A stretch of DNA of 64,000 nt, from NCBI GenBank assembly GCA_026745465.1, contig JACYXH010000815.1:1-64000 (forward strand), written 5' to 3'. A program made the position numbers and the translations under genes. This document shows, one piece after another, positions 1 to 64,000 of the stretch. The notes under the pieces are model-generated. The model made no database searches and was not told the origin of the DNA. It was given only the letters and a program-made list of their open reading frames with translations. Source of the DNA: Lota lota. Lineage: Eukaryota; Chordata; Actinopteri; Gadiformes; Lotidae. Positions within the stretch are counted from its first letter, which is position 1, and every line of letters begins with the position of its first letter.

Positions 1-73
1 CACTTGCCAGTATCCTTTAGTTAGGTCTAGGGTGCTAATAAAATGGGCAGTTCCTAGGCGCTCGATTAGTTAA

Positions 74-1249
74 TCACCCTTGTGGCATGGGGTAAGCATC
101 AAACCGGGAGATCTCGTTCAGCTTGCGGAAGTCATTGCAGAACCTCATGGACCCGTCCGGTTTCGGTACCATCACTATGGGGCTGGACCAGGCACTATGG
201 GACTCTTCTAATACTCCCATTTCCAGCATCCTTCGGACCTCCTCACGGACTTCCGCCTTCCTGGCCTCCGGGATGCGATATGGTCGCTGTCTGACAATTT
301 TTGCGGGTTCAGTCACAATGTCGTGGGCGATGACCGATGTTCTCCCTGGTCGGTCCGAAAACACGTCGGCTGTCCTGTTTAGCAGCTCTCTTAGGTCTTG
401 TTTTTGGCCGGGGGTCAGCTGTGTTCCCAAATTGACCTTCGTAGGTTCCTGTGGAAAGACAGTGGCCGATAGGACAGGGGGCGGGGTTACATCGGCGTCA
501 TACCACTTCTTTAGTAAGTTGACATGGTAAATCTGGTGACCTTTACGTCGGCCCGGCTGCCTCACCATGTAGTTTACGGGGCCTGTCTGGCTTAGTACTT
601 CATAGGGACCGTGCCATTTAGCGAGGAACTTACAGTCATTTGTGGGGAAGAGGGCCAGTACCTTTTCTCTGGGTCTGAACTCCCGGATCTTTGCCCCCCT
701 GTTGTACACCCGCGCTTGGGCATCCTGGGCCTTCCTCATATGCTCCCGTACTACCGGCCATACCTGGGCCATCCGCTGCTGCATCTGCTCCATGTGTTCT
801 ATGACATTCCGGTGTGGGGACGGCTGTTTCTCCCAGGCCTCCTTCGCCAGGTCCAGTATTCCTCTGGGTCTCCAACCGTAGAGAAGCTCGAAGGGGGAGA
901 ACCCTGTAGAGCTCTGGGGTACTTCTCTAATGGAGAACAGGACGTATGGCAATAACTGATCCCAGTTTTTGCCATCCGCATCAATTACTTTTCGGAGCAT
1001 CTGTTTTAGTGTCTGGTTGAACCGTTCAACCAGACCATCGGTTTGTGGATGATATACAGATGTACGTATTTGTCTCACCTTTAGCCTCCTGCACATCTCG
1101 GCCATTACCTTGGACATGAAGCACGATCCCTGGTCGGTCAAGATCTCCTCAGCTATGCCGACGCGGCTAAACAACAGGAGGGACTTCCCGGGCCACAGCC
1201 CGGGCAGTAGCGGTACGTAGTGGTATGGCCTCTGGATTATGTTAGGCAT
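74..1249 (-). pseudogene. Gmr1-like pol fragment: integrase C-terminal part fused to RT N-terminus
   Basis: One open frame of 391 codons holds the second half of an integrase followed by the start of a reverse transcriptase. The integrase part shows ILTDQGSCF (core second Asp), HPQTDGLVERFNQTL (catalytic Glu region) and a C-terminal domain ending near QIYHVNLLKKWY. The RT part shows the linker PYRIPEARKAEV and fingers motif FCNDFRKLNEI. The first residues up to about position 35 are out of frame relative to the expected integrase, so a frameshift lies near 1155-1190. Past 74 the RT palm continues in another frame to base 1 (TLDLTKGYW is readable), so there is a second frameshift. The uninterrupted IN-RT order in a single frame is direct evidence for the Gmr1 type. 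Confidence 0.85.
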
Positions 1250-1263
1250 AATTCCATTCCCCC

Positions 1264-1326
<63 letters not shown>

Positions 1327-2493
1327 ACCCCCCCCCCCCCCCCCCCCCCCCACCAAACCCCCCATTAATACGAGTATGAACCTGTGTCCCCGACTGGACT
1401 TGGGGAGAGGCCCTACAATGTCCATGGCGACGCGGCTGAATGGGGTCTCTATGATCGGCAGCGGAATTAGTGGGCTACGGAAGTGTGCCTTCGGTGCAGT
1501 CCTCTGGCACTCGGCACAGTATTGGCAGTACTCCTGCACTGCCCTCTTGACGCCCGGCCAGTAGAAGCGAGCGAGCACCCTTTCGCAGGTCTTCTCTGTG
1601 CCCAAGTGGGCCCCAAGGAGGTGAGCAAGAGCTAAATACAGGACCTTGGAGATGTATGGCTTTGGCACAAGCAATTGGTTAATGTATGTCCCCTCCCCCA
1701 TCCTCACTACACGGTACAATAACCCCTTCTTGACGGCAAAGTGTGGATAGGTTAGGTGACTCACCCCCTCTTTAAGTGTCCCTTCGATGTCCACTACATC
1801 CCTCTGAGCTTGCATCAGGTTGGGATCGTGGAGTTGGGCGGTGGCAAACTTCCCTGAAGTCCGTATTCCCTCTCCTTCGACTTGGGGAAACTCCGAGAAC
1901 ACTTCACCGGGGGACACTTCCTCGAGCGCCTCCAGCTCCTCGTGGACTTCCTCCGACGCTGTGAGAGTCTCCTCACTCGTTCCCCTCATCTCCCTCTCCT
2001 CGTCCTGGGTCTCCGGTTCGGACTCGCCAGATCCTGGGGACATGGCGGCACATACCTGGGCGTGGTTTGGTTCTCTGGTGTTCCGCCGTCGTCCCTTGCT
2101 AATCTTTTTTGTCACCTTCGGGTCCCTTTTCCAGTAGCGGGAAAACAGAGGGCAGTCTCTCCCCACCAAGACTGGTACAGGGAGGTTCTCCACTACCCCG
2201 GCCCTTAATGTGGCTTGTCCGCGTGGGGTTTGAAGTCGGACATAAGTAGTGGGATATGGCCTCGTCTCCCCGTGGACACAGGAAACCTGTACTTGGCCTG
2301 CGGTACGTTCCCCGGCATACTCAGGTCTGACCAGCGTCACGGCACTGCCGGAGTCCAGAAGGGCCTCGGTGTCCTTGCTCCCGACTTTGACCGGGAATAA
2401 GGGGGCCTTCATCTCCTCATGGGCCCAGCAGGAGGTGACATAGAGGCAGGGGGGCCCACCACAGTCACTGGACCCTGCTGAGGGCATGGACAC
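1237..2493 (-). pseudogene. Gmr1-like pol fragment: protease and integrase N-terminal half
   Basis: The first third carries an aspartic protease with active-site motif LLDSGSAVTLV near residue 45. An acidic, low-complexity linker follows at about residues 150-205. Then comes the integrase HHCC zinc finger, with two His before TEKTCERV and CQYCAEC, and the start of the catalytic core, VAMDIVGPLPKS, which holds the first catalytic Asp. The frame then runs into polyglycine encoded by the poly-C tract at 1253-1351, where the region after RFILV should continue. Protease, zinc finger and core line up with the second element at 13850-16104. No intact polyprotein can be made. Confidence 0.85.
1253..1351. 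repeat. poly-C tract within the integrase
   Basis: About 87 nearly uninterrupted C residues, broken by a T at 1264 and an A at 1327, sit inside the integrase core. Either a homopolymer expanded inside a dead element or this is an assembly artefact that fills a gap. Confidence 0.95.
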
Positions 2494-2840
2494 ATCTCTG
2501 GCAGGGCAGTTCCATGTTAGGTGGCCCTCCTCTCCACAGGTGTAGCACCTTCTGCGGTCCGGTTCACGGCAGGCCGGCGGTCTCCAGCTTGCTGTGGTCT
2601 GGGGCTAGCCACTGTGCTATTGGAGACCCAGTCCTCCGGGCTTTGCTTCGACCGGCTGTCGATTCGCCCCACTCGTGGAGGTTCCACCTTGGTTGATCGC
2701 ATCATTTCTACTGTGACCTGGTGATTCTCAAGTAGGGCAACCAGGCCTTCCAGGGTACTCGGACTAGTCTGGGCGGCGTACTTCTTAGCCTCTGGAGGTA
2801 ATGCTCGGATGCAGCGATCCAAGACCACCCTCTCCACCAT
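2490..2840 (-). pseudogene. Gmr1-like gag C-terminal fragment with SCAN-like segment and zinc knuckle
   Basis: About 107 codons contain RCIRALPPEAKKYAAQ and LEGLVALLENHQ, helices resembling the vertebrate SCAN domain. SCAN is established to derive from the capsid of Gmr1-like gypsy elements. In another frame, near 2500-2560, a CCHC zinc knuckle reads CYTCGEEGHLTWNC, so a frameshift separates the capsid end from the knuckle. The N-terminal part of gag is absent: only about 60 bp separate this frame from the LTR, so most of matrix and capsid has been deleted. Confidence 0.7.
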
Positions 2841-2900
2841 GGGAGGTCCTTTTAGTGTTTGCTCGATCTTGCCTCAGGTTGCCCGCATCCTCCACCATAT

Positions 2901-3190
2901 GTGACAATCCGGACGTGGTTCGGATAAAATGAGCAAGGAAACAGCTGCAGTTAAATCCCACACCGGGTATTCTTTATTTTAACTATGCAGAAATGCAAAC
3001 AAGGTACCTAATATTCTTCCCGGACCGGGGTAACTTCCTCTTTTCTTCTGTCTTCGTTCAGGGAATTCCGGAGGATAAAGTTTGTAGAGCATTCACGAGC
3101 CATCCAGTCAAGCTCCCGCACTTCTCTCTCTCGCAGTCGTCTCTCCCCTGGCTTAAGTAGGCCCGGAGCTGATTGCTAACGCCAGGTCTG
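2901..3190 (-). repeat. 5' LTR of the minus-strand Gmr1-like element
   Basis: On the minus strand the segment ends in TTGTCACA next to the gag remnant. It contains an AATAAA polyadenylation signal near 2966-2975 and a CTTAAG-containing promoter-like block near 3150. The outer edge is not certain because no second LTR is in the window. Confidence 0.55.
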
Positions 3191-3684
3191 CAGCAGCTGT
3201 GAATGATAATAGTGATTGTCAATTAGGTTTCCCAACAGCCTTTTACCTGCAGACCTGGAGTGTCCATTCTCAGCCTTTTGGGGGTGCTGAGGTTCTCCTG
3301 GTCCTCCACAACACCCACACATTATCTCACACACACACACACACATCTGACGCAAACAAACATGCATGGACACATATGGACGCATACACACATCCAGCAC
3401 ACATCCCCATCCTACACACATCCAACACACACTCATCCTACACACATTCACACATCCAATATACACACACATCTAACACAAAGGCATGCACACACACACA
3501 CACCCACACACTATCTCTCTCACACACACGCACACATCAAACAGATTCAATTCATACACACGCACAAATATATCCAACCCAAACACCCACCCTCAGCTAA
3601 ACATTTCTCCCCCTCCCTCTCCCTCTCCCTCTCCCTCTCCCTCTCCCTCTCCCTCTCCCTCTCCCTCTCCCTCTCCCTCCCCAG
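3191..3684. repeat. CA-rich and CCCTCT simple repeats
   Basis: Degenerate CA/ACAC and CATCCA-type repeats lie at about 3310-3560. A hexanucleotide (CTCCCT)n array at 3604-3680 ends in a splice-acceptor-like CCCCAG. Long frames here are translation of repeats. Confidence 0.9.
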
Positions 3685-3782
3685 CCTACAAGCGCTTGGA
3701 TGGCTCTATGGACTGCTGCAGTAACAACAGTCTGACTGACCTCTGCTTCTCCTACACCAGCCCACGGGACAAGGAGAAAGAG
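3685..3782 (+). CDS. candidate internal exon, gene not recognised
   Basis: A pyrimidine tract ending in CCCCAG is followed by 98 bp of open, non-repetitive sequence and a GTGACA donor. Read in phase 2 it encodes a peptide containing [19 protein letters not shown] and ending DKEKE. The length leaves phase 0 at the donor. Codon content looks coding and differs from the surrounding repeats. I do not recognise the family, and no neighbouring exon of the same gene is evident in the window. It could be a chance frame beside a polypyrimidine repeat. Confidence 0.35.
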
Positions 3783-4455
3783 GTGACACACACACATTCC
3801 AGCACAACCACACATACGTACACGTTTACGTATGCACACGCATACACAGAGTGGATGTATTAACATTACATAGAATTGTATGATCAGCAGAAACCAAAAA
3901 TAGCAGACTGCTGTCTGATTGATATACAGTATGTAATAAAGGTGCTGTAGATAGGATAGCGAGCTATAATAACACTGTGTGCGCAAACGGGATTGACAGG
4001 CAAGATGGATTTCCCGGAACCAATCAGGTAATAGACGCCCTGTTTGTCAGAAATGAGTCGAGAGTGGTCTAAAATCTAATTTGGCTCATACAGAGGCAGG
4101 CTTAGTCAACTTGTAACAGATCTATCACAGCGCATATCACTCACTAATAGCTGAGGGATGGCTGTGGCATTTCTAACAAATTACACTCAAATGATAGCTC
4201 TTACATCTTCCAGACAGCATCTCTTAATATTAGACATCACGTCTTGTTTGGCGCTCATAGCGACACTGTGTCTGTATGCCAGGAACAAAGTGCACTAGAG
4301 TGATGAGACATTGATAATAGTTCTATAAAATGTCATTGTCAATAAATCTTTTAAATGTGTTTGTGTAATAGCATGCCTGAAATAAAGTAAAATATTGATA
4401 AATTTAGATTAATGAACCATGTTGTAAAGATGTTATCAGCCACAGCACCACACTA
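3783..4455. other. no gene seen
   Basis: A short CA repeat lies at 3785-3845, then AT-rich sequence with no recognisable feature. Confidence 0.6.
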
Positions 4456-4497
4456 TTATGATAATGTAATATTATACGGTGTTAGCAGAAACCATGG

Positions 4498-4705
4498 CGC
4501 TGGGAGAGGGAGATAGGGGGGGAGAGAGAGGGGTGGGGACAGAAGAGAGAGGGGGAGGTGGATGATGAGCGATAAAGAGAGAGGAAGGGAGAGAGAGAGA
4601 GGGGTGGGGAGAGGAATGGAGAGATTGGGGACAGAAGAGAGAGGGGGAGGTGGATGATGAGCGATAAAGAGAGAGGAAGGGGGAGAGAGAGGGGGAAAGA
4701 GGGGA
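4498..4705. repeat. GA-rich imperfect tandem duplication
   Basis: A purine-rich block with a segment of about 80-110 bp containing GGTGGATGATGAGCGATAAA occurs twice (about 4556 and 4650). It is followed by a roughly 21-bp repeat, CATCACTTCCTGCTC, at about 4738-4790, just before the DIRS-like frame. Confidence 0.7.
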
Positions 4706-4800
4706 AGGAGTCTTGACACCCCTTTCTGCGGAAAAGGCATCACTTCCTGCTCTAAACGCATCACTTCCTGCTCTGAACGCATCACTTCACGTCCGTCCTG

Positions 4801-5601
4801 GTGAATGGATATGACGGGAAACCGGTTTTCAGCCACCCACTGATCAAGAGATTCTTGCGTGGGGTTAGACGTGTTAAACCTGTTTCTCGTGTGCTCACAC
4901 CGCGCTGGGATCTTCCCACCGTGTTGCGGGGTTTATCCAAGGACCCTTTCGAGCCTCTGTCTCAAGCCCCTTTGGATGCCATTTCCTTTAAAACAGCGCT
5001 CTTATTGGCTTTGGTTTCTGCCAAACGTGCCGGCGAGTTAGCCGCGCTGTCTGTCAGCCCGAGCTGCTTGTTATTGAACGAGGACAGCTCCTTCGCGCTA
5101 CTTAGACCCAATCCTGCGTTCCTCCCCAAGAACATTCTCAGTTCTTTTCGGTCGAGGGATATTGTGCTTAAGGCTTTTCACCCCCCGCCTCATACTAGTG
5201 AAGCGGATGCGGAGTTACATCTCCTGTGCCCGGTTCGGGCATTGGCTATGTACGTGAAACGATCAGCTGAGTTTCGCTCCACACAACAGTTGTTTGTGTG
5301 TTACAGCGACGCTGCCAAGGGTCGCGCTCTTTCTAAGCAGCGTCTGTCCCGCTGGATATGTGAGGGTGTCTGCTTAGCCTACTCTCGGCAGGGCTTAGCG
5401 CCACCGCTGGGTGTTAGAGCTCACTCTGCACGAGGGATGGCCGCTTCATTGGCGCTATCCAGGGGCATTTCGGTGGAAGACATTTGCGCGGCTGCGTCAT
5501 GGTCTTCCCCCGATCCTTTTATTCGTTTCTACATGTTAGACATGTCCAGGGGCTCGCTCGGCCACTCTGTGTTGGAGTCGGGCTCCCTCTCTACGAATTA
5601 G
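4801..5601 (+). CDS. DIRS-like retrotransposon tyrosine recombinase
   Basis: This frame of 266 codons matches the tyrosine recombinase of DIRS-type retroelements, which use it instead of a DDE integrase to insert circular DNA copies. The visible catalytic pattern is an Arg in SAKRAGELAAL (about residue 76), the HxxR box in AHSARGMAASL (about 207-211) and a C-terminal Tyr in FIRFYMLD (about 243). The N-terminal SHPLIKRFLRG segment is also typical. The frame is uninterrupted. The start is taken at the first ATG, but the true protein may begin upstream of the GA-rich block. The usual gag and RT-RNase H frames are absent, so the element is 5'-truncated. Confidence 0.8.
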   Translation: MNGYDGKPVFSHPLIKRFLRGVRRVKPVSRVLTPRWDLPTVLRGLSKDPFEPLSQAPLDAISFKTALLLALVSAKRAGELAALSVSPSCLLLNEDSSFALLRPNPAFLPKNILSSFRSRDIVLKAFHPPPHTSEADAELHLLCPVRALAMYVKRSAEFRSTQQLFVCYSDAAKGRALSKQRLSRWICEGVCLAYSRQGLAPPLGVRAHSARGMAASLALSRGISVEDICAAASWSSPDPFIRFYMLDMSRGSLGHSVLESGSLSTN

Positions 5602-6156
5602 ATATTGGTTTATCGTTCATCAGAGCCTGTTACGCTCGTGATGTCGCTCAGCTTCATTCTCTCTCCGCTGTCACCCGATGGTGTTCCAGCGTGGGTACTG
5701 AGCTCAGGAGTGACAGGTTATTATTACTCTGATTACGGTTCGTAACCGGCGTTTTATATCCTGCCCTCTATTATTAAACATTGCACAACAGGTTTCCTCC
5801 TGTCGCCTCTTTGAGCGTAGGTAGGAAGGGCCTTGTTGCTCGTTGCTATTGGTAGCTTGATTTTCCTCCTAGCGCCGCCCCTATGGTAGCGGACGTAGGA
5901 GAAGCCTTGTTGCTCTGCATTCCCCCTTTTCGTGTTCATCGAATTACGGGTTGAGTCAGAGTTACAGACTCACTCTATTCTCTTTATCATCGCTTTGCGT
6001 GTTTTTAAGAGAATTCGGGGTTTCTTATTTAGCTGTTGTGTTTTGCACATCTTCGGCTTATTGAGTCTGATGTGCCCTGTGACTTACGTCCTTATTTTTT
6101 TTTGACTTGGGTCCAGCAGGAGTACATTTATCGGGCTCCGCTCGCAGCTTCACCTT
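5602..6156 (+). mobile_element. DIRS-like element 3' untranslated region
   Basis: Non-coding sequence joins the recombinase to the complementary repeats. It carries two related segments around CCTTGTTGCTC (about 5830 and 5905). No further protein frame with family resemblance is seen. Confidence 0.5.
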
Positions 6157-6491
6157 AGCCCATAAGGCGAAGCCTAGACGGCGTAGCCTACATGAAATAG
6201 AACGATAGTTATGTTATTATAACTCTAGTTCTATGATTGTAGGCGTAGCCGTCTAGTTTCCCACCTGCTGTACCCTCCAAATGCTGAAAGAATAGCTAGG
6301 AGGACGAACGCAGCTGTGCGCCGCGTTATATACACGGTGCCGTGGGAAGTGTGGGCTGTGCCCACGTTGATTGGTGCATTGCTGAAAATTTTCAGTGCAC
6401 GCGAGTGCGCGCACGGGACAAGCCCATAAGGCGAAGCCTAGACGGCTACGCCTACAATCATAGAACTAGAGTTATAATAACATAACTATCG
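6157..6491 (+). repeat. DIRS-like terminal and internal complementary repeats
   Basis: A 54-bp sequence at 6203-6256 is repeated as an exact reverse complement at 6438-6491. A direct copy of AGCCCATAAGGCGAAGCC occurs at 6157 and 6421. Inverted terminal and internal complementary repeats in this position, just 3' of a tyrosine recombinase, are characteristic of DIRS elements, where they template circle formation. Confidence 0.7.
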
Positions 6492-6531
6492 TTTCCGTCT
6501 GAATATTCCCTTTAAAAATGCTTCTTTGTCT

Positions 6532-6570
6532 CCGGAGCCACGCCCCTCCGTCGGAGGGGCGTGGCTCCGG
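6532..6570. repeat. perfect GC-rich hairpin
   Basis: An 18-bp perfect inverted repeat (arms 6532-6549 and 6553-6570) has a 3-nt loop and starts CCGGAGCCACGCCCC. It lies 40 bp beyond the DIRS repeats and could be a terminator-like or MITE-like palindrome. Confidence 0.85.
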
Positions 6571-7400
6571 CCGAATCCTATGTATTTAGGAATCCTATGT
6601 ATTTAGAGGAATGTCGGCAAACACGCATCCTTTGTACATAGGTCGAGTTACATACGTTGTATAACAGTTGGTAACTGTTTCTGACGGACATCAACATAGT
6701 TTAGAGTGAGTAAAACGGAAGGAGGTTCATTATTAATAGACTACGTTTTTTCCCAGGTTCCCGAAACCGACACACCTCGAACGGGGAGGGGTCGAGCGGT
6801 ATCGGTTCAGGTCTGGATAAAGAACAGCGCTGAGCACGACCGATCATACAGGTCGACTAGAGCAACACCACGGACGACAGGGATATCTCTTCAACACCAC
6901 AAAGGACACGGAGCGCAGATAAAGGTTTTAGTTTAAAACCCAACATAATTATTATAAGAAGACCAGGAAGAGTCGGACGCCATTCCTAGAAAAAAAATAT
7001 GAAAATTGATTTACCATTTTAACTATACGTTATATGTTGTATACATGTAATAATGTTTTAATATTCATGAATGTGTTGTTATTTCAAGCAAAGCTCTTGA
7101 GCCAACAGGTCGGTACAACAGCACTGAACATAAACACACTGGTCACTATCGACTCTCACACCGCGAATGAAGGAGCCAGCTGCATAGCTCTATCTTGGGG
7201 TTGGGTTATGCAAGGGTGGTGCCTCAGTGTCTCTGTGTCGGTTGTAGCCACACACGTATACCAACTGACTGAGGTTTGCATGCAGGTTATAATTCTTGAT
7301 GAAACTTTTGTTGATGATTACCTGGGCCCTGAGCAACCACTGGATGTACATTTGGAATACATGCATGTATGTACACCAGTTAATAATGGTGCAGAGTTGC
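6571..7400. other. no gene seen
   Basis: Unique-looking sequence. A short open frame at 6706-6936 shows no recognisable domain. Confidence 0.5.
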
Positions 7401-7473
7401 AGGTACTGCTGGGATTTGAACCCAGGATCTCCTGTTTACTAGACAGGCACTTTACCAACTACGCCACAGCACC
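7401..7473 (-). tRNA. tRNA-Thr (AGT) or recent pseudogene
   Basis: The minus strand folds as a 73-nt cloverleaf. The acceptor stem has 7 bp with one G-U, the D arm contains GGCGTAGTTGGTAAAG, and the anticodon stem CCTGT/ACAGG closes the loop CTAGTAA with anticodon AGT. The T arm contains GGGTTCAAATCCC. The D loop is a base shorter than usual. No T-run terminator follows closely, and partial copies of the same sequence occur nearby, so it may belong to a repeat. Confidence 0.6.
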
Positions 7474-7898
7474 ACTTTGGTGGTAAAGCTTCACTGAATT
7501 CTTGAGAGAACAGCAAACAAAGGCTGCACTATTCTGTGGCTTTGTGAAAAGAGAAACAAGATTGTCATCTTATGCCAATGCTATTGTGGTATGCTATTGT
7601 GTATATGTTACACCACACCCTGAACTGCTAACATTTCAACACAGGATCTCCTGTTTACTGGACATAGATTTGGCCAGGCTTGATCTTCTTCAGTCTTTTA
7701 TGAATATTACCAAAGACTTGTTCATGAAAGATGTTTATTCAAGAAACACCTATGTGTACCATTTGAAAGGAGACCCACATAGCCATCTGGAATACTCACA
7801 TTAACACCTTAAGAGTGAAGGTGTGCTTTGACGCTCCCAATGTATGCAACGCTGCACAATTACATACAGAACGCTTAGACTGTGTCCAAAAACTATAA

Positions 7899-7971
7899 AG
7901 CCCGATGTGGGGCTCGAACCCACGACCCTGAGATTAAAAGTCCCATGCTCTACCGACTGAGCTAACCAGGC
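7899..7971 (-). tRNA. tRNA-Lys (TTT)
   Basis: The minus strand begins GCCTGGTTAGCTCAGTCGG, with canonical A box, anticodon loop CTTTTAA (anticodon TTT) and B box GGTTCGAGCCC. The acceptor stem pairs over 7 bp with two wobbles. A TTTTT run a few bases beyond the 3' end suits RNA polymerase III termination. The discriminator base reads T rather than the expected G, so slight degeneration is possible. Confidence 0.75.
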
Positions 7972-8955
7972 ATGTACACCTGTTCATCCCTGAAAATTAT
8001 AAATCAAAATTGGCCAAGACAAAGAAAGTGCCTGAACTTTAACAAGAATGTTTTGTATGCCACATAATATGTGCATTGCCCTGGTTCCTTGCGATGTTGT
8101 AAACTTTGATTTGAAACCAGAACCTTTAAATTCATCTTTGTTCTATGATTTTGATAAGTTAAGGACAATGAACTGCAAGGGAAACATTGCATTCAATGTG
8201 GCAAAGTTTCACACTGTCCTTGTGGAACCCTAACCTTCAAAAGGTACGATTATATTGGGCCACAGCTACTTACTATTTCGCAGAGGCAACATCGTAGTCA
8301 GTGAGGTACAACTGAGACATGATGTTTGCTGGTTGAAAACTCAACCCAATACCCTGCAAGGATGACTTGAAAAGAGTCACCCATGGCAATTTTTGCCAGT
8401 CTCCATGGGGACTTGTAAAGCGGTCAAAAACACAGTCATGTAATGGCATAAAGTGAAAGCAAGCTGTTTCAGCCCTTTGCTGCATTGCCCTACTCACCCA
8501 AGAGCGGACAACACATTGCTTTGACATAGCGGACGTACAGTTGATGTCGGAGGATATCAATTGCATTGATACTTTGCAGGTTTACAACCACTAGCAAAGT
8601 TACCAGTAAGACAAGACGTTTTTTGGTGCTGCAAGTGAAGCTTGTATTAAAATGTACACCAGTTAATAATGATGCAGAGTTGCAGGTACTGCTGGGAGTG
8701 ACGACACGATCACCCCATATACATCCATCTACTGTAGGTTTCATCAGGTCATTTTACACCAAGCACGGAACGAATAATTGGCACGAAAAACTGATGAAAT
8801 AATTCGGACTGACAAAATAGCGTCAACTTTACATCAGTGGAATTTTCCAGTAGGAATCGCACAGTGAAATAATTCAACCCTCAACCTAGTTTATGCTCTG
8901 TCACTTCACCTAATTATCCTATATGTATTTAGAGGATTCAATTAGAATGGAGTTT
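7972..8955. other. no protein gene seen; repeat fragments
   Basis: Contains a truncated copy (8653-8698) of the segment that flanks and enters the tRNA-Thr at 7372-7415. No domain is recognisable in the short frames. Confidence 0.5.
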
Positions 8956-9480
8956 CCCTTTTTAACCCAAGTGTAAAATAGTAAAACAATCACCCCCAAT
9001 AGTAATAATAGTATTCTAGTTTAAATCCAAACTGAAATACATGTATCATTATAATCATGTTATGATTATTGTGTTTATGTCTTATATAATAACCTGAATT
9101 AAATCAGAATAACAATAACACAAATAATTCCCTTTTTAACCCAAGTGTAAAATAGTAAAACAATCACCCCCAATATGTATCATTATAATCATGTTATGAT
9201 TATTGTGTTTATGTCTTATATAATAACCTGAATTAAATCAGAATAACAATAACACAAATAATTCCCTTTTTAACCCAAGTGTAAAATAGTAAAACAATCA
9301 CCCCCAATAGTAATAATAGTAGTTTAAATTAGTTTAAATTTAATATTAAATACATGTATCATTATAATCATATGATGATTATTATGGTATGTCTTATATA
9401 ATAGCCTGAATTAATTCAGAATAATAAATAGTTCCCCTTTTAACCAAAGTGTAAAATAGTGTAGCAAATGGCAGCTTCTG
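8956..9480. repeat. AT-rich tandem repeat, 134-174 bp units
   Basis: Units starting CCCTTTTTAACCCAAGTG begin at 8956, 9130, 9264 and, more diverged, about 9435. A related sequence recurs near 18040 inside a hAT-like element, which suggests an origin from that family. Confidence 0.8.
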
Positions 9481-10041
9481 GATGAAGGGATTATGATAAG
9501 TGAGTTTGAATTATTTAATTCATCCATGTTTATGAAAAGTAAATGTTTGAGCTTTGTTCCCTGTTTGATAACTTAAACTAGGCTATCACACAAAAAAAAC
9601 CTATATTCAGGTACGGCAGTGCAAGGAAACATTGGCTTGTAGCGCAGAATGCTATGGAGAGGATTGATCAATATTTAATATTTATAGGTCTATGCATGTA
9701 GTTTATCATTATGGATGCAATAAGAGCACTGTGTGTGAGAAACGTAAATAGGCTGTTACCTCCCCCATTTCCTACATAAATCATAATCATGTCATGATTA
9801 TTATGTTGTCTTATAAAATAACCTGAGTTAAATCAGAGTAACACAAATAGTATTATTTTATACCATGTTCTAAATATAAAATACAAAATTACTATTATTT
9901 GTGAAAATTTGTATATCGATTAATACATGATTATGTCGAATAATAATAGTAACAATACTAATGTAAATCATAATTAATTAATAATATAAAAATAATACTT
10001 ATTCGAATTTCACAGTATTAATTGTGATTGTTAATTGTTAA
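9481..10041. other. no gene seen
   Basis: AT-rich sequence related in part to the interspersed repeat at 18050-18430. Confidence 0.5.
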
Positions 10042-10225
10042 GTGATTAAGGAGCAGGCAGGGGTTGGACAGTAAATACAGATACATGTGATTCAGGAGCA
10101 GGTAGGGGTCAGGGGTCCTATTGCTCTATAGGATGCTACAGGTTAGGCTGCAGACATTGGGGATCGAACCCAGTACCTTTCAGCTGGGAGTTAAGCTCTC
10201 TCGCCACACTACACCACACACTACT
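10042..10225 (-). mobile_element. tRNA-derived SINE
   Basis: The minus strand has a tRNA-like head with a B box, GGTTCGATCCC, preceded by CAGCTGAAAGGTACTG. A tail shared with a second copy at 23780-23905 includes the core around CAGACATTGGGGA and CAGGTAGGGGT. Confidence 0.65.
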
Positions 10226-10350
10226 CTAAGCTCATGCTACAGATATTTAACATGAGTGCATAGTAATCTCCATGACCATTAGATGATATAGGTTATTTAA
10301 TAATCATAATTATACATTCCATTGTTCACTATAATTGTGAATAATAATAT

Positions 10351-10772
10351 CCTCCCTCCACACACTGATGAAGAGGTGAATGGAGACTCCACTGTTGTGT
10401 GTGTAGTAATATCCTCCCTCCACACACTGATGAAGAGGTGAATGGAGACTCCACTGTTGTGTGTGTGGTAATATCCTCCCTCCACACACCGATGAAGAGG
10501 TGAATGGAGACTCCACTGTTGTGTGTGGTAATATCCTCCCGCCACACACTGATGAAGAGGTGAATGGAGACTCCACTGTTGTGTGTGTAGTAATATCCTC
10601 CCGCCACACACCGATGAAGAGGTGAATGGAGACTCCACTGTTGTGTGTGTGGTAATATCCTCCCTCCTTACTGATGAAGAGGTGAATGGAGCCTCCACTG
10701 TTGTGTGTGTGGTAATATCCTCCCTCCACACACTGATGAAGAGGTGAATGGAGACTCCACTGTTGTGTGTAT
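10351..10772. repeat. 60-62 bp minisatellite, seven units
   Basis: Units containing GATGAAGAGGTGAATGGAG start at 10351, 10413, 10475, 10535, 10597, 10659 and 10719. Open frames across it are by-products of the repeat. Confidence 0.95.
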
Positions 10773-10842
10773 GTTGTGACGTGTTGGAGGAAATGTCTCC
10801 AGAGGACTGAGCTCATGGTCCCCCAAGCCCTCGAGACAGCGA

Positions 10843-10843
<1 letters not shown>

Positions 10844-10902
<59 letters not shown>

Positions 10903-10934
10903 GTATATATACACACATATATACATATATATAT
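10844..10934. repeat. TA microsatellite, left part
   Basis: (TA)n with interruptions. It continues beyond the LTR insertion at 11272-11336. Confidence 0.95.
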
Positions 10935-11267
10935 TGTAGCAATGTCCATACTACACGCCACCTAGGTGGCTTTTCTCACTCCACCTAGGTGACTTTCCTC
11001 GGGCTCCTCCAAACAATTGGACACAGGGTGGTGATGTTGAAAACCGGTTTATTGTAAAAGTTGCATACGATGAGGCCGGCAGACGGTGCTCCGTGCTGCC
11101 ATGCCGAAGAGCTCTTCCCGAGTGTGTGTGGTGGTGGCTGGTTTAACCTGTGCACACTGATTGCTCAATGTGCAACAGGTGTGCAGCCCCACCCAGCCCC
11201 AGAGTCCAATCAGTCTGACTCGGGCCAGGTGAGGCTGCTTAAGCCAGCCACCATCCACACACACTCC

Positions 11268-11271
<4 letters not shown>
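10935..11271 (-). mobile_element. solo LTR inserted in a TA microsatellite
   Basis: On the minus strand it starts TGTGGGAG and ends TTGCTACA (TG...CA ends). It carries AATAAA near 11050 and a CTTAAG block near 11240. TA repeats flank both sides, so the 5-bp TATAT duplication is compatible but not diagnostic. No internal coding region is present. Confidence 0.5.

Positions 11272-11336
<65 letters not shown>
11272..11336. repeat. TA microsatellite, right part
   Basis: About 32 TA units continue the array interrupted by the LTR. Confidence 0.95.
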
Positions 11337-11341
<5 letters not shown>

Positions 11342-12679
11342 CACCTATAGGGAGATAGACAGAGAGGTAGGGAAAGTAACAGAAGTAAAGAAATGGAAAT
11401 AGGGAGAGGTACGGAAGGAGACGAATGGAGAGACATGGCCAGAGGAAGGAAGAGACAGAGAGAGAGCCATAGATAGATAGGGAAGTAGAGTAAGCATGTT
11501 GCTGCTAACCGACTGTGGTGCATGGTGTTGTGTTATATCTTTGTATTTCTGCTGTGTCTCTGCTTGGGCCAGATAAACCACAAGCCCAGACATTGCAATC
11601 CCCGTCGGCATCATTGCTCTGTCTGAGATTAACCTCTTCTCAAACAAAAGGATAAGAGAGGGTTGAGGATGATGAACTCTCTCACTGCAGTCCTTTCTCT
11701 CTCTCTCTCTCTCCCCACATTCACTCACTAATAAGAGGCAGTCAACAAATCAGGGCAGAAAGTAAATCAACTAATGTCTGCCTTCTCTAAATCCCTGTCT
11801 CCATGTGGTCTTTTCTCCCTCTCTCTATAGCATCTCTACATCTTTCCTTCCCCTCTCCTTATCCTATATCTATTCCCTCATCCTTCACTGCTTTCTCTCA
11901 TCGTTGCCCCTCACACTCTCCCTCTACCATTTCTCACTTCCCCTCTATTCCTCCTCTCCTTCCATCTTTACCCTCTCGTCACCTCCCTCTCCTTCCTCTC
12001 ACTCCTCCCTTTCCCATATTTTCTCTTATCCTACTCCATCTCTCCCTCCCCTCTTTCTCCTTCTCTCATTGTATCACCTCCCTCAACCTCCCAGGAGTAA
12101 CCTTGTCATGTTCGACAAAAAACCAAACACAGCATAGCTCAGTAGAAACAGTACTCGTTGTTCACAATCAAGGCAGAACAAAAGGTTCAAAAGACACACA
12201 ACAACCTCAACAACGGTTTGCTTGGAACACACAGAAAAGCACATGTTAAAATACATGTTACAAACTGTTGGCTCTCTCCCTCTCGACTGTTCTGTCTGAG
12301 TAATGGAGAGAGAGAGAAATAGTCACGGGTCGCTCCATTAGATCAACAAATTGTAGGGTCTCCTCTCCTCTCCCTCATGTTCTCTGTATCATCTCCGCCG
12401 GGGAGGGCTGAACTCTAGGAAACTCCTGGTGAAAGATAAAGCACACGAATTACCCTCGGGTAAGGCTCTCATACTTTCCTCTGTCCTTCCTTCTCTTGAG
12501 CGACGGCGAGTGTCGCGTATATATCCGTGTTTCCTCCTCCAACGCAGGTGTCGCTCATTCCGCTGAGTGTCATCAGCGAAATTGAGCTCCGGTGTATGAT
12601 CCTCCGAGGAGCGGTGGTAAACTCCGTCTACCACCACTCCCCTGAGCTGCCTGGGGCGCTGCTTTGGAGCTGGGTTGCC

Positions 12680-12709
<30 letters not shown>
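11337..12709. repeat. purine/pyrimidine-rich sequence and TA repeat, no gene seen
   Basis: GA-rich at 11350-11480, a CT run at 11697-11715, a CT-rich tract at 11800-12080 and (TA)n at 12682-12710. Long proline- or serine-rich frames here are compositional. Confidence 0.7.
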
Positions 12710-12710
<1 letters not shown>

Positions 12711-12716
<6 letters not shown>

Positions 12717-13849
12717 TAGGGCTGGAACGGTTCACAGAATTCACGGTTCGGTTCATATCACGGTTTGGTACGGTATGTTTTTGGTAAAGCAGAGGATGAC
12801 ACAAGTGCCTATAAAACAATTGTATATATATATACTAATAAAAAATGATAGTGGCGCGGCGCCACCATGTAACATTTTAAAATAGGGCTGTCGCAACGAA
12901 GACATTTGATTTCTGAAACACAAGTTTTATCGGAATAACGCTGCAAAAAGCAAAACTGTAATATCATGTAAGTGCTGTGTGGAGGAAGTCAGTGATTTTC
13001 GGACCCACTCTCTGTTCTCTCTCGCTCTCTCTGTCTCTCGGTTACAGCAGAGCTTCAATGTAAAGCGGCTCGCACACTAGACGAGGTCTCTTCTGTGTTG
13101 GACATAGTGAGTGGTAATGGCACTGCGATGCGCGCCAAAATGTTGAGCAGTGCTGGAAGTTACAGCGCGGCTGTGTAGCGGCGCCGGTGGTCGAGCTCTT
13201 GACGGAAACACGACATACTTAAGTTCCAATGAAGACACACTGCTTTGAATGTATGGGAGTACTTACAATGATCATATATCTAAAAAGGTGGTTTGTACAT
13301 CGTGCAAAGTTTCAATTAAATTGCACCGCAGCACTATTCATGATCAGGGGAAGAAATGAGAGCTCTTTGATATACGAGGAGGAGCGCAAATAGTTATTTC
13401 TTGAGGAAAGAGATGTCGAGGCGCTGGCGGTACCACCTATGCGATAAAAAGTGAATCTTTTAAAATAATTGCGACTACATATCACATTTCCAATCTGGGA
13501 TTGTACATTTTATCGTATGTTGTCAATTATCTAGGTGGTAATCTCTTTTTATCGTCACATTAGTTATCTAATAGGTTGGATAACCTGGCTTCACTCTCCT
13601 GGTTTCACAAACATCTGTTAACAATATAATTCTGAATAACTGTGTTGTGCCGATTCTGCCTAAGAGCATTTTAGCCCTCGCAACGGCCGCAACCAATAGC
13701 AGTGACAGTTTGGTCTTTGTGATAAGACATTGTAAAGTACTTGCAGGGCAATTCACTCTTTTTCGGTCCACAACCGCTCTACTGACACAAAGCACATTGA
13801 TTCCAAAGACTAAAGTGCTACTGCTCTTGTTTACATCACGCTTGAAAAG
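12711..13849. mobile_element. hAT-like terminal fragments, no gene seen
   Basis: TAGGGCTGGAACGGTTCAC at about 12717 and TAGGGCTGTCGCAACG at about 12884 resemble hAT element ends. The rest is AT-rich without recognisable coding sequence. Confidence 0.4.
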
Positions 13850-15064
13850 GTGCTAGAGTTAGGGCACTCTAGTCCATGGGCAGGTCACCTAGGCCAGAAC
13901 AAATCATGGGAAAGGGTTGCAGGGAGGTTTTATTGGCCAAACATGTATGTTCAGCTGATACAGTACTGCAAGTCTTGTCCCCAGTGTCAGCTGACAGCAC
14001 CGGGAAAAAAGGGTAACAGGGCACCATTAATACCTTTACCCATTATAGATGTACCATTTAGCAGAATAGCCATGGACATTGTGGGGCCTCTAGAGCGTAG
14101 TCGTAGAGGAAACCGCTACATCTTGGTTATCTCTGACTATGCTACCAGGTACCCCGAGGCATTTCCGCTTAGGAATGTGAAGGCCAGGCAGGTAGCTAAT
14201 GCGCTTCTCCAGCTGTTAACCAGGGTAGGGATCCCGAGGGAGGTACTGACAGACCAGGGCACAAACTTTACTTCAAAGTTTCTCAGGCAGGTCTACCAGT
14301 ATTTAGGGATCAAGGCTATTAAGACCACGCCTTACCACCCTCAGACAGACGGGCTTGTGGAGCGCCTCAACCAGACCCTGAAGTCTATGCTGCGAAAGTT
14401 TGTGTTGGACACAGGTGCAGACTGGGACGAGTGGCTACCATACCTGCTGTTTGCTTATCGTGAGGTTCCTCAGTCATCCACTGGCTTCTCACCTTTCGAG
14501 TTGCTCTACGGGAGGAAGGTGAGAGGTCCACTGGATGTGCTGAAGGAGGCCTGGGAAGGAGACCAGCCAGAAAAGCAGGTGAACATTTTGTCCTACATTT
14601 TAAAAATGAGGGACAGGATGGAGACATTGACAGAGGAAGTGCAGCAAAATCTCAAAGCTGCACAAGCTACCCAGAAAAGGTGGTATGACAAGTCTTCGAG
14701 AGAACGTTCTTTCAAGCCGGGGCAGCAGGTTCTCCTGTTGTTGCCGACATGTGAGAGCAGTCTATTGGCCAAGTGGCAGGGACCATATGTGGTTCGCCAA
14801 AAGACTGGGCCGGTGACGTACGAGGTCATCATGCCAGAGAGGAGGAAGCAGACGCAGACGTTCCACATAAACCTGCTGAAGGAGTGGGTTCCCCGTGAGG
14901 AGCCTGCTGTCGTGCTGTTTGCCAGGAGGGTCGTGGAGGAAGACGAGGGAGATGAGCAGTTTTTCCCTACAACCGATGGTTCTGGAGTCCAGGTAGACAT
15001 GCACCACCTCTCGGTTTCCCAGCAGGAGGCGCTGGCCTCACACAGCTGGCTCAACACCACGTAA
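13850..15064 (+). pseudogene. Gmr1-like integrase (second element)
   Basis: A frame of 404 codons covers most of a retroviral-type integrase. It holds the HHCC zinc finger (GHLGQNKSWERV, CKSCPQC), and a DDE core with AMDIVGPLERS, VLTDQGTNF and QTDGLVERLNQTL. A C-terminal domain ends near FHINLLKEWV, then an acidic tail. The 5' end is truncated just before the zinc finger: no gag or protease is found upstream. The frame stops at 15064, whereas the RT continues in another frame from 15118, so a frameshift separates integrase from RT. The IN-then-RT order matches the element at the window start. It is better preserved than that copy. Confidence 0.85.
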
Positions 15065-15117
15065 CCCTGAAGGAACCAGGACCGATCAGGGTCCCGAGCT
15101 ACAGGATTCCAGCACAG

Positions 15118-16104
15118 ATGGTTCCAAAGCTCAAGAAGGAGCTAGAAACAATGAAAGAGATGGGGATCATCGAACCATCTCACAGTGAGTGGTCATGTCC
15201 CATTGTTATTGTGCCCAAAAAGGACGGTACTCTGCGTTTTTGCAATGACTTTAGAAAGTTGAACACCATTTCAACTTTCGACCCTTACCCTATGCCCAGA
15301 GTGGATGATCTTCTGGACAGGTTGGGCTGTGCCAGATATCTGACCACCTTGGACCTGTGTAAGGGGTACTGGCAGCCCCTGACAGCATTCAGAACACCGT
15401 TTGGTTTTTACCAATATACGGTGATGCCATTTGGTCTGAAGGGGGCGCCCGCAACGTTTCAGCGCCTCATGGATGGGGTGTTGGAAGGTGCTTGGGATTA
15501 CGCAGGGGCGTACCTGGACGACATCATAGTCTTCAGCGAGACTTGGGAGGATCATCTGGTCCACGTCCAAGACATTCTCCAGCGAATCAAGGATGCTGGC
15601 CTGACCATGAATCCCTCCAAGTGCTCCTTTGCCCAGTCACAGGTGGAGTACCTGGGATTTGTCATCGGAGGTGGGTCAGTAAGGCCACAGGTGGGGAAGG
15701 TGAGTGCCCTCACTGATACCCCAGTACCAAAAACTAAATCCCAGGTGAGGTCTTTCCTGGGGATGGTTGGGTGGTACCGACGGTTTATCCCTAACTGCTC
15801 TAGTAGGGCAGCCGTCTTAACCGAATTGACTAAGAAAGACAGTCCAAACAAGGTCAAGTGGACTGCTCAGTGTCAGCTTGCCTTTGAGGACTTGAGGAAT
15901 TGTCTTTGCAGTGATCCAGTATTGCAACAGCCAGACTTTGATCTCCCTTTTACGGTGCAGACGGATGCCTCTGGTGTGGGGCTTGGGGCTGTTCTGTTAC
16001 AGGGGGAGGAGAGTGGCCGGAAACCGATCATGTTTCTAAGCAGGAAGTTGTTTCCCAGAGAGTGTAGGTACTCTACTGTGGAGAAGGAGTGCCTAAACAT
16101 ATGA
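15118..16104 (+). pseudogene. Gmr1-like reverse transcriptase and start of RNase H
   Basis: This frame of 328 codons contains the RT fingers (FCNDFRKLNTI), palm motif A (TLDLCKGYWQ), TAFRTPFGFYQYT, the YLDD catalytic box (AYLDDIIVFSE) and the connection region. It ends in the beginning of RNase H (YSTVEKECLNI). Compared with the usual family spacing, about eight residues are missing between YWQ and TAFRTPFG, an in-frame deletion next to the active site. The RNase H domain is cut off at 16104 where unrelated sequence begins. No LTR is found on either side. Confidence 0.85.
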
Positions 16105-17654
16105 CACTGTCGCTCATCTTCCATTAAAGCGGCGAAGCCGGCAGTTTGTTTCAGGAATTAGTGGAGAGCAGCCTTGTCCTATGAGGTTATAGATACTATA
16201 ATAGTTTCAACTACCATAATGAAGAGTATAGGACTACTCTTATATAGGCAAACCTACAAAATAAAACCCACAGACGGGGAGAGTGAAGCCCGTTCTCCAG
16301 TGAGATGCAGGCTGGTTATTCCTAAAACCAAGATCAATGAAACAGGCTATATGTTTATGGTTAAGTGTAGCCTACCTTTATTGAGAGTCGGGGCGATGCA
16401 GGACCAGCTTTAATTGTCTCAGTGACGGAACATAATGACAGCGCGTCTCGTCCACAATTCGTCTTGTGCACAATCGTTTTTGAGTCACGTGATCAGGCCC
16501 TTTTAACTGTTAGTACCATCCGACAACAAGGTACTGCTCCTCCGCACCGCTTGTCTCTCAATGAAAATTAATGTCTAGCGGGCGCGCGCCTGGCACCTGT
16601 CTAAAAAGGACAGTACCTGCATTAATGCAGAAAAAATATTTGTGCCGTTAAGACGAATTTGCGTTAACGCCGTTATTATCGCCGTTATCGGCCAGCCCTA
16701 CTTAATAACTTTGCAACACTTCAAACCCAATTGAATACCAATTCTGAGCTATGCTAGTTTGTGTCCCAGAGTTGCACAACGGGGAGGGGCTCTATCTTAC
16801 ACATTGTGACTTTAAGGATTTCATATGCGATTCAATTTACGCCCTCAATGGGGTTGATATGGATCATTTCCGCTGCTGGTTGCAAAAATCTCATTCCCAT
16901 TATGTGAAATCGAAGGCTTCATAACAGTCATGTGTAAGCCAATGGGTGCCTTATGTTTTACAGTCTATGCGGGACACACACACCAACAGCCATAGTTATC
17001 ATAAACACTCAAAAACACTCTATATGCAAAATATATAATGTCAACACTAAACTAAAAGGGACACACAACATAAACAACTCGCAAACACACACCTACGCTG
17101 ACAGGTTTGTGTACGTGTACACACTTACCAAGTGTGCATGTAATTACATGCGTGCTTATCTCAATATGCTGTGTTGACACTGAATAGGATCTCATACACA
17201 CAGACTGCCTTCTTTATTGCTGTAGATTAAATTTAAAAATTACATTAAAAACTAATTATTGATCCCGAAGGAAATTGAGGCATCCAATAGCTCATCCGTA
17301 AACAGACAATCAATTAAAATAAAATGAGTTAAATAAAATAGAACAGAAGAAGATACAGTAAAAAACGGCAGTGTCAACGTCTACAGATTAAGTGTCAGGC
17401 CCAAAGGATAAAATCCAGGTAATGCCCTTCAGCAACATAAAGTACCATGTGCCTGAAGTGATTGGTGTGTGGTCAGAGTGAGAGAGAGAAAGAGAGCGAG
17501 AGAGAGAGACAGTACAACAAGTGAGTGTGACTAACTCGTGACAGTCATTCAAGTCATGCTAAACAAGACCTGATGAATTGCTGTGATCAAGCACCACTTG
17601 TATGTCATTGTTTTATATGCGGTGTATGCGTGTGTGTGTGTGCGTGTGCGTACT
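16105..17654. other. hAT-like end and simple repeats, no gene seen
   Basis: A hAT-like terminus is recognisable at about 16640-16703 (CGTTATCGGCCAGCCCTA). CA-rich patches lie at 16975-17100. A common fish repeat motif, TTATTGATCCCGAAGGAAAT, lies near 17256. Confidence 0.5.
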
Positions 17655-19037
17655 AGGGCTGTTGGAACGAATTTCATGAGTCTAATATAAATCGAATAGT
17701 AAAAAAAAAAGATACTAAACGATTGCTGAAATTACTATTCAAATGCGGGGGGGGGGGGTGTTGGCTAACGTAAGCAAATCTCACCCTTCCCACCTCTGGG
17801 CCTATCCACATGTGAAAACAAAATGCTTTTGTCACGTCATTCCTGATGAACAATAAAGTCTTCACGCACGTTAAAAACGATTTACATCAGCCGTGATGCG
17901 AATATGCGTTATATTCCTATAATAATCACGCCGGTGAAAAGACAGATAGAATACTCAACCTATATAGCCTAGTGAAGACGAGCTTATGCTCCGTCCTTTC
18001 ACCAAAATATCCTATGTATTTAGAGGATTCAATGAAACTGGAGTTTTACTTTTTAATCTAAGTGTAAAATAGTGTAGGGAATGGCTGTTTGCGGATGAGG
18101 GGGATTATGATAAGTGGATGTGCATTATTTTATACATGCATGTTTTGGAGACGTTTGTTTTTGAGGTTGTTTCCCGGTTCAATAACTAAAATAGCCTATC
18201 ACTCTTTCGTAGAAAGTTGGTATCCAAAACTAAACTGTTGCGATACAACTGCACACGTAATGTTATCAAAAGCAACCTGTATTTTAACAGGTTGCTTTTA
18301 AACATTCGCTTGTCGCGCCGACTGCTATCGAGATGAATGATCAATACAAATAACAGATTGTGATAATTATAGGTCTATGATTGTAGTTTACCACTATGGA
18401 TGTTGAGAAACACGTGTTGAGAAACGTTAATAGGCTGTTACCTCCACCATGTCCTAACATTACAACTTGTACAGTGTCCAATGTGACTATGACAAAGATA
18501 CCCGAATGTGATTGGTTAAACTGATTTATTCACTGGCTACAGCCGTAAAAAGAAAACAGACCATGGTGCGAACAAAATGAATGTTGCCTTTTCGCAAAAC
18601 GGAAATCGCGTTGTATGTGTAAAGTTCCATTCAACTCATGATTTGTTGTTATTTCGTGTGTAAAAAGCACAACGTACCATTGCATTCAATGTAAAAAAAA
18701 GCCTTACAACGTCAATCAGTGCTCTCCATCACCACGGACAACGCGGCTAATTAAATTAACGCCACCGAGAGGCGGCGTTAGTATAATATCATTTTGTGCC
18801 TAATATTATTATTTACTTGGCAAGAAAGAAATGTTTATTGGTAGAATGCCCTCTAGTGAACAGAACGTTTAACAACCACATGCTGATAGTGGCGTTGGCA
18901 ATGCATAAGCCTGTGTTTACAGTGTATAGGTACACAGTAAATATGAATAATATGCTAAATTTGAGCATTAAAAATTCAAAAATAATTTGAATATTAAAAA
19001 TAATAAGGAATGAAATTCGAATGGGTCGACAGCTCTA
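17655..19037. mobile_element. non-autonomous hAT-like element inserted in a minisatellite
   Basis: Ends TAGGGCTGTTGGAACG... and ...CGACAGCTCTA are imperfect inverted repeats. The interior has no transposase frame. GT/GCGTAC repeats of the rbm46 minisatellite appear on both sides (left near 17625-17654, right from 19038), so the element lies within that array. Confidence 0.45.
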
Positions 19038-19042
19038 GGCAT

Positions 19043-19410
19043 ACCTAAATTCCAGAGTTTGTGTGTGTGCGTACCTAGGTTCCAGAGTGTGTGTGTGCGT
19101 ACCTAGGTTCCAGAGTGTGTGTGTGTGCGTACCTAGGTTCCAGAGTGTGTGTGTGTGCGTACCTAGGTTCCAGAGTGTGTGTGTGCGTACCTAGGTTCCA
19201 GAGTGTGTGAGTGTGCGTACCTAGGTTCCAGAGTGTGTGTGTGCGTACCTAGGTTCCAGAGTGTGTGAGTGTGTGAACCTAGGTTCCAGAGTGTGTGTGT
19301 GTGTGTACCTAGGTTTCAGAGTGTGTGTGTGTGCGTACCTAGGTTCCAGAGTGTGTGGGTGTGCGTACCTAGGTTCCAGAGTGTGTGTGTGTGCGTACCT
19401 AGGTTCCAGA
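19043..19410. repeat. 28-30 bp minisatellite containing an rbm46 exon end and splice donor
   Basis: Thirteen units of ACCTAGGTTCCAGAG plus a GT run start at 19043, 19073, 19101, 19131, 19161, 19189, 19219, 19247, 19277, 19307, 19337, 19367 and 19397. The last is the 3' end of rbm46 exon 8 with its donor, so most units carry a copy of the exon end CTAG followed by GTACGC on the minus strand. Confidence 0.9.
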
Positions 19411-19501
19411 GTGCTTGCTGTGCAGCCAGCTCCTTTGCATCCTCCACCAGAGTACATAGCTTGTCTGGCAAGTAGCTGCTCTGGGTAGAGACCAGCACCA
19501 C
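19399..19501 (-). CDS. rbm46: rbm46 exon 8 (dsRBD-like C-terminal region)
   Basis: Acceptor GTGTAG precedes it, and it enters in phase 0. It encodes [20 protein letters not shown], matching the C-terminal dsRNA-binding-like region of RBM46. The 103-bp exon ends in phase 1 at CTAG/GTACGC, which is also the first unit of the 13-copy minisatellite. The next exon, carrying the C-terminal tail, is not found downstream. Confidence 0.8.
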
Positions 19502-19551
<50 letters not shown>

Positions 19552-22500
19552 AGTACTATAGCTCTATAGTTATAGTTTATATTAACCTTGTATATTAGCA
19601 GTATCTTGGGTCTCAAATGGAGTACAGGTAGTGCTATAGTTCTATAGTTATAGTTTATATTAACCTTGTATATTAGCAGTATCTTGGGTCTCAAATGGAC
19701 TACAGGTAGTGCTATAGTTCTATAGTTATAGTTTATATTAACCTTGTATATTAGCAGTATCTTGGGTCTCAAATGGAGTACAGGTAGTGCTATAGTTCTA
19801 TAGTTATAGTTTATATTAACCTTGTATATTAGCAGTATCTTGGGTCTCAAATGGAGTACAGGTAGTGCTATAGTTCTATAGTTATAGTTTATATTAACCT
19901 TGTATATTAGCAGTATCTTGGGTCTCAAATGGAGTACAGGTAGTGCTATAGTTCTATAGTTATAGTTTATATTAACCTTGTATATTAGCAGTATCTTGGG
20001 TCCAGGGGTAGAGAAGAGGTAGTAGTCTGGAGGGCTCCAAGAGTTCAGATGGCAGAAGTGTTCCAGGAAGCTGACGGCACTGGCCATCTGGCCAGGCTTC
20101 AGGGCCTGCAGGCTGCATGGGGAGAGGGGCGTACCCGGGGTGAAGGGGAACACCTTCTGAGCACTGTCTCCCGAACCTGGGGGGAGACGGGCACCGGGTT
20201 AGAGATGTGGACATTATATTCACTTTCAGTCATTTAGCATTTAGACACTTTTATTCAAAGCGACTTTCAAGTAATACTGAGAACAAACAAAGCATAACTT
20301 TCAAAGAACTTCACCTACAAGGTTACAGTGGATTTAGAGTTGGCCAGTTTGTTAAGACCCCACATTTCAGGTTTTTCAGTAGCCAGTCCATTGCAACCGG
20401 TGGGTCGAAGTAATAAGAAATCCACAGTTCGATCTAAAATGTTCAACCGTGCTCGTGACCAGGACATTTAACAGTCAAGAATTGAAACTGCTCAGTCTCT
20501 TTCTCTAAGTCCGTTAGCATGCTAAGTGGCGTGTGAACACAGAATGCTTATGCTTTCCAATCAGTTAAAAAACACCCCCTCCTACACTTGCGACTTATTG
20601 AAATGTTGCTCTTCGGAATTAATTATCACACAGCCTAAAACGCAGCCACTATCATCGCACATAGGCCTTTTACGATAACTACTTTTGTTGGACAATATAT
20701 TGCCCCAGAAATAATTGCTATAAATGATATTATTGTCATTTTAGGCAGAGGGACGTAGGCAGGCGGGTAGTCAGGCAGGCAGAGGGACGTAGGCAGGCGG
20801 GTGGTCAGGCAGGCGAGGTTCGGCAACGGTAGGCAGGCAGGCAGGGACTAGGAACAGGATCTGGAACGGGAACGAAACCCGGAATCGGAACAGGAACGAG
20901 AGCAGGTACAGGAACAGGAACGGGAGCGGAACCCGTAACAGGAACAACAACAGGAGCGGGAGCGGAACCCGTAACAGGAACAACAACAGGAGCGAAACCC
21001 GTAACAGGAACAGGAACGGGAGCAGGAACAAGGGAGAAACAGAGTCTAATGGCGGGGACGAAGTTACCGAGTGAGAGGTTAACAAGCGAACTAGCACTGG
21101 CTGTGTGAAAAGCCAGTGCTTAAGTACTGTGGTGGGTGATAGGTTATTGAGTGCAGGTGTTGGTAATCAGAGGGAGCATGAGGGGTAATGGAGGCTGGGT
21201 GCCACTAGATGGCGTAATTGGACGGAAACGGGAGAGGGTGTGACATAAACAATACGTAGAAGAAAGACAAACAGAAGAAAGTTTCACTATTTAACACTAT
21301 TTAATCCACTTGGTGTGCATTTGGAGCATTCCTTAATACATCCATGTTTTGGAGACGTTAGTTTTGAGGTTGTTTCCTTGTTCGATAACTAAAAGTAGGG
21401 TATCACTTTTTCGAGAATGATAGCCTCAGTCTCAGTCTCTAAGTCCGTGAGCATGCGCAGTGGCAAGTAAACAGAATCGAAACTTGTGGATTTGTTCATT
21501 TGTGGGCACTATTGGAGACTGTTACCTAGCCAGGGCAGTTAGTATTCACATACCTGGGTTGGACAAAACAAAGATACAGCTATGGGAGCACACTTAAAGT
21601 GGATGTTAATGGATGGCCAACTGCCCAATTTCAGAATGCGTCTTAACCACAAAAGGGGGGGGAGAGTTGAACAAAAATCATGGCTGATTTACTTCTGGAC
21701 ATAGACAATGACAACAATGAACCTGGGGTCTTAACAAACCGGCCAAATATTTAAATACATAAAATAAACAATAAATATATTTAAATTTGAGACAGACAGC
21801 ACGCAGGTACAAGTTTGTTAAAAGCAGAAATTGAGTAGCTTGAAAAAAAAAACACACACACACACACAGCCACGCTGTTTTAAATCCTGTTCCGTTTGAT
21901 AGCAAACACAACCAGGCCAAGCTAGCCTCCTATCCAGAGACGATATGATTCTCTGAGCCCGGCAACCTGATGGCTAGAAGGTAAAAGGATCAATTCTAGC
22001 ACAGTTCCTGACCACGGGTCCTTGGGCAAGGGTAGACCAGGGAAGTCCGCAGCAGACAGAAGCTTTTTAAGCAGACCAAAGATGGAAGTGGACTTAACTT
22101 GCCACGTCTCTAACAGCAACAGACAGGTCATGGTTGGATAAACACCCGGGTTGGCAGATGTGATAATCTCTTCTCAAACTCGTATTAATGGGCTGACATG
22201 TACTGACACACACACACCTACCTACCCACAAGCAGAGATTAACGACATACCAATACACACACAAACACATAACTACATACCTATACATACACTCGCAAAA
22301 CCCACCCACACACATGCACATATACACACACACCTCAACACTCCAACACACGCCCACCTACCCACCAACACACGGGCAAACAGAGATAATGACATATCAA
22401 TACATATACAGAAGCACACACATACAAACACATACATACCTACCCACACACCTCATTATCAGGGATTGTTTCAACAAATTTAGTATTTTTTAGTCCAGAC

Positions 22501-25351
22501 AGACAGACAGAAAGAAATACTGACAGATAAGATAGGAAGATAGACAGAGTAAAAGACGGGCTTTCATACATAGGCAGGCACGATTATGGGAGAGGAGGGA
22601 CCAATAGAACAAGAAAAGGGAGTGAAAAATGAAAGCTATCTACACGATTCATCCTCTCAGTCTGTCTGGATCACTCCCTTCCTATAACATCTTCTTCCTC
22701 CCCTCTCTTACTTTACTTCCATCTCCCTCTGTCTCCTATCATTTTCAGTGTGGGAATCTTTTATCGGTTTATAATGCATCATGGGATAAAGAGTGAGAAA
22801 AGTCTTTAGTCGACATCCGTGGAATAAGAAGGTATGAAAACATGTCTGCCCTTGGGAACAACCCACAGAAATACATACAGAAGCAGGGTAGGAAACATAC
22901 AAGAAGCAGCCCAGCCAAGTCCCTCCACTGAAAGAGAGAGGCAGAGAAGAGCTGAGAGAGCAAGACATGGAGCAATAAAGGGAACAGGAAAGATAAGCTC
23001 TCACACACACCCCTCTTTTTCTCTTAACTTTCCTCTAACTCCCTCTCTCTAGCCCCCCCCCATCTCTCTCTCCCTCTATCCTTAACCTTTCTCTTCCCCC
23101 TGCTTCTCTCTACTCCTCTCTCCCCTGGTCCCTGCTCCATTCTCTCCAGCTCTCTACTCCTCTCTCCCCTGGTCCCTGCTCCTCTCTCCAGCTCTCTACT
23201 CCTCTCTCCCCTGGTACCTCCTCCTCTCTCAACTGCGCTCTCCTTCTCTCCTCTGTTCTTTCCTCCTCTCTCCCCTGCTCTCTCTTCTTCCTCCTCTGCT
23301 CTCTCCTCCTCCTCCTCTGCACTACCTCCGTCACCTCTTCTGCTACTCCTTCTACCAGTGCTGATCTGCTATCGTCTTCAATACATGGACATCACACCAC
23401 TAACGACTGCTGTCACTGCACCGCTTAGAGACGTTGTATTTCAAATAGGTTTTGTCAGAAGGGGGGTCGTAGGTCTGGCTGTCAGTGACGTAATGATGCC
23501 ATTGAGTGAGCACACTGTTGCAGAGTTCAACCGAGTTCAACAGAGTTGAGCGTTGAAGCTCAAGTTCAACCCAGCGTTGACGCTGCCCTGGGAGTCACGG
23601 ACAGCTTGGATTCTCCACCTTGTCGCTGCGCTCAAAGTTGAACCAATTTCAACCTTGACCCTGGTCGACGCTGACCTCTTGAACCACGTCCAATCACATT
23701 ACAGCTTTGTTAGACGTTCTAAAGCCAACTGCTTTCTGGACTTAGTGACTTACAGTGACTGCAGACACATCTCATAAAGGACCAGGTAGGGGTGAGGGCG
23801 CCTCTTGCTCTAGGATGACTACAGTTAGACTGTGGACATTGGGGAACAAACCCAGAACCTTTCAGCTGGGAGTCAGACACCCTAACGACTAGACTATCTT
23901 TCCTCTGAACCATACATGAAAAATACAGGTTGATCTCCTCACCTCCTCCTCCTCCTCCTCCTCCCAGGTATACAGGGTTTCCCAGGCGTGGCAGCAGTGG
24001 CCCGGAAGGCCTCGGGGAGGTGCAGCTCCTCCCCTCCACTCCTCCGTTCTCGCGCTGGAAAAGAAACAGGCCGTCTCCAGCTCCTCCGCCTCCCCCCACC
24101 ATGGCAGGGTTCCTCCCCACATAGCCTCTGTTCCCGCCCCCGCCACCGTGCCTCCATGTAGCGCCGCCTCCCTCCCTCCCCCCCGCGGGCTTGGCAAGGG
24201 ACACGGTGACCACGGCGCCGTCGATGAGCACCCCGTTCATGAGGCGCAGGGCGTCCAGCGCGTCCTGCCGGCTGCGGTAGTGGACAAAGGCGTAGTCCGT
24301 CAGCTTCTTCACACGCTCCACTGAGCCGGGGCGCACGCAGGAGAACGCCTCCTGCAGCGTCTCCTCACTGGTGCTCAGCATCAGGTTACGCACCTGGACA
24401 CACACAGAGACACACATGATGGGGCAACTCCGGCAAAGGTAAAAGGTTGCATATATATTTTTCATATTAGTGATGCACTGATTGCCCCCCGGTTCCTGCC
24501 GGTCCAGCGCTATGCACTTAGAACATTTCTGTGTAACGTCCTCTCTTTTAGATATGAACAACCATACAATCACTCTCACCTTCAAATTGATTGATCCAAA
24601 AAAAACGTCTGATCAATCCAATGTCAATAAATTCCAACTTTGACCTGGTTTTGCCTGTGACCTTTTAAAAGCACAGCCAATAGGCTTTCAGCAAGATGGT
24701 GGGGGAAGGGATACAGAATTGATATTAACTAAATGCTAACTATTGTTAGCATCTAAACTGTCTTTATAATTACCATCACTTTGGGTGTGTGAATAGGTGA
24801 AACTTCAGAAGCGGCACAGTGAAAGGTCTTCTCCTACATCCTGATAAGTACTGTAGTGCATAGGTAGAGCGAGGCAAAGACACAGCGGATTGAGAGAAAG
24901 ACAGGGTGGGTAGAGCAAGGCAGGGACACAGCGGGTTGAGAGAAAGACAGGGTGGGTAGAGCAAGGCAGGGACACTGCATGGAGAGTGAGACAGCATGGG
25001 TAGAGCTAGGCAGGGACACAGCAGGGAGTGAGAGACAGCATGGGTAGAGCTAGGCAGGGACACAGCAGTGTTAGAGGTGTGTATGTGCAGAAAGTGAAAG
25101 TGGGATTTGGATGAAAGCGTATATAAAGCAGCATCCAGCATTAGGTAGCGTTAGCATCAAGCGTTGGATCTTCCGGCATCTTAAATGATGACTTCAGCGC
25201 CCTGCTGGAGTCCCCATGACAACAACAACACCAATAGTTAGTAACAGGAAGCACATCAAACAGACTCCATGTTGGATCCTGCAGGATCCAAAGCACCTCG
25301 GTTTTAATGCTGGACCAGTTATGTGAACTCAAACTGATACTTCGTGGTTGT

Positions 25352-25395
<44 letters not shown>

Positions 25396-28300
25396 TAGGG
25401 GTAAAATGGCCCAGGGCCATTACAAAGTCACGTCGGGACAACAAATAAATGCATATGCTAAAATCGAAGTCTTGCACACACTCACACGTGTGAAAATGTA
25501 CCCCCACAAAACAAACCCACATATTTTATTAAACCCGGAAACCAAACTAAACGTGTGTGTCCTACATACAGTATCACATGCAACACATCGACACGTGCAC
25601 ATTGAAACGCATATAAAAAGAAAAGTGCACGTACGTATAAGACCCGGACACGTTGCATGGTCTCCTCGTCCACATCCTTCTCAGGCTCCGCCCAGTTCAC
25701 CTGGATGTTGAGTCCCCACAACTGTAGGGTTTCTGGGACACACACACACACATACACCCAGGTGACATCAGCACGTGTGGGTACCAGGTTGTGGTAAAAC
25801 AAGGCCCAGTAACTTATCTCCCCATTTCTCATAACCCTGGCAGGCAGAGCAATTTAAGAAGCTTGGATTACAACCGTCAGCCGGTTAATGTGCTGGTGAA
25901 ATATGACCTTTCGGCAGGTAACCAATCAGCTGCCTGGGTACAGAAGGAAGAGAGCCAACAGACTGTAGTGAGTGTGTACTGCGGAGTGTTAATTTAATGG
26001 TCTCTCTCTAAGTGAGAGAGCGTATCTTCCAGAGCAGCTTAGCACACTGCTCTTCGGTGCTTTCAGATAGACTTAAAGGCGTGGTGAACTCAAATCGTTT
26101 TTTGTTATTTTATAAACGTAATATGTATTCTATTATCTTCAACATAGCAATAACTATGCCATTGTATCACTGTAACTGAAATAATACCCTGATTTAGAGA
26201 AAACAGGAGTAAAATCCTGTTTTTGCAAATCTCTGCCAACCAGTATATGAACGTTACACTCCGCTCCGCACGCAGGTAGTGATATTTTTGTGACATCAAA
26301 GTGCCTTTTGGTGCACTCTTTGACGTCAGGACCAAGTGACACCGTCGGCGAGGTGTGTGTGGACGTGTGGTGCTCCGTCTGGGCCGAGGCTGTTGATGAC
26401 GGCGTCAGAGAGGGGGTTTAGCCTTTCAGACAATTATAGGGTGTATGGACGTGTGAAGCTCTGTCTTCTCAGCGGTTTATTTTGATGTTGGCGTCCGAGA
26501 GAGGGTTATGCTTCATATACAACATCCCTCATTATAACGCATATACACAACGACGTTAGGCTACTAAAAAAGAATCACGAAGTCGCCGTGGGTCGTAACC
26601 ATGGGGACAACATGCCACCCCATCCTTCCTAGAACTCTCAGCCCAAAATTTAAAAATATTCAACCTCATAGTGTTAAAATTCAAGCTGAAACAGAGAGTT
26701 CACTTACACTTTAAAGTCCCCGTAAAGATGTAACATAATAGACTATCCTCTGTCGCCATCTGGCAGATAGCAGCAGGTACTGCTGAGCATTAAAGATGCT
26801 GGTGGGTGTGCATGAGGTTTATCAGGCATCACACACAGTATACATTAGGGCTGCCACTAACATAATATTCTGATTATGTGATAGATTCATCTATTAATCT
26901 AAACGAAAAGTATAACCATGTTCATCAAAAAATGCATGGAATTGAGTTAGATGGCTTTGCCTTGTCCTGCTCTACTGTTGTAGAGCTAGTGGGATACACT
27001 TCTAAACAGTGAATTTAATCTATTGGGATTCCCGACAGCTTCGCTTGGAAGCCCATCACTGTAATCGGGAGCGTAAATATCTGTTGAATATCCAATGTCT
27101 TTCTAACCAAAAAAAGAATAAAAAAACAAAGAAAGAAAGCAGCTCAGCACAGGCACGCTATACGACAGGAAAACAATAGTAAAGTGGGCTTCAAGTTAAA
27201 AAATAAAGGCTCTGTGTGACCGGCCCACTGTGTTTTTGCCTTTTCTGGTGGTCCTCCTTCCTGAGTAGCACCTGTATGCCTTCTTTCCAGGTGTTTGCAC
27301 ATTGTAGTAGTGCAGCTGTGAGATTTCATAGACATTTTGCACAGGGAACAAACGGTCGTGTTGTTGTCGGCTCATTTAAAGTATTTCTGTACTTTTGAAG
27401 CTTTTGGTCTGGGGAAACGTTTACACGCAACCCCTTTTGTAGCACATTGGGGTGCAGCAGCAAGTTGTTTTGGTTTATCTGTAGGTGTTTACAGGGAGCG
27501 ACTGACCTTAACGCAGCAATTACCTAATGATATTGAAGTAACACATTTAGGATAACGGATTTCATTTAACAAATTGCGTCGTAGAAATCAAAAAATATAT
27601 ATAAAATAAAGAAAACCAATTTTCAGCACCGCGGTCATTGATGAAGTCATTAAAGAGCACGATTTTGAAACTAAACTACCAAAAAAAACATCCCCCCCTC
27701 TCTGCTCCCTCCTTTGCTACGTTTCTCCGCCATTGAGTATTGAATTTCATGCACATGTGATTGACGGTCTTTTACCCAATCAGGAAAGAGATGCCCTGAT
27801 TGGTCAGAACTGAGCTGTGAGTGATATATGGCTAAGTTGAGTCATTCAGAGTATGAGTGTGTATTAGTGTGTATTTTAGAGTGTTACCTGGTATGAGTTT
27901 CCTGCGGGCCATTGCTGCAGCCTTGTGGGACTCGTACTCTACGAAGGCGAAGCCTCTGTTCCTGTTCTTATCAGTAGCACTGGGATACACTATGACATCC
28001 ACAACTCCCTCTGTTACCTGCCCAAACACACACACAGTATAATCTGTAGACTACAGTGGGGTGGGACTGTATTAATGACATTACATTTATATAGCTGACG
28101 CTTTTGTCCAAAGCGACTTACAATTGTGCAAATGTGCATTCAACAACGAAGATATAACCCAAAAAGGGCAAGAATCATTTGAGTACATAGAATTCATAAA
28201 ATAAGCAAAGCAATTGCTTTTAAGTGCTACAATATAATACCAAGTATTGGACCATGTTGAGCCTGCAGTGTGGCTTTGACAATTCAAGTATTCTCAACAG

Positions 28301-31300
28301 ATCAAAGAGTGCGTGAGTGCATGAGTGAGTGAGTGAGTGAGTGAGTGCGCGCGTGTGCGTGTGTGTGCGCATGTACTGTGTACCTTCTTCATCTCCTCCA
28401 TTATCTCCTCTTTCTTCTTGTCTTTGGGCAGGGAGCCCACAAAGAGACGGCAGTTGTCCAGACTCACACACACTCCGATGTACTTCCCCGGTCGGATCTC
28501 ATAGTTATCCAGCATGTGGATGGCCTTCTGCGCCATCTCTCTGAGGAGAGAAGAGAAGAGAGTATATAGCGGAGAGGGGAAGAGGTGGATAGAGAGAAGA
28601 GAGCAGGAGGAGGAGGGAGAGCAGGAGAGGGGAAAGGAGAGAGTAGGAAAGTAGAGGAGAGATAGAGGAGAGAGGAGGGAGAAAAAGGAGCAGGGAGACA
28701 AAGGAGCAGGGAGAGGAGAGGAAGAAGAGAGGAGATGGGAGCGTGAGATGAGAGGGTAGAAGAGCAGAGAGGGGTGTGGCGGGGGTAGAAGAAGAAAGCA
28801 AAGAGTAGAAGAGGGTGGGAAGAGAAGGTTAAGGGGAGAGGAGAGGAGATTGAGGAGAAAGAGGAGAGGGAGGAGAGGGCATAAGTGCAGATGACAGAAT
28901 TTGAGATGAGAAGAGGTCCCTACCCTTCTCTCTCTCTCTCTCTCTGGTGCTGAACTCTACCTCTCTCTCTGTCTCTAACCTGTTGGTGTACATAACGAAG
29001 GCATAGCCACGGTTCTCTCCGCTGAACTCCATCATAAGTCTGAATGTGTAGATGTAGCCAGCCCTCTCGAACACGGGCACCAGCTCGTCCTCATACATGT
29101 CCCTGGGAATCTTCCCCACGAACACCTCACAGCCCCTGGGTGGGGGCGGGCCCTCCCAGCCTAACAACCAATCACGATAATGCTCTGTTCAATGGGAGGG
29201 GGGGGGGGGGGACTACAGCTTCAAACAATATGCAGCTTGATCAAATGACTGGTTAGCTTACTTATCACAGCTTTAATTTAAGTTAATAAACACACACCAT
29301 TACAGCATTACACATACTCACACTCATTACAGTAGTACAAATTATCACACACTTATTACAGCAGTACACACATATGTATATACTGTATACAAATGTTACA
29401 TACAGCTGGATATATATAGATCTATACCTGGGGGTGGACCGTACTTCCGCTGGCCGTTCTCCTGCATCATGCTGTATCCGGTCTTCTTCATGAGCTCGAG
29501 GAGCGCGGCTTCGTTGGGCTCCGCCTGGTTGGCATCACCTAGCAACCGGCCATTCATTCCACAGTCCCGCTCCATTATCGCGATTTCTGCGAAAATGGCA
29601 TAAAGTTAAGTTCACTTTAAAGTTGAGTAAAATACTAACCAAAACTAACCAAAACCAAGAACTCGTTATGACTGAAAGAACCGTATACATATTCAATATT
29701 GTGCTGTTAAGATATTAACAGCACACATTAACCGTCAGCCGGTTAATGTGCTGGTGAAATATGGCCTTTCGGCAGGTAACCAATCAGCTGCCTGGGAACA
29801 GAAGGAAGAGAGCCAACAGACTGTAGTGAGTGTGTACTGCGGAGTGTTAATTTAATGGTCTCTCTCTAAGTGAGAGAGCGTATCTTCCAGAGCAGCTTAG
29901 CACACTGCTCTTCGGTGATTTCAGATAGACTTAAAGGTGTGGTGAACTCAAATCGTTTTTTGTTATTTTATAAACGTAATATGTATTCTATTATCTTCAA
30001 CATAGCCATAACTATGCCATTGTATCACTGTAACTGAAATAATACCCTGATTTAGAGAAAACAGGAGTAAAATCCTGTTTTTGCAAATCTCTGCCAACCA
30101 GTATATGAACGTTACACTCCGCTCCGCACGCAGGTAGTGATATTTTTGTGACATCAAAGTGCCTTTTGGTGCACTCTTTGACGTCAGGACCAAGTGACAC
30201 CGTCGGCGAGGTGTGTGTGGACGTGTGGTGCTCCGTCTGGGCAGAGGCTGTTGATGATGGCGTCAGAGAGGGGGTTTAGCATTTCAGACAATTATAGGGT
30301 GTATGGACGTGTGAAGCTCTGTCTTCTCAGCGATTTATTTTGATGTTTGCGTCCGAGAGAGGGTTATGCTTCATATACAACATCGCTCATTATAACGCAT
30401 ATACACAACGACGTTAGGCTACTAAAAAAGAATCACGAAGTCGCCGTGGGTCGTAACCATGGGGACAACATGCCACCCCATCCTTCCTAGAACTCTCAGC
30501 CCAAAATTTTAAAATATTCAACCTCATAGTGTTAAAATTCAAGCTGAAACAGAGAGTTCACTTACACTTCAAAGTCCCCGTAAAGATGTAACATAATAGA
30601 CTATCCTCTGTCGCCATCTGGCAGATAGCAGCAGGTACTGCTGAGCATTAAAGATGCTGGTGGGTGTGCATGAGGTTTATCAGGCATCACACACAGTATA
30701 CATTAGGGCTGCCACTAACATAATATTCTGATTATGTGATAGATTCATATATTAATCGAAACGAAAAGTATAACCATGTTCATCAGAAAATGCATGGAAT
30801 TGAGTTAGATGGCTTTGCCTTGTCCTACTCTACTGTTGTAGAGCTAGTGGGATACACTTCTAAACAGTGAATTTAATCTATTGGGATTCCCGACAGCTTC
30901 GCTTGGAAGCCCATCACTGTAATCGGGAGCGTAAATATCTGTTGAATATCCAATGTCTTTCTAACCAAAAAAAGAATAAAAAAACAAAGAAAGAAAGCAG
31001 CTCAGCACATGCACGCTATACGACAGGAAAACAATAGTAAAGTGGGTTTCAAGTTAAAAAATAAAGGCTCTGTGTGACCGGCCCACTGTGTTTTTGCCTT
31101 TTCTGGTGGTCCTCCTTCCTGAGTAGCACCTGTATGCCTTCTTTCCAGGTGTTTGCACATTGTAGTAGTGCAGCTGTGAGATTTCATAGACATTTTGCAC
31201 AGGGAACAAACGGACGTGTTGTTGTCGGCTCATTTAAAGTATTTCTGTACTTTTGAAGCTTTTGGTCTGGGGAAACGTTTACACGCAACCCCTTTTGTAG

Positions 31301-34300
31301 CACATTCGGGTGCAGCAGCAAGTTGTTTTGGTTTATCTGTAGGTGTTTACAGGGAGCGACTGACCTTAACGCAGCAATTACCTAATGATATTGAAGTAAC
31401 ACATTTAGGATAACGGATTTCATTTAACAAATTGCGTCGTAGAAATCAAAAAATATATATAAAATAAAGAAAACCAATTTTCAGCACCGCGGTCATTGAT
31501 GAAGTCATTAAAGAGCACGATTTTGAAACTAAACTACCAAAAAAAACATCCCCCCCTCTCTGCTCCCTCCTTTGCTACGTTTCTCCGCCATTGAGTATTG
31601 AATTTCATGCACATGTGATTGACGGTCTTTTACCCAATCAGGAAAGAGATGGCCTGATTGGTCAGAACTGAGCTGTGAGCGATATATGGCTGAGTTGAGT
31701 CATTCAGAGTATGAGTGTGTATTAGTGTGTATTTTAGAGTGTTACCTGGTATGAGTTTCCTGCGGGTCATTGCTGCAGCCTTGCGGGACTCGTACTCTAC
31801 GAAGGCGAAGCCTCTGTTCCTGTTTTTATCAGTAGCACTGGGATACACTATGACATCCACAACTCCCTCTGTTACCTGCCCAAACACACACACAGTATAA
31901 TCTGTAGACTACAGTGGGGTGGGACTGTATTAATGACATTACATTTATATAGCTGACGCTTTTGTCCAAAGCGACTTACAATTGTGCAAAAGTGCATTCA
32001 ACAACGAAGATATAACCCAAAAAGGGCAAGAAACATTTGAGTACATAGAATTCATAAAATAAGCAAAGCAATAGGCTCTGTGCACCAGCGTAGTGACCAA
32101 CTTCCGCTGTAGCCAGAAGACGGCATATCAGTTTCCGGTTTACCAGCGTCGCCCAAAATGTTAGTTTTTAGTAGATGTTTACAAGACCTGCCTAAAATAA
32201 GTATCAGTGATGTCCATCGAGTCGTTGATGCCTGGTCCCCTGCTCCAACAAGCAAGCGCAACAAGGGATTCAAACTCTACGTATCGAGTTATCTGCACAA
32301 CTACGAGGGTAAGTAGTTTAATGCGGTGTACCGGCCGGCTAGCGGCTAAGCTAGCTAGCTAGGTAGCGACGTGTTCATTTTTAGTGTAGTATAGAAGCTT
32401 GTTTTTCTTAATTTTAAACGCAAACTGTCTGTTTTTTTGTATTATCATTTGTATTTTCTGCCCCTCTCAGTTTCTAATAAAGATCAAGACACAGGGGAAG
32501 TCGTGGTCAGGGCATTGTGCTACAGGTCCATGAGGAAAGCTGAGAAACCTCACAGTTTGAGTGTATGGTGAAGTTAGGATTGATAAGTACAAGAACAAGT
32601 TCAGGTTCAGCCAACACTTATAAGCTTGTTACTTTAATAACCCGGTGTTCCTAATATTCCTGGGGATTTAGCTAAGGTAATTTTTCATTTAATATAACTA
32701 AAATAATTTAAAATAAATCGAATGAAAACTTCATTAGACAGTAAGCAGGTAAGTTTACCTAGCCAATCCCCTCCGGGTTAAATGCGTTCTTATTCAAGTT
32801 TTCCTCAATTCAGTCATTCGTTTAAGATGCAATCTTGTGTTTAAGGTATTACGCTATCATGTTTCAAAGAAAAACGATTGTGGGTGCATTTGGCATATTA
32901 TACAACATACTCTAATCCAACGTACAGAAATACATGACATTTGGTCTGTGATTATAGAATATAAGATATAGAAAATATTGTAAAAACAAGATTGTGTCCT
33001 AAAACAATGGTTAAACAGTGACCAAGCTAAGATAAATAAGTATTTACTATGACATTTTACTTATGCAGGTGGTACTGAAAGATTCCAGTCCGGTGGAGCT
33101 GTTACATCACAGCTGCACATGTGTTGCTGGAGCAGCATTATGCAACCACTGTGTCGCTTTGCTGTTCCAGTCAGCACATTACTCTCAACTGAATGTGCCA
33201 GTGGTCCCTCCTGTGTTAAGCTGTACTGAAGGAGAACAGCAGTGGCACAAGCCCAGAACTTTGGTATGTTTGGACTGTAGTTACAGAGTTGTTGTATATA
33301 TTTTCTAACTCTATTTTATCTCAAACTGTATAATTGCATAACTTGACAGGGCATAAAACCGGGCCCTGTGGATAAGATGGCTGTGCTTTCCGCTAAACCA
33401 AAGTGTAGAGCAACAACAGATCGTGTAAGGTAAAACCTGAATATTGTAAATGTATTACAATATGGTGCATGTTTGAATTAAAATACCTGTGTGGATATGC
33501 TACTTTCCATTCATGTAAGTTTTATGTTTCACTCAGGAGCACACTCTACAAAGGCCTCAGTGGGTGTAACATTTTAGCCGAAGCTAATTCTCAATGTCAG
33601 TCCCTAGTAATGCTTCAGGAGTGAGATAAAAATCCAATATTCTATGCGGTGTTTTGTAATTTTCACTTTTAATGGCATGTTTTTATGATGTTCATGTTTT
33701 TATGAAAAATGTTAGTAAGTTTGTGCATTTATTATAATAATAATAAAATGTTTTGGGTGTTGTGAGCACCAAGAAAAAGACCAGCCATTTATTACCATTG
33801 TACTCAAGAGGAGGCAGACTTCTGTAGCACTACAGATAAGAGGGAATTTTTGGGGGTGAACTGCCCCTTTTAACAACTGTAAAGAACTAACTATGGCATG
33901 CCTGTGATTGAATTTGTTGCACCTTCAAGTTGTCATGAAAAATAAACAGTCAAGACTTGGCAATTTACAAAATGATAATTTTATGTTTAACAGAACAATA
34001 TAGTTATCAATAGGGCTGCACAATTAATCGCTATTGTATCAAAACCGCAACATGAACTAGCACAATATCCAAATCACAGGGGGGTGCGCAATATTTGGTA
34101 AAGGCAAAATATGTGTCAAACCATTCTGAATGAAGTATTGGTACAGATCATTGCAAAAATCACACTATAATCATTTAAATTGAAACTGAAATCAAACTTC
34201 ATATCTCCATTCTTGACGAGAGGTCCATTCTGGTAATTTGAGAGGAGACAAGCGACAGTGAAGAGTTGGTTTATGCTCCCTGCAATGGAGAGAGGGATAG

Positions 34301-37300
34301 TGCTATCAAAGAGTTTATTTTCTTTAACTCTTCTGATCATCCTCTCAACATGCACCCTCAAACGGGCAATTGACTGCGTCTTCAGAACATCCACCTCTGA
34401 CATTTGGGCCCTCTTGGAGAGGAAGGCAGGACGATGAACAGTCCCAGGTACAAGGTCATCCACCAAGAATCCCTTGTCAACCATGATGGCCATGTCAGGC
34501 TTCAAGAGTGGTGTAATCCCTGACTGACGAAACACCTCCTTGTCACTCATGGAACCCTCAAAGAGTGCTGATACAAAAGTCAGGGCTCCGTGAGGGGACA
34601 TGCCCACCATGGCCTTAAAGGTGCAGTGGGACTTGTAGTTGGAGAAAACTTCGCTCTGAAGGAGCATGGATGAAGGCGTTTGACAACGTAGCTCTGTACA
34701 GTCGAGGACTACTTGTGTGTCACTGTAGCTGCCATCAAAGTCGTGCGGAAGATGGGCCTTCACAGCTGCGGGAGACATCCATATACAGACTGAGCCCAGT
34801 AAGCTATAGAGGAAGTTGGCCCAGGTCACAATGATTCGGCTGACTGTTGCTCGGTGGATGTTAAATCTATGACCCAACTCCCTCTGGGTACAGCCAGTGG
34901 ACAGGTATGTCAGGAAGAGGAAGAGCTCATCTATTGGCAGCAGTTTCTGGGGGGGAGAAGTGTTTAATGAGTGATAGTTCAAAGAACACATTTTTAATGC
35001 TTAGGCATCGGTTTTGGGGGAGATTGCGTACTTACAGTTGGTCTGGTTAAAGGGCTTTCCGTTGTTGTGCTAGTGGCGTATGTTTTCTTTGCTCTGGTGA
35101 CCCTAACTATTTTGGCTGTTGCTGCCTCGATCAGGTTCCAGAACGCCATCAGATGCTCGTATGAGGCGAATCTAAAATAAAGTATTACAATTGAAATTAG
35201 TTGTCTTGTCATACGAGGTCAATAATAGTATTAAGAAGAAAGAGGAAATAATTACATAACATAACGCAATCAGTTTTGAAAATATGTTGATATAATAACT
35301 ATCTTACCTGGTGTAAAATCTGATGTCTTCAGGAGACGAAGCGAACCGTTTTAGTCCAAAGCAGTTGTTAAGATGATACGTTTGGAGCTGCTCTCTTAAC
35401 GCCTCGAGTTCCCTCAACATATCTTCATACTGCTCCCGGTCCAAACATACGGTACCGCTGGCCCCATAGTCGTGGTCCACGACCATCGGGACCATGACGG
35501 GTTGCTCGATATCCTCCTCAGGATCCGACGGATCAGGTTCCGGACTTGGTGGTCGAGATCGGCGCTATCAAACACCGGCCCGTGACTTCTTCATATAATT
35601 ATTCCACTCAAATAATGAAGGAACAGAGCCTGCCGCTAAAACCCGTCTACCTTTAGCTGTAGTGAGGATTTCATGGTCTTGGAAATGTCGGCTGCATACC
35701 TTGGTGTGGGGGGTCACCGAAAATTCCACCCTCATTATTTTGTGGAGCCATCGCGAACGGAGACCGCTGTCTTTCGGGAAGCGGTGGAAGCTCAAATGGC
35801 TATTATAACGACCTGAAGCCGAGCAAAGTGGCACACAACAGTGCTCTTTAGACCCACCCACAGTACCTTGAAACTTAAATGAGTCACGTACATTATATTT
35901 CTTCTTTTTCCGTACAACAGCATCACTCATCTTGTTGTGAGTTTAGGTGTTTACTAATGCGGATGAGAACAGGAAGTAAACCGGAAACTGCAATGCCGAC
36001 TTCTAGACAAAAGCGGAAGTTGGTCACTACGCTGGTGCACAGAGCCCATTGCTTTTAAGTGCTACAATATAATACCAAGTATTGGACCGTGTTGAGCCTG
36101 CAGTGTGGCTTTGACAATTCAAGTATTCTCAACAGATCAAAGAGTGCGTGAGTGCATGAGTGAGTGAGTGAGTGAGTGCGCGCGTGTGCGTGTGTGTGCG
36201 CATGTACTGTGTACCTTCTTCATCTCCTCCATTATCTCCTCTTTCTTCTTGTCTTTGGGCAGGGAGCCCACAAAGAGACGGCAGTTGTCCAGACTCACAC
36301 ACACTCCGATGTACTTCCCCGGTCGGATCTCATAGTTATCCAGCATGTGGATGGCCTTCTGCGCCATCTCTCTGAGGAGAGAAGAGAAGAGAGTATATAG
36401 CGGAGAGGGGAAGAGGTGGATAGAGAGAAGAGAGCGGGAGGAGGAGGGAGAGCAGGAGAGGGGAAAGGAGAGAGTAGGAAAGTAGAGGAGAGATAGAGGA
36501 GAGAGGAGGGAGAAAAAGGAGCAGGGAGAAAAAGGAGCAGGGAGAGGAGAGGAAGAAGGGAGGAGATGGGAGAGTGAGAGGAGAGGGTAGAAGAGCAGAG
36601 AGGGGTGTGGTGGGGGTAGAAGAAGAAAGCAAAGAGTAGAAGAGGGTGGGAAGAGAAGGTTAAGGGGAGAGGAGAGGAGATTGAGGAGAAAGAGGAGAGG
36701 GAGGAGAGGGCATAAGTGCAGATGACAGAATTTGAGATGAGAAGAGGTCCCTACCACTCTCTCTCTCTCTCTCTGGTGCTGAACTCTACCTCTCTCTCTG
36801 TCTCTAACCTGTTGGTGTACATAACGAAGGCATAGCCACGGTTCTCTCCGCTGAACTCCATCATAAGTCTGAATGTGTAGATGTAGCCAGCCCTCTCGAA
36901 CACGGGCACCAGCTCGTCCTCATACATGTCCCTGGGAATCTTCCCCACGAACACCTCACAGCCCCTGGGTGGGGGCGGGCCCTCCCAGCCTAACAACCAA
37001 TCACGATAATGCTCTGTTAAATGGGGGGGGGGGGGGGGGGGGGGGCAGCTCGATCAAATGACTGGTTAGCTTACTTATCACAGCTTTAATTTAAGTTAAT
37101 AAACACACACCATTACAGCATTACACATACTCACACTCATTACAGTAGTACAAATTCTCACACACTTATTACAGCAGTACACACATGTCTATACTGTATA
37201 CAAATGTTACATACAGCTGGATATATATAGATCTATACCTGGGGGTGGACCGTACTTCCGCTGGCCGTTCTCCTGCATCATGCTGTACCCGGTCTTCTTC

Positions 37301-40300
37301 ATGAGTTCGAGGAGCGCGGCTTCGTTGGGCTCCGCCTGGTTGGCATCACCTAGCAACCGGCCATCCATTCCACAGTCCCGCTCCATTATCGCGATTTCTG
37401 CGAAAATGGCATAAAGTTAAGTTCACTTTAAAGTTGAGTAAAATACTAACCAAAACTAACCAAAACCAAGAACTCGTTATGACTGAAAGAACCGTATACA
37501 TATGCAATATTGTGCTGTTAAGATATTAACAGCACACATTAACCGTCAGCCGGTTAATGTGCTGGTGAAATATGGCCTTTCGGCAGGTAACCAATCAGCT
37601 GCCTGGGTACAGAAGGAAGAGAGCCAACAGACTGTAGTGAGTGTGTACTGCGGAGTGTTAATTTAATGGTCTCTCTCTAAGTGAGAGAGCGTATCTTCCA
37701 GAGCAGCTTAGCACACTGCTCTTCGGTGATTTCAGATAGACTTAAAGGTGTGGTGAACTCAAATCGTTTTTTGTTATTTTATAAACGTAATATGTATTCT
37801 ATTATCTTCAACATAGCCATAACTATGCCATTGTATCACTGTAACTGAAATAATACCCTGATTTAGAGAAAACAGGAGTAAAATCCTGTTTTTGCAAATC
37901 TCTGCCAACCAGTATATGAACGTTACACTCCGCTCCGCACGCAGGTAGTGATATTTTTGTGACATCAAAGTGCCTTTTGGTGCACTCTTTGACGTCAGGA
38001 CCAAGTGACACCGTCGGCGAGGTGTGTGTGGACGTGTGGTGCTCCGTCTGGGCAGAGGCTGTTGATGATGGCGTCAGAGAGGGGGTTTAGCCTTTCAGAC
38101 AATTATAGGGTGTATGGACGTGTGAAGCTCTGTCTTCTCAGCGGTTTATTTTGATGTTTGCGTCCGAGAGAGGGTTATGCTTCATATACAACATCGCTCA
38201 TTATAACGCATATACACAACGACGTTAGGCTACTAAAAAAGAATCACGAAGTCGCCGTGGGTCGTAACCATGGGGACAACATGCCACCCCATCCTTCCTA
38301 GAACTCTCAGCCCAAAATTAAAAAATATTCAACCTCATAGTGTTACAATTCAAGCTGAAACAGAGAGTTCACTTACACTTCACAGTCCCCATAAAGATGT
38401 AACATAATAGACTATCCTCTGTCGCCATCTGGCAGATAGCAGCAGGTACTGCTGAGCATTAAAGATGCTGGTGGGTGTGCATGAGGTTTATCAGGCATCA
38501 CACACAGTATACATTAGGGCTGCCACTAACATAATATTCTGATTATGTGATAGATTCATCTATTAATCTAAACGAAAAGTATAACCATGTTCATCAAAAA
38601 ATGCATGGAATTGAGTTAGATGGCTTTGCCTTGTCCTGCTCTACTGTTGTAGAGCTAGTGGGATACACTTCTAAACAGTGAATTTAATCTATTGGGATTC
38701 CCGACAGCTTCGCTTGGAAGCCCATCACTGTAATCGGGAGCGTAAATATCTGTTGAATATCCAATGTCTTTCTAACCAAAAAAAGAATAAAAAAACAAAG
38801 AAAGAAAGCAGCTCAGCACAGGCACGCTATACGACAGGAAAACAATAGTAAAGTGGGTTTCAAGTTAAAAAATAAAGGCTCTGTGTGACCGGCCCACTGT
38901 GTTTTTGCCTTTTCTGGTGGTCCTCCTTCCTGAGTAGCACCTGTATGCCTTCTTTCCAGGTGTTTGCACATTGTAGTAGTGCAGCTGTGAGATTTCATAG
39001 ACATTTTGCACAGGGAACAAACGGACGTGTTGTTGTCGGCTCATTTAAAGTATTTCTGTACTTTTGAAGCTTTTGGTCTGGGGAAACGTTTACACGCAAC
39101 CCCTTTTGTAGCACATTCGGGTGCAGCAGCAAGTTGTTTTGGTTTATCTGTAGGTGTTTACAGGGAGCGACTGACCTTAACGCAGCAATTACCTAATGAT
39201 ATTGAAGTAACACATTTAGGATAACGGATTTCATTTAACAAATTGCGTCGTAGAAATCAAAAAATATATATAAAATAAAGAAAACCAATTTTCAGCACCG
39301 CGGTCATTGATGAAGTCATTAAAGAGCACGATTTTGAAACTAAACTACCAAAAAAAACATCCCCCCTCTCTCTGCTCCCTCCTTTGCTACGTTTCTCCGC
39401 CATTGAGTATTGAATTTCATGCACATGTGATTGACGGTCTTTTACCCAATCAGGAAAGAGATGGCCTGATTGGTCAGAACTGAGCTGTGAGCGATATATG
39501 GCTGAGTTGAGTCATTCAGAGTATGAGTGTGTATTAGTGTGTATTTTAGAGTGTTACCTGGTATGAGTTTCCTGCGGGTCATTGCTGCAGCCTTGCGGGA
39601 CTCGTACTCTACGAAGGCGAAGCCTCTGTTCCTGTTTTTATCAGTAGCACTGGGATACACTATGACATCCACAACTCCCTCTGTTACCTGCCCAAACACA
39701 CACACAGTATAATCTGTAGACTACAGTGGGGTGGGACTGTATTAATGACATTACATTTATATAGCTGACGCTTTTGTCCAAAGCGACTTACAATTGTGCA
39801 AAAGTGCATTCAACAACGAAGATATAACCCAAAAAGGGCAAGAAACATTTGAGTACATAGAATTCATAAAATAAGCAAAGCAATAGGCTCTGTGCACCAG
39901 CGTAGTGACCAACTTCCGCTGTAGCCAGAAGACGGCATATCAGTTTCCGGTTTACCAGCGTCGCCCAAAATGTTAGTTTTTAGTAGATGTTTACAAGACC
40001 TGCCTAAAATAAGTATCAGTGATGTCCATCGAGTCGTTGATGCCTGGTCCCCTGCTCCAACAAGCAAGCGCAACAAGGGATTCAAACTCTACGTATCGAG
40101 TTATCTGCACAACTACGAGGGTAAGTAGTTTAATGCGGTGTACCGGCCGGCTAGCGGCTAAGCTAGCTAGCTAGTTAGCGACGTGTTCATTTTTTAGTGT
40201 AGTATAGAAGCTTGTTTTTCTTAATTTTAAACGCAAACTGTCTGTTTTTTTGTATTATCATTTGTATTTTCTGCCCCTCTCAGTTTCTAATAAAGATCAG

Positions 40301-43300
40301 GACACAGGGGAAGTCGTGGTCAGGGCATTGTGCTACAGGTCCATGAGGAAAGCTGAGAAACCTCACAGTTTGAGTGTATGGTGAAGTTAGGATTGATAAG
40401 TACAAGAACAAGTTCAGGTTCAGCCAACACTTATAAGCTTGTTACTTTAATAACCCGGTGTTCCTAATATTCCTGGGGATTTAGCTAAGGTAATTTTTCA
40501 TTTAATATAACTAAAATAATTTAAAATAAATCGAATGAAAACTTCATTAGACAGTAAGCAGGTAAGTTTACCTAGCCAATCCCTCCGGGTTAAATGCGTT
40601 CTTATTCAAGTTTTCCTCAATTCAGTCATTCGTTTAAGATGCAATCTTGTGTTTAAGGTATTACGCTATCATGTTTCAAAGAAAAACGATTGTGGGTGCA
40701 TTTGGCATATTATACAACATACTCTAATCCAACGTACAGAAATACATGACATTTGGTCTGTGATTATAGAATATAAGATATAGAAAATATTGTAAAAACA
40801 AGATTGTGTCCTAAAACAATGGTTAAACAGTGACCAAGCTAAGATAAATAAGTATTTACTATGACATTTTACTTATGCAGGTGGTACTGAAAGATTCCAG
40901 TCCGGTGGAGCTGTTACATCACAGCTGCACATGTGTTGCTGGAGCAGCATTATGCAACCACTGTGTCGCTTTGCTGTTCCAGTCAGCACATTACTCTCAA
41001 CTGAATGTGCCAGTGGTCCCTCCTGTGTTAAGCTGTACTGAAGGAGAACAGCAGTGGCACAAGCCCAGAACTTTGGTATGTTTGCACTGTAGTTACAGAG
41101 TTGTTGTATATATTTTCTAACTCTATTTTATCTCAAACTGTATAATTGCATAACTTGACAGGGCATAAAACCGGGCCCTGTGGATAAGATGGCTGTGCTT
41201 TCCGCTAAACCAAAGTGTAGAGCAACAACAGATGGTGTAAGGTAAAACCTGAATATTGTAAATGTATTACAATATGGTGCATGTTTGAATTAAAATACCT
41301 GTGTGGATATGCTACTTTCCATTCATGTAAGTTTTATGTCACTCAGGAGCACACTCTACAAAGGCCTCAGTGGGTGTAACATTTTAGCCGAAGCTAATTC
41401 TCAATGTCAGTCCCTAGTAATGCTTCAGGAGTGAGATAAAAATCCAATATTCTATGCGGTGTTTTGTAATTTTCACTTTTAATTGCATGTTTTTATGATG
41501 TTCATGTTTTTATGAAAAATGTTAGTAAGTTTGTGCATTTATTATAATAATAATAAAATGTTTTGGGTGTTGTGAGCACCAAGAAAAAGACCAGCCATTT
41601 ATTACCATTGTACTCAAGAGGAGGCAGACTTCTGTAGCACTACAGATAAGAGGGAATTTTTGGGGGTGAACTGCCCCTTTTAACAACTGTAAAGAACTAA
41701 CTATGGCATGCCTGTGATTGAATTTGTTGCACCTTCAAGTTGTCATGAAAAATAAACAGTCAAGACTTGGCAATTTACAAAATGATAATTTTATGTTTAA
41801 CAGAACAATATAGTTATCAATAGGGCTGCACAATTAATCGCTATTGTATCAAAACCGCAACATGAACTAGCACAATATCCAAATCACAGGGGGGTGCGCA
41901 ATATTTGGTAAAGGCAAAATATGTGTCAAACCATTCTGAATGAAGTATTGGTACAGATCATTGCAAAAATCACACTATAATCATTTAAATTGAAACTGAA
42001 ATCAAACTTCATATCTCCATTTCTTGACGAGAGGTCCATTCTGGTAATTTGAGAGGAGACAAGCGACAGTGAAGAGTTGGTTTATGCTCCCTGCAATGGA
42101 GAGAGGGATAGTGCTATCAAAGAGTTTATTTTCTTTAACTCTTCTGATCATCCTCTCAACATGCACCCTCAAACGGGCAATTGACTGCGTCTTCAGAACA
42201 TCCACCTCTGACATTTGGGCCCTCTTGGAGAGGAAGGCAGGACGATGAACAGTCCCAGGTACAAGGTCATCCACCAAGAATCCCTTGTCAACCATGATGG
42301 CCATGTCAGGCTTCAAGAGTGGTGTAATCCCTGACTGACGAAACACCTCCTTGTCACTCATGGAACCCTCAAAGAGTGCTGATACAAAAGTCAGGGCTCC
42401 GTGAGGGGACATGCCCACCATGGCCTTAAAGGTGCAGTGGGACTTGTAGTTGGAGAAAACTTCGCTCTGAAGGAGCATGGATGAAGGCGTTTGACAACGT
42501 AGCTCTGTACAGTCGAGGACTACTTGTGTGTCACTGTAGCTGCCATCAAAGTCGTGCGGAAGATGGGCCTTCACAGCTGCGGGAGACATCCATATACAGA
42601 CTGAGCCCAGTAAGCTATAGAGGAAGTTGGCCCAGGTCACAATGATTCGGCTGACTGTTGCTCGGTGGATGTTAAATCTATGACCCAACTCCCTCTGGGT
42701 ACAGCCAGTGGACAGGTATGTCAGGAAGAGGAAGAGCTCATCTATTGGCAGCAGTTTCTGGGGGGGAGAAGTGTTTAATGAGTGATAGTTCAAAGAACAC
42801 ATTTTTAATGCTTAGGCATCGGTTTTGGGGGAGATTGCGTACTTACAGTTGGTCTGGTTAAAGGGCTTTCCGTTGTTGTGCTAGTGGCGTATGTTTTCTT
42901 TGCTCTGGTGACCCTAACTATTTTGGCTGTTGCTGCCTCGATCAGGTTCCAGAACGCCATCAGATGCTCGTATGAGGCGAATCTAAAATAAAGTATTACA
43001 ATTGAAATTAGTTGTCTTGTCATACGAGGTCAATAATAGTATTAAGAAGAAAGAGGAAATAATTACATAACATAACGCAATCAGTTTTGAAAATATGTTG
43101 ATATAATAACTATCTTACCTGGTGTAAAATCTGATGTCTTCAGGAGACGAAGCGAACCGTTTTAGTCCAAAGCAGTTGTTAAGATGATACGTTTGGAGCT
43201 GCTCTCTTAACGCCTCGAGTTCCCTCAACATATCTTCATACTGCTCCCGGTCCAAACATACGGTACCGCTGGCCCCATAGTCGTGGTCCACGACCATCGG

Positions 43301-46300
43301 GACCATGACGGGTTGCTCGATATCCTCCTCAGGATCCGACGGATCAGGTTCCGGACTTGGTGGTCGAGATCGGCGCTATCAAACACCGGCCCGTGACTTC
43401 TTCATATAATTATTCCACTCAAATAATGAAGGAACAGAGCCTGCTGCTAAAACCCGTCTACCTTTAGCTGTAGTGAGGATTTCATGGTCTTGGAAATGTC
43501 GGCTGCATACCTTGGTGTGGGGGGTCACCGAAAATTCCACCCTCATTATTTTGTGGAGCCATCGCGAACGGAGACCGCTGTCTTTCGGGAAGCGGTGGAA
43601 GCTCAAATGGCTATTATAACGACCTGAAGCCGAGCAAAGTGGCACACAACAGTGCTCTTTAGACCCACCCACAGTACCTTGAAACTTAAATGAGTCACGT
43701 ACATTATATTTCTTCTTTTTCCGTACAACAGCATCACTCATCTTGTTGTGAGTTTAGGTGTTTACTAATGCGGATGAGAACAGGAAGTAAACCGGAAACT
43801 GCAATGCCGACTTCTAGACAAAAGCGGAAGTTGTCACTACGCTGGTGCACAGAGCCCATTGCTTTTAAGTGCTACAATATAATACCAAGTATTGGACCGT
43901 GTTGAGCCTGCAGTGTGGCTTTGACAATTCAAGTATTCTCAACAGATCAAAGAGTGCGTGAGTGCATGAGTGAGTGAGTGAGTGAGTGCGCGCGTGTGCG
44001 TGTGTGTGCGCATGTACTGTGTACCTTCTTCATCTCCTCCATTATCTCCTCTTTCTTCTTGTCTTTGGGCAGGGAGCCCACAAAGAGACGGCAGTTGTCC
44101 AGACTCACACACACTCCGATGTACTTCCCCGGTCGGATCTCATAGTTATCCAGCATGTGGATGGCCTTCTGCGCCATCTCTCTGAGGAGAGAAGAGAGTA
44201 TATAGCGGAGAGGGGAAGAGGTGGATAGAGAGAAGAGAGCGGGAGGAGGAGGGAGAGCAGGAGAGGGGAAAGGAGAGAGTAGGAAAGTAGAGGAGAGATA
44301 GAGGAGAGAGGAGGGAGAAAAAGGAGCAGGGAGAAAAAGGAGCAGGGAGAGGAGAGGAAGAAGGGAGGAGATGGGAGAGTGAGAGGAGAGGGTAGAAGAG
44401 CAGAGAGGGGTGTGGCGGGGGTAGAAGAAGAAAGCAAAGAGTAGAAGAGGGTGGGAAGAGAAGGTTAAGGGGAGAGGAGAGGAGATTGAGGAGAAAGAGG
44501 AGAGGGAGGAGAGGGCATAAGTGCAGATGACAGAATTTGAGATGAGAAGAGGTCCCTACCACTCTCTCTCTCTCTCTCTGGTGCTGAACTCTACCTCTCT
44601 CTCTGTCTCTAACCTGTTGGTGTACATAACGAAGGCATAGCCACGGTTCTCTCCGCTGAACTCCATCATAAGTCTGAATGTGTAGATGTAGCCAGCCCTC
44701 TCGAACACGGGCACCAGCTCGTCCTCATACATGTCCCTGGGAATCTTCCCCACGAACACCTCACAGCCCCTGGGTGGGGGCGGGCCCTCCCAGCCTAACA
44801 ACCAATCACGATAATGCTCTGTTAAATGGGGGGGGGGGGGGGGGGGGGGGAGCTACAGCTTCAAACAATATGCAGCTCGATCAAATGACTGGTTAGCTTA
44901 CTTATCACAGCTTTAATTTAAGTTAATAAACACACACCATTACAGCATTACACATACTCACACTCATTACAGTAGTACAAATTCTCACACACTTATTACA
45001 GCAGTACACACATGTCTATACTGTATACAAATGTTACATACAGCTGGATATATATAGATCTATACCTGGGGGTGGACCGTACTTCCGCTGGCCGTTCTCC
45101 TGCATCATGCTGTACCCGGTCTTCTTCATGAGTTCGAGGAGCGCGGCTTCGTTGGGCTCCGCCTGGTTGGCATCACCTAGCAACCGGCCATCCATTCCAC
45201 AGTCCCGCTCCATTATCGCGATTTCTGCGAAAATGGCATAAAGTTAAGTTCACTTTAAAGTTGAGTAAAATACTAACCAAAACTAACCAAAACCAAGAAC
45301 TCGTTATGACTGAAAGAACCGTATACATATTCAATATTGTGCTGTTAAGATATTAACAGCACACATTAACCGTCAGCCGGTTAATGTGCTGGTGAAATAT
45401 GGCCTTTCGGCAGGTAACCAATCAGCTGCCTGGGAACAGAAGGAAGAGAGCCAACAGACTGTAGTGAGTGTGTACTGCGGAGTGTTAATTTAATGGTCTC
45501 TCTCTAAGTGAGAGAGCGTATCTTCCAGAGCAGCTTAGCACACTGCTCTTCGGTGATTTCAGATAGACTTAAAGGTGTGGTGAACTCAAATCGTTTTTTG
45601 TTATTTTTAAACGTAATATGTATTCTATTATCTTCAACATAGCCATAACTATGCCATTGTATCACTGTAACTGAAATAATACCCTGATTTAGAGAAAACA
45701 GGAGTAAAATCCTGTTTTTTGCAAATCTCTGCCAACCAGTATATGAACGTTACACTCCGCTCCGCACGCAGGTAGTGATATTTTTGTGACATCAAAGTGC
45801 CTTTTGGTGCACTCTTTGACGTCAGGACCAAGTGACACCGTCGGCGAGGTGTGTGTGGACGTGTGGTGCTCCGTCTGGGCAGAGGCTGTTGATGATGGCG
45901 TCAGAGAGGGGGTTTTAGCATTTCAGACAATTATAGGGTGTATGGACGTGTGAAGCTCTGTCTTTCTCAGCGATTTATTTTGATGTTGCGTCCGAGAGAG
46001 GGTTATGCTTCATATACAACATCGCTCATTATAACGCCATATACACAACGACGTTAGGCTACTAAAAAAAGAATCACGAAGTCGCCGTGGGTCGTAACCA
46101 TGGGGACAACATGCCACCCCATCCTTCCTAGAACTCTCAGCCCAAAATTTTAAAATATTCAACCTCATAGTGTTAAAATTCAAGCTGAAACAGAGAGTTC
46201 ACTTACACTTCAAAGTCCCGTAAAGATGTAACATAATAGACTATCCTCTGTCGCCATCTGGCAGATAGCAGCAGGTACTGCTGAGCATTAAAGATGCTGG

Positions 46301-49300
46301 TGGGTGTGCATGAGGTTTATCAGGCATCACACACAGTAATACATTAGGGCTGCCACTAACATAATATTCTGATTATGTGATAGATTCATATATTAATCGA
46401 AACGAAAAAGTATAACCATGTTCATCAGAAAATGCATGGAATTGAGTTAGATGGCTTTGCCTTGTCCTACTCTACTGTTGTAGAGCTAGTGGGATACACT
46501 TCTAAACAGTGAATTTAAATCTATTGGGATTCCCGACAGCTTCGCTTGGAAGCCCATCACTGTAATCGGGAGCGTAAATATCTGTTGAATATCCAATGTC
46601 TTTCTAACCAAAAAAAGAATAAAAAAACAAAGAAAGAAAGCAGCTCAGCACATGCACGCTATACGACAGGAAAACAATAGTAAAGTGGGTTTCAAGTTAA
46701 AAAATAAAGGCTCTGTGTGACCGGCCCACTGTGTTTTTTGCCTTTTCTGGTGGTCCTCCTTCCTGAGTAGCACCTGTATGCCTTCTTTCCAGGTGTTTGC
46801 ACATTGTAGTAGTGCAGCTGTGAGATTTCATAGACATTTTGCACAGGGAACAAACGGACGTGTTGTTGTCGGCTCATTTAAAGTAATTTCTGTACTTTTG
46901 AAGCTTTTGGTCTGGGGAAACGTTTACACGCAACCCCTTTTGTAGCACATTCGGGTGCAGCAGCAAGTTGTTTTGGTTTATCTGTAGGTGTTTACAGGGA
47001 GCGACTGACCTTAACGCAGCAATTACCTAATGATATTGAAGTAACACATTTAGGATAACGGATTTCATTTAACAAATTGCGTCGTAGAAATCAAAAAATA
47101 TATATAAAATAAAGAAAACCAATTTTCAGCACCGCGGTCATTGATGAAGTCATTAAAGAGCACGATTTTGAAACTAAACTACCAAAAAAAACATCCCCCC
47201 CTCTCTGCTCCCTCCTTTGCTACGTTTCTCCGCCATTGAGTATTGAATTTCATGCACATGTGATTGACGGTCTTTTACCCAATCAGGAAAGAGATGGCCT
47301 GATTGGTCAGAACTGAGCTGTGAGCGATATATGGCTGAGTTGAGTCATTCAGAGTATGAGTGTGTATTAGTGTGTATTTTAGAGTGTTACCTGGTATGAG
47401 TTTCCTGCGGGTCATTGCTGCAGCCTTGCGGGACTCGTACTCTACGAAGGCGAAGCCTCTGTTCCTGTTTTTATCAGTAGCACTGGGATACACTATGACA
47501 TCCACAACTCCCTCTGTTACCTGCCCAAACACACACACAGTATAATCTGTAGACTACAGTGGGGTGGGACTGTATTAATGACATTACATTTATGTAGCTG
47601 ACACTTTTGTCCAAAGCGACTTACAATTGTGCAAAAGTGCATTCAGCAACGAAGATATAACCCAAAAAGGGCAAGAAACATTTGAGTACATAGAATTCAT
47701 AAAATAAGCAAAGCAATAGGCTCTGTGCACCAGCGTAGTGACCAACTTCCGCTGTAGCCAGAAGACGGCATATCAGTTTCCGGTTTACCAGCGTCGCCCA
47801 AAATGTTAGTTTTTAGTAGATGTTTACAAGACCTGCCTAAAATAAGTATCAGTGATGTCCATCGAGTCGTTGATGCCTGGTCCCCTGCTCCAACAAGCAA
47901 GCGCAACAAGGGATTCAAACTCTACGTATCGAGTTATCTGCACAACTACGAGGGTAAGTAGTTTAATGCGGTGTACCGGCCGGCTAGCGGCTAAGCTAGC
48001 TAGCTAGGTAGCGACGTGTTCATTTTTTAGTGTAGTATAGAAGCTTGTTTTTCTTAATTTTAAACGCAAACTGTCTGTTTTTTTGTATTATCATTTGTAT
48101 TTTCTGCCCCTCTCAGTTTCTAATAAAGATCAGGACACAGGGGAAGTCGTGGTCAGGGCATTGTGCTACAGGTCCATGAGGAAAGCTGAGAAACCTCACA
48201 GTTTGAGTGTATGGTGAAGTTAGGATTGATAAGTACAAGAACAAGTTCAGGTTCAGCCAACACTTATAAGCTTGTTACTTTAATAACCCGGTGTTCCTAA
48301 TATTCCTGGGGATTTAGCTAAGGTAATTTTTCATTTAATATAACTAAAATAATTTAAAATAAATCGAATGAAAACTTCATTAGACAGTAAGCAGGTAAGT
48401 TTACCTAGCCAATCCCCTCCGGGTTAAATGCGTTCTTATTCAAGTTTTCCTCAATTCAGTCATTCGTTTAAGATGCAATCTTGTGTTTAAGGTATTACGC
48501 TATCATGTTTCAAAGAAAAACGATTGTGGGTGCATTTGGCATATTATACAACATACTCTAATCCAACGTACAGAAATACATGACATTTGGTCTGTGATTA
48601 TAGAATATAAGATATAGAAAATATTGTAAAAACAAGATTGTGTCCTAAAACAATGGTTAAACAGTGACCAAGCTAAGATAAATAAGTATTTACTATGACA
48701 TTTTACTTATGCAGGTGGTACTGAAAGATTCCAGTCCGGTGGAGCTGTTACATCACAGCTGCACATGTGTTGCTGGAGCAGCATTATGCAACCACTGTGT
48801 CGCTTTGCTGTTCCAGTCAGCACATTACTCTCAACTGAATGTGCCAGTGGTCCCTCCTGTGTTAAGCTGTACTGAAGGAGAACAGCAGTGGCACAAGCCC
48901 AGAACTTTGGTATGTTTGGACTGTAGTTACAGAGTTGTTGTATATATTTTCTAACTCTATTTTATCTCAAACTGTATAATTGCATAACTTGACAGGGCAT
49001 AAAACCGGGCCCTGTGGATAAGATGGCTGTGCTTTCCGCTAAACCAAAGTGTAGAGCAACAACAGATCGTGTAAGGTAAAACCTGAATATTGTAAATGTA
49101 TTACAATATGGTGCATGTTTGAATTAAAATACCTGTGTGGATATGCTACTTTCCATTCATGTAAGTTTTATGTTTCACTCAGGAGCACACTCTACAAAGG
49201 CCTCAGTGGGTGTAACATTTTAGCCGAAGCTAATTCTCAATGTCAGTCCCTAGTAATGCTTCAGGAGTGAGATAAAAATCCAATATTCTATGCGGTGTTT

Positions 49301-52300
49301 TGTAATTTTCACTTTTAATGGCATGTTTTTATGATGTTCATGTTTTTATGAAAAATGTTAGTAAGTTTGTGCATTTATTATAATAATAATAAAATGTTTT
49401 GGGTGTTGTGAGCACCAAGAAAAAGACCAGCCATTTATTACCATTGTACTCAAGAGGAGGCAGACTTCTGTAGCACTACAGATAAGAGGGAATTTTTGGG
49501 GGTGAACTGCCCCTTTTAACAACTGTAAAGAACTAACTATGGCATGCCTGTGATTGAATTTGTTGCACCTTCAAGTTGTCATGAAAAATAAACAGTCAAG
49601 ACTTGGCAATTTACAAAATGATAATTTTATGTTTAACAGAACAATATAGTTATCAATAGGGCTGCACAATTAATCGCTATTGTATCAAAACCGCAACATG
49701 AACTAGCACAATATCCAAATCACAGGGGGGTGCGCAATATTTGGTAAAGGCAAAATATGTGTCAAACCATTCTGAATGAAGTATTGGTACAGATCATTGC
49801 AAAAATCACACTATAATCATTTAAATTGAAACTGAAATCAAACTTCATATCTCCATTTCTTGACGAGAGGTCCATTCTGGTAATTTGAGAGGAGACAAGC
49901 GACAGTGAAGAGTTGGTTTATGCTCCCTGCAATGGAGAGAGGGATAGTGCTATCAAAGAGTTTATTTTCTTTAACTCTTCTGATCATCCTCTCAACATGC
50001 ACCCTCAAACGGGCAATTGACTGCGTCTTCAGAACATCCACCTCTGACATTTGGGCCCTCTTGGAGAGGAAGGCAGGACGATGAACAGTCCCAGGTACAA
50101 GGTCATCCACCAAGAATCCCTTGTCAACCATGATGGCCATGTCAGGCTTCAAGAGTGGTGTAATCCCTGACTGACGAAACACCTCCTTGTCACTCATGGA
50201 ACCCTCAAAGAGTGCTGATACAAAAGTCAGGGCTCCGTGAGGGGACATGCCCACCATGGCCTTAAAGGTGCAGTGGGACTTGTAGTTGGAGAAAACTTCG
50301 CTCTGAAGGAGCATGGATGAAGGCGTTTGACAACGTAGCTCTGTACAGTCGAGGACTACTTGTGTGTCACTGTAGCTGCCATCAAAGTCGTGCGGAAGAT
50401 GGGCCTTCACAGCTGCGGGAGACATCCATATACAGACTGAGCCCAGTAAGCTATAGAGGAAGTTGGCCCAGGTCACAATGATTCGGCTGACTGTTGCTCG
50501 GTGGATGTTAAATCTATGACCCAACTCCCTCTGGGTACAGCCAGTGGACAGGTATGTCAGGAAGAGGAAGAGCTCATCTATTGGCAGCAGTTTCTGGGGG
50601 GGAGAAGTGTTTAATGAGTGATAGTTCAAAGAACACATTTTTAATGCTTAGGCATCGGTTTTGGGGGAGATTGCGTACTTACAGTTGGTCTGGTTAAAGG
50701 GCTTTCCGTTGTTGTGCTAGTGGCGTATGTTTTCTTTGCTCTGGTGACCCTAACTATTTTGGCTGTTGCTGCCTCGATCAGGTTCCAGAACGCCATCAGA
50801 TGCTCGTATGAGGCGAATCTAAAATAAAGTATTACAATTGAAATTAGTTGTCTTGTCATACGAGGTCAATAATAGTATTAAGAAGAAAGAGGAAATAATT
50901 ACATAACATAACGCAATCAGTTTTGAAAATATGTTGATATAATAACTATCTTACCTGGTGTAAAATCTGATGTCTTCAGGAGACGAAGCGAACCGTTTTA
51001 GTCCAAAGCAGTTGTTAAGATGATACGTTTGGAGCTGCTCTCTTAACGCCTCGAGTTCCCTCAACATATCTTCATACTGCTCCCGGTCCAAACATACGGT
51101 ACCGCTGGCCCCATAGTCGTGGTCCACGACCATCGGGACCATGACGGGTTGCTCGATATCCTCCTCAGGATCCGACGGATCAGGTTCCGGACTTGGTGGT
51201 CGAGATCGGCGCTATCAAACACCGGCCCGTGACTTCTTCATATAATTATTCCACTCAAATAATGAAGGAACAGAGCCTGCCGCTAAAACCCGTCTACCTT
51301 TAGCTGTAGTGAGGATTTCATGGTCTTGGAAATGTCGGCTGCATACCTTGGTGTGGGGGGTCACCGAAAATTCCACCCTCATTATTTTGTGGAGCCATCG
51401 CGAACGGAGACCGCTGTCTTTCGGGAAGCGGTGGAAGCTCAAATGGCTATTATAACGACCTGAAGCCGAGCAAAGTGGCACACAACAGTGCTCTTTAGAC
51501 CCACCCACAGTACCTTGAAACTTAAATGAGTCACGTACATTATATTTCTTCTTTTTCCGTACAACAGCATCACTCATCTTGTTGTGAGTTTAGGTGTTTA
51601 CTAATGCGGATGAGAACAGGAAGTAAACCGGAAACTGCAATGCCGACTTCTAGACAAAAGCGGAAGTTGTCACTACGCTGGTGCACAGAGCCCATTGCTT
51701 TTAAGTGCTACAATATAATACCAAGTATTGGACCGTGTTGAGCCTGCAGTGTGGCTTTGACAATTCAAGTATTCTCAACAGATCAAAGAGTGCGTGAGTG
51801 CATGAGTGAGTGAGTGAGTGAGTGCGCGCGTGTGCGTGTGTGTGCGCATGTACTGTGTACCTTCTTCATCTCCTCCATTATCTCCTCTTTCTTCTTGTCT
51901 TTGGGCAGGGAGCCCACAAAGAGACGGCAGTTGTCCAGACTCACACACACTCCGATGTACTTCCCCGGTCGGATCTCATAGTTATCCAGCATGTGGATGG
52001 CCTTCTGCGCCATCTCTCTGAGGAGAGAAGAGAGTATATAGCGGAGAGGGGAAGAGGTGGATAGAGAGAAGAGAGCGGGAGGAGGAGGGAGAGCAGGAGA
52101 GGGGAAAGGAGAGAGTAGGAAAGTAGAGGAGAGATAGAGGAGAGAGGAGGGAGAAAAAGGAGCAGGGAGAAAAAGGAGCAGGGAGAGGAGAGGAAGAAGG
52201 GAGGAGATGGGAGAGTGAGAGGAGAGGGTAGAAGAGCAGAGAGGGGTGTGGCGGGGGTAGAAGAAGAAAGCAAAGAGTAGAAGAGGGTGGGAAGAGAAGG

Positions 52301-53039
52301 TTAAGGGGAGAGGAGAGGAGATTGAGGAGAAAGAGGAGAGGGAGGAGAGGGCATAAGTGCAGATGACAGAATTTGAGATGAGAAGAGGTCCCTACCACTC
52401 TCTCTCTCTCTCTCTGGTGCTGAACTCTACCTCTCTCTCTGTCTCTAACCTGTTGGTGTACATAACGAAGGCATAGCCACGGTTCTCTCCGCTGAACTCC
52501 ATCATAAGTCTGAATGTGTAGATGTAGCCAGCCCTCTCGAACACGGGCACCAGCTCGTCCTCATACATGTCCCTGGGAATCTTCCCCACGAACACCTCAC
52601 AGCCCCTGGGTGGGGGCGGGCCCTCCCAGCCTAACAACCAATCACGATAATGCTCTGTTAAATGGGGGGGGGGGGGGGGGGGGGGGGCAGCTCGATCAAA
52701 TGACTGGTTAGCTTACTTATCACAGCTTTAATTTAAGTTAATAAACACACACCATTACAGCATTACACATACTCACACTCATTACAGTAGTACAAATTCT
52801 CACACACTTATTACAGCAGTACACACATGTCTATACTGTATACAAATGTTACATACAGCTGGATATATATAGATCTATACCTGGGGGTGGACCGTACTTC
52901 CGCTGGCCGTTCTCCTGCATCATGCTGTACCCGGTCTTCTTCATGAGTTCGAGGAGCGCGGCTTCGTTGGGCTCCGCCTGGTTGGCATCACCTAGCAACC
53001 GGCCATCCATTCCACAGTCCCGCTCCATTATCGCGATTT
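19399..53039 (-). CDS. rbm46: rbm46, RNA-binding motif protein 46, with quadruplicated exons 1-4
   Basis: RBM46 is a germ-cell RNA-binding protein with three RRMs and a C-terminal dsRNA-binding-like domain, needed for meiotic entry and progression in vertebrates. The exons encode, in order, the [24 protein letters not shown] head, RRM1 ([17 protein letters not shown]), RRM2 ([31 protein letters not shown]), the [16 protein letters not shown] linker, RRM3 ([24 protein letters not shown]) and the [18 protein letters not shown]-terminus. [17 protein letters not shown] and VSLDNCRLF favour RBM46 over RBM47 and A1CF. Exons 1-4 occur four times and exons 5-8 once. The final exon beyond 19399 is not identified. 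Splicing of the array is unknown: transcripts may use one block or several. Confidence 0.92.
19502..19556. repeat. CA microsatellite
   Basis: About 23 CA units in the rbm46 intron, ending in the exon 8 acceptor. Confidence 0.95.
19545..19990. repeat. 78-bp minisatellite containing the rbm46 exon 7 end and splice donor
   Basis: TATATTAGCAGTATCTTGGG recurs at 19591, 19669, 19747, 19825, 19903 and 19981, exactly 78 bp apart. The 19981 copy is the true 3' end of exon 7. On the minus strand each copy repeats the exon end (ILLIYK) and its GTTAAT donor. The array stays open in frame because 78 is a multiple of 3. Confidence 0.95.
19977..20176 (-). CDS. rbm46: rbm46 exon 7
   Basis: Acceptor CCCCCCAG; 200 bp; enters with 2 nt of a codon and leaves in phase 0. 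It encodes [13 protein letters not shown] and [16 protein letters not shown], collinear with the RBM46 region before the dsRNA-binding-like domain (PFYPGTKLTPI, NNWAPPEYYLYST). It ends at ATATACAAG/GTTAAT. Five further copies of this exon end and donor follow in the downstream minisatellite. Confidence 0.85.
20740..21035. repeat. GGCAGGCG and GGAACA-type minisatellite
   Basis: Short tandem motifs AGGCAGGCGGGT then AGGAACAGGAACGGGAGC, degenerate, inside rbm46 intron 6. Confidence 0.8.
23780..23905 (-). mobile_element. tRNA-derived SINE, second copy
   Basis: The minus-strand head has A box TAGTCTAGTCGTTAGGGT and a B-box-like GGTTCTGGGTTTGTTCC. The body is shared with the copy at 10042-10225. 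Confidence 0.65.
23943..24393 (-). CDS. rbm46: rbm46 exon 6 (RRM3 and Gly-rich linker)
   Basis: Acceptor TGTCCAG; enters in phase 0 at [11 protein letters not shown] and covers RRM3: RNP2-like LMLS, RNP1-like [14 protein letters not shown], and a beta-4 ending VSLAKP. A glycine-rich linker follows, then [20 protein letters not shown]. The 451-bp exon leaves in phase 1 at GGAGGAG/GTGAGG, which matches the phase of exon 7. The end falls in a GGA repeat, so its exact number of glycines may vary. The linker is richer in glycine than in mammalian RBM46. Confidence 0.88.
24394..25634. other. rbm46 intron 5
   Basis: No exon seen. Contains a minisatellite of roughly 45-50 bp at about 24860-25075 (motif GGTAGAGCAAGGCAGGGACA) and a GT microsatellite at 25353-25395. 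Confidence 0.8.
25635..25732 (-). CDS. rbm46: rbm46 exon 5
   Basis: A 98-bp exon between acceptor TCCCAG and donor GTACGT. It completes the codon split with exon 4 and encodes [20 protein letters not shown] then [11 protein letters not shown], the end of RRM2 and the conserved inter-RRM linker of the RBM46/RBM47/A1CF family. It exists once, downstream of all four exon 1-4 blocks. Confidence 0.9.
27888..29586 (-). CDS. rbm46: rbm46 exon block A (exons 1-4)
   Basis: Exon 1: 29428-29586 (ATG at 29573-29575, preceded by acceptor TTTTCGCAG and 11 nt). Exon 2: 28980-29160, RRM1 front. Exon 3: 28384-28540, RRM1 end and RRM2 start. Exon 4: 27888-28017, RRM2. All have GT/AG junctions and compatible phases. 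Block A keeps residues conserved across the family in exon 4 ([14 protein letters not shown]), unlike blocks B-D, and differs in exon 1 (GMNGRLL). It lies next to exon 5 and gives a complete reading frame with exons 5-8, so it is the likeliest part of a normal transcript. Confidence 0.9.
28083..28250. repeat. fish interspersed repeat fragment
   Basis: Contains AGCTGACGCTTTTGTCCAAA and GCGACTTACAATTGTGC, typical of a widespread teleost repeat. It is the pre-insertion site of the ISL2EU-like element. Equivalents occur at about 31936, 39748 and 47582. Confidence 0.6.
31746..37397 (-). CDS. rbm46: rbm46 exon block B (exons 1-4)
   Basis: Exon 1: 37239-37397 (ATG at 37384-37386). Exon 2: 36809-36989. 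Exon 3: 36215-36371. Exon 4: 31746-31875, beyond the transposon. Lengths (159, 181, 157, 130) and phases equal those of block A. Exon 4 has [14 protein letters not shown], replacing a His and an Ala that are conserved in vertebrate RBM46. A poly-G run at 37023-37045 lies 34 bp from the exon 2 acceptor. Whether the block is expressed is unknown. Confidence 0.85.
32158..33624 (+). CDS. SWIM zinc-finger protein of the ISL2EU-like element, apparently truncated (copy B)
   Basis: Exon-like segments: 32158-32308 ([22 protein letters not shown], donor GTAAGT), 32471-about 32567 ([11 protein letters not shown]), 33069-about 33262 (SWIM finger [17 protein letters not shown], then QQWHKPRT), about 33351-33430, and 33538-33624 (LYKGLSG, then stop). 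This is the N-terminal part of the SWIM plus YqaJ-type proteins found in ISL2EU elements. The YqaJ nuclease domain that should follow is not seen, and the exon 2-3 phase does not fit simply, so the gene is probably truncated or needs an unrecognised exon. Confidence 0.55.
34116..35930 (-). CDS. THAP-DDE transposase of the ISL2EU-like element (copy B)
   Basis: Exon-like parts on the minus strand: THAP DNA-binding domain 35568-35930 ([29 protein letters not shown]), a segment with a coiled coil 35308-35565 ending RFYTR/GTAAGA, a helical part 35036-35171 ([20 protein letters not shown]), and the catalytic part 34116-34946. The DDE residues are the Asp in VVLDCTEL, the Asp in MVDKGF and the Glu in [10 protein letters not shown]. 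Two stop codons (TGATAG) separate the THAP frame from the next segment in all copies, so that junction is either spliced or broken. In this copy one T is missing near 34212 relative to C and D, which changes the C-terminus. Confidence 0.72.
39558..45224 (-). CDS. rbm46: rbm46 exon block C (exons 1-4)
   Basis: Exon 1: 45066-45224 (ATG at 45211-45213). Exon 2: 44614-44794. Exon 3: 44025-44181. Exon 4: 39558-39687. Lengths, splice sites and frame are intact, and exon 4 carries the same His-to-Arg and Ala-to-Thr changes as B. Poly-G run 44828-44850. Confidence 0.85.
39970..41434 (+). CDS. SWIM zinc-finger protein, copy C
   Basis: Same segments as copy B (SWIM exon from 40881). Differs at single bases. 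YqaJ domain absent as in copy B. Confidence 0.5.
42002..43741 (-). CDS. THAP-DDE transposase, copy C
   Basis: THAP 43379-43741, middle exons 42847-42982 and about 43119-43376, catalytic exon 42002-42757 ending KKWRYEV. DDE residues are present. The last exon is longer in frame than expected from copy B's altered tail, so C and D show the original C-terminus. Confidence 0.72.
47391..53039 (-). CDS. rbm46: rbm46 exon block D (exons 1-4)
   Basis: Exon 1: 52881-53039 (ATG at 53026-53028). Exon 2: 52450-52630. Exon 3: 51861-52017. Exon 4: 47391-47520. Frame and splice sites are intact. Being nearest the unique upstream sequence, this block is the first one transcribed from the ancestral promoter. 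An acceptor before the start codon implies a separate non-coding first exon upstream, not located. Confidence 0.85.
47803..49270 (+). CDS. SWIM zinc-finger protein, copy D
   Basis: Same structure as copies B and C, SWIM exon from 48715. Confidence 0.5.
49838..51577 (-). CDS. THAP-DDE transposase, copy D
   Basis: THAP 51215-51577, catalytic exon 49838-50593. Same sequence as copy C at the protein level in the parts compared. Confidence 0.72.
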
Positions 53040-53171
53040 CTGCGAAAATGGCATAAAGTTAAGTTCACTTTAAAGTTGAGTAAAATACTAACCAAAACTA
53101 ACCAAAACCAAGAACTCGTTATGACTGAAAGAACCGTATACATATGCAATATTGTGCTGTTAAGATATTAA

Positions 53172-53627
53172 AATGCTAATGTATGAAAACAGAAATAATT
53201 ACAACGTGCGGGAAATTATCGCAGTGAGCTAACGTTAGCTACGCTCGCTAATAAGCTAGCACGCATATCGGGCAAGTTTTCCAACGTCTTTATTCTAGAG
53301 AACACGTTATTACATCCACCAGGTGTCTCACCACAAAGCGTTTACCGACTGTCTCTTGGGTGGAAGTGAGTCGCCTCCCGAATGTAGCGGCTTATTCATT
53401 AATAAACGAACGCAAGTACAAACAAAATGTAATATTCATAGGTGTCAACATACTGAATTGTGATTGGATGCATTATACTGTGCTATGATTGGTTAAGACC
53501 ACCCAGGTGGTGAGGTCATTCGCAAAGGATCATGGCCAGGAACACATGGACATGCAGTTACAGCTAGCTAATAAAGAGCTACGTTTATAAATATCCTGTC
53601 GTCCTGCATTTTACTATTGCACGCGGC
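53172..53627. promoter_or_regulatory. rbm46: probable rbm46 upstream region
   Basis: Unique sequence between the last exon block and a gypsy fragment. It should hold the rbm46 promoter and non-coding first exon on the minus strand, by position only; no core element was identified. Confidence 0.3.
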
Positions 53628-54173
53628 TGGGGATGCACAAAACCCGGACAACAGCCCTGCACCCTCAGAGCGATGGACTTGTTGAGAGGTTCAACCGAAC
53701 CCTCGCACAACAGCTCGCTATCCTCTCAGCTGAACACCAACGTGACTGGGACACCCACATTCCACCTGTGTTGATGGCCTACAGGTCAGCGGTACAGGAC
53801 TCCACATCCTGCACACCAGCCCTGCTCATGTTTGGGCGGGAGCTGCGAACGCCAGCCGAGATGGCATTTGGCAGACCCCCCCGACACCCCTGCCGTGGCC
53901 CCTGGGAGAGAGTATGCCAGGAGGCTCCAGGACCGCCTGGAGTCTGCACACGCCTTCGCACGGGATCAGCTGGAGAGGGCTGGCATCAGACAGAAGAGGA
54001 ATTATGATGTGAAGTCCAAGGGGCGGGACTTTCGGGCTGGGGAGCTGGTGTGGGTGTACAGCCCCCGCAGGAAGAAGGGACGGTGCCCTAAGTTGGACTG
54101 CCACTGGGTGGGCCCCTGTAATGGTGGTAGAAAGGATGGGGGAGGTGGTTTACCGAGTGCAACTGCCACCTAG
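53628..54173 (+). pseudogene. Ty3/gypsy integrase C-terminal fragment, frameshifted
   Basis: The end of an integrase core is readable: HPQSDGLVERFNRTL, AYRSAVQDSTSCTPALL, FGRELRTPAEMAFGRP. The frame shifts near 53880, continues as ARRLQDRLESAHAFARDQ and ELVWVYSPRRKKG, and shifts again near 54120 into GEVVYRVQLPPRGRKVALH and DRLAPY. The 5' part of the element is missing. The order (integrase at the 3' end next to the LTR) is the standard gypsy order, unlike the two Gmr1-like elements. Confidence 0.8.
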
Positions 54174-54432
54174 AGGCAGAAAAGTGGCACTGCACAGGGA
54201 CAGGCTTGCCCCTTACAGGGGTGGGGCTTCCCTCGCACCGGACTCCGAGCCCCCTTCCCCTGCCCCCCCCCGCAGCCCCCTGCTGCCACACCAGAGAGGA
54301 ACCCGACCTCTCCAGACAGTTCGGCCGCTCCACAGCTGGGGTGGCGGCCGCGGAGGCGTAGGCGGGCTCCCCGCCGGTTTGATGACTTTGTTTGCCCCCT
54401 CGGGGTCGAGGGACTTTCTCGGGGGGGTGCAG

Positions 54433-54655
54433 TGTAACGGTTCTGAGTTGCATGTTTGTCTGCATTGTGTTGATGTTCTGATTGGGTGTTCAGGAGAAGG
54501 GGGCGGGCCTTAAAGTTGGATATCCGTGTTACAGATTGGGAATGTTCATGTTCGTTGTGTTATAGCGTTCGACAACGTGTGTCCGCGATTAATAAAAGAG
54601 AGTTCATCAAAACAACCTGTGTGGTGCTTGGACGCATATAAACAGGGTTGCTACA
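54433..54655 (+). repeat. 3' LTR of the gypsy fragment
   Basis: 223 bp from TGTAACGG to GCTACA, preceded by a G-rich polypurine stretch, with AATAAA at 54591-54596. No second LTR is present, so the element is 5'-truncated. Confidence 0.7.
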
Positions 54656-56124
54656 GTATTATAATATTATAAATTTATATAAATAAAAACAAGTGCTAAT
54701 TAATTTACATATATAAATAACATGTAGGCTAATATATTTGGTAATATACCATTCAGCGATGTCATAGGTGGACACTGCACCTCGTGACACAGCAGTCGCG
54801 CGCCTTCCAGGAACCCGTCAGGAAGAAGAAAAACAAAACAAACCCAGAGCTCTGCGCGTGGACTCCATTGAATACTGCCTAATATTTATCAATATAGGAA
54901 CATATACAAGGCCTAACACGAAGGAAGATGTTTCTATTGCTGTTCTAAAGTGAGTAAACAGTCGGCGCCATTGGATTTGACAACTTTACCAAGCGTAACA
55001 TGGCTGTTTCGTTAGGGAAACGGTGCAGGCTGTGGAGTTAGCTTGCAGGCTAGGCTGCTCGTTGTATCGGACTGGCCGGCGGGATGAAGGGGGTGGACGG
55101 AGGCCTTACTGTGAGCCCCTGGCGAAAAGGAAGCGAGACACCAATTCGCCCCAAATTGTTAACATCATATCGAGAAAGTGGACGCGAAGAATAGCACGGT
55201 TATTCTAGCGAGGGATTTTGTGGTCGTTGTGCAACAAATGTTTTTAAACCACAGTCACGGTTGATTTCAACAAACCGCTAACCAGCCAACAACCTGTCAA
55301 CATACACTGTCACTGTTAGCTGTCTTTGATCAAATAGTCATATTTTGAAAGATTTATGTGTCACCACTTGTGAAAATGTATCAGGAAGTCAACGTGTACT
55401 TGTATAAGAACATTTGTTCCATCGACATTTCCAAGTTGGAAAATAGGACACTTTGTCCTATGGCTTATGTTGACGAGTTAACCCTGCTTGTGACCCGGTG
55501 TGTGGTTCCTCTCGATGCGTCGTGATTTGAAGCTACTTTAAACGCCTCAAACGGAATCCTGAAACAACTAGGTCAGTGCAATGGTTCCCAGGCAGAGGCA
55601 GCTCGAGACCGCGGGACACGCCCCCGACCAGTCACCGCTGATGGAGAGAGCTCGTGGAGCGACTCTGGACAAAAACACACCATATTGCTACTTTATTTTG
55701 CCAGTGTTTCGTTTCGTTTATTGGTCTGTCAGATGCTGCGTAGTTTATTAGACTAATAAAAAACAGCGAATCACCACATGGACTTGGCGCTGTGGTGTTT
55801 ACCCACTACTGGTCAGCGGCGCAATGGTTTAGTAGTGCAGACCAGGTGAGTCCCGCTCATTTCCCATGTGAACGTGTGTAGTTTGGATTTAAAGACATGG
55901 AACACGCGTACGCCATTATCAAACAACGCGAACTCCAAAGCAGTGTTATAAACGCAAGTTTATAACACTGCTTTGGAGTTCGCGTATGCTTTCCCGTTGT
56001 TGCTAGCAAGCCACATGCTGTTAGCTGTCAGCGTCATACAAAAGAAAAGAAAAGACGTTATTGTAAAAACGACGTTTTTGTAAAAACAAGTGCACACCTC
56101 TCCATCTCCTACGCTTTGTCATTA
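54656..56124. other. intergenic sequence
   Basis: No exon recognised. Contains a 28-bp perfect hairpin at 55926-55985. May include the promoter of the receptor gene. Confidence 0.5.
55926..55985. repeat. 28-bp perfect hairpin with GCAA loop
   Basis: Arms 55926-55953 and 55958-55985 are exact reverse complements, loop GCAA at 55954-55957. The arm begins ACGCGAACTCCAAAGC. Confidence 0.95.
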
Positions 56125-56189
56125 AAAAGGCCAATTTAAACATGGTCATCACGCTGACTAACAAAGTGGATCTCTGGCCACGCATGACT

Positions 56190-56519
56190 ACGGCTTTCCT
56201 CTCTACTTTTGAACAGGTTTCTACACACTAGATATCTGGTGAGGATGGGTCGACCTCTCCATCTCCTCCTCTTTGTCATTAAAAAGGCTTTCCTCTCTAC
56301 TTTTGAACAAGTTTCTACACACTAGATGTCTGGTGAGGATGAGTCTCCATCTCCTCCTCTTTGTCATTAAAAAGGCTTTCCTCTGTACTTTGAAGAAGTT
56401 TCTACACACTAGATATCTGGTGAGGATGAGTCTCCATCTCCTCCTCTTTGTCATTAAAAAGGCTTTCCTCTGTACTTTTGAAGAAGTTTGTACACACTAG
56501 ATATCTGGTGAGGATGGGT
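56190..56519. repeat. 87-94 bp minisatellite running into the receptor start codon
   Basis: CTACACACTAGATATCTGG-type units fall at 56221, 56315, 56402 and 56490. Each unit ends GGTGAGGATG; the last such ATG (56514) is the start of the receptor frame. Confidence 0.9.
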
Positions 56520-57424
56520 CGGCCAGGCACGAGGCGTCTCATGGAGGGAGATGCGTTCACCTTGTTCTGCTGGCTGCTGCTGCTGCTGGGTCTGTCCGCC
56601 AACAGAGAAGGTACGTAGACAGTGTTTCACTGACGGTGGCCCCCCCTGTTGAAACGTGTCTTCTGGTGAACATGTGATCATCAGCTGAGGTTGGATGAAG
56701 GCTGCGATCGCCTTCCGTTAGTTAATGGTGTCCAGTAGGCATGGAACCCTCCATGCAGGGCATGCCACTGGATTTCCATCACGTCTTAACGGGGATGTTC
56801 TTATGACTGCTTATGATCTGTCATAATAAGTAATAAGCAGTCATAATCTCTCTCGCTCTCGCTCTCCAGTCTGTAGCCCCAGCATGGACATCGGCATGTC
56901 CAACTACATCAGCGAGTTCCAGCGGCTGGAGAACTGCACGGTGGTGGAAGGCTACCTCCAGATCAGATTCATCAGCAGGAGTGCCAACCAGGAGCTGTTG
57001 CGCTCGCTCAGCTTCCCCAAGCTGACCGTGATCACAGACTACCTGATGCTGTTACGCGTCTCTGGCCTGGACAGCCTCAGCACGCTGTTCCCCAACCTCA
57101 GCGTCATCCACGGCCGCAACCTCTTCCACAATTCCGCCCTGGTGATCTTGGAGATGCCTGGCCTGAAGGACGTGGGCCTGTACAGCCTGAAGAGCATCCC
57201 GCGAGGGGCTGTCGCCATCAAAAATAACCCCAAGCTGTGCTACGTGGACACGGTGGACTGGTCGCTCATCATGGACACGGAGTTCAACAAGTTAATCACC
57301 GGGAACAAGCAGGAGTGCAGCGATGTGTGCCCGGGCGTCGCGGAGAACCGCCCCCAGTGTGGACGCACCATGGTCAACCACAACTACAACTACCGCTGCT
57401 GGAGCTCCAGCCACTGCCAGAAAG
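56514..57424 (+). CDS. insulin/IGF-receptor-family gene, exons 1-2 (signal peptide and L1 domain)
   Basis: Exon 1 (56514-56610) encodes a signal peptide with core TLFCWLLLLLGLSAN and ends GAAG/GTACGT. Exon 2 (56870-57424, 555 bp) encodes the receptor L1 domain: LENCTVVEGYLQI, FPKLTVITDYLMLLRV, LFPNLSVIHGRNLF, NNPKLCYVDTVDWS, ECSDVCPG and RCWSSSHCQK. Exon sizes and phases match exons 1-2 of INSR, IGF1R and INSRR. Which paralogue cannot be settled; residues are mixed and INSRR or IGF1R seems nearest. Normally exon 3 begins with the Cys-rich region (VCP...), but no such exon, nor L2, fibronectin or kinase exons, follow in 6.5 kb. The next in-frame exon is an Ig exon at 58051. Confidence 0.85.
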
Positions 57425-58050
57425 GTAAGGCTGCACATCTTCTTCCCTGGTTGTGTTGAAGCACATCTTCTTCCCTTGTTGGTTGTTTTGAAGCACATCT
57501 TCTTCCCTTGTTGGTTGTGTTGAAGCACATCTTCTTCCCTTGTTCGTTGTGTTGAAGCACATCTTCTTCCCTTGTTCGTTGTGTTGAAGCACATCTTCTT
57601 CCCTTGTTGGTTGTGTTGAAGCACATCTTCTTCCCTTGTTGGTTGTGTTGAAGCACATCTTCTTCCCTGGTTGTGTTGAAGCACATCTTCTTCCCTTGTT
57701 GGTTGTGTTGAAGCACATCTTCTTCCCTTGTTGGTTGTGTTGAAGCACATCTTCTTCCCTTGTTGGTTGTTGTGGAAATACAACCACCTGGTCATTTTCT
57801 GGGGATGACCAGGTACACACACACGTGCATGATATACAACACAATGCACACTACGTACCTTCTGGGGATGACCAGGTACACACACTAAACAATTTATATA
57901 TCACACACACTATACACTATATACTACTCACTATATACTCACACTACACACTATATACTCACACTATATACTACACACTCACACTACACAAGAGAAGAAG
58001 AACACTGAACACGATAACATGTGGTGTGTGTGTGTGTGTGTGTTCCACAG
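57425..58050. repeat. intron with 31-37 bp minisatellite and CA/TA-rich DNA
   Basis: Units of GTTGTGTTGAAGCACATCTTCTTCCCTTG, about eleven, fill 57430-57775 and begin directly after the exon 2 donor. CACT/TATACT repeats and (GT)n follow to the next acceptor. No signal-peptide exon is seen. Confidence 0.85.
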
Positions 58051-59972
58051 TGTGGGCTACATTGGAGCTGACTATGAATGACACTGTGGAGGTGTATAAG
58101 GATGACACGGTCCAGATCCCCTGCCGGTACAACTTCACCAACGGCAAGCCCGGCCTGGTCATAATCCAGTGGTTAGTGGTGAGTACGCCCAAGAGCCAAA
58201 ACCCCACTTTGGCTCTTGGGCGTTTTGTTTTTCCCTTTCTGTGATCTCTCACACATCATTTCTTTTCATTCTATTTAATCTCTTTTCTATTTCATTTGTA
58301 CTTCTCTTTACCTGAATCTGGAGTGATGGAGAGAGTGGAGGAGTGAAGGCCCCTGTTATACTTCAAATGAAATTGAAATGGCTGTGTGGGCAGCTGTTGA
58401 ACTGCTGTTCAGGTGTTTTTGACGGTACAATATAGTCACTGCGATATGTGGGCTGCTCGAATAATGACGCCAGAAGTTTCCTACCGTCTCAGTGTCCTTG
58501 TAGTTCCTGCTTGAGTCGTCATACAACCGTGCTTCAAGTGGTTCATTAAAGTGGTTAGAAGGAGAGAGTAGAGGACAGAATGAACGGTGGCCTCCTTGTT
58601 CCCCCGTCCACCAGAAAGATGCCAAGAGCAGGCAACGCACGCGCATCTTCTACGGAGACAACGACCAGCAGATGGTGGACTGGAACACAGAGTACAGTGA
58701 GCGTATCCAGGTCACCTCGGACCAGCAGGGCTCCGTGCTCACGCTGCGGGACGTCCGCCTGTCCGACGAGCTTCTGTTCATCTGCCAGGTGAACGGCCTG
58801 GCGTCAGGGATCGCCGAGGACAGGACCCACCTCCGGGTGTTTGGTGAGTAGGGGTCCAGAGGCACGCCCACACAGGGAACCAGAACGCCCTCCGCGAAGG
58901 ACGATATCACCATCTTGACGAGCAAGGAAATCCTGTTTTTCATTCCCCTGCGCTTTTGTGATTTTTATCCAGCAATCTGGGTATCTTTGGTAGCATCCAT
59001 GTTGCTTAGCAAGCCATTACTTTAGATACAATCTTGTGTACGGCCTTACTTAGAGAAAGAAGGAACACTTTTGCAGATGTACTTATACTTGCCGAATGGA
59101 CTGACATGGTTGTTAGGTGTTGTGCTACCAATGTGGTTGACATGCTATGATTCAGTTATTATAATCTGTTATTACAATCTGAGGCAATATGTCCTCTTCA
59201 GAAAGAGTTCAAATGTGAGCAGATGTTTTCATCCTTAGCTCAATGGTTTTCTCCCACTCTAGCTCCACCACAGCCCCCAGTGATTGAGGGGGTCCTTACG
59301 GGAATATCTGTGACCAATGAGACCTTGTCTAAGGTGGGTTTATGTCATTTCCTGCCACAGCGAGGGCTAATGTTGTGATATGACCTTCTACAGGGATCCG
59401 CTATCACCACCAGTAATCTTCTGCTTTTCCCCAGCTCTCAATATGTGACATAAATGAACCAAATGACTTCCTGAAGTATTCATAACCGAACCTTGAGCTA
59501 CTTATTTAATATGGCGCTTACCCGCTCAAGGACGTGAGTCCCCTGGGCTAGTAGAACTCCTTCCCTGAGTATTTTTTTCAAAACCGTTGAACTTGGCAAG
59601 GCTAGGCTAAGATAAATGTAATCTTTAAATGGCGTGACATGATTTTATATATTTTGGAATTGATGTTGTAATATATAATCAGACACTACAATGTGTCTTA
59701 ACACAGTGGGCATTATTATCTTATTTATAACTGAAAAGTTGCAAGCATATTGATTGGTTATTAGAATGTCCACATAAACAAACAGATGTCACATGTCCAA
59801 TGAGACAGCTGTCATGAATGGGGTAATCACAGGCACTGAGTCACAAGCTGAGAAATGCAGAGACGCCACTTAGGAGGATATTCTCCAGGAAGGGGCAGGT
59901 AGTGGAGAGGTGGATCAACAATGAAGACGTTGGGAGGTTCCTATGATGAAAGGGTTGTCATGGGATGATGTG

Positions 59973-60005
<33 letters not shown>

Positions 60006-61927
60006 GACGTGAACATGGTGACCCAGGTGACCCAGGAGCCGGAGGGGTTCTTCACGGTGCAGAGTGAGCTGCAGTACAAGGTGGTGAAGGAGGACCAGGA
60101 CGCACGGTTCACCTGCGAGGTCAGTTGGTCCCCGAGGGCGTGAGGACGGCCAAGTCCAGGGACATCAACATCACCGTCCACTGTGAGAGCAGTAGGAGGA
60201 TTAGAAGCCCTTTGGATGGACCTTTACAAGGGTTATGTTTGAATGGAAAATGTGGAAGGTTTCTTTGCACTTTTTCAGCATACAAATTGGGTTCAGTTTG
60301 TGTTTTCAGTGCCGTTATTTAAAGGACATTTTAGTAACAATTACGTACAATTACAAGTGTTTTGTGAGGCAATTTGTTAAATATACACAACATGCAGTTA
60401 AGATTTTCCCAAACACAATACAAATAGAATTTTTGATATTCTTGCTTAAATTGAAGTCCATTTTGTAGACCGTGACATGCACAGGCAAAAAAGCATTAAA
60501 TAACAACTTGACCCATAAAGTGACTTTACAAGCCCTCTGAATAGGCTGCATATTTTGACCACGTCTGTCGGTTTATGTGGGTGTGTATGCGTGTGCGTTT
60601 GTGTCCAGACCCCGCCACCATGGTGAAGCTGTTTAAGGAATCTCCGCCAGGTCTGGTGAAAGAGGGGGACACCGTTGAGCTTCGTTGTCATGGCGACGCC
60701 AACCCCCCTGCACCCTTTATCTTCAACAGAGAACAAGTAAGAATGGAAGGGCCCTAACTGCCTCTGTCTCTCTCTCTCACCCCCTCCCACAAAGAGAGAA
60801 TGGCCCACTAACAGGGGACATGGGAATGTTTCTGATTGGCCCCGGCGGTAGACAGGGAGTGGAGGGTCCACGAGAAAGACCTGGCAGCCGGGCCCCTGAC
60901 CCCTGCAGCTCCAGGCTGGGTGCCATGCCCTCTCAGGGCCCGGATATCACACTGACAAGGCTTACAGAGGAACTCTGTTCCCACACACATGGTTTTTTAT
61001 TGATTTAAATGAAAGTGACTGACCTTCAGAATGTCTGAGCATGCGTGAGATACATACAGGCTTAGCTCTAATCGTGTGTGTGTGTGCCTTCTTGTGTGTT
61101 GTGCCAGGAGCCAGAGGTGGACCTGGGTTCTAGTGGGGACGTTCTGGTCCTGTCCGGGGTGACACGGAGAGACAGCGGAGTCTACCAGTGTCGTCCTCCG
61201 GCCAGCCAATCACGTGCCAGAGTCATGGGAGACATGCGGCTGACTGTGCATTGTAAGAGTTTGAATACGCAAACACACACTGACCTATACATAATACCTT
61301 TATAGTATAACATTTACTGTGTGACGAGTAATACATCCTGTAGTGGCACGTACCTCGTTGCTTATAATTCTTCTTTGCCACTTTTTGAAGTCAGTCTATA
61401 CTTTTAAATGTTTACTTCTTAAACACAAAACTTATACATGGTAAGCACGGTCAAAGAACTGTGTTGCTTCCACGTCTCTAACTTCACACTAAAACTAACT
61501 ACGTCCTTATTTGGCTCTTACACATCCTATTCTATCTCACCCATCGTTGGGTTGGTTTAGTTTGAAACAGTGGCTCATTTGTAGTCACAATGTTACATGT
61601 TCACTCTGAGTGGTGTGTGAGAGTGGTGTACCGTAAGGGATTTAGGAGCGGACCAAAATGTGTCAACAAGCGGAGTTGTGTTAATGTTTGCTACTAAAAC
61701 GTATCAAACTCATCAAGTGTGTGGATGTGTAACTACAAATGCAGTCTTGTCGATGCATGTTATAGCCTGTGAAGCTGCCTAGAGTCAATGTTATTCCTGC
61801 CCACCTACGCCTAAAGGAACCCAGCTAGGGAGGGAAACACACCTGTGTTCACAACAAACTCCCCAAACCAGCTAGGTGGGAAAGCTTCCATACTCATGCT
61901 TAAGTTTCTTTCTCATGCCCTTATCTG

Positions 61928-61963
<36 letters not shown>

Positions 61964-63337
61964 ACCTGGACCCCGTGGTGGTGATGCCCAGGGATTTAGC
62001 GGTCTTGTTTAAGGGACAGAGTCTCACGGCCACATGCAACGCTCGGTCCTCTCTGAAAACCACTGCTGTGTGGTACAAGGTTATTATCATTCTTCTTCTT
62101 CATAAGGAAAATGTGTTCGGTTTGGTAACGATCACTCAAAGATCGATGACACGGGCCAAATGTCAATGAATGCTAAGCTAAGCGCCAATACCTGCTGTGT
62201 ATAACTACAGCAATACACAAAACAAATACCAGCACCCTCCTACAAGTTATTACTATGTCAATCGTCTTTTTTGAGACAATAACTTGAGTCTGACGTGTGC
62301 GTGTGTTTGGTGTGCGCGTGTGTTTGGCATGTGTCTGCAGAAGGGAAAGCAGGTGGGGAGCGGGCGCACACTGACCCTGGAGGACGCCACCTCCGCCACA
62401 GCCGGGAAGTACGTGTGTGAGGTGACGGTGCTGGCCCTGCCGGCCCTTCACTCCACGGGCTCCGTCCACATCAAGGTCGAGGGTACGTGTCCCCATAGAC
62501 CCCCCTGTGCACAGAGGGGTCATCGTAGGACACACACAGGTGTCGCTCATAACACTGATCATGGGTGGGCTGCTTTGCTGTACCAGGGCAGGGGAAGCAG
62601 ACTAAGCTGGAGAAGATAAGCTACTTGTGCCCTGGTACAAGTAGCAGACCCAGAATTCGTGTCGTGAGTGCGACCTGTGTGTGTCCTACGATGACCCTTC
62701 TGTGAAAAGGGTCAATTAGTTGTTGTACACAAAAACATAACACAATATCCCCCTACCATATTAAACACTGGGTTAATTGAAACTGTGGCAGGGGAATTTT
62801 GTTAGCCTGGCGTTTTCTAATAAATATGTCAATCCTATATTCTGACAAACTCAGAAGCCCCACACTTGAAACATAAATGACTTAACCAGCTGTAAATAAA
62901 TAACCAAACGAACAGAAAGTGGACAGATGGCTTGAAGGATAGGATGGTTTGTTTGCCACCGATGAGCAAGGGACTTGTATTAAGAAGAGTTCTGTAATTA
63001 TATTCTACATTTTGCAGAGTGCAGTTTAAGAAGGTGTATTTTAACATTTTAAACTTTAAACAAATGTATGGTGGTGGCTGCAGAATCAATTGAAACCCAG
63101 CAGGGGTTGTCATTGGGCCATATGTTAAATAGATACATAAAAACAATATGAGACATAAGAAATGCAGAAAATGACAGCAGTGACCTTTTCAGCGGGAGGG
63201 GATAGGGAGTCCACATCAGAAGTAGAGAGCTCTGTGTGTATCTAGGCTAGCGGTGGATGGCCAGTCCGTTCTAAGTGGGATTCTGCCTGTGATTCACAGC
63301 TCCTCTGGCCACATCCACACCGTCCCCAACTGTCCCG
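58051..63337 (+). CDS. BCAM/MCAM-type immunoglobulin adhesion molecule exons
   Basis: Exons with GT/AG ends: 58051-58178 and 58615-58843 (first Ig domain; LRDVRLSDELLFICQV), 59263-59333 (start of the second Ig domain), 60007-60182 (its second half, KEDQDARFTCEV, frame broken), 60609-60736 and 61108-61252 (third Ig; KEGDTVELRCHGD, RDSGVYQC), 61964-62079 and 62341-62482 (fourth Ig; YLDP start, GKYVCEV), 63300-63337 (possible short linker exon). Cell-surface adhesion. The YLDP start and GDTVELRC favour BCAM (Lutheran) slightly over MCAM. No signal peptide or transmembrane exon is in the window. The first exon begins in phase 1, compatible with receptor exon 2. The exon for the first half of Ig domain 2 is not found. 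Confidence 0.75.
58844..59262. other. intron, nothing seen
   Basis: Unique-looking intron sequence with no repeat or exon recognised. Confidence 0.6.
59334..60006. other. intron where an Ig half-domain exon is expected but not seen
   Basis: Flanking exons end in phase 0 and begin in phase 1, so an exon of length 3n+1 is missing. No frame with the expected Cys/Trp pattern is found. Poly-C tract at the 3' edge. Confidence 0.6.
60007..60182 (+). pseudogene. Ig domain 2 exon with a frame break
   Basis: Enters with 2 nt and reads VTQVTQEPEGFF, QYKVVKEDQDARFTCEVS, then hits a stop. The continuation VPEGVRTAKSRDINITVH lies in another frame. The exon is 176 bp, one short of the length needed to meet the next exon in phase, so a one-base loss near 60125 explains both. 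It directly follows a run of about 28 C (59977-60004). Confidence 0.75.
60183..60608. other. intron, nothing seen
   Basis: AT-rich, no exon or known repeat recognised. Confidence 0.6.
60737..61107. other. intron, nothing seen
   Basis: CT-rich start, then unique-looking sequence. Confidence 0.6.
61253..61963. other. intron with GT microsatellite
   Basis: Unique-looking intron ending in (GT)n at about 61929-61960, which forms part of the acceptor tract. Confidence 0.7.
62518..62697. mobile_element. foldback MITE-like repeat
   Basis: 180 bp with inverted ends starting GGGTCATCGTAGGACACACA (about 27 bp near perfect) and an inner inverted pair around GTACCAGGGCA. No coding sequence. It lies in the intron after the fourth Ig domain. 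Confidence 0.65.
62698..63299. other. intron, nothing further seen
   Basis: AT-rich sequence without recognisable exon. Confidence 0.5.
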
Positions 63338-64000
63338 GTAAGCATGGCTCCCCTCTCCTGAAAGCTGTCCTCTTTTATTCCCCACCTAAGAAAAGCTCTT
63401 CCTCTCTTCCACCGCCACCCTCGCTCTCCACATGAACCCTAAAGCTTCCAGGTCAGAAGCACCTTGGGTCACCTCTCCCTTCTTCCAGTTCAAACCCACA
63501 GACAGAAGGAGAAACAGGGCTCTTAATGGTTCTGGGTCTGCAGCGGAGCGATGGTGTGGGTCAGTTGGTCGGGAGGGTTTGTAGCACGCTGGGAATGAAA
63601 GAGACTCATGGTTCTTTAACACGATGAGCCCAGCCCTGCTGGAATTTATTTTGGCAGAGGCACGCTTTTTTCCATGAATTCTTCTACATTTGCCTCCTAA
63701 TTTAATGTTGTGGTTTGTTTTTGTGGGACAAATTCATGATACCGAATGCTAATTGTTAACTCATTCCACTGACTAGTTAACTCATTCCAGTGACTAGTTA
63801 ACTCATTCCAGTGACTAGTTAACTCATTCCAGTGGGCAGACGAGCTTTAACATCCAGTCCAGACCATCGACTTTCTCAGACCAAGTGTCTAAAGGTTTCT
63901 AATCAGCATCGTTTAGACTGGCAACTGTAGAAATACACGTATTAGAAACCCTTCTGAAAGCCCTGGCTCTGTGCCGTCTCCCCCCAGAGGCCTGGCTGGG
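63338..64000. other. intron with a 21-bp tandem repeat
   Basis: GACTAGTTAACTCATTCCAGT is repeated four times at about 63756-63836. CCCCCCAG at about 63980-63988 may be the acceptor of a further exon running out of the window. Confidence 0.5.

Follow-up and report, generated by a model that had tools for sequence, protein, structure and literature searches.

The rbm46 gene of the burbot, Lota lota, appears to have undergone a recent partial tandem duplication within the gene itself. In the 64,000-nt stretch of DNA analysed here (assembly GCA_026745465.1, contig JACYXH010000815.1, positions 1 to 64,000; the window), self-alignment and unit alignment of the assembly resolved positions 25873-53171 into four head-to-tail units, each carrying exons 1-4 of this minus-strand gene. 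Judged from the sequence, the best explanation is a duplication of exons 1-4 in the burbot lineage that has grown by unequal exchange and is now drifting, and we put its probability at slightly above one half (about 0.52).

Results

The four units are numbered from U1, which adjoins exon 5 and is without a transposon, to U4, which is the 5'-most for rbm46. All lie on the minus strand. U4 spans 45368-53171, with exons at 53039-52881, 52630-52450, 52017-51861 and 47520-47391. U3, including its junction filler, occupies 37541-45367 (exons 45224-45066, 44794-44614, 44181-44025 and 39687-39558), and U2, again with its filler, occupies 29730-37540 (exons 37397-37239, 36989-36809, 36371-36215 and 31875-31746). 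U1 and its filler extend over 25873-29729 (exons 29586-29428, 29160-28980, 28540-28384 and 28017-27888). In every unit the exons are exactly 159, 181, 157 and 130 nt long, giving 627 nt per block, and the AG acceptors and GT donors are intact at all block exons of all four units. The 40 nt preceding exons 1 and 4 are identical across the units, and those preceding exons 2 and 3 show small differences between them. Repeated DNA upstream of each exon 1 amounts to only ~130 bp. U2, U3 and U4 measure 7.8 kb each; U1 is shorter (3.9 kb) because a 4-kb transposon in intron 3 is missing there. The gene identity, coordinates, exon lengths and exon phase given in the initial annotation were right. The array thus consists of whole-exon tandem units within one gene, with the frame kept at any number. 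A tandem array of whole paralogous genes was ruled out, as exons 5-8 are single in the window.

Downstream of the array, also on the minus strand, exon 5 (98 nt, 25635-25732) carries strand 4 of the second RRM (RRM2), exon 6 (451 nt, 23943-24393) encodes RRM3 and a linker, and exon 7 (200 nt, 19977-20176) encodes the first part of the DND1_DSRM domain, which ends in exon 8 (103 nt, 19399-19501). A further coding exon probably follows exon 8. A tblastn search with P0001-P0003 and their tails found no further coding exon within the window and gave weak, low-complexity matches only; for the end of the Lota P0003 tail, past the minisatellite part, the best was 50% over 42 aa (E 0.001) in low-complexity sequence. 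In the single-block protein Pfam recognizes three RRM_1 stretches followed by DND1_DSRM (E 1.2e-12), the domains of RBM46. Its best three matches were Gadus RBM46 and unnamed Merluccius and Lota proteins of like length, followed by named fish RBM46 proteins (best 120 of 3546 matches). The gadiform records (Gadus P0001 and P0005, Merluccius P0002 and Lota P0003) represent the same gene with the same domains, and all are single-block. P0003 is a different burbot sequence that combines D8, H193 and A199, a combination present in none of the four blocks here. It could be another allele, or a gene model only.

Exon 1 starts 11 nt upstream of the ATG and exon 4 ends in phase 1. The junction of exon 4 with exon 1 of the following block (G/AA ATC GCG ATA ATG) contains no stop codon, as had been predicted, and a four-block conceptual protein made in this way has 1116 aa with no stops through exon 8. 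Joining exon 4 to exon 2, which the initial annotation did not mention, is likewise in frame and gives a conceptual protein of 957 aa. Pfam finds nine RRM_1 stretches in residues 1-952 of the conceptual multi-block protein. Frame neutrality was rejected as a sign of design, since 13 of the 36 contiguous exon sets of rbm46 are frame-neutral; this is near chance, or about one in three.

The exon boundary, together with a model of P0003, places the end of the block at residue 205, directly after helix 2 of RRM2 (193-202). Strand 4 (216-219) is encoded by exon 5, outside the block. Since strand 4 exists only in this single-copy exon, three of the four RRM2s in a four-block protein would be incomplete, so the array would not encode the four RRM1-RRM2 pairs originally envisaged. 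On this model, the repeat would supply a whole RRM1 and an RRM2 without strand 4, and not the complete RRMs repeated in DAZ1 and DAZ4. Pfam is a blunt test of this truncation, as the truncated form still scores and the match to the whole RRM2 itself stops at profile position 59 of 70. Further, the lower score of the truncated RRM2 does not stem from truncation alone because the test protein carried R193 and T199.

These two residues separate the extra copies from U1. U2-U4 share H193R and A199T, whereas U1 keeps H193 and A199. Residue 193 is H in 354 of 354 scored homologues (355 listed; RBM46 and the wider family); at residue 199, 351 have A, two have G and one has T. Among the best 120 of 3546 matches, H193 occurs in 120 and A199 in 118. 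As U2-U4 are near-identical copies, the replacements may count only once each, as inherited changes.

An identical 11-nt filler with fold-back arms lies at all three internal junctions (U2/U1, 29719-29729; U3/U2, 37530-37540; U4/U3, 45357-45367) and at neither outer edge of the array. At the U2/U1 junction it belongs to two fold-back hairpins. One filler common to all three junctions points to a single founding event. Fold-back filler can arise by polymerase-theta-like end joining, and the founding joint may have been made in this way.

The 4-kb transposon is present in intron 3 of U2, U3 and U4, and U1 has the empty site. The U2 copy (32073-36047, minus strand) has terminal inverted repeats, and its THAP, HTH_Tnp_4 and DDE_Tnp_4 coding stretches read the same way as rbm46; two plus-strand open frames of the element had no Pfam match. 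There is an apparent 2-bp target duplication, AT. The element would have inserted into the upstream copy following the first duplication, and that copy would then have multiplied. Exact loss of the transposon from U1 is a less simple alternative.

U2-U4 differ pairwise by 0.064-0.282%, whereas U1 differs from them by 1.04-1.26%. Burbot heterozygosity is given as 0.5% in an extract of PMC8650494. U1 and the rest therefore look truly duplicated, their divergence of 1.0-1.3% being above heterozygosity. An assembly duplicate as the whole explanation was rejected for U1 versus the rest on the basis of this divergence, the transposon difference and the shared filler. In contrast, the copy number of four is insecure, since the differences among U2-U4 fall below heterozygosity and private indels cluster in U4. 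U4 has 13 private single-base indels, all within a 1.3-kb tract of its intron 4 (45607-46886, flanked by U4 exon 4 and U3 exon 1) and none in its remainder, whereas the other units have three or four each, short and scattered. The clustered indels are probable uncorrected long-read errors. U3 contains a mosaic tract, with 12 of the 21 differences between U3 and U2 falling within 730 aligned columns.

Exon and intron substitutions were compared as a test for purifying selection on the extra blocks. Between U1 and the others, exon divergence is not significantly reduced (6/627 versus 34-42/~3200 for introns; Fisher p 0.56-1.0), and three of the six exon differences are replacements. The U2-U4 exons show no differences over 627 nt, with introns differing by up to 0.53%, and this was non-significant (p 0.09 at best). 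Given these values and the replacements at invariant or nearly invariant sites in U2-U4, the suggestion of a module expandable by design is not supported.

Discussion

We favor drift following duplication because the extra copies carry H193R and A199T, exon divergence is unreduced, the block ends before strand 4 and P0003 is single-block. A promoter upstream of U4 would yield one pre-mRNA with all blocks. Mixed transcripts could follow, some retaining extra in-frame blocks through a splice from exon 4 to exon 1 or 2 of the block that follows, and others with a single block leading to exon 5. The essential work of RBM46 would then be done by the single-block product containing U1 exon 4. The extra blocks, whose RRM2s lack strand 4 and gather replacements, would be tolerated since they leave the frame unbroken, with no selection for extra RRMs. 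Three points count against drift: default sequential splicing would favor the multi-block transcript, AG and GT are preserved at all block splice sites, and the absence of exon differences among U2-U4 could reflect constraint or conversion.

The foremost alternative, which we consider rather unlikely, is that the count is inflated. About two real blocks (U1 and one transposon-bearing block), or haplotypes of differing number, may have been strung head to tail by the assembler from alleles or repeated reads. The sub-heterozygosity differences among U2-U4 (PMC8650494, extract), the U4 indel cluster, as expected of unpolished long reads, and the P0003 combination of residues, unlike every block here, are consistent with this. 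Assembly duplication could thus still account for the number of U2-U4 copies. However, each unit has private variants, the filler is identical at each internal junction and absent at the outer edges, and the differences in U3 are clustered, though mixed alleles could also yield such a mosaic. Even then, at least two blocks would remain.

Almost as probable, on the sequence, is a true multi-block RBM46 with up to four RRM1s, one complete and three truncated RRM2s, an RRM3 and a dsRBD-like domain, in which copy number would act as a dosage or avidity variable. The open frame by either joining (1116 or 957 aa), the intact splice sites, the 40 nt shared by all units ahead of exons 1 and 4, the nine RRM_1 stretches and the identical U2-U4 exons all favor such a protein, and DAZ1 and DAZ4 offer a precedent (PMC11304246, in excerpt). 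It is opposed by the loss of strand 4 from three RRM2s, by the two replacements that the extra copies carry (H193R and A199T) and by the roughly one-in-three chance of an in-frame exon set. Further, no two-block vertebrate protein occurs among the 235 proteins listed (the best 120 of 3546 and the best 120 of 1070 matches), both searches having scored only the 8000 candidates that shared most words. Nor was a burbot block-only protein seen among the best 120 of 286 matches (candidates of 113-359 aa), where identity reached at most 88% and many entries lack an organism name. We regard as somewhat more doubtful still the proposal that the array varies in copy number among burbot, yielding proteins with one to four blocks whose extra RRM2s lack strand 4, so that avidity in meiosis would vary.

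Separate promoters and transcripts for each unit, with a usual single-block product from U1, seem very improbable. Every exon 1 has its own ATG and ~130 bp of upstream DNA, but no more than this is duplicated; the acceptor of the ATG exon is usable, and transcripts from U2-U4 would still have to cross U1. In mouse, a guide site beginning with ATG was placed in exon 2 (PMC9529142, excerpted text); this agrees with a non-coding exon lying upstream and a genuine acceptor on the ATG exon, and it also counts for the favored explanation. The initial annotation was nevertheless right to list multi-block transcripts, alternative 5' ends and silent duplicates as possible outcomes.

Expandable RRM tandems in a germline protein had been thought new, but RRM multiplication in DAZ1 and DAZ4 and the frame-neutral KIV-2 module of LPA precede this case (excerpts of PMC11304246 and PMC4378929). 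Human KIV-2 is likewise an intragenic whole-exon tandem unit of ~5.5 kb; its exons of 160 and 182 bp sum to 342 nt, which is divisible by 3. The copies are 98-100% alike in their first exons and stay in frame whatever their number (PMC4378929, in part). People carry from 1 to more than 40 copies, according to the same excerpt, whereas the rbm46 array is known here from one assembly. Unlike KIV-2, the rbm46 unit leaves one of its domains, RRM2, incomplete. Human DAZ, similarly a germline RNA-binding protein, has its RRM part repeated, with three in DAZ1, two in DAZ4 and one each in DAZ2 and DAZ3 (PMC11304246, excerpt); a third RRM domain of DAZ1 is named in a passage of PMC2151955. However, DAZ is Y-linked, is known as a protein and repeats whole RRMs, whereas the rbm46 repeat, known as DNA, comprises RRM1 and a partial RRM2. 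The array therefore looks like a kind already known and not a proven new protein design. The literature search found no account combining rbm46 with tandem duplication, the matches listed for rbm46 and cod terms did not mention rbm46, and the name is absent from the main text of PMC13011446.

RBM46 is expressed in germ cells and essential for fertility in mouse, fly and zebrafish, as stated in the excerpted text of PMC9529142, so the array would offer a natural test of tolerated domain multiplication. The founding junction, the presence or absence of the transposon and the altered extra copies form a readable history of the birth of an intragenic array, and the array is a case in which frame neutrality alone should not be taken to mean function. 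If multi-block transcripts are real, RBM46 would join DAZ among the RNA-binding proteins of the germline whose RRMs have been multiplied. The sole two-block protein among the 235 listed is a putative RBM46 of Armadillidium vulgare (P0221, 807 aa), a single predicted protein with two RRM1-RRM2 stretches that are diverged copies joined by a linker; it may be a true fusion or two neighboring genes merged.

Structure and reading frame of the rbm46 array

Our analysis places rbm46 on the minus strand of the window, where self-comparison resolved 25873-53171 into four head-to-tail units. In the gene's direction these are U4 (45368-53171), U3 (37541-45367), U2 (29730-37540) and U1 (25873-29729), all on the minus strand, with U1 adjoining exon 5. 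Every unit carries exons 1-4 of 159, 181, 157 and 130 nt, a block of 627 nt, and keeps AG/GT at all of their boundaries. The initial annotation had described four tandem units with intact exons 1-4 and blocks of 627 nt; that observation is true and well described, although its interpretation is over-read. The minus-strand exons 5 (25732-25635), 6 (24393-23943), 7 (20176-19977) and 8 (19501-19399) are single copy. Since the C-terminal tail end of related proteins matches the window only weakly, rbm46 probably extends further left, past exon 8.

Exon 1 begins 11 nt upstream of the ATG; with exon 4 ending in phase 1, the junction between exon 4 and the next exon 1 is therefore open, as had been claimed: it reads E-I-A-I-M, and the conceptual four-block protein of 1116 aa runs through exon 8 with zero stops. 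Splicing from exon 4 into exon 2 of the next block also keeps the frame (conceptual protein, 957 aa). Frame neutrality of the block is not rare, since 13 of the gene's 36 sets of contiguous exons share it.

To describe what such a protein would contain, we used an AlphaFold model of P0003, the single-block burbot RBM46 record (33 sequences; mean pLDDT 64.7, pTM 0.38; ten-residue means of 57 to 89 over RRM2, residues 141-220). In this model RRM2 has its helix 2 at 193-202 and its strand 4 at 216-219. Exon 4 stops at residue 205, so an internal block would include RRM1 in full but RRM2 without its strand 4. The proposal of up to four RRM1-RRM2 pairs therefore gives way to four copies of RRM1, one whole RRM2 and three truncated ones. 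Pfam does not distinguish the truncation sharply: the whole RRM2 matched only profile positions 1-59 of 70 (39.0 bits), and a truncated form bearing R193 and T199 matched 1-54 of 70 (34.1 bits).

Divergence and constraint among the blocks

The exons of U2, U3 and U4 show zero differences over 627 nt, but intron differences are so few that this identity does not reach significance (p 0.09 at best). U1 differs from these extra blocks at six exon positions (0.96%), three of them replacements, and this divergence is not significantly reduced relative to introns (1.06-1.32%). H193R and A199T occur in all three extra blocks, while U1 retains H and A. Among 120 homologues listed, H193 is present in 120 and A199 in 118, with G in the other 2. 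Among 355 listed including the wider family, 354 were scored and have H in 354, A in 351, G in 2 and T in 1. The sole T belongs to the first block of P0221, a putative 807-aa RBM46-like protein predicted in Armadillidium vulgare, with two RRM1-RRM2 stretches.

The closest matches among the proteins listed are from cod-like fishes, and no two-block vertebrate RBM46 was present among the 235 listed. Linker and repeat gaps aside, four substitutions separate P0003 from the single-block translation in the alignment. P0003 also extends into the two minisatellites found at the exon 7 and exon 8 donors of the window, whose burbot origin is therefore very probable. Residue 8 is N in exon 1 of U1 and D in U2-U4 and P0003, which combines D8, H193 and A199, a combination in none of the four units. 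P0003 may be the product of an unduplicated allele, or a gene model joining exons from two blocks; our guess is that it comes from the Norwegian burbot assembly of PMC13011446. In Channa striata, P0004 is a 774-aa RBM46 prediction in which the RRM2-end/RRM3 part recurs after the C-terminal domain, reflecting either a further partial duplication of rbm46 or the merging of gene models.

Copy number and origin of the array

At least two blocks in the animal are well supported; four blocks are what the assembly claims. Burbot heterozygosity is estimated at 0.5% (PMC8650494). Divergence of U1 from U2-U4 exceeds this value and divergence among U2-U4 falls below it, so the count of U2-U4 may include allelic sequence placed head to tail. 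U4 holds 13 private one-base indels, all at 45607-46886, between its exon 4 and exon 1 of U3, and none elsewhere; in each of U1, U2 and U3 the private short indels number three or four and are less clustered. The U4 cluster resembles uncorrected long-read errors and is probably a local defect of assembly quality.

An identical 11-nt filler occurs at all three internal junctions and is missing at both outer edges, which points to one founding junction. The filler and its flanks form two fold-back hairpins, as expected from polymerase-theta end joining. Intron 3 of U2-U4 contains a 4-kb element that has terminal inverted repeats and stretches coding for THAP, HTH_Tnp_4 and DDE_Tnp_4. In U1 the site is empty; the target duplication is apparently AT. 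The simplest order of events would be duplication, element insertion and then amplification, exact loss of the element from U1 being less simple. In unit alignments, substitutions from U1 amount to 1.260% (U4), 1.227% (U2) and 1.041% (U3), against 0.282% for U4-U3, 0.269% for U3-U2 and 0.064% for U4-U2. Alignment columns 6566-7301 of U3 hold 12 of the 21 U3-U2 differences (p about 5e-8), 8 of them common to U1, a sign that copies have exchanged sequence or that alleles are mixed.

Predicted expression and precedents

Upstream of exon 1 the repeat takes in only about 130 bp, and we therefore infer a single promoter above U4, with one pre-mRNA across all blocks. In mouse, PMC9529142 locates a guide site beginning with ATG in exon 2, consistent with a non-coding exon further upstream and a genuine splice acceptor at the exon that carries the ATG. 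Sequential splicing would retain the extra blocks with the frame intact, and skipping them would yield the ordinary protein. We expect a transcript mixture in which the putative single-block form does the work and the extra blocks drift.

A germline RNA-binding protein with expandable RRM tandems had been suggested as new, yet both of its aspects are already in print. According to PMC4378929, the unit of LPA KIV-2 spans 5.5 kb, includes exons of 160 and 182 bp and occurs in 1 to more than 40 copies; this too is an in-frame exon array. PMC11304246 gives three RRMs for DAZ1, two for DAZ4 and one each for DAZ2 and DAZ3, an example of RRM multiplication in a germline RNA-binding protein, whereas multi-block burbot RBM46 is conceptual. 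What is new is the gene and species; among the papers searched, none pairs rbm46 with tandem duplication. The interest of the array would lie chiefly in burbot RNA that proves to use the extra blocks.

Other features of the window

A minisatellite at 19546-20002 has a 78-bp (26-codon) unit that repeats the final 25 nt of exon 7 and its splice donor; its six exact exon-end copies are in open frame throughout, and P0003 runs into it. Another, at 19039-19413, has a unit of ~30 bp with the exon 8 end, present 12 times, and donor; P0003 and the Gadus RBM46 record P0005 run into similar repeats. Open plus-strand stretches at 53591-54510 resemble a gypsy-type integrase fragment by eye, the one scanned having no Pfam match at E 0.001. 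An open plus-strand stretch at 56830-57456 carries Pfam Recep_L_domain and appears insulin-receptor-like by eye. Stretches that look Ig-like come after it, near 57.7-58.9 kb; the one scanned had no Pfam match. A further ~30-bp minisatellite lies at 57433-57777.
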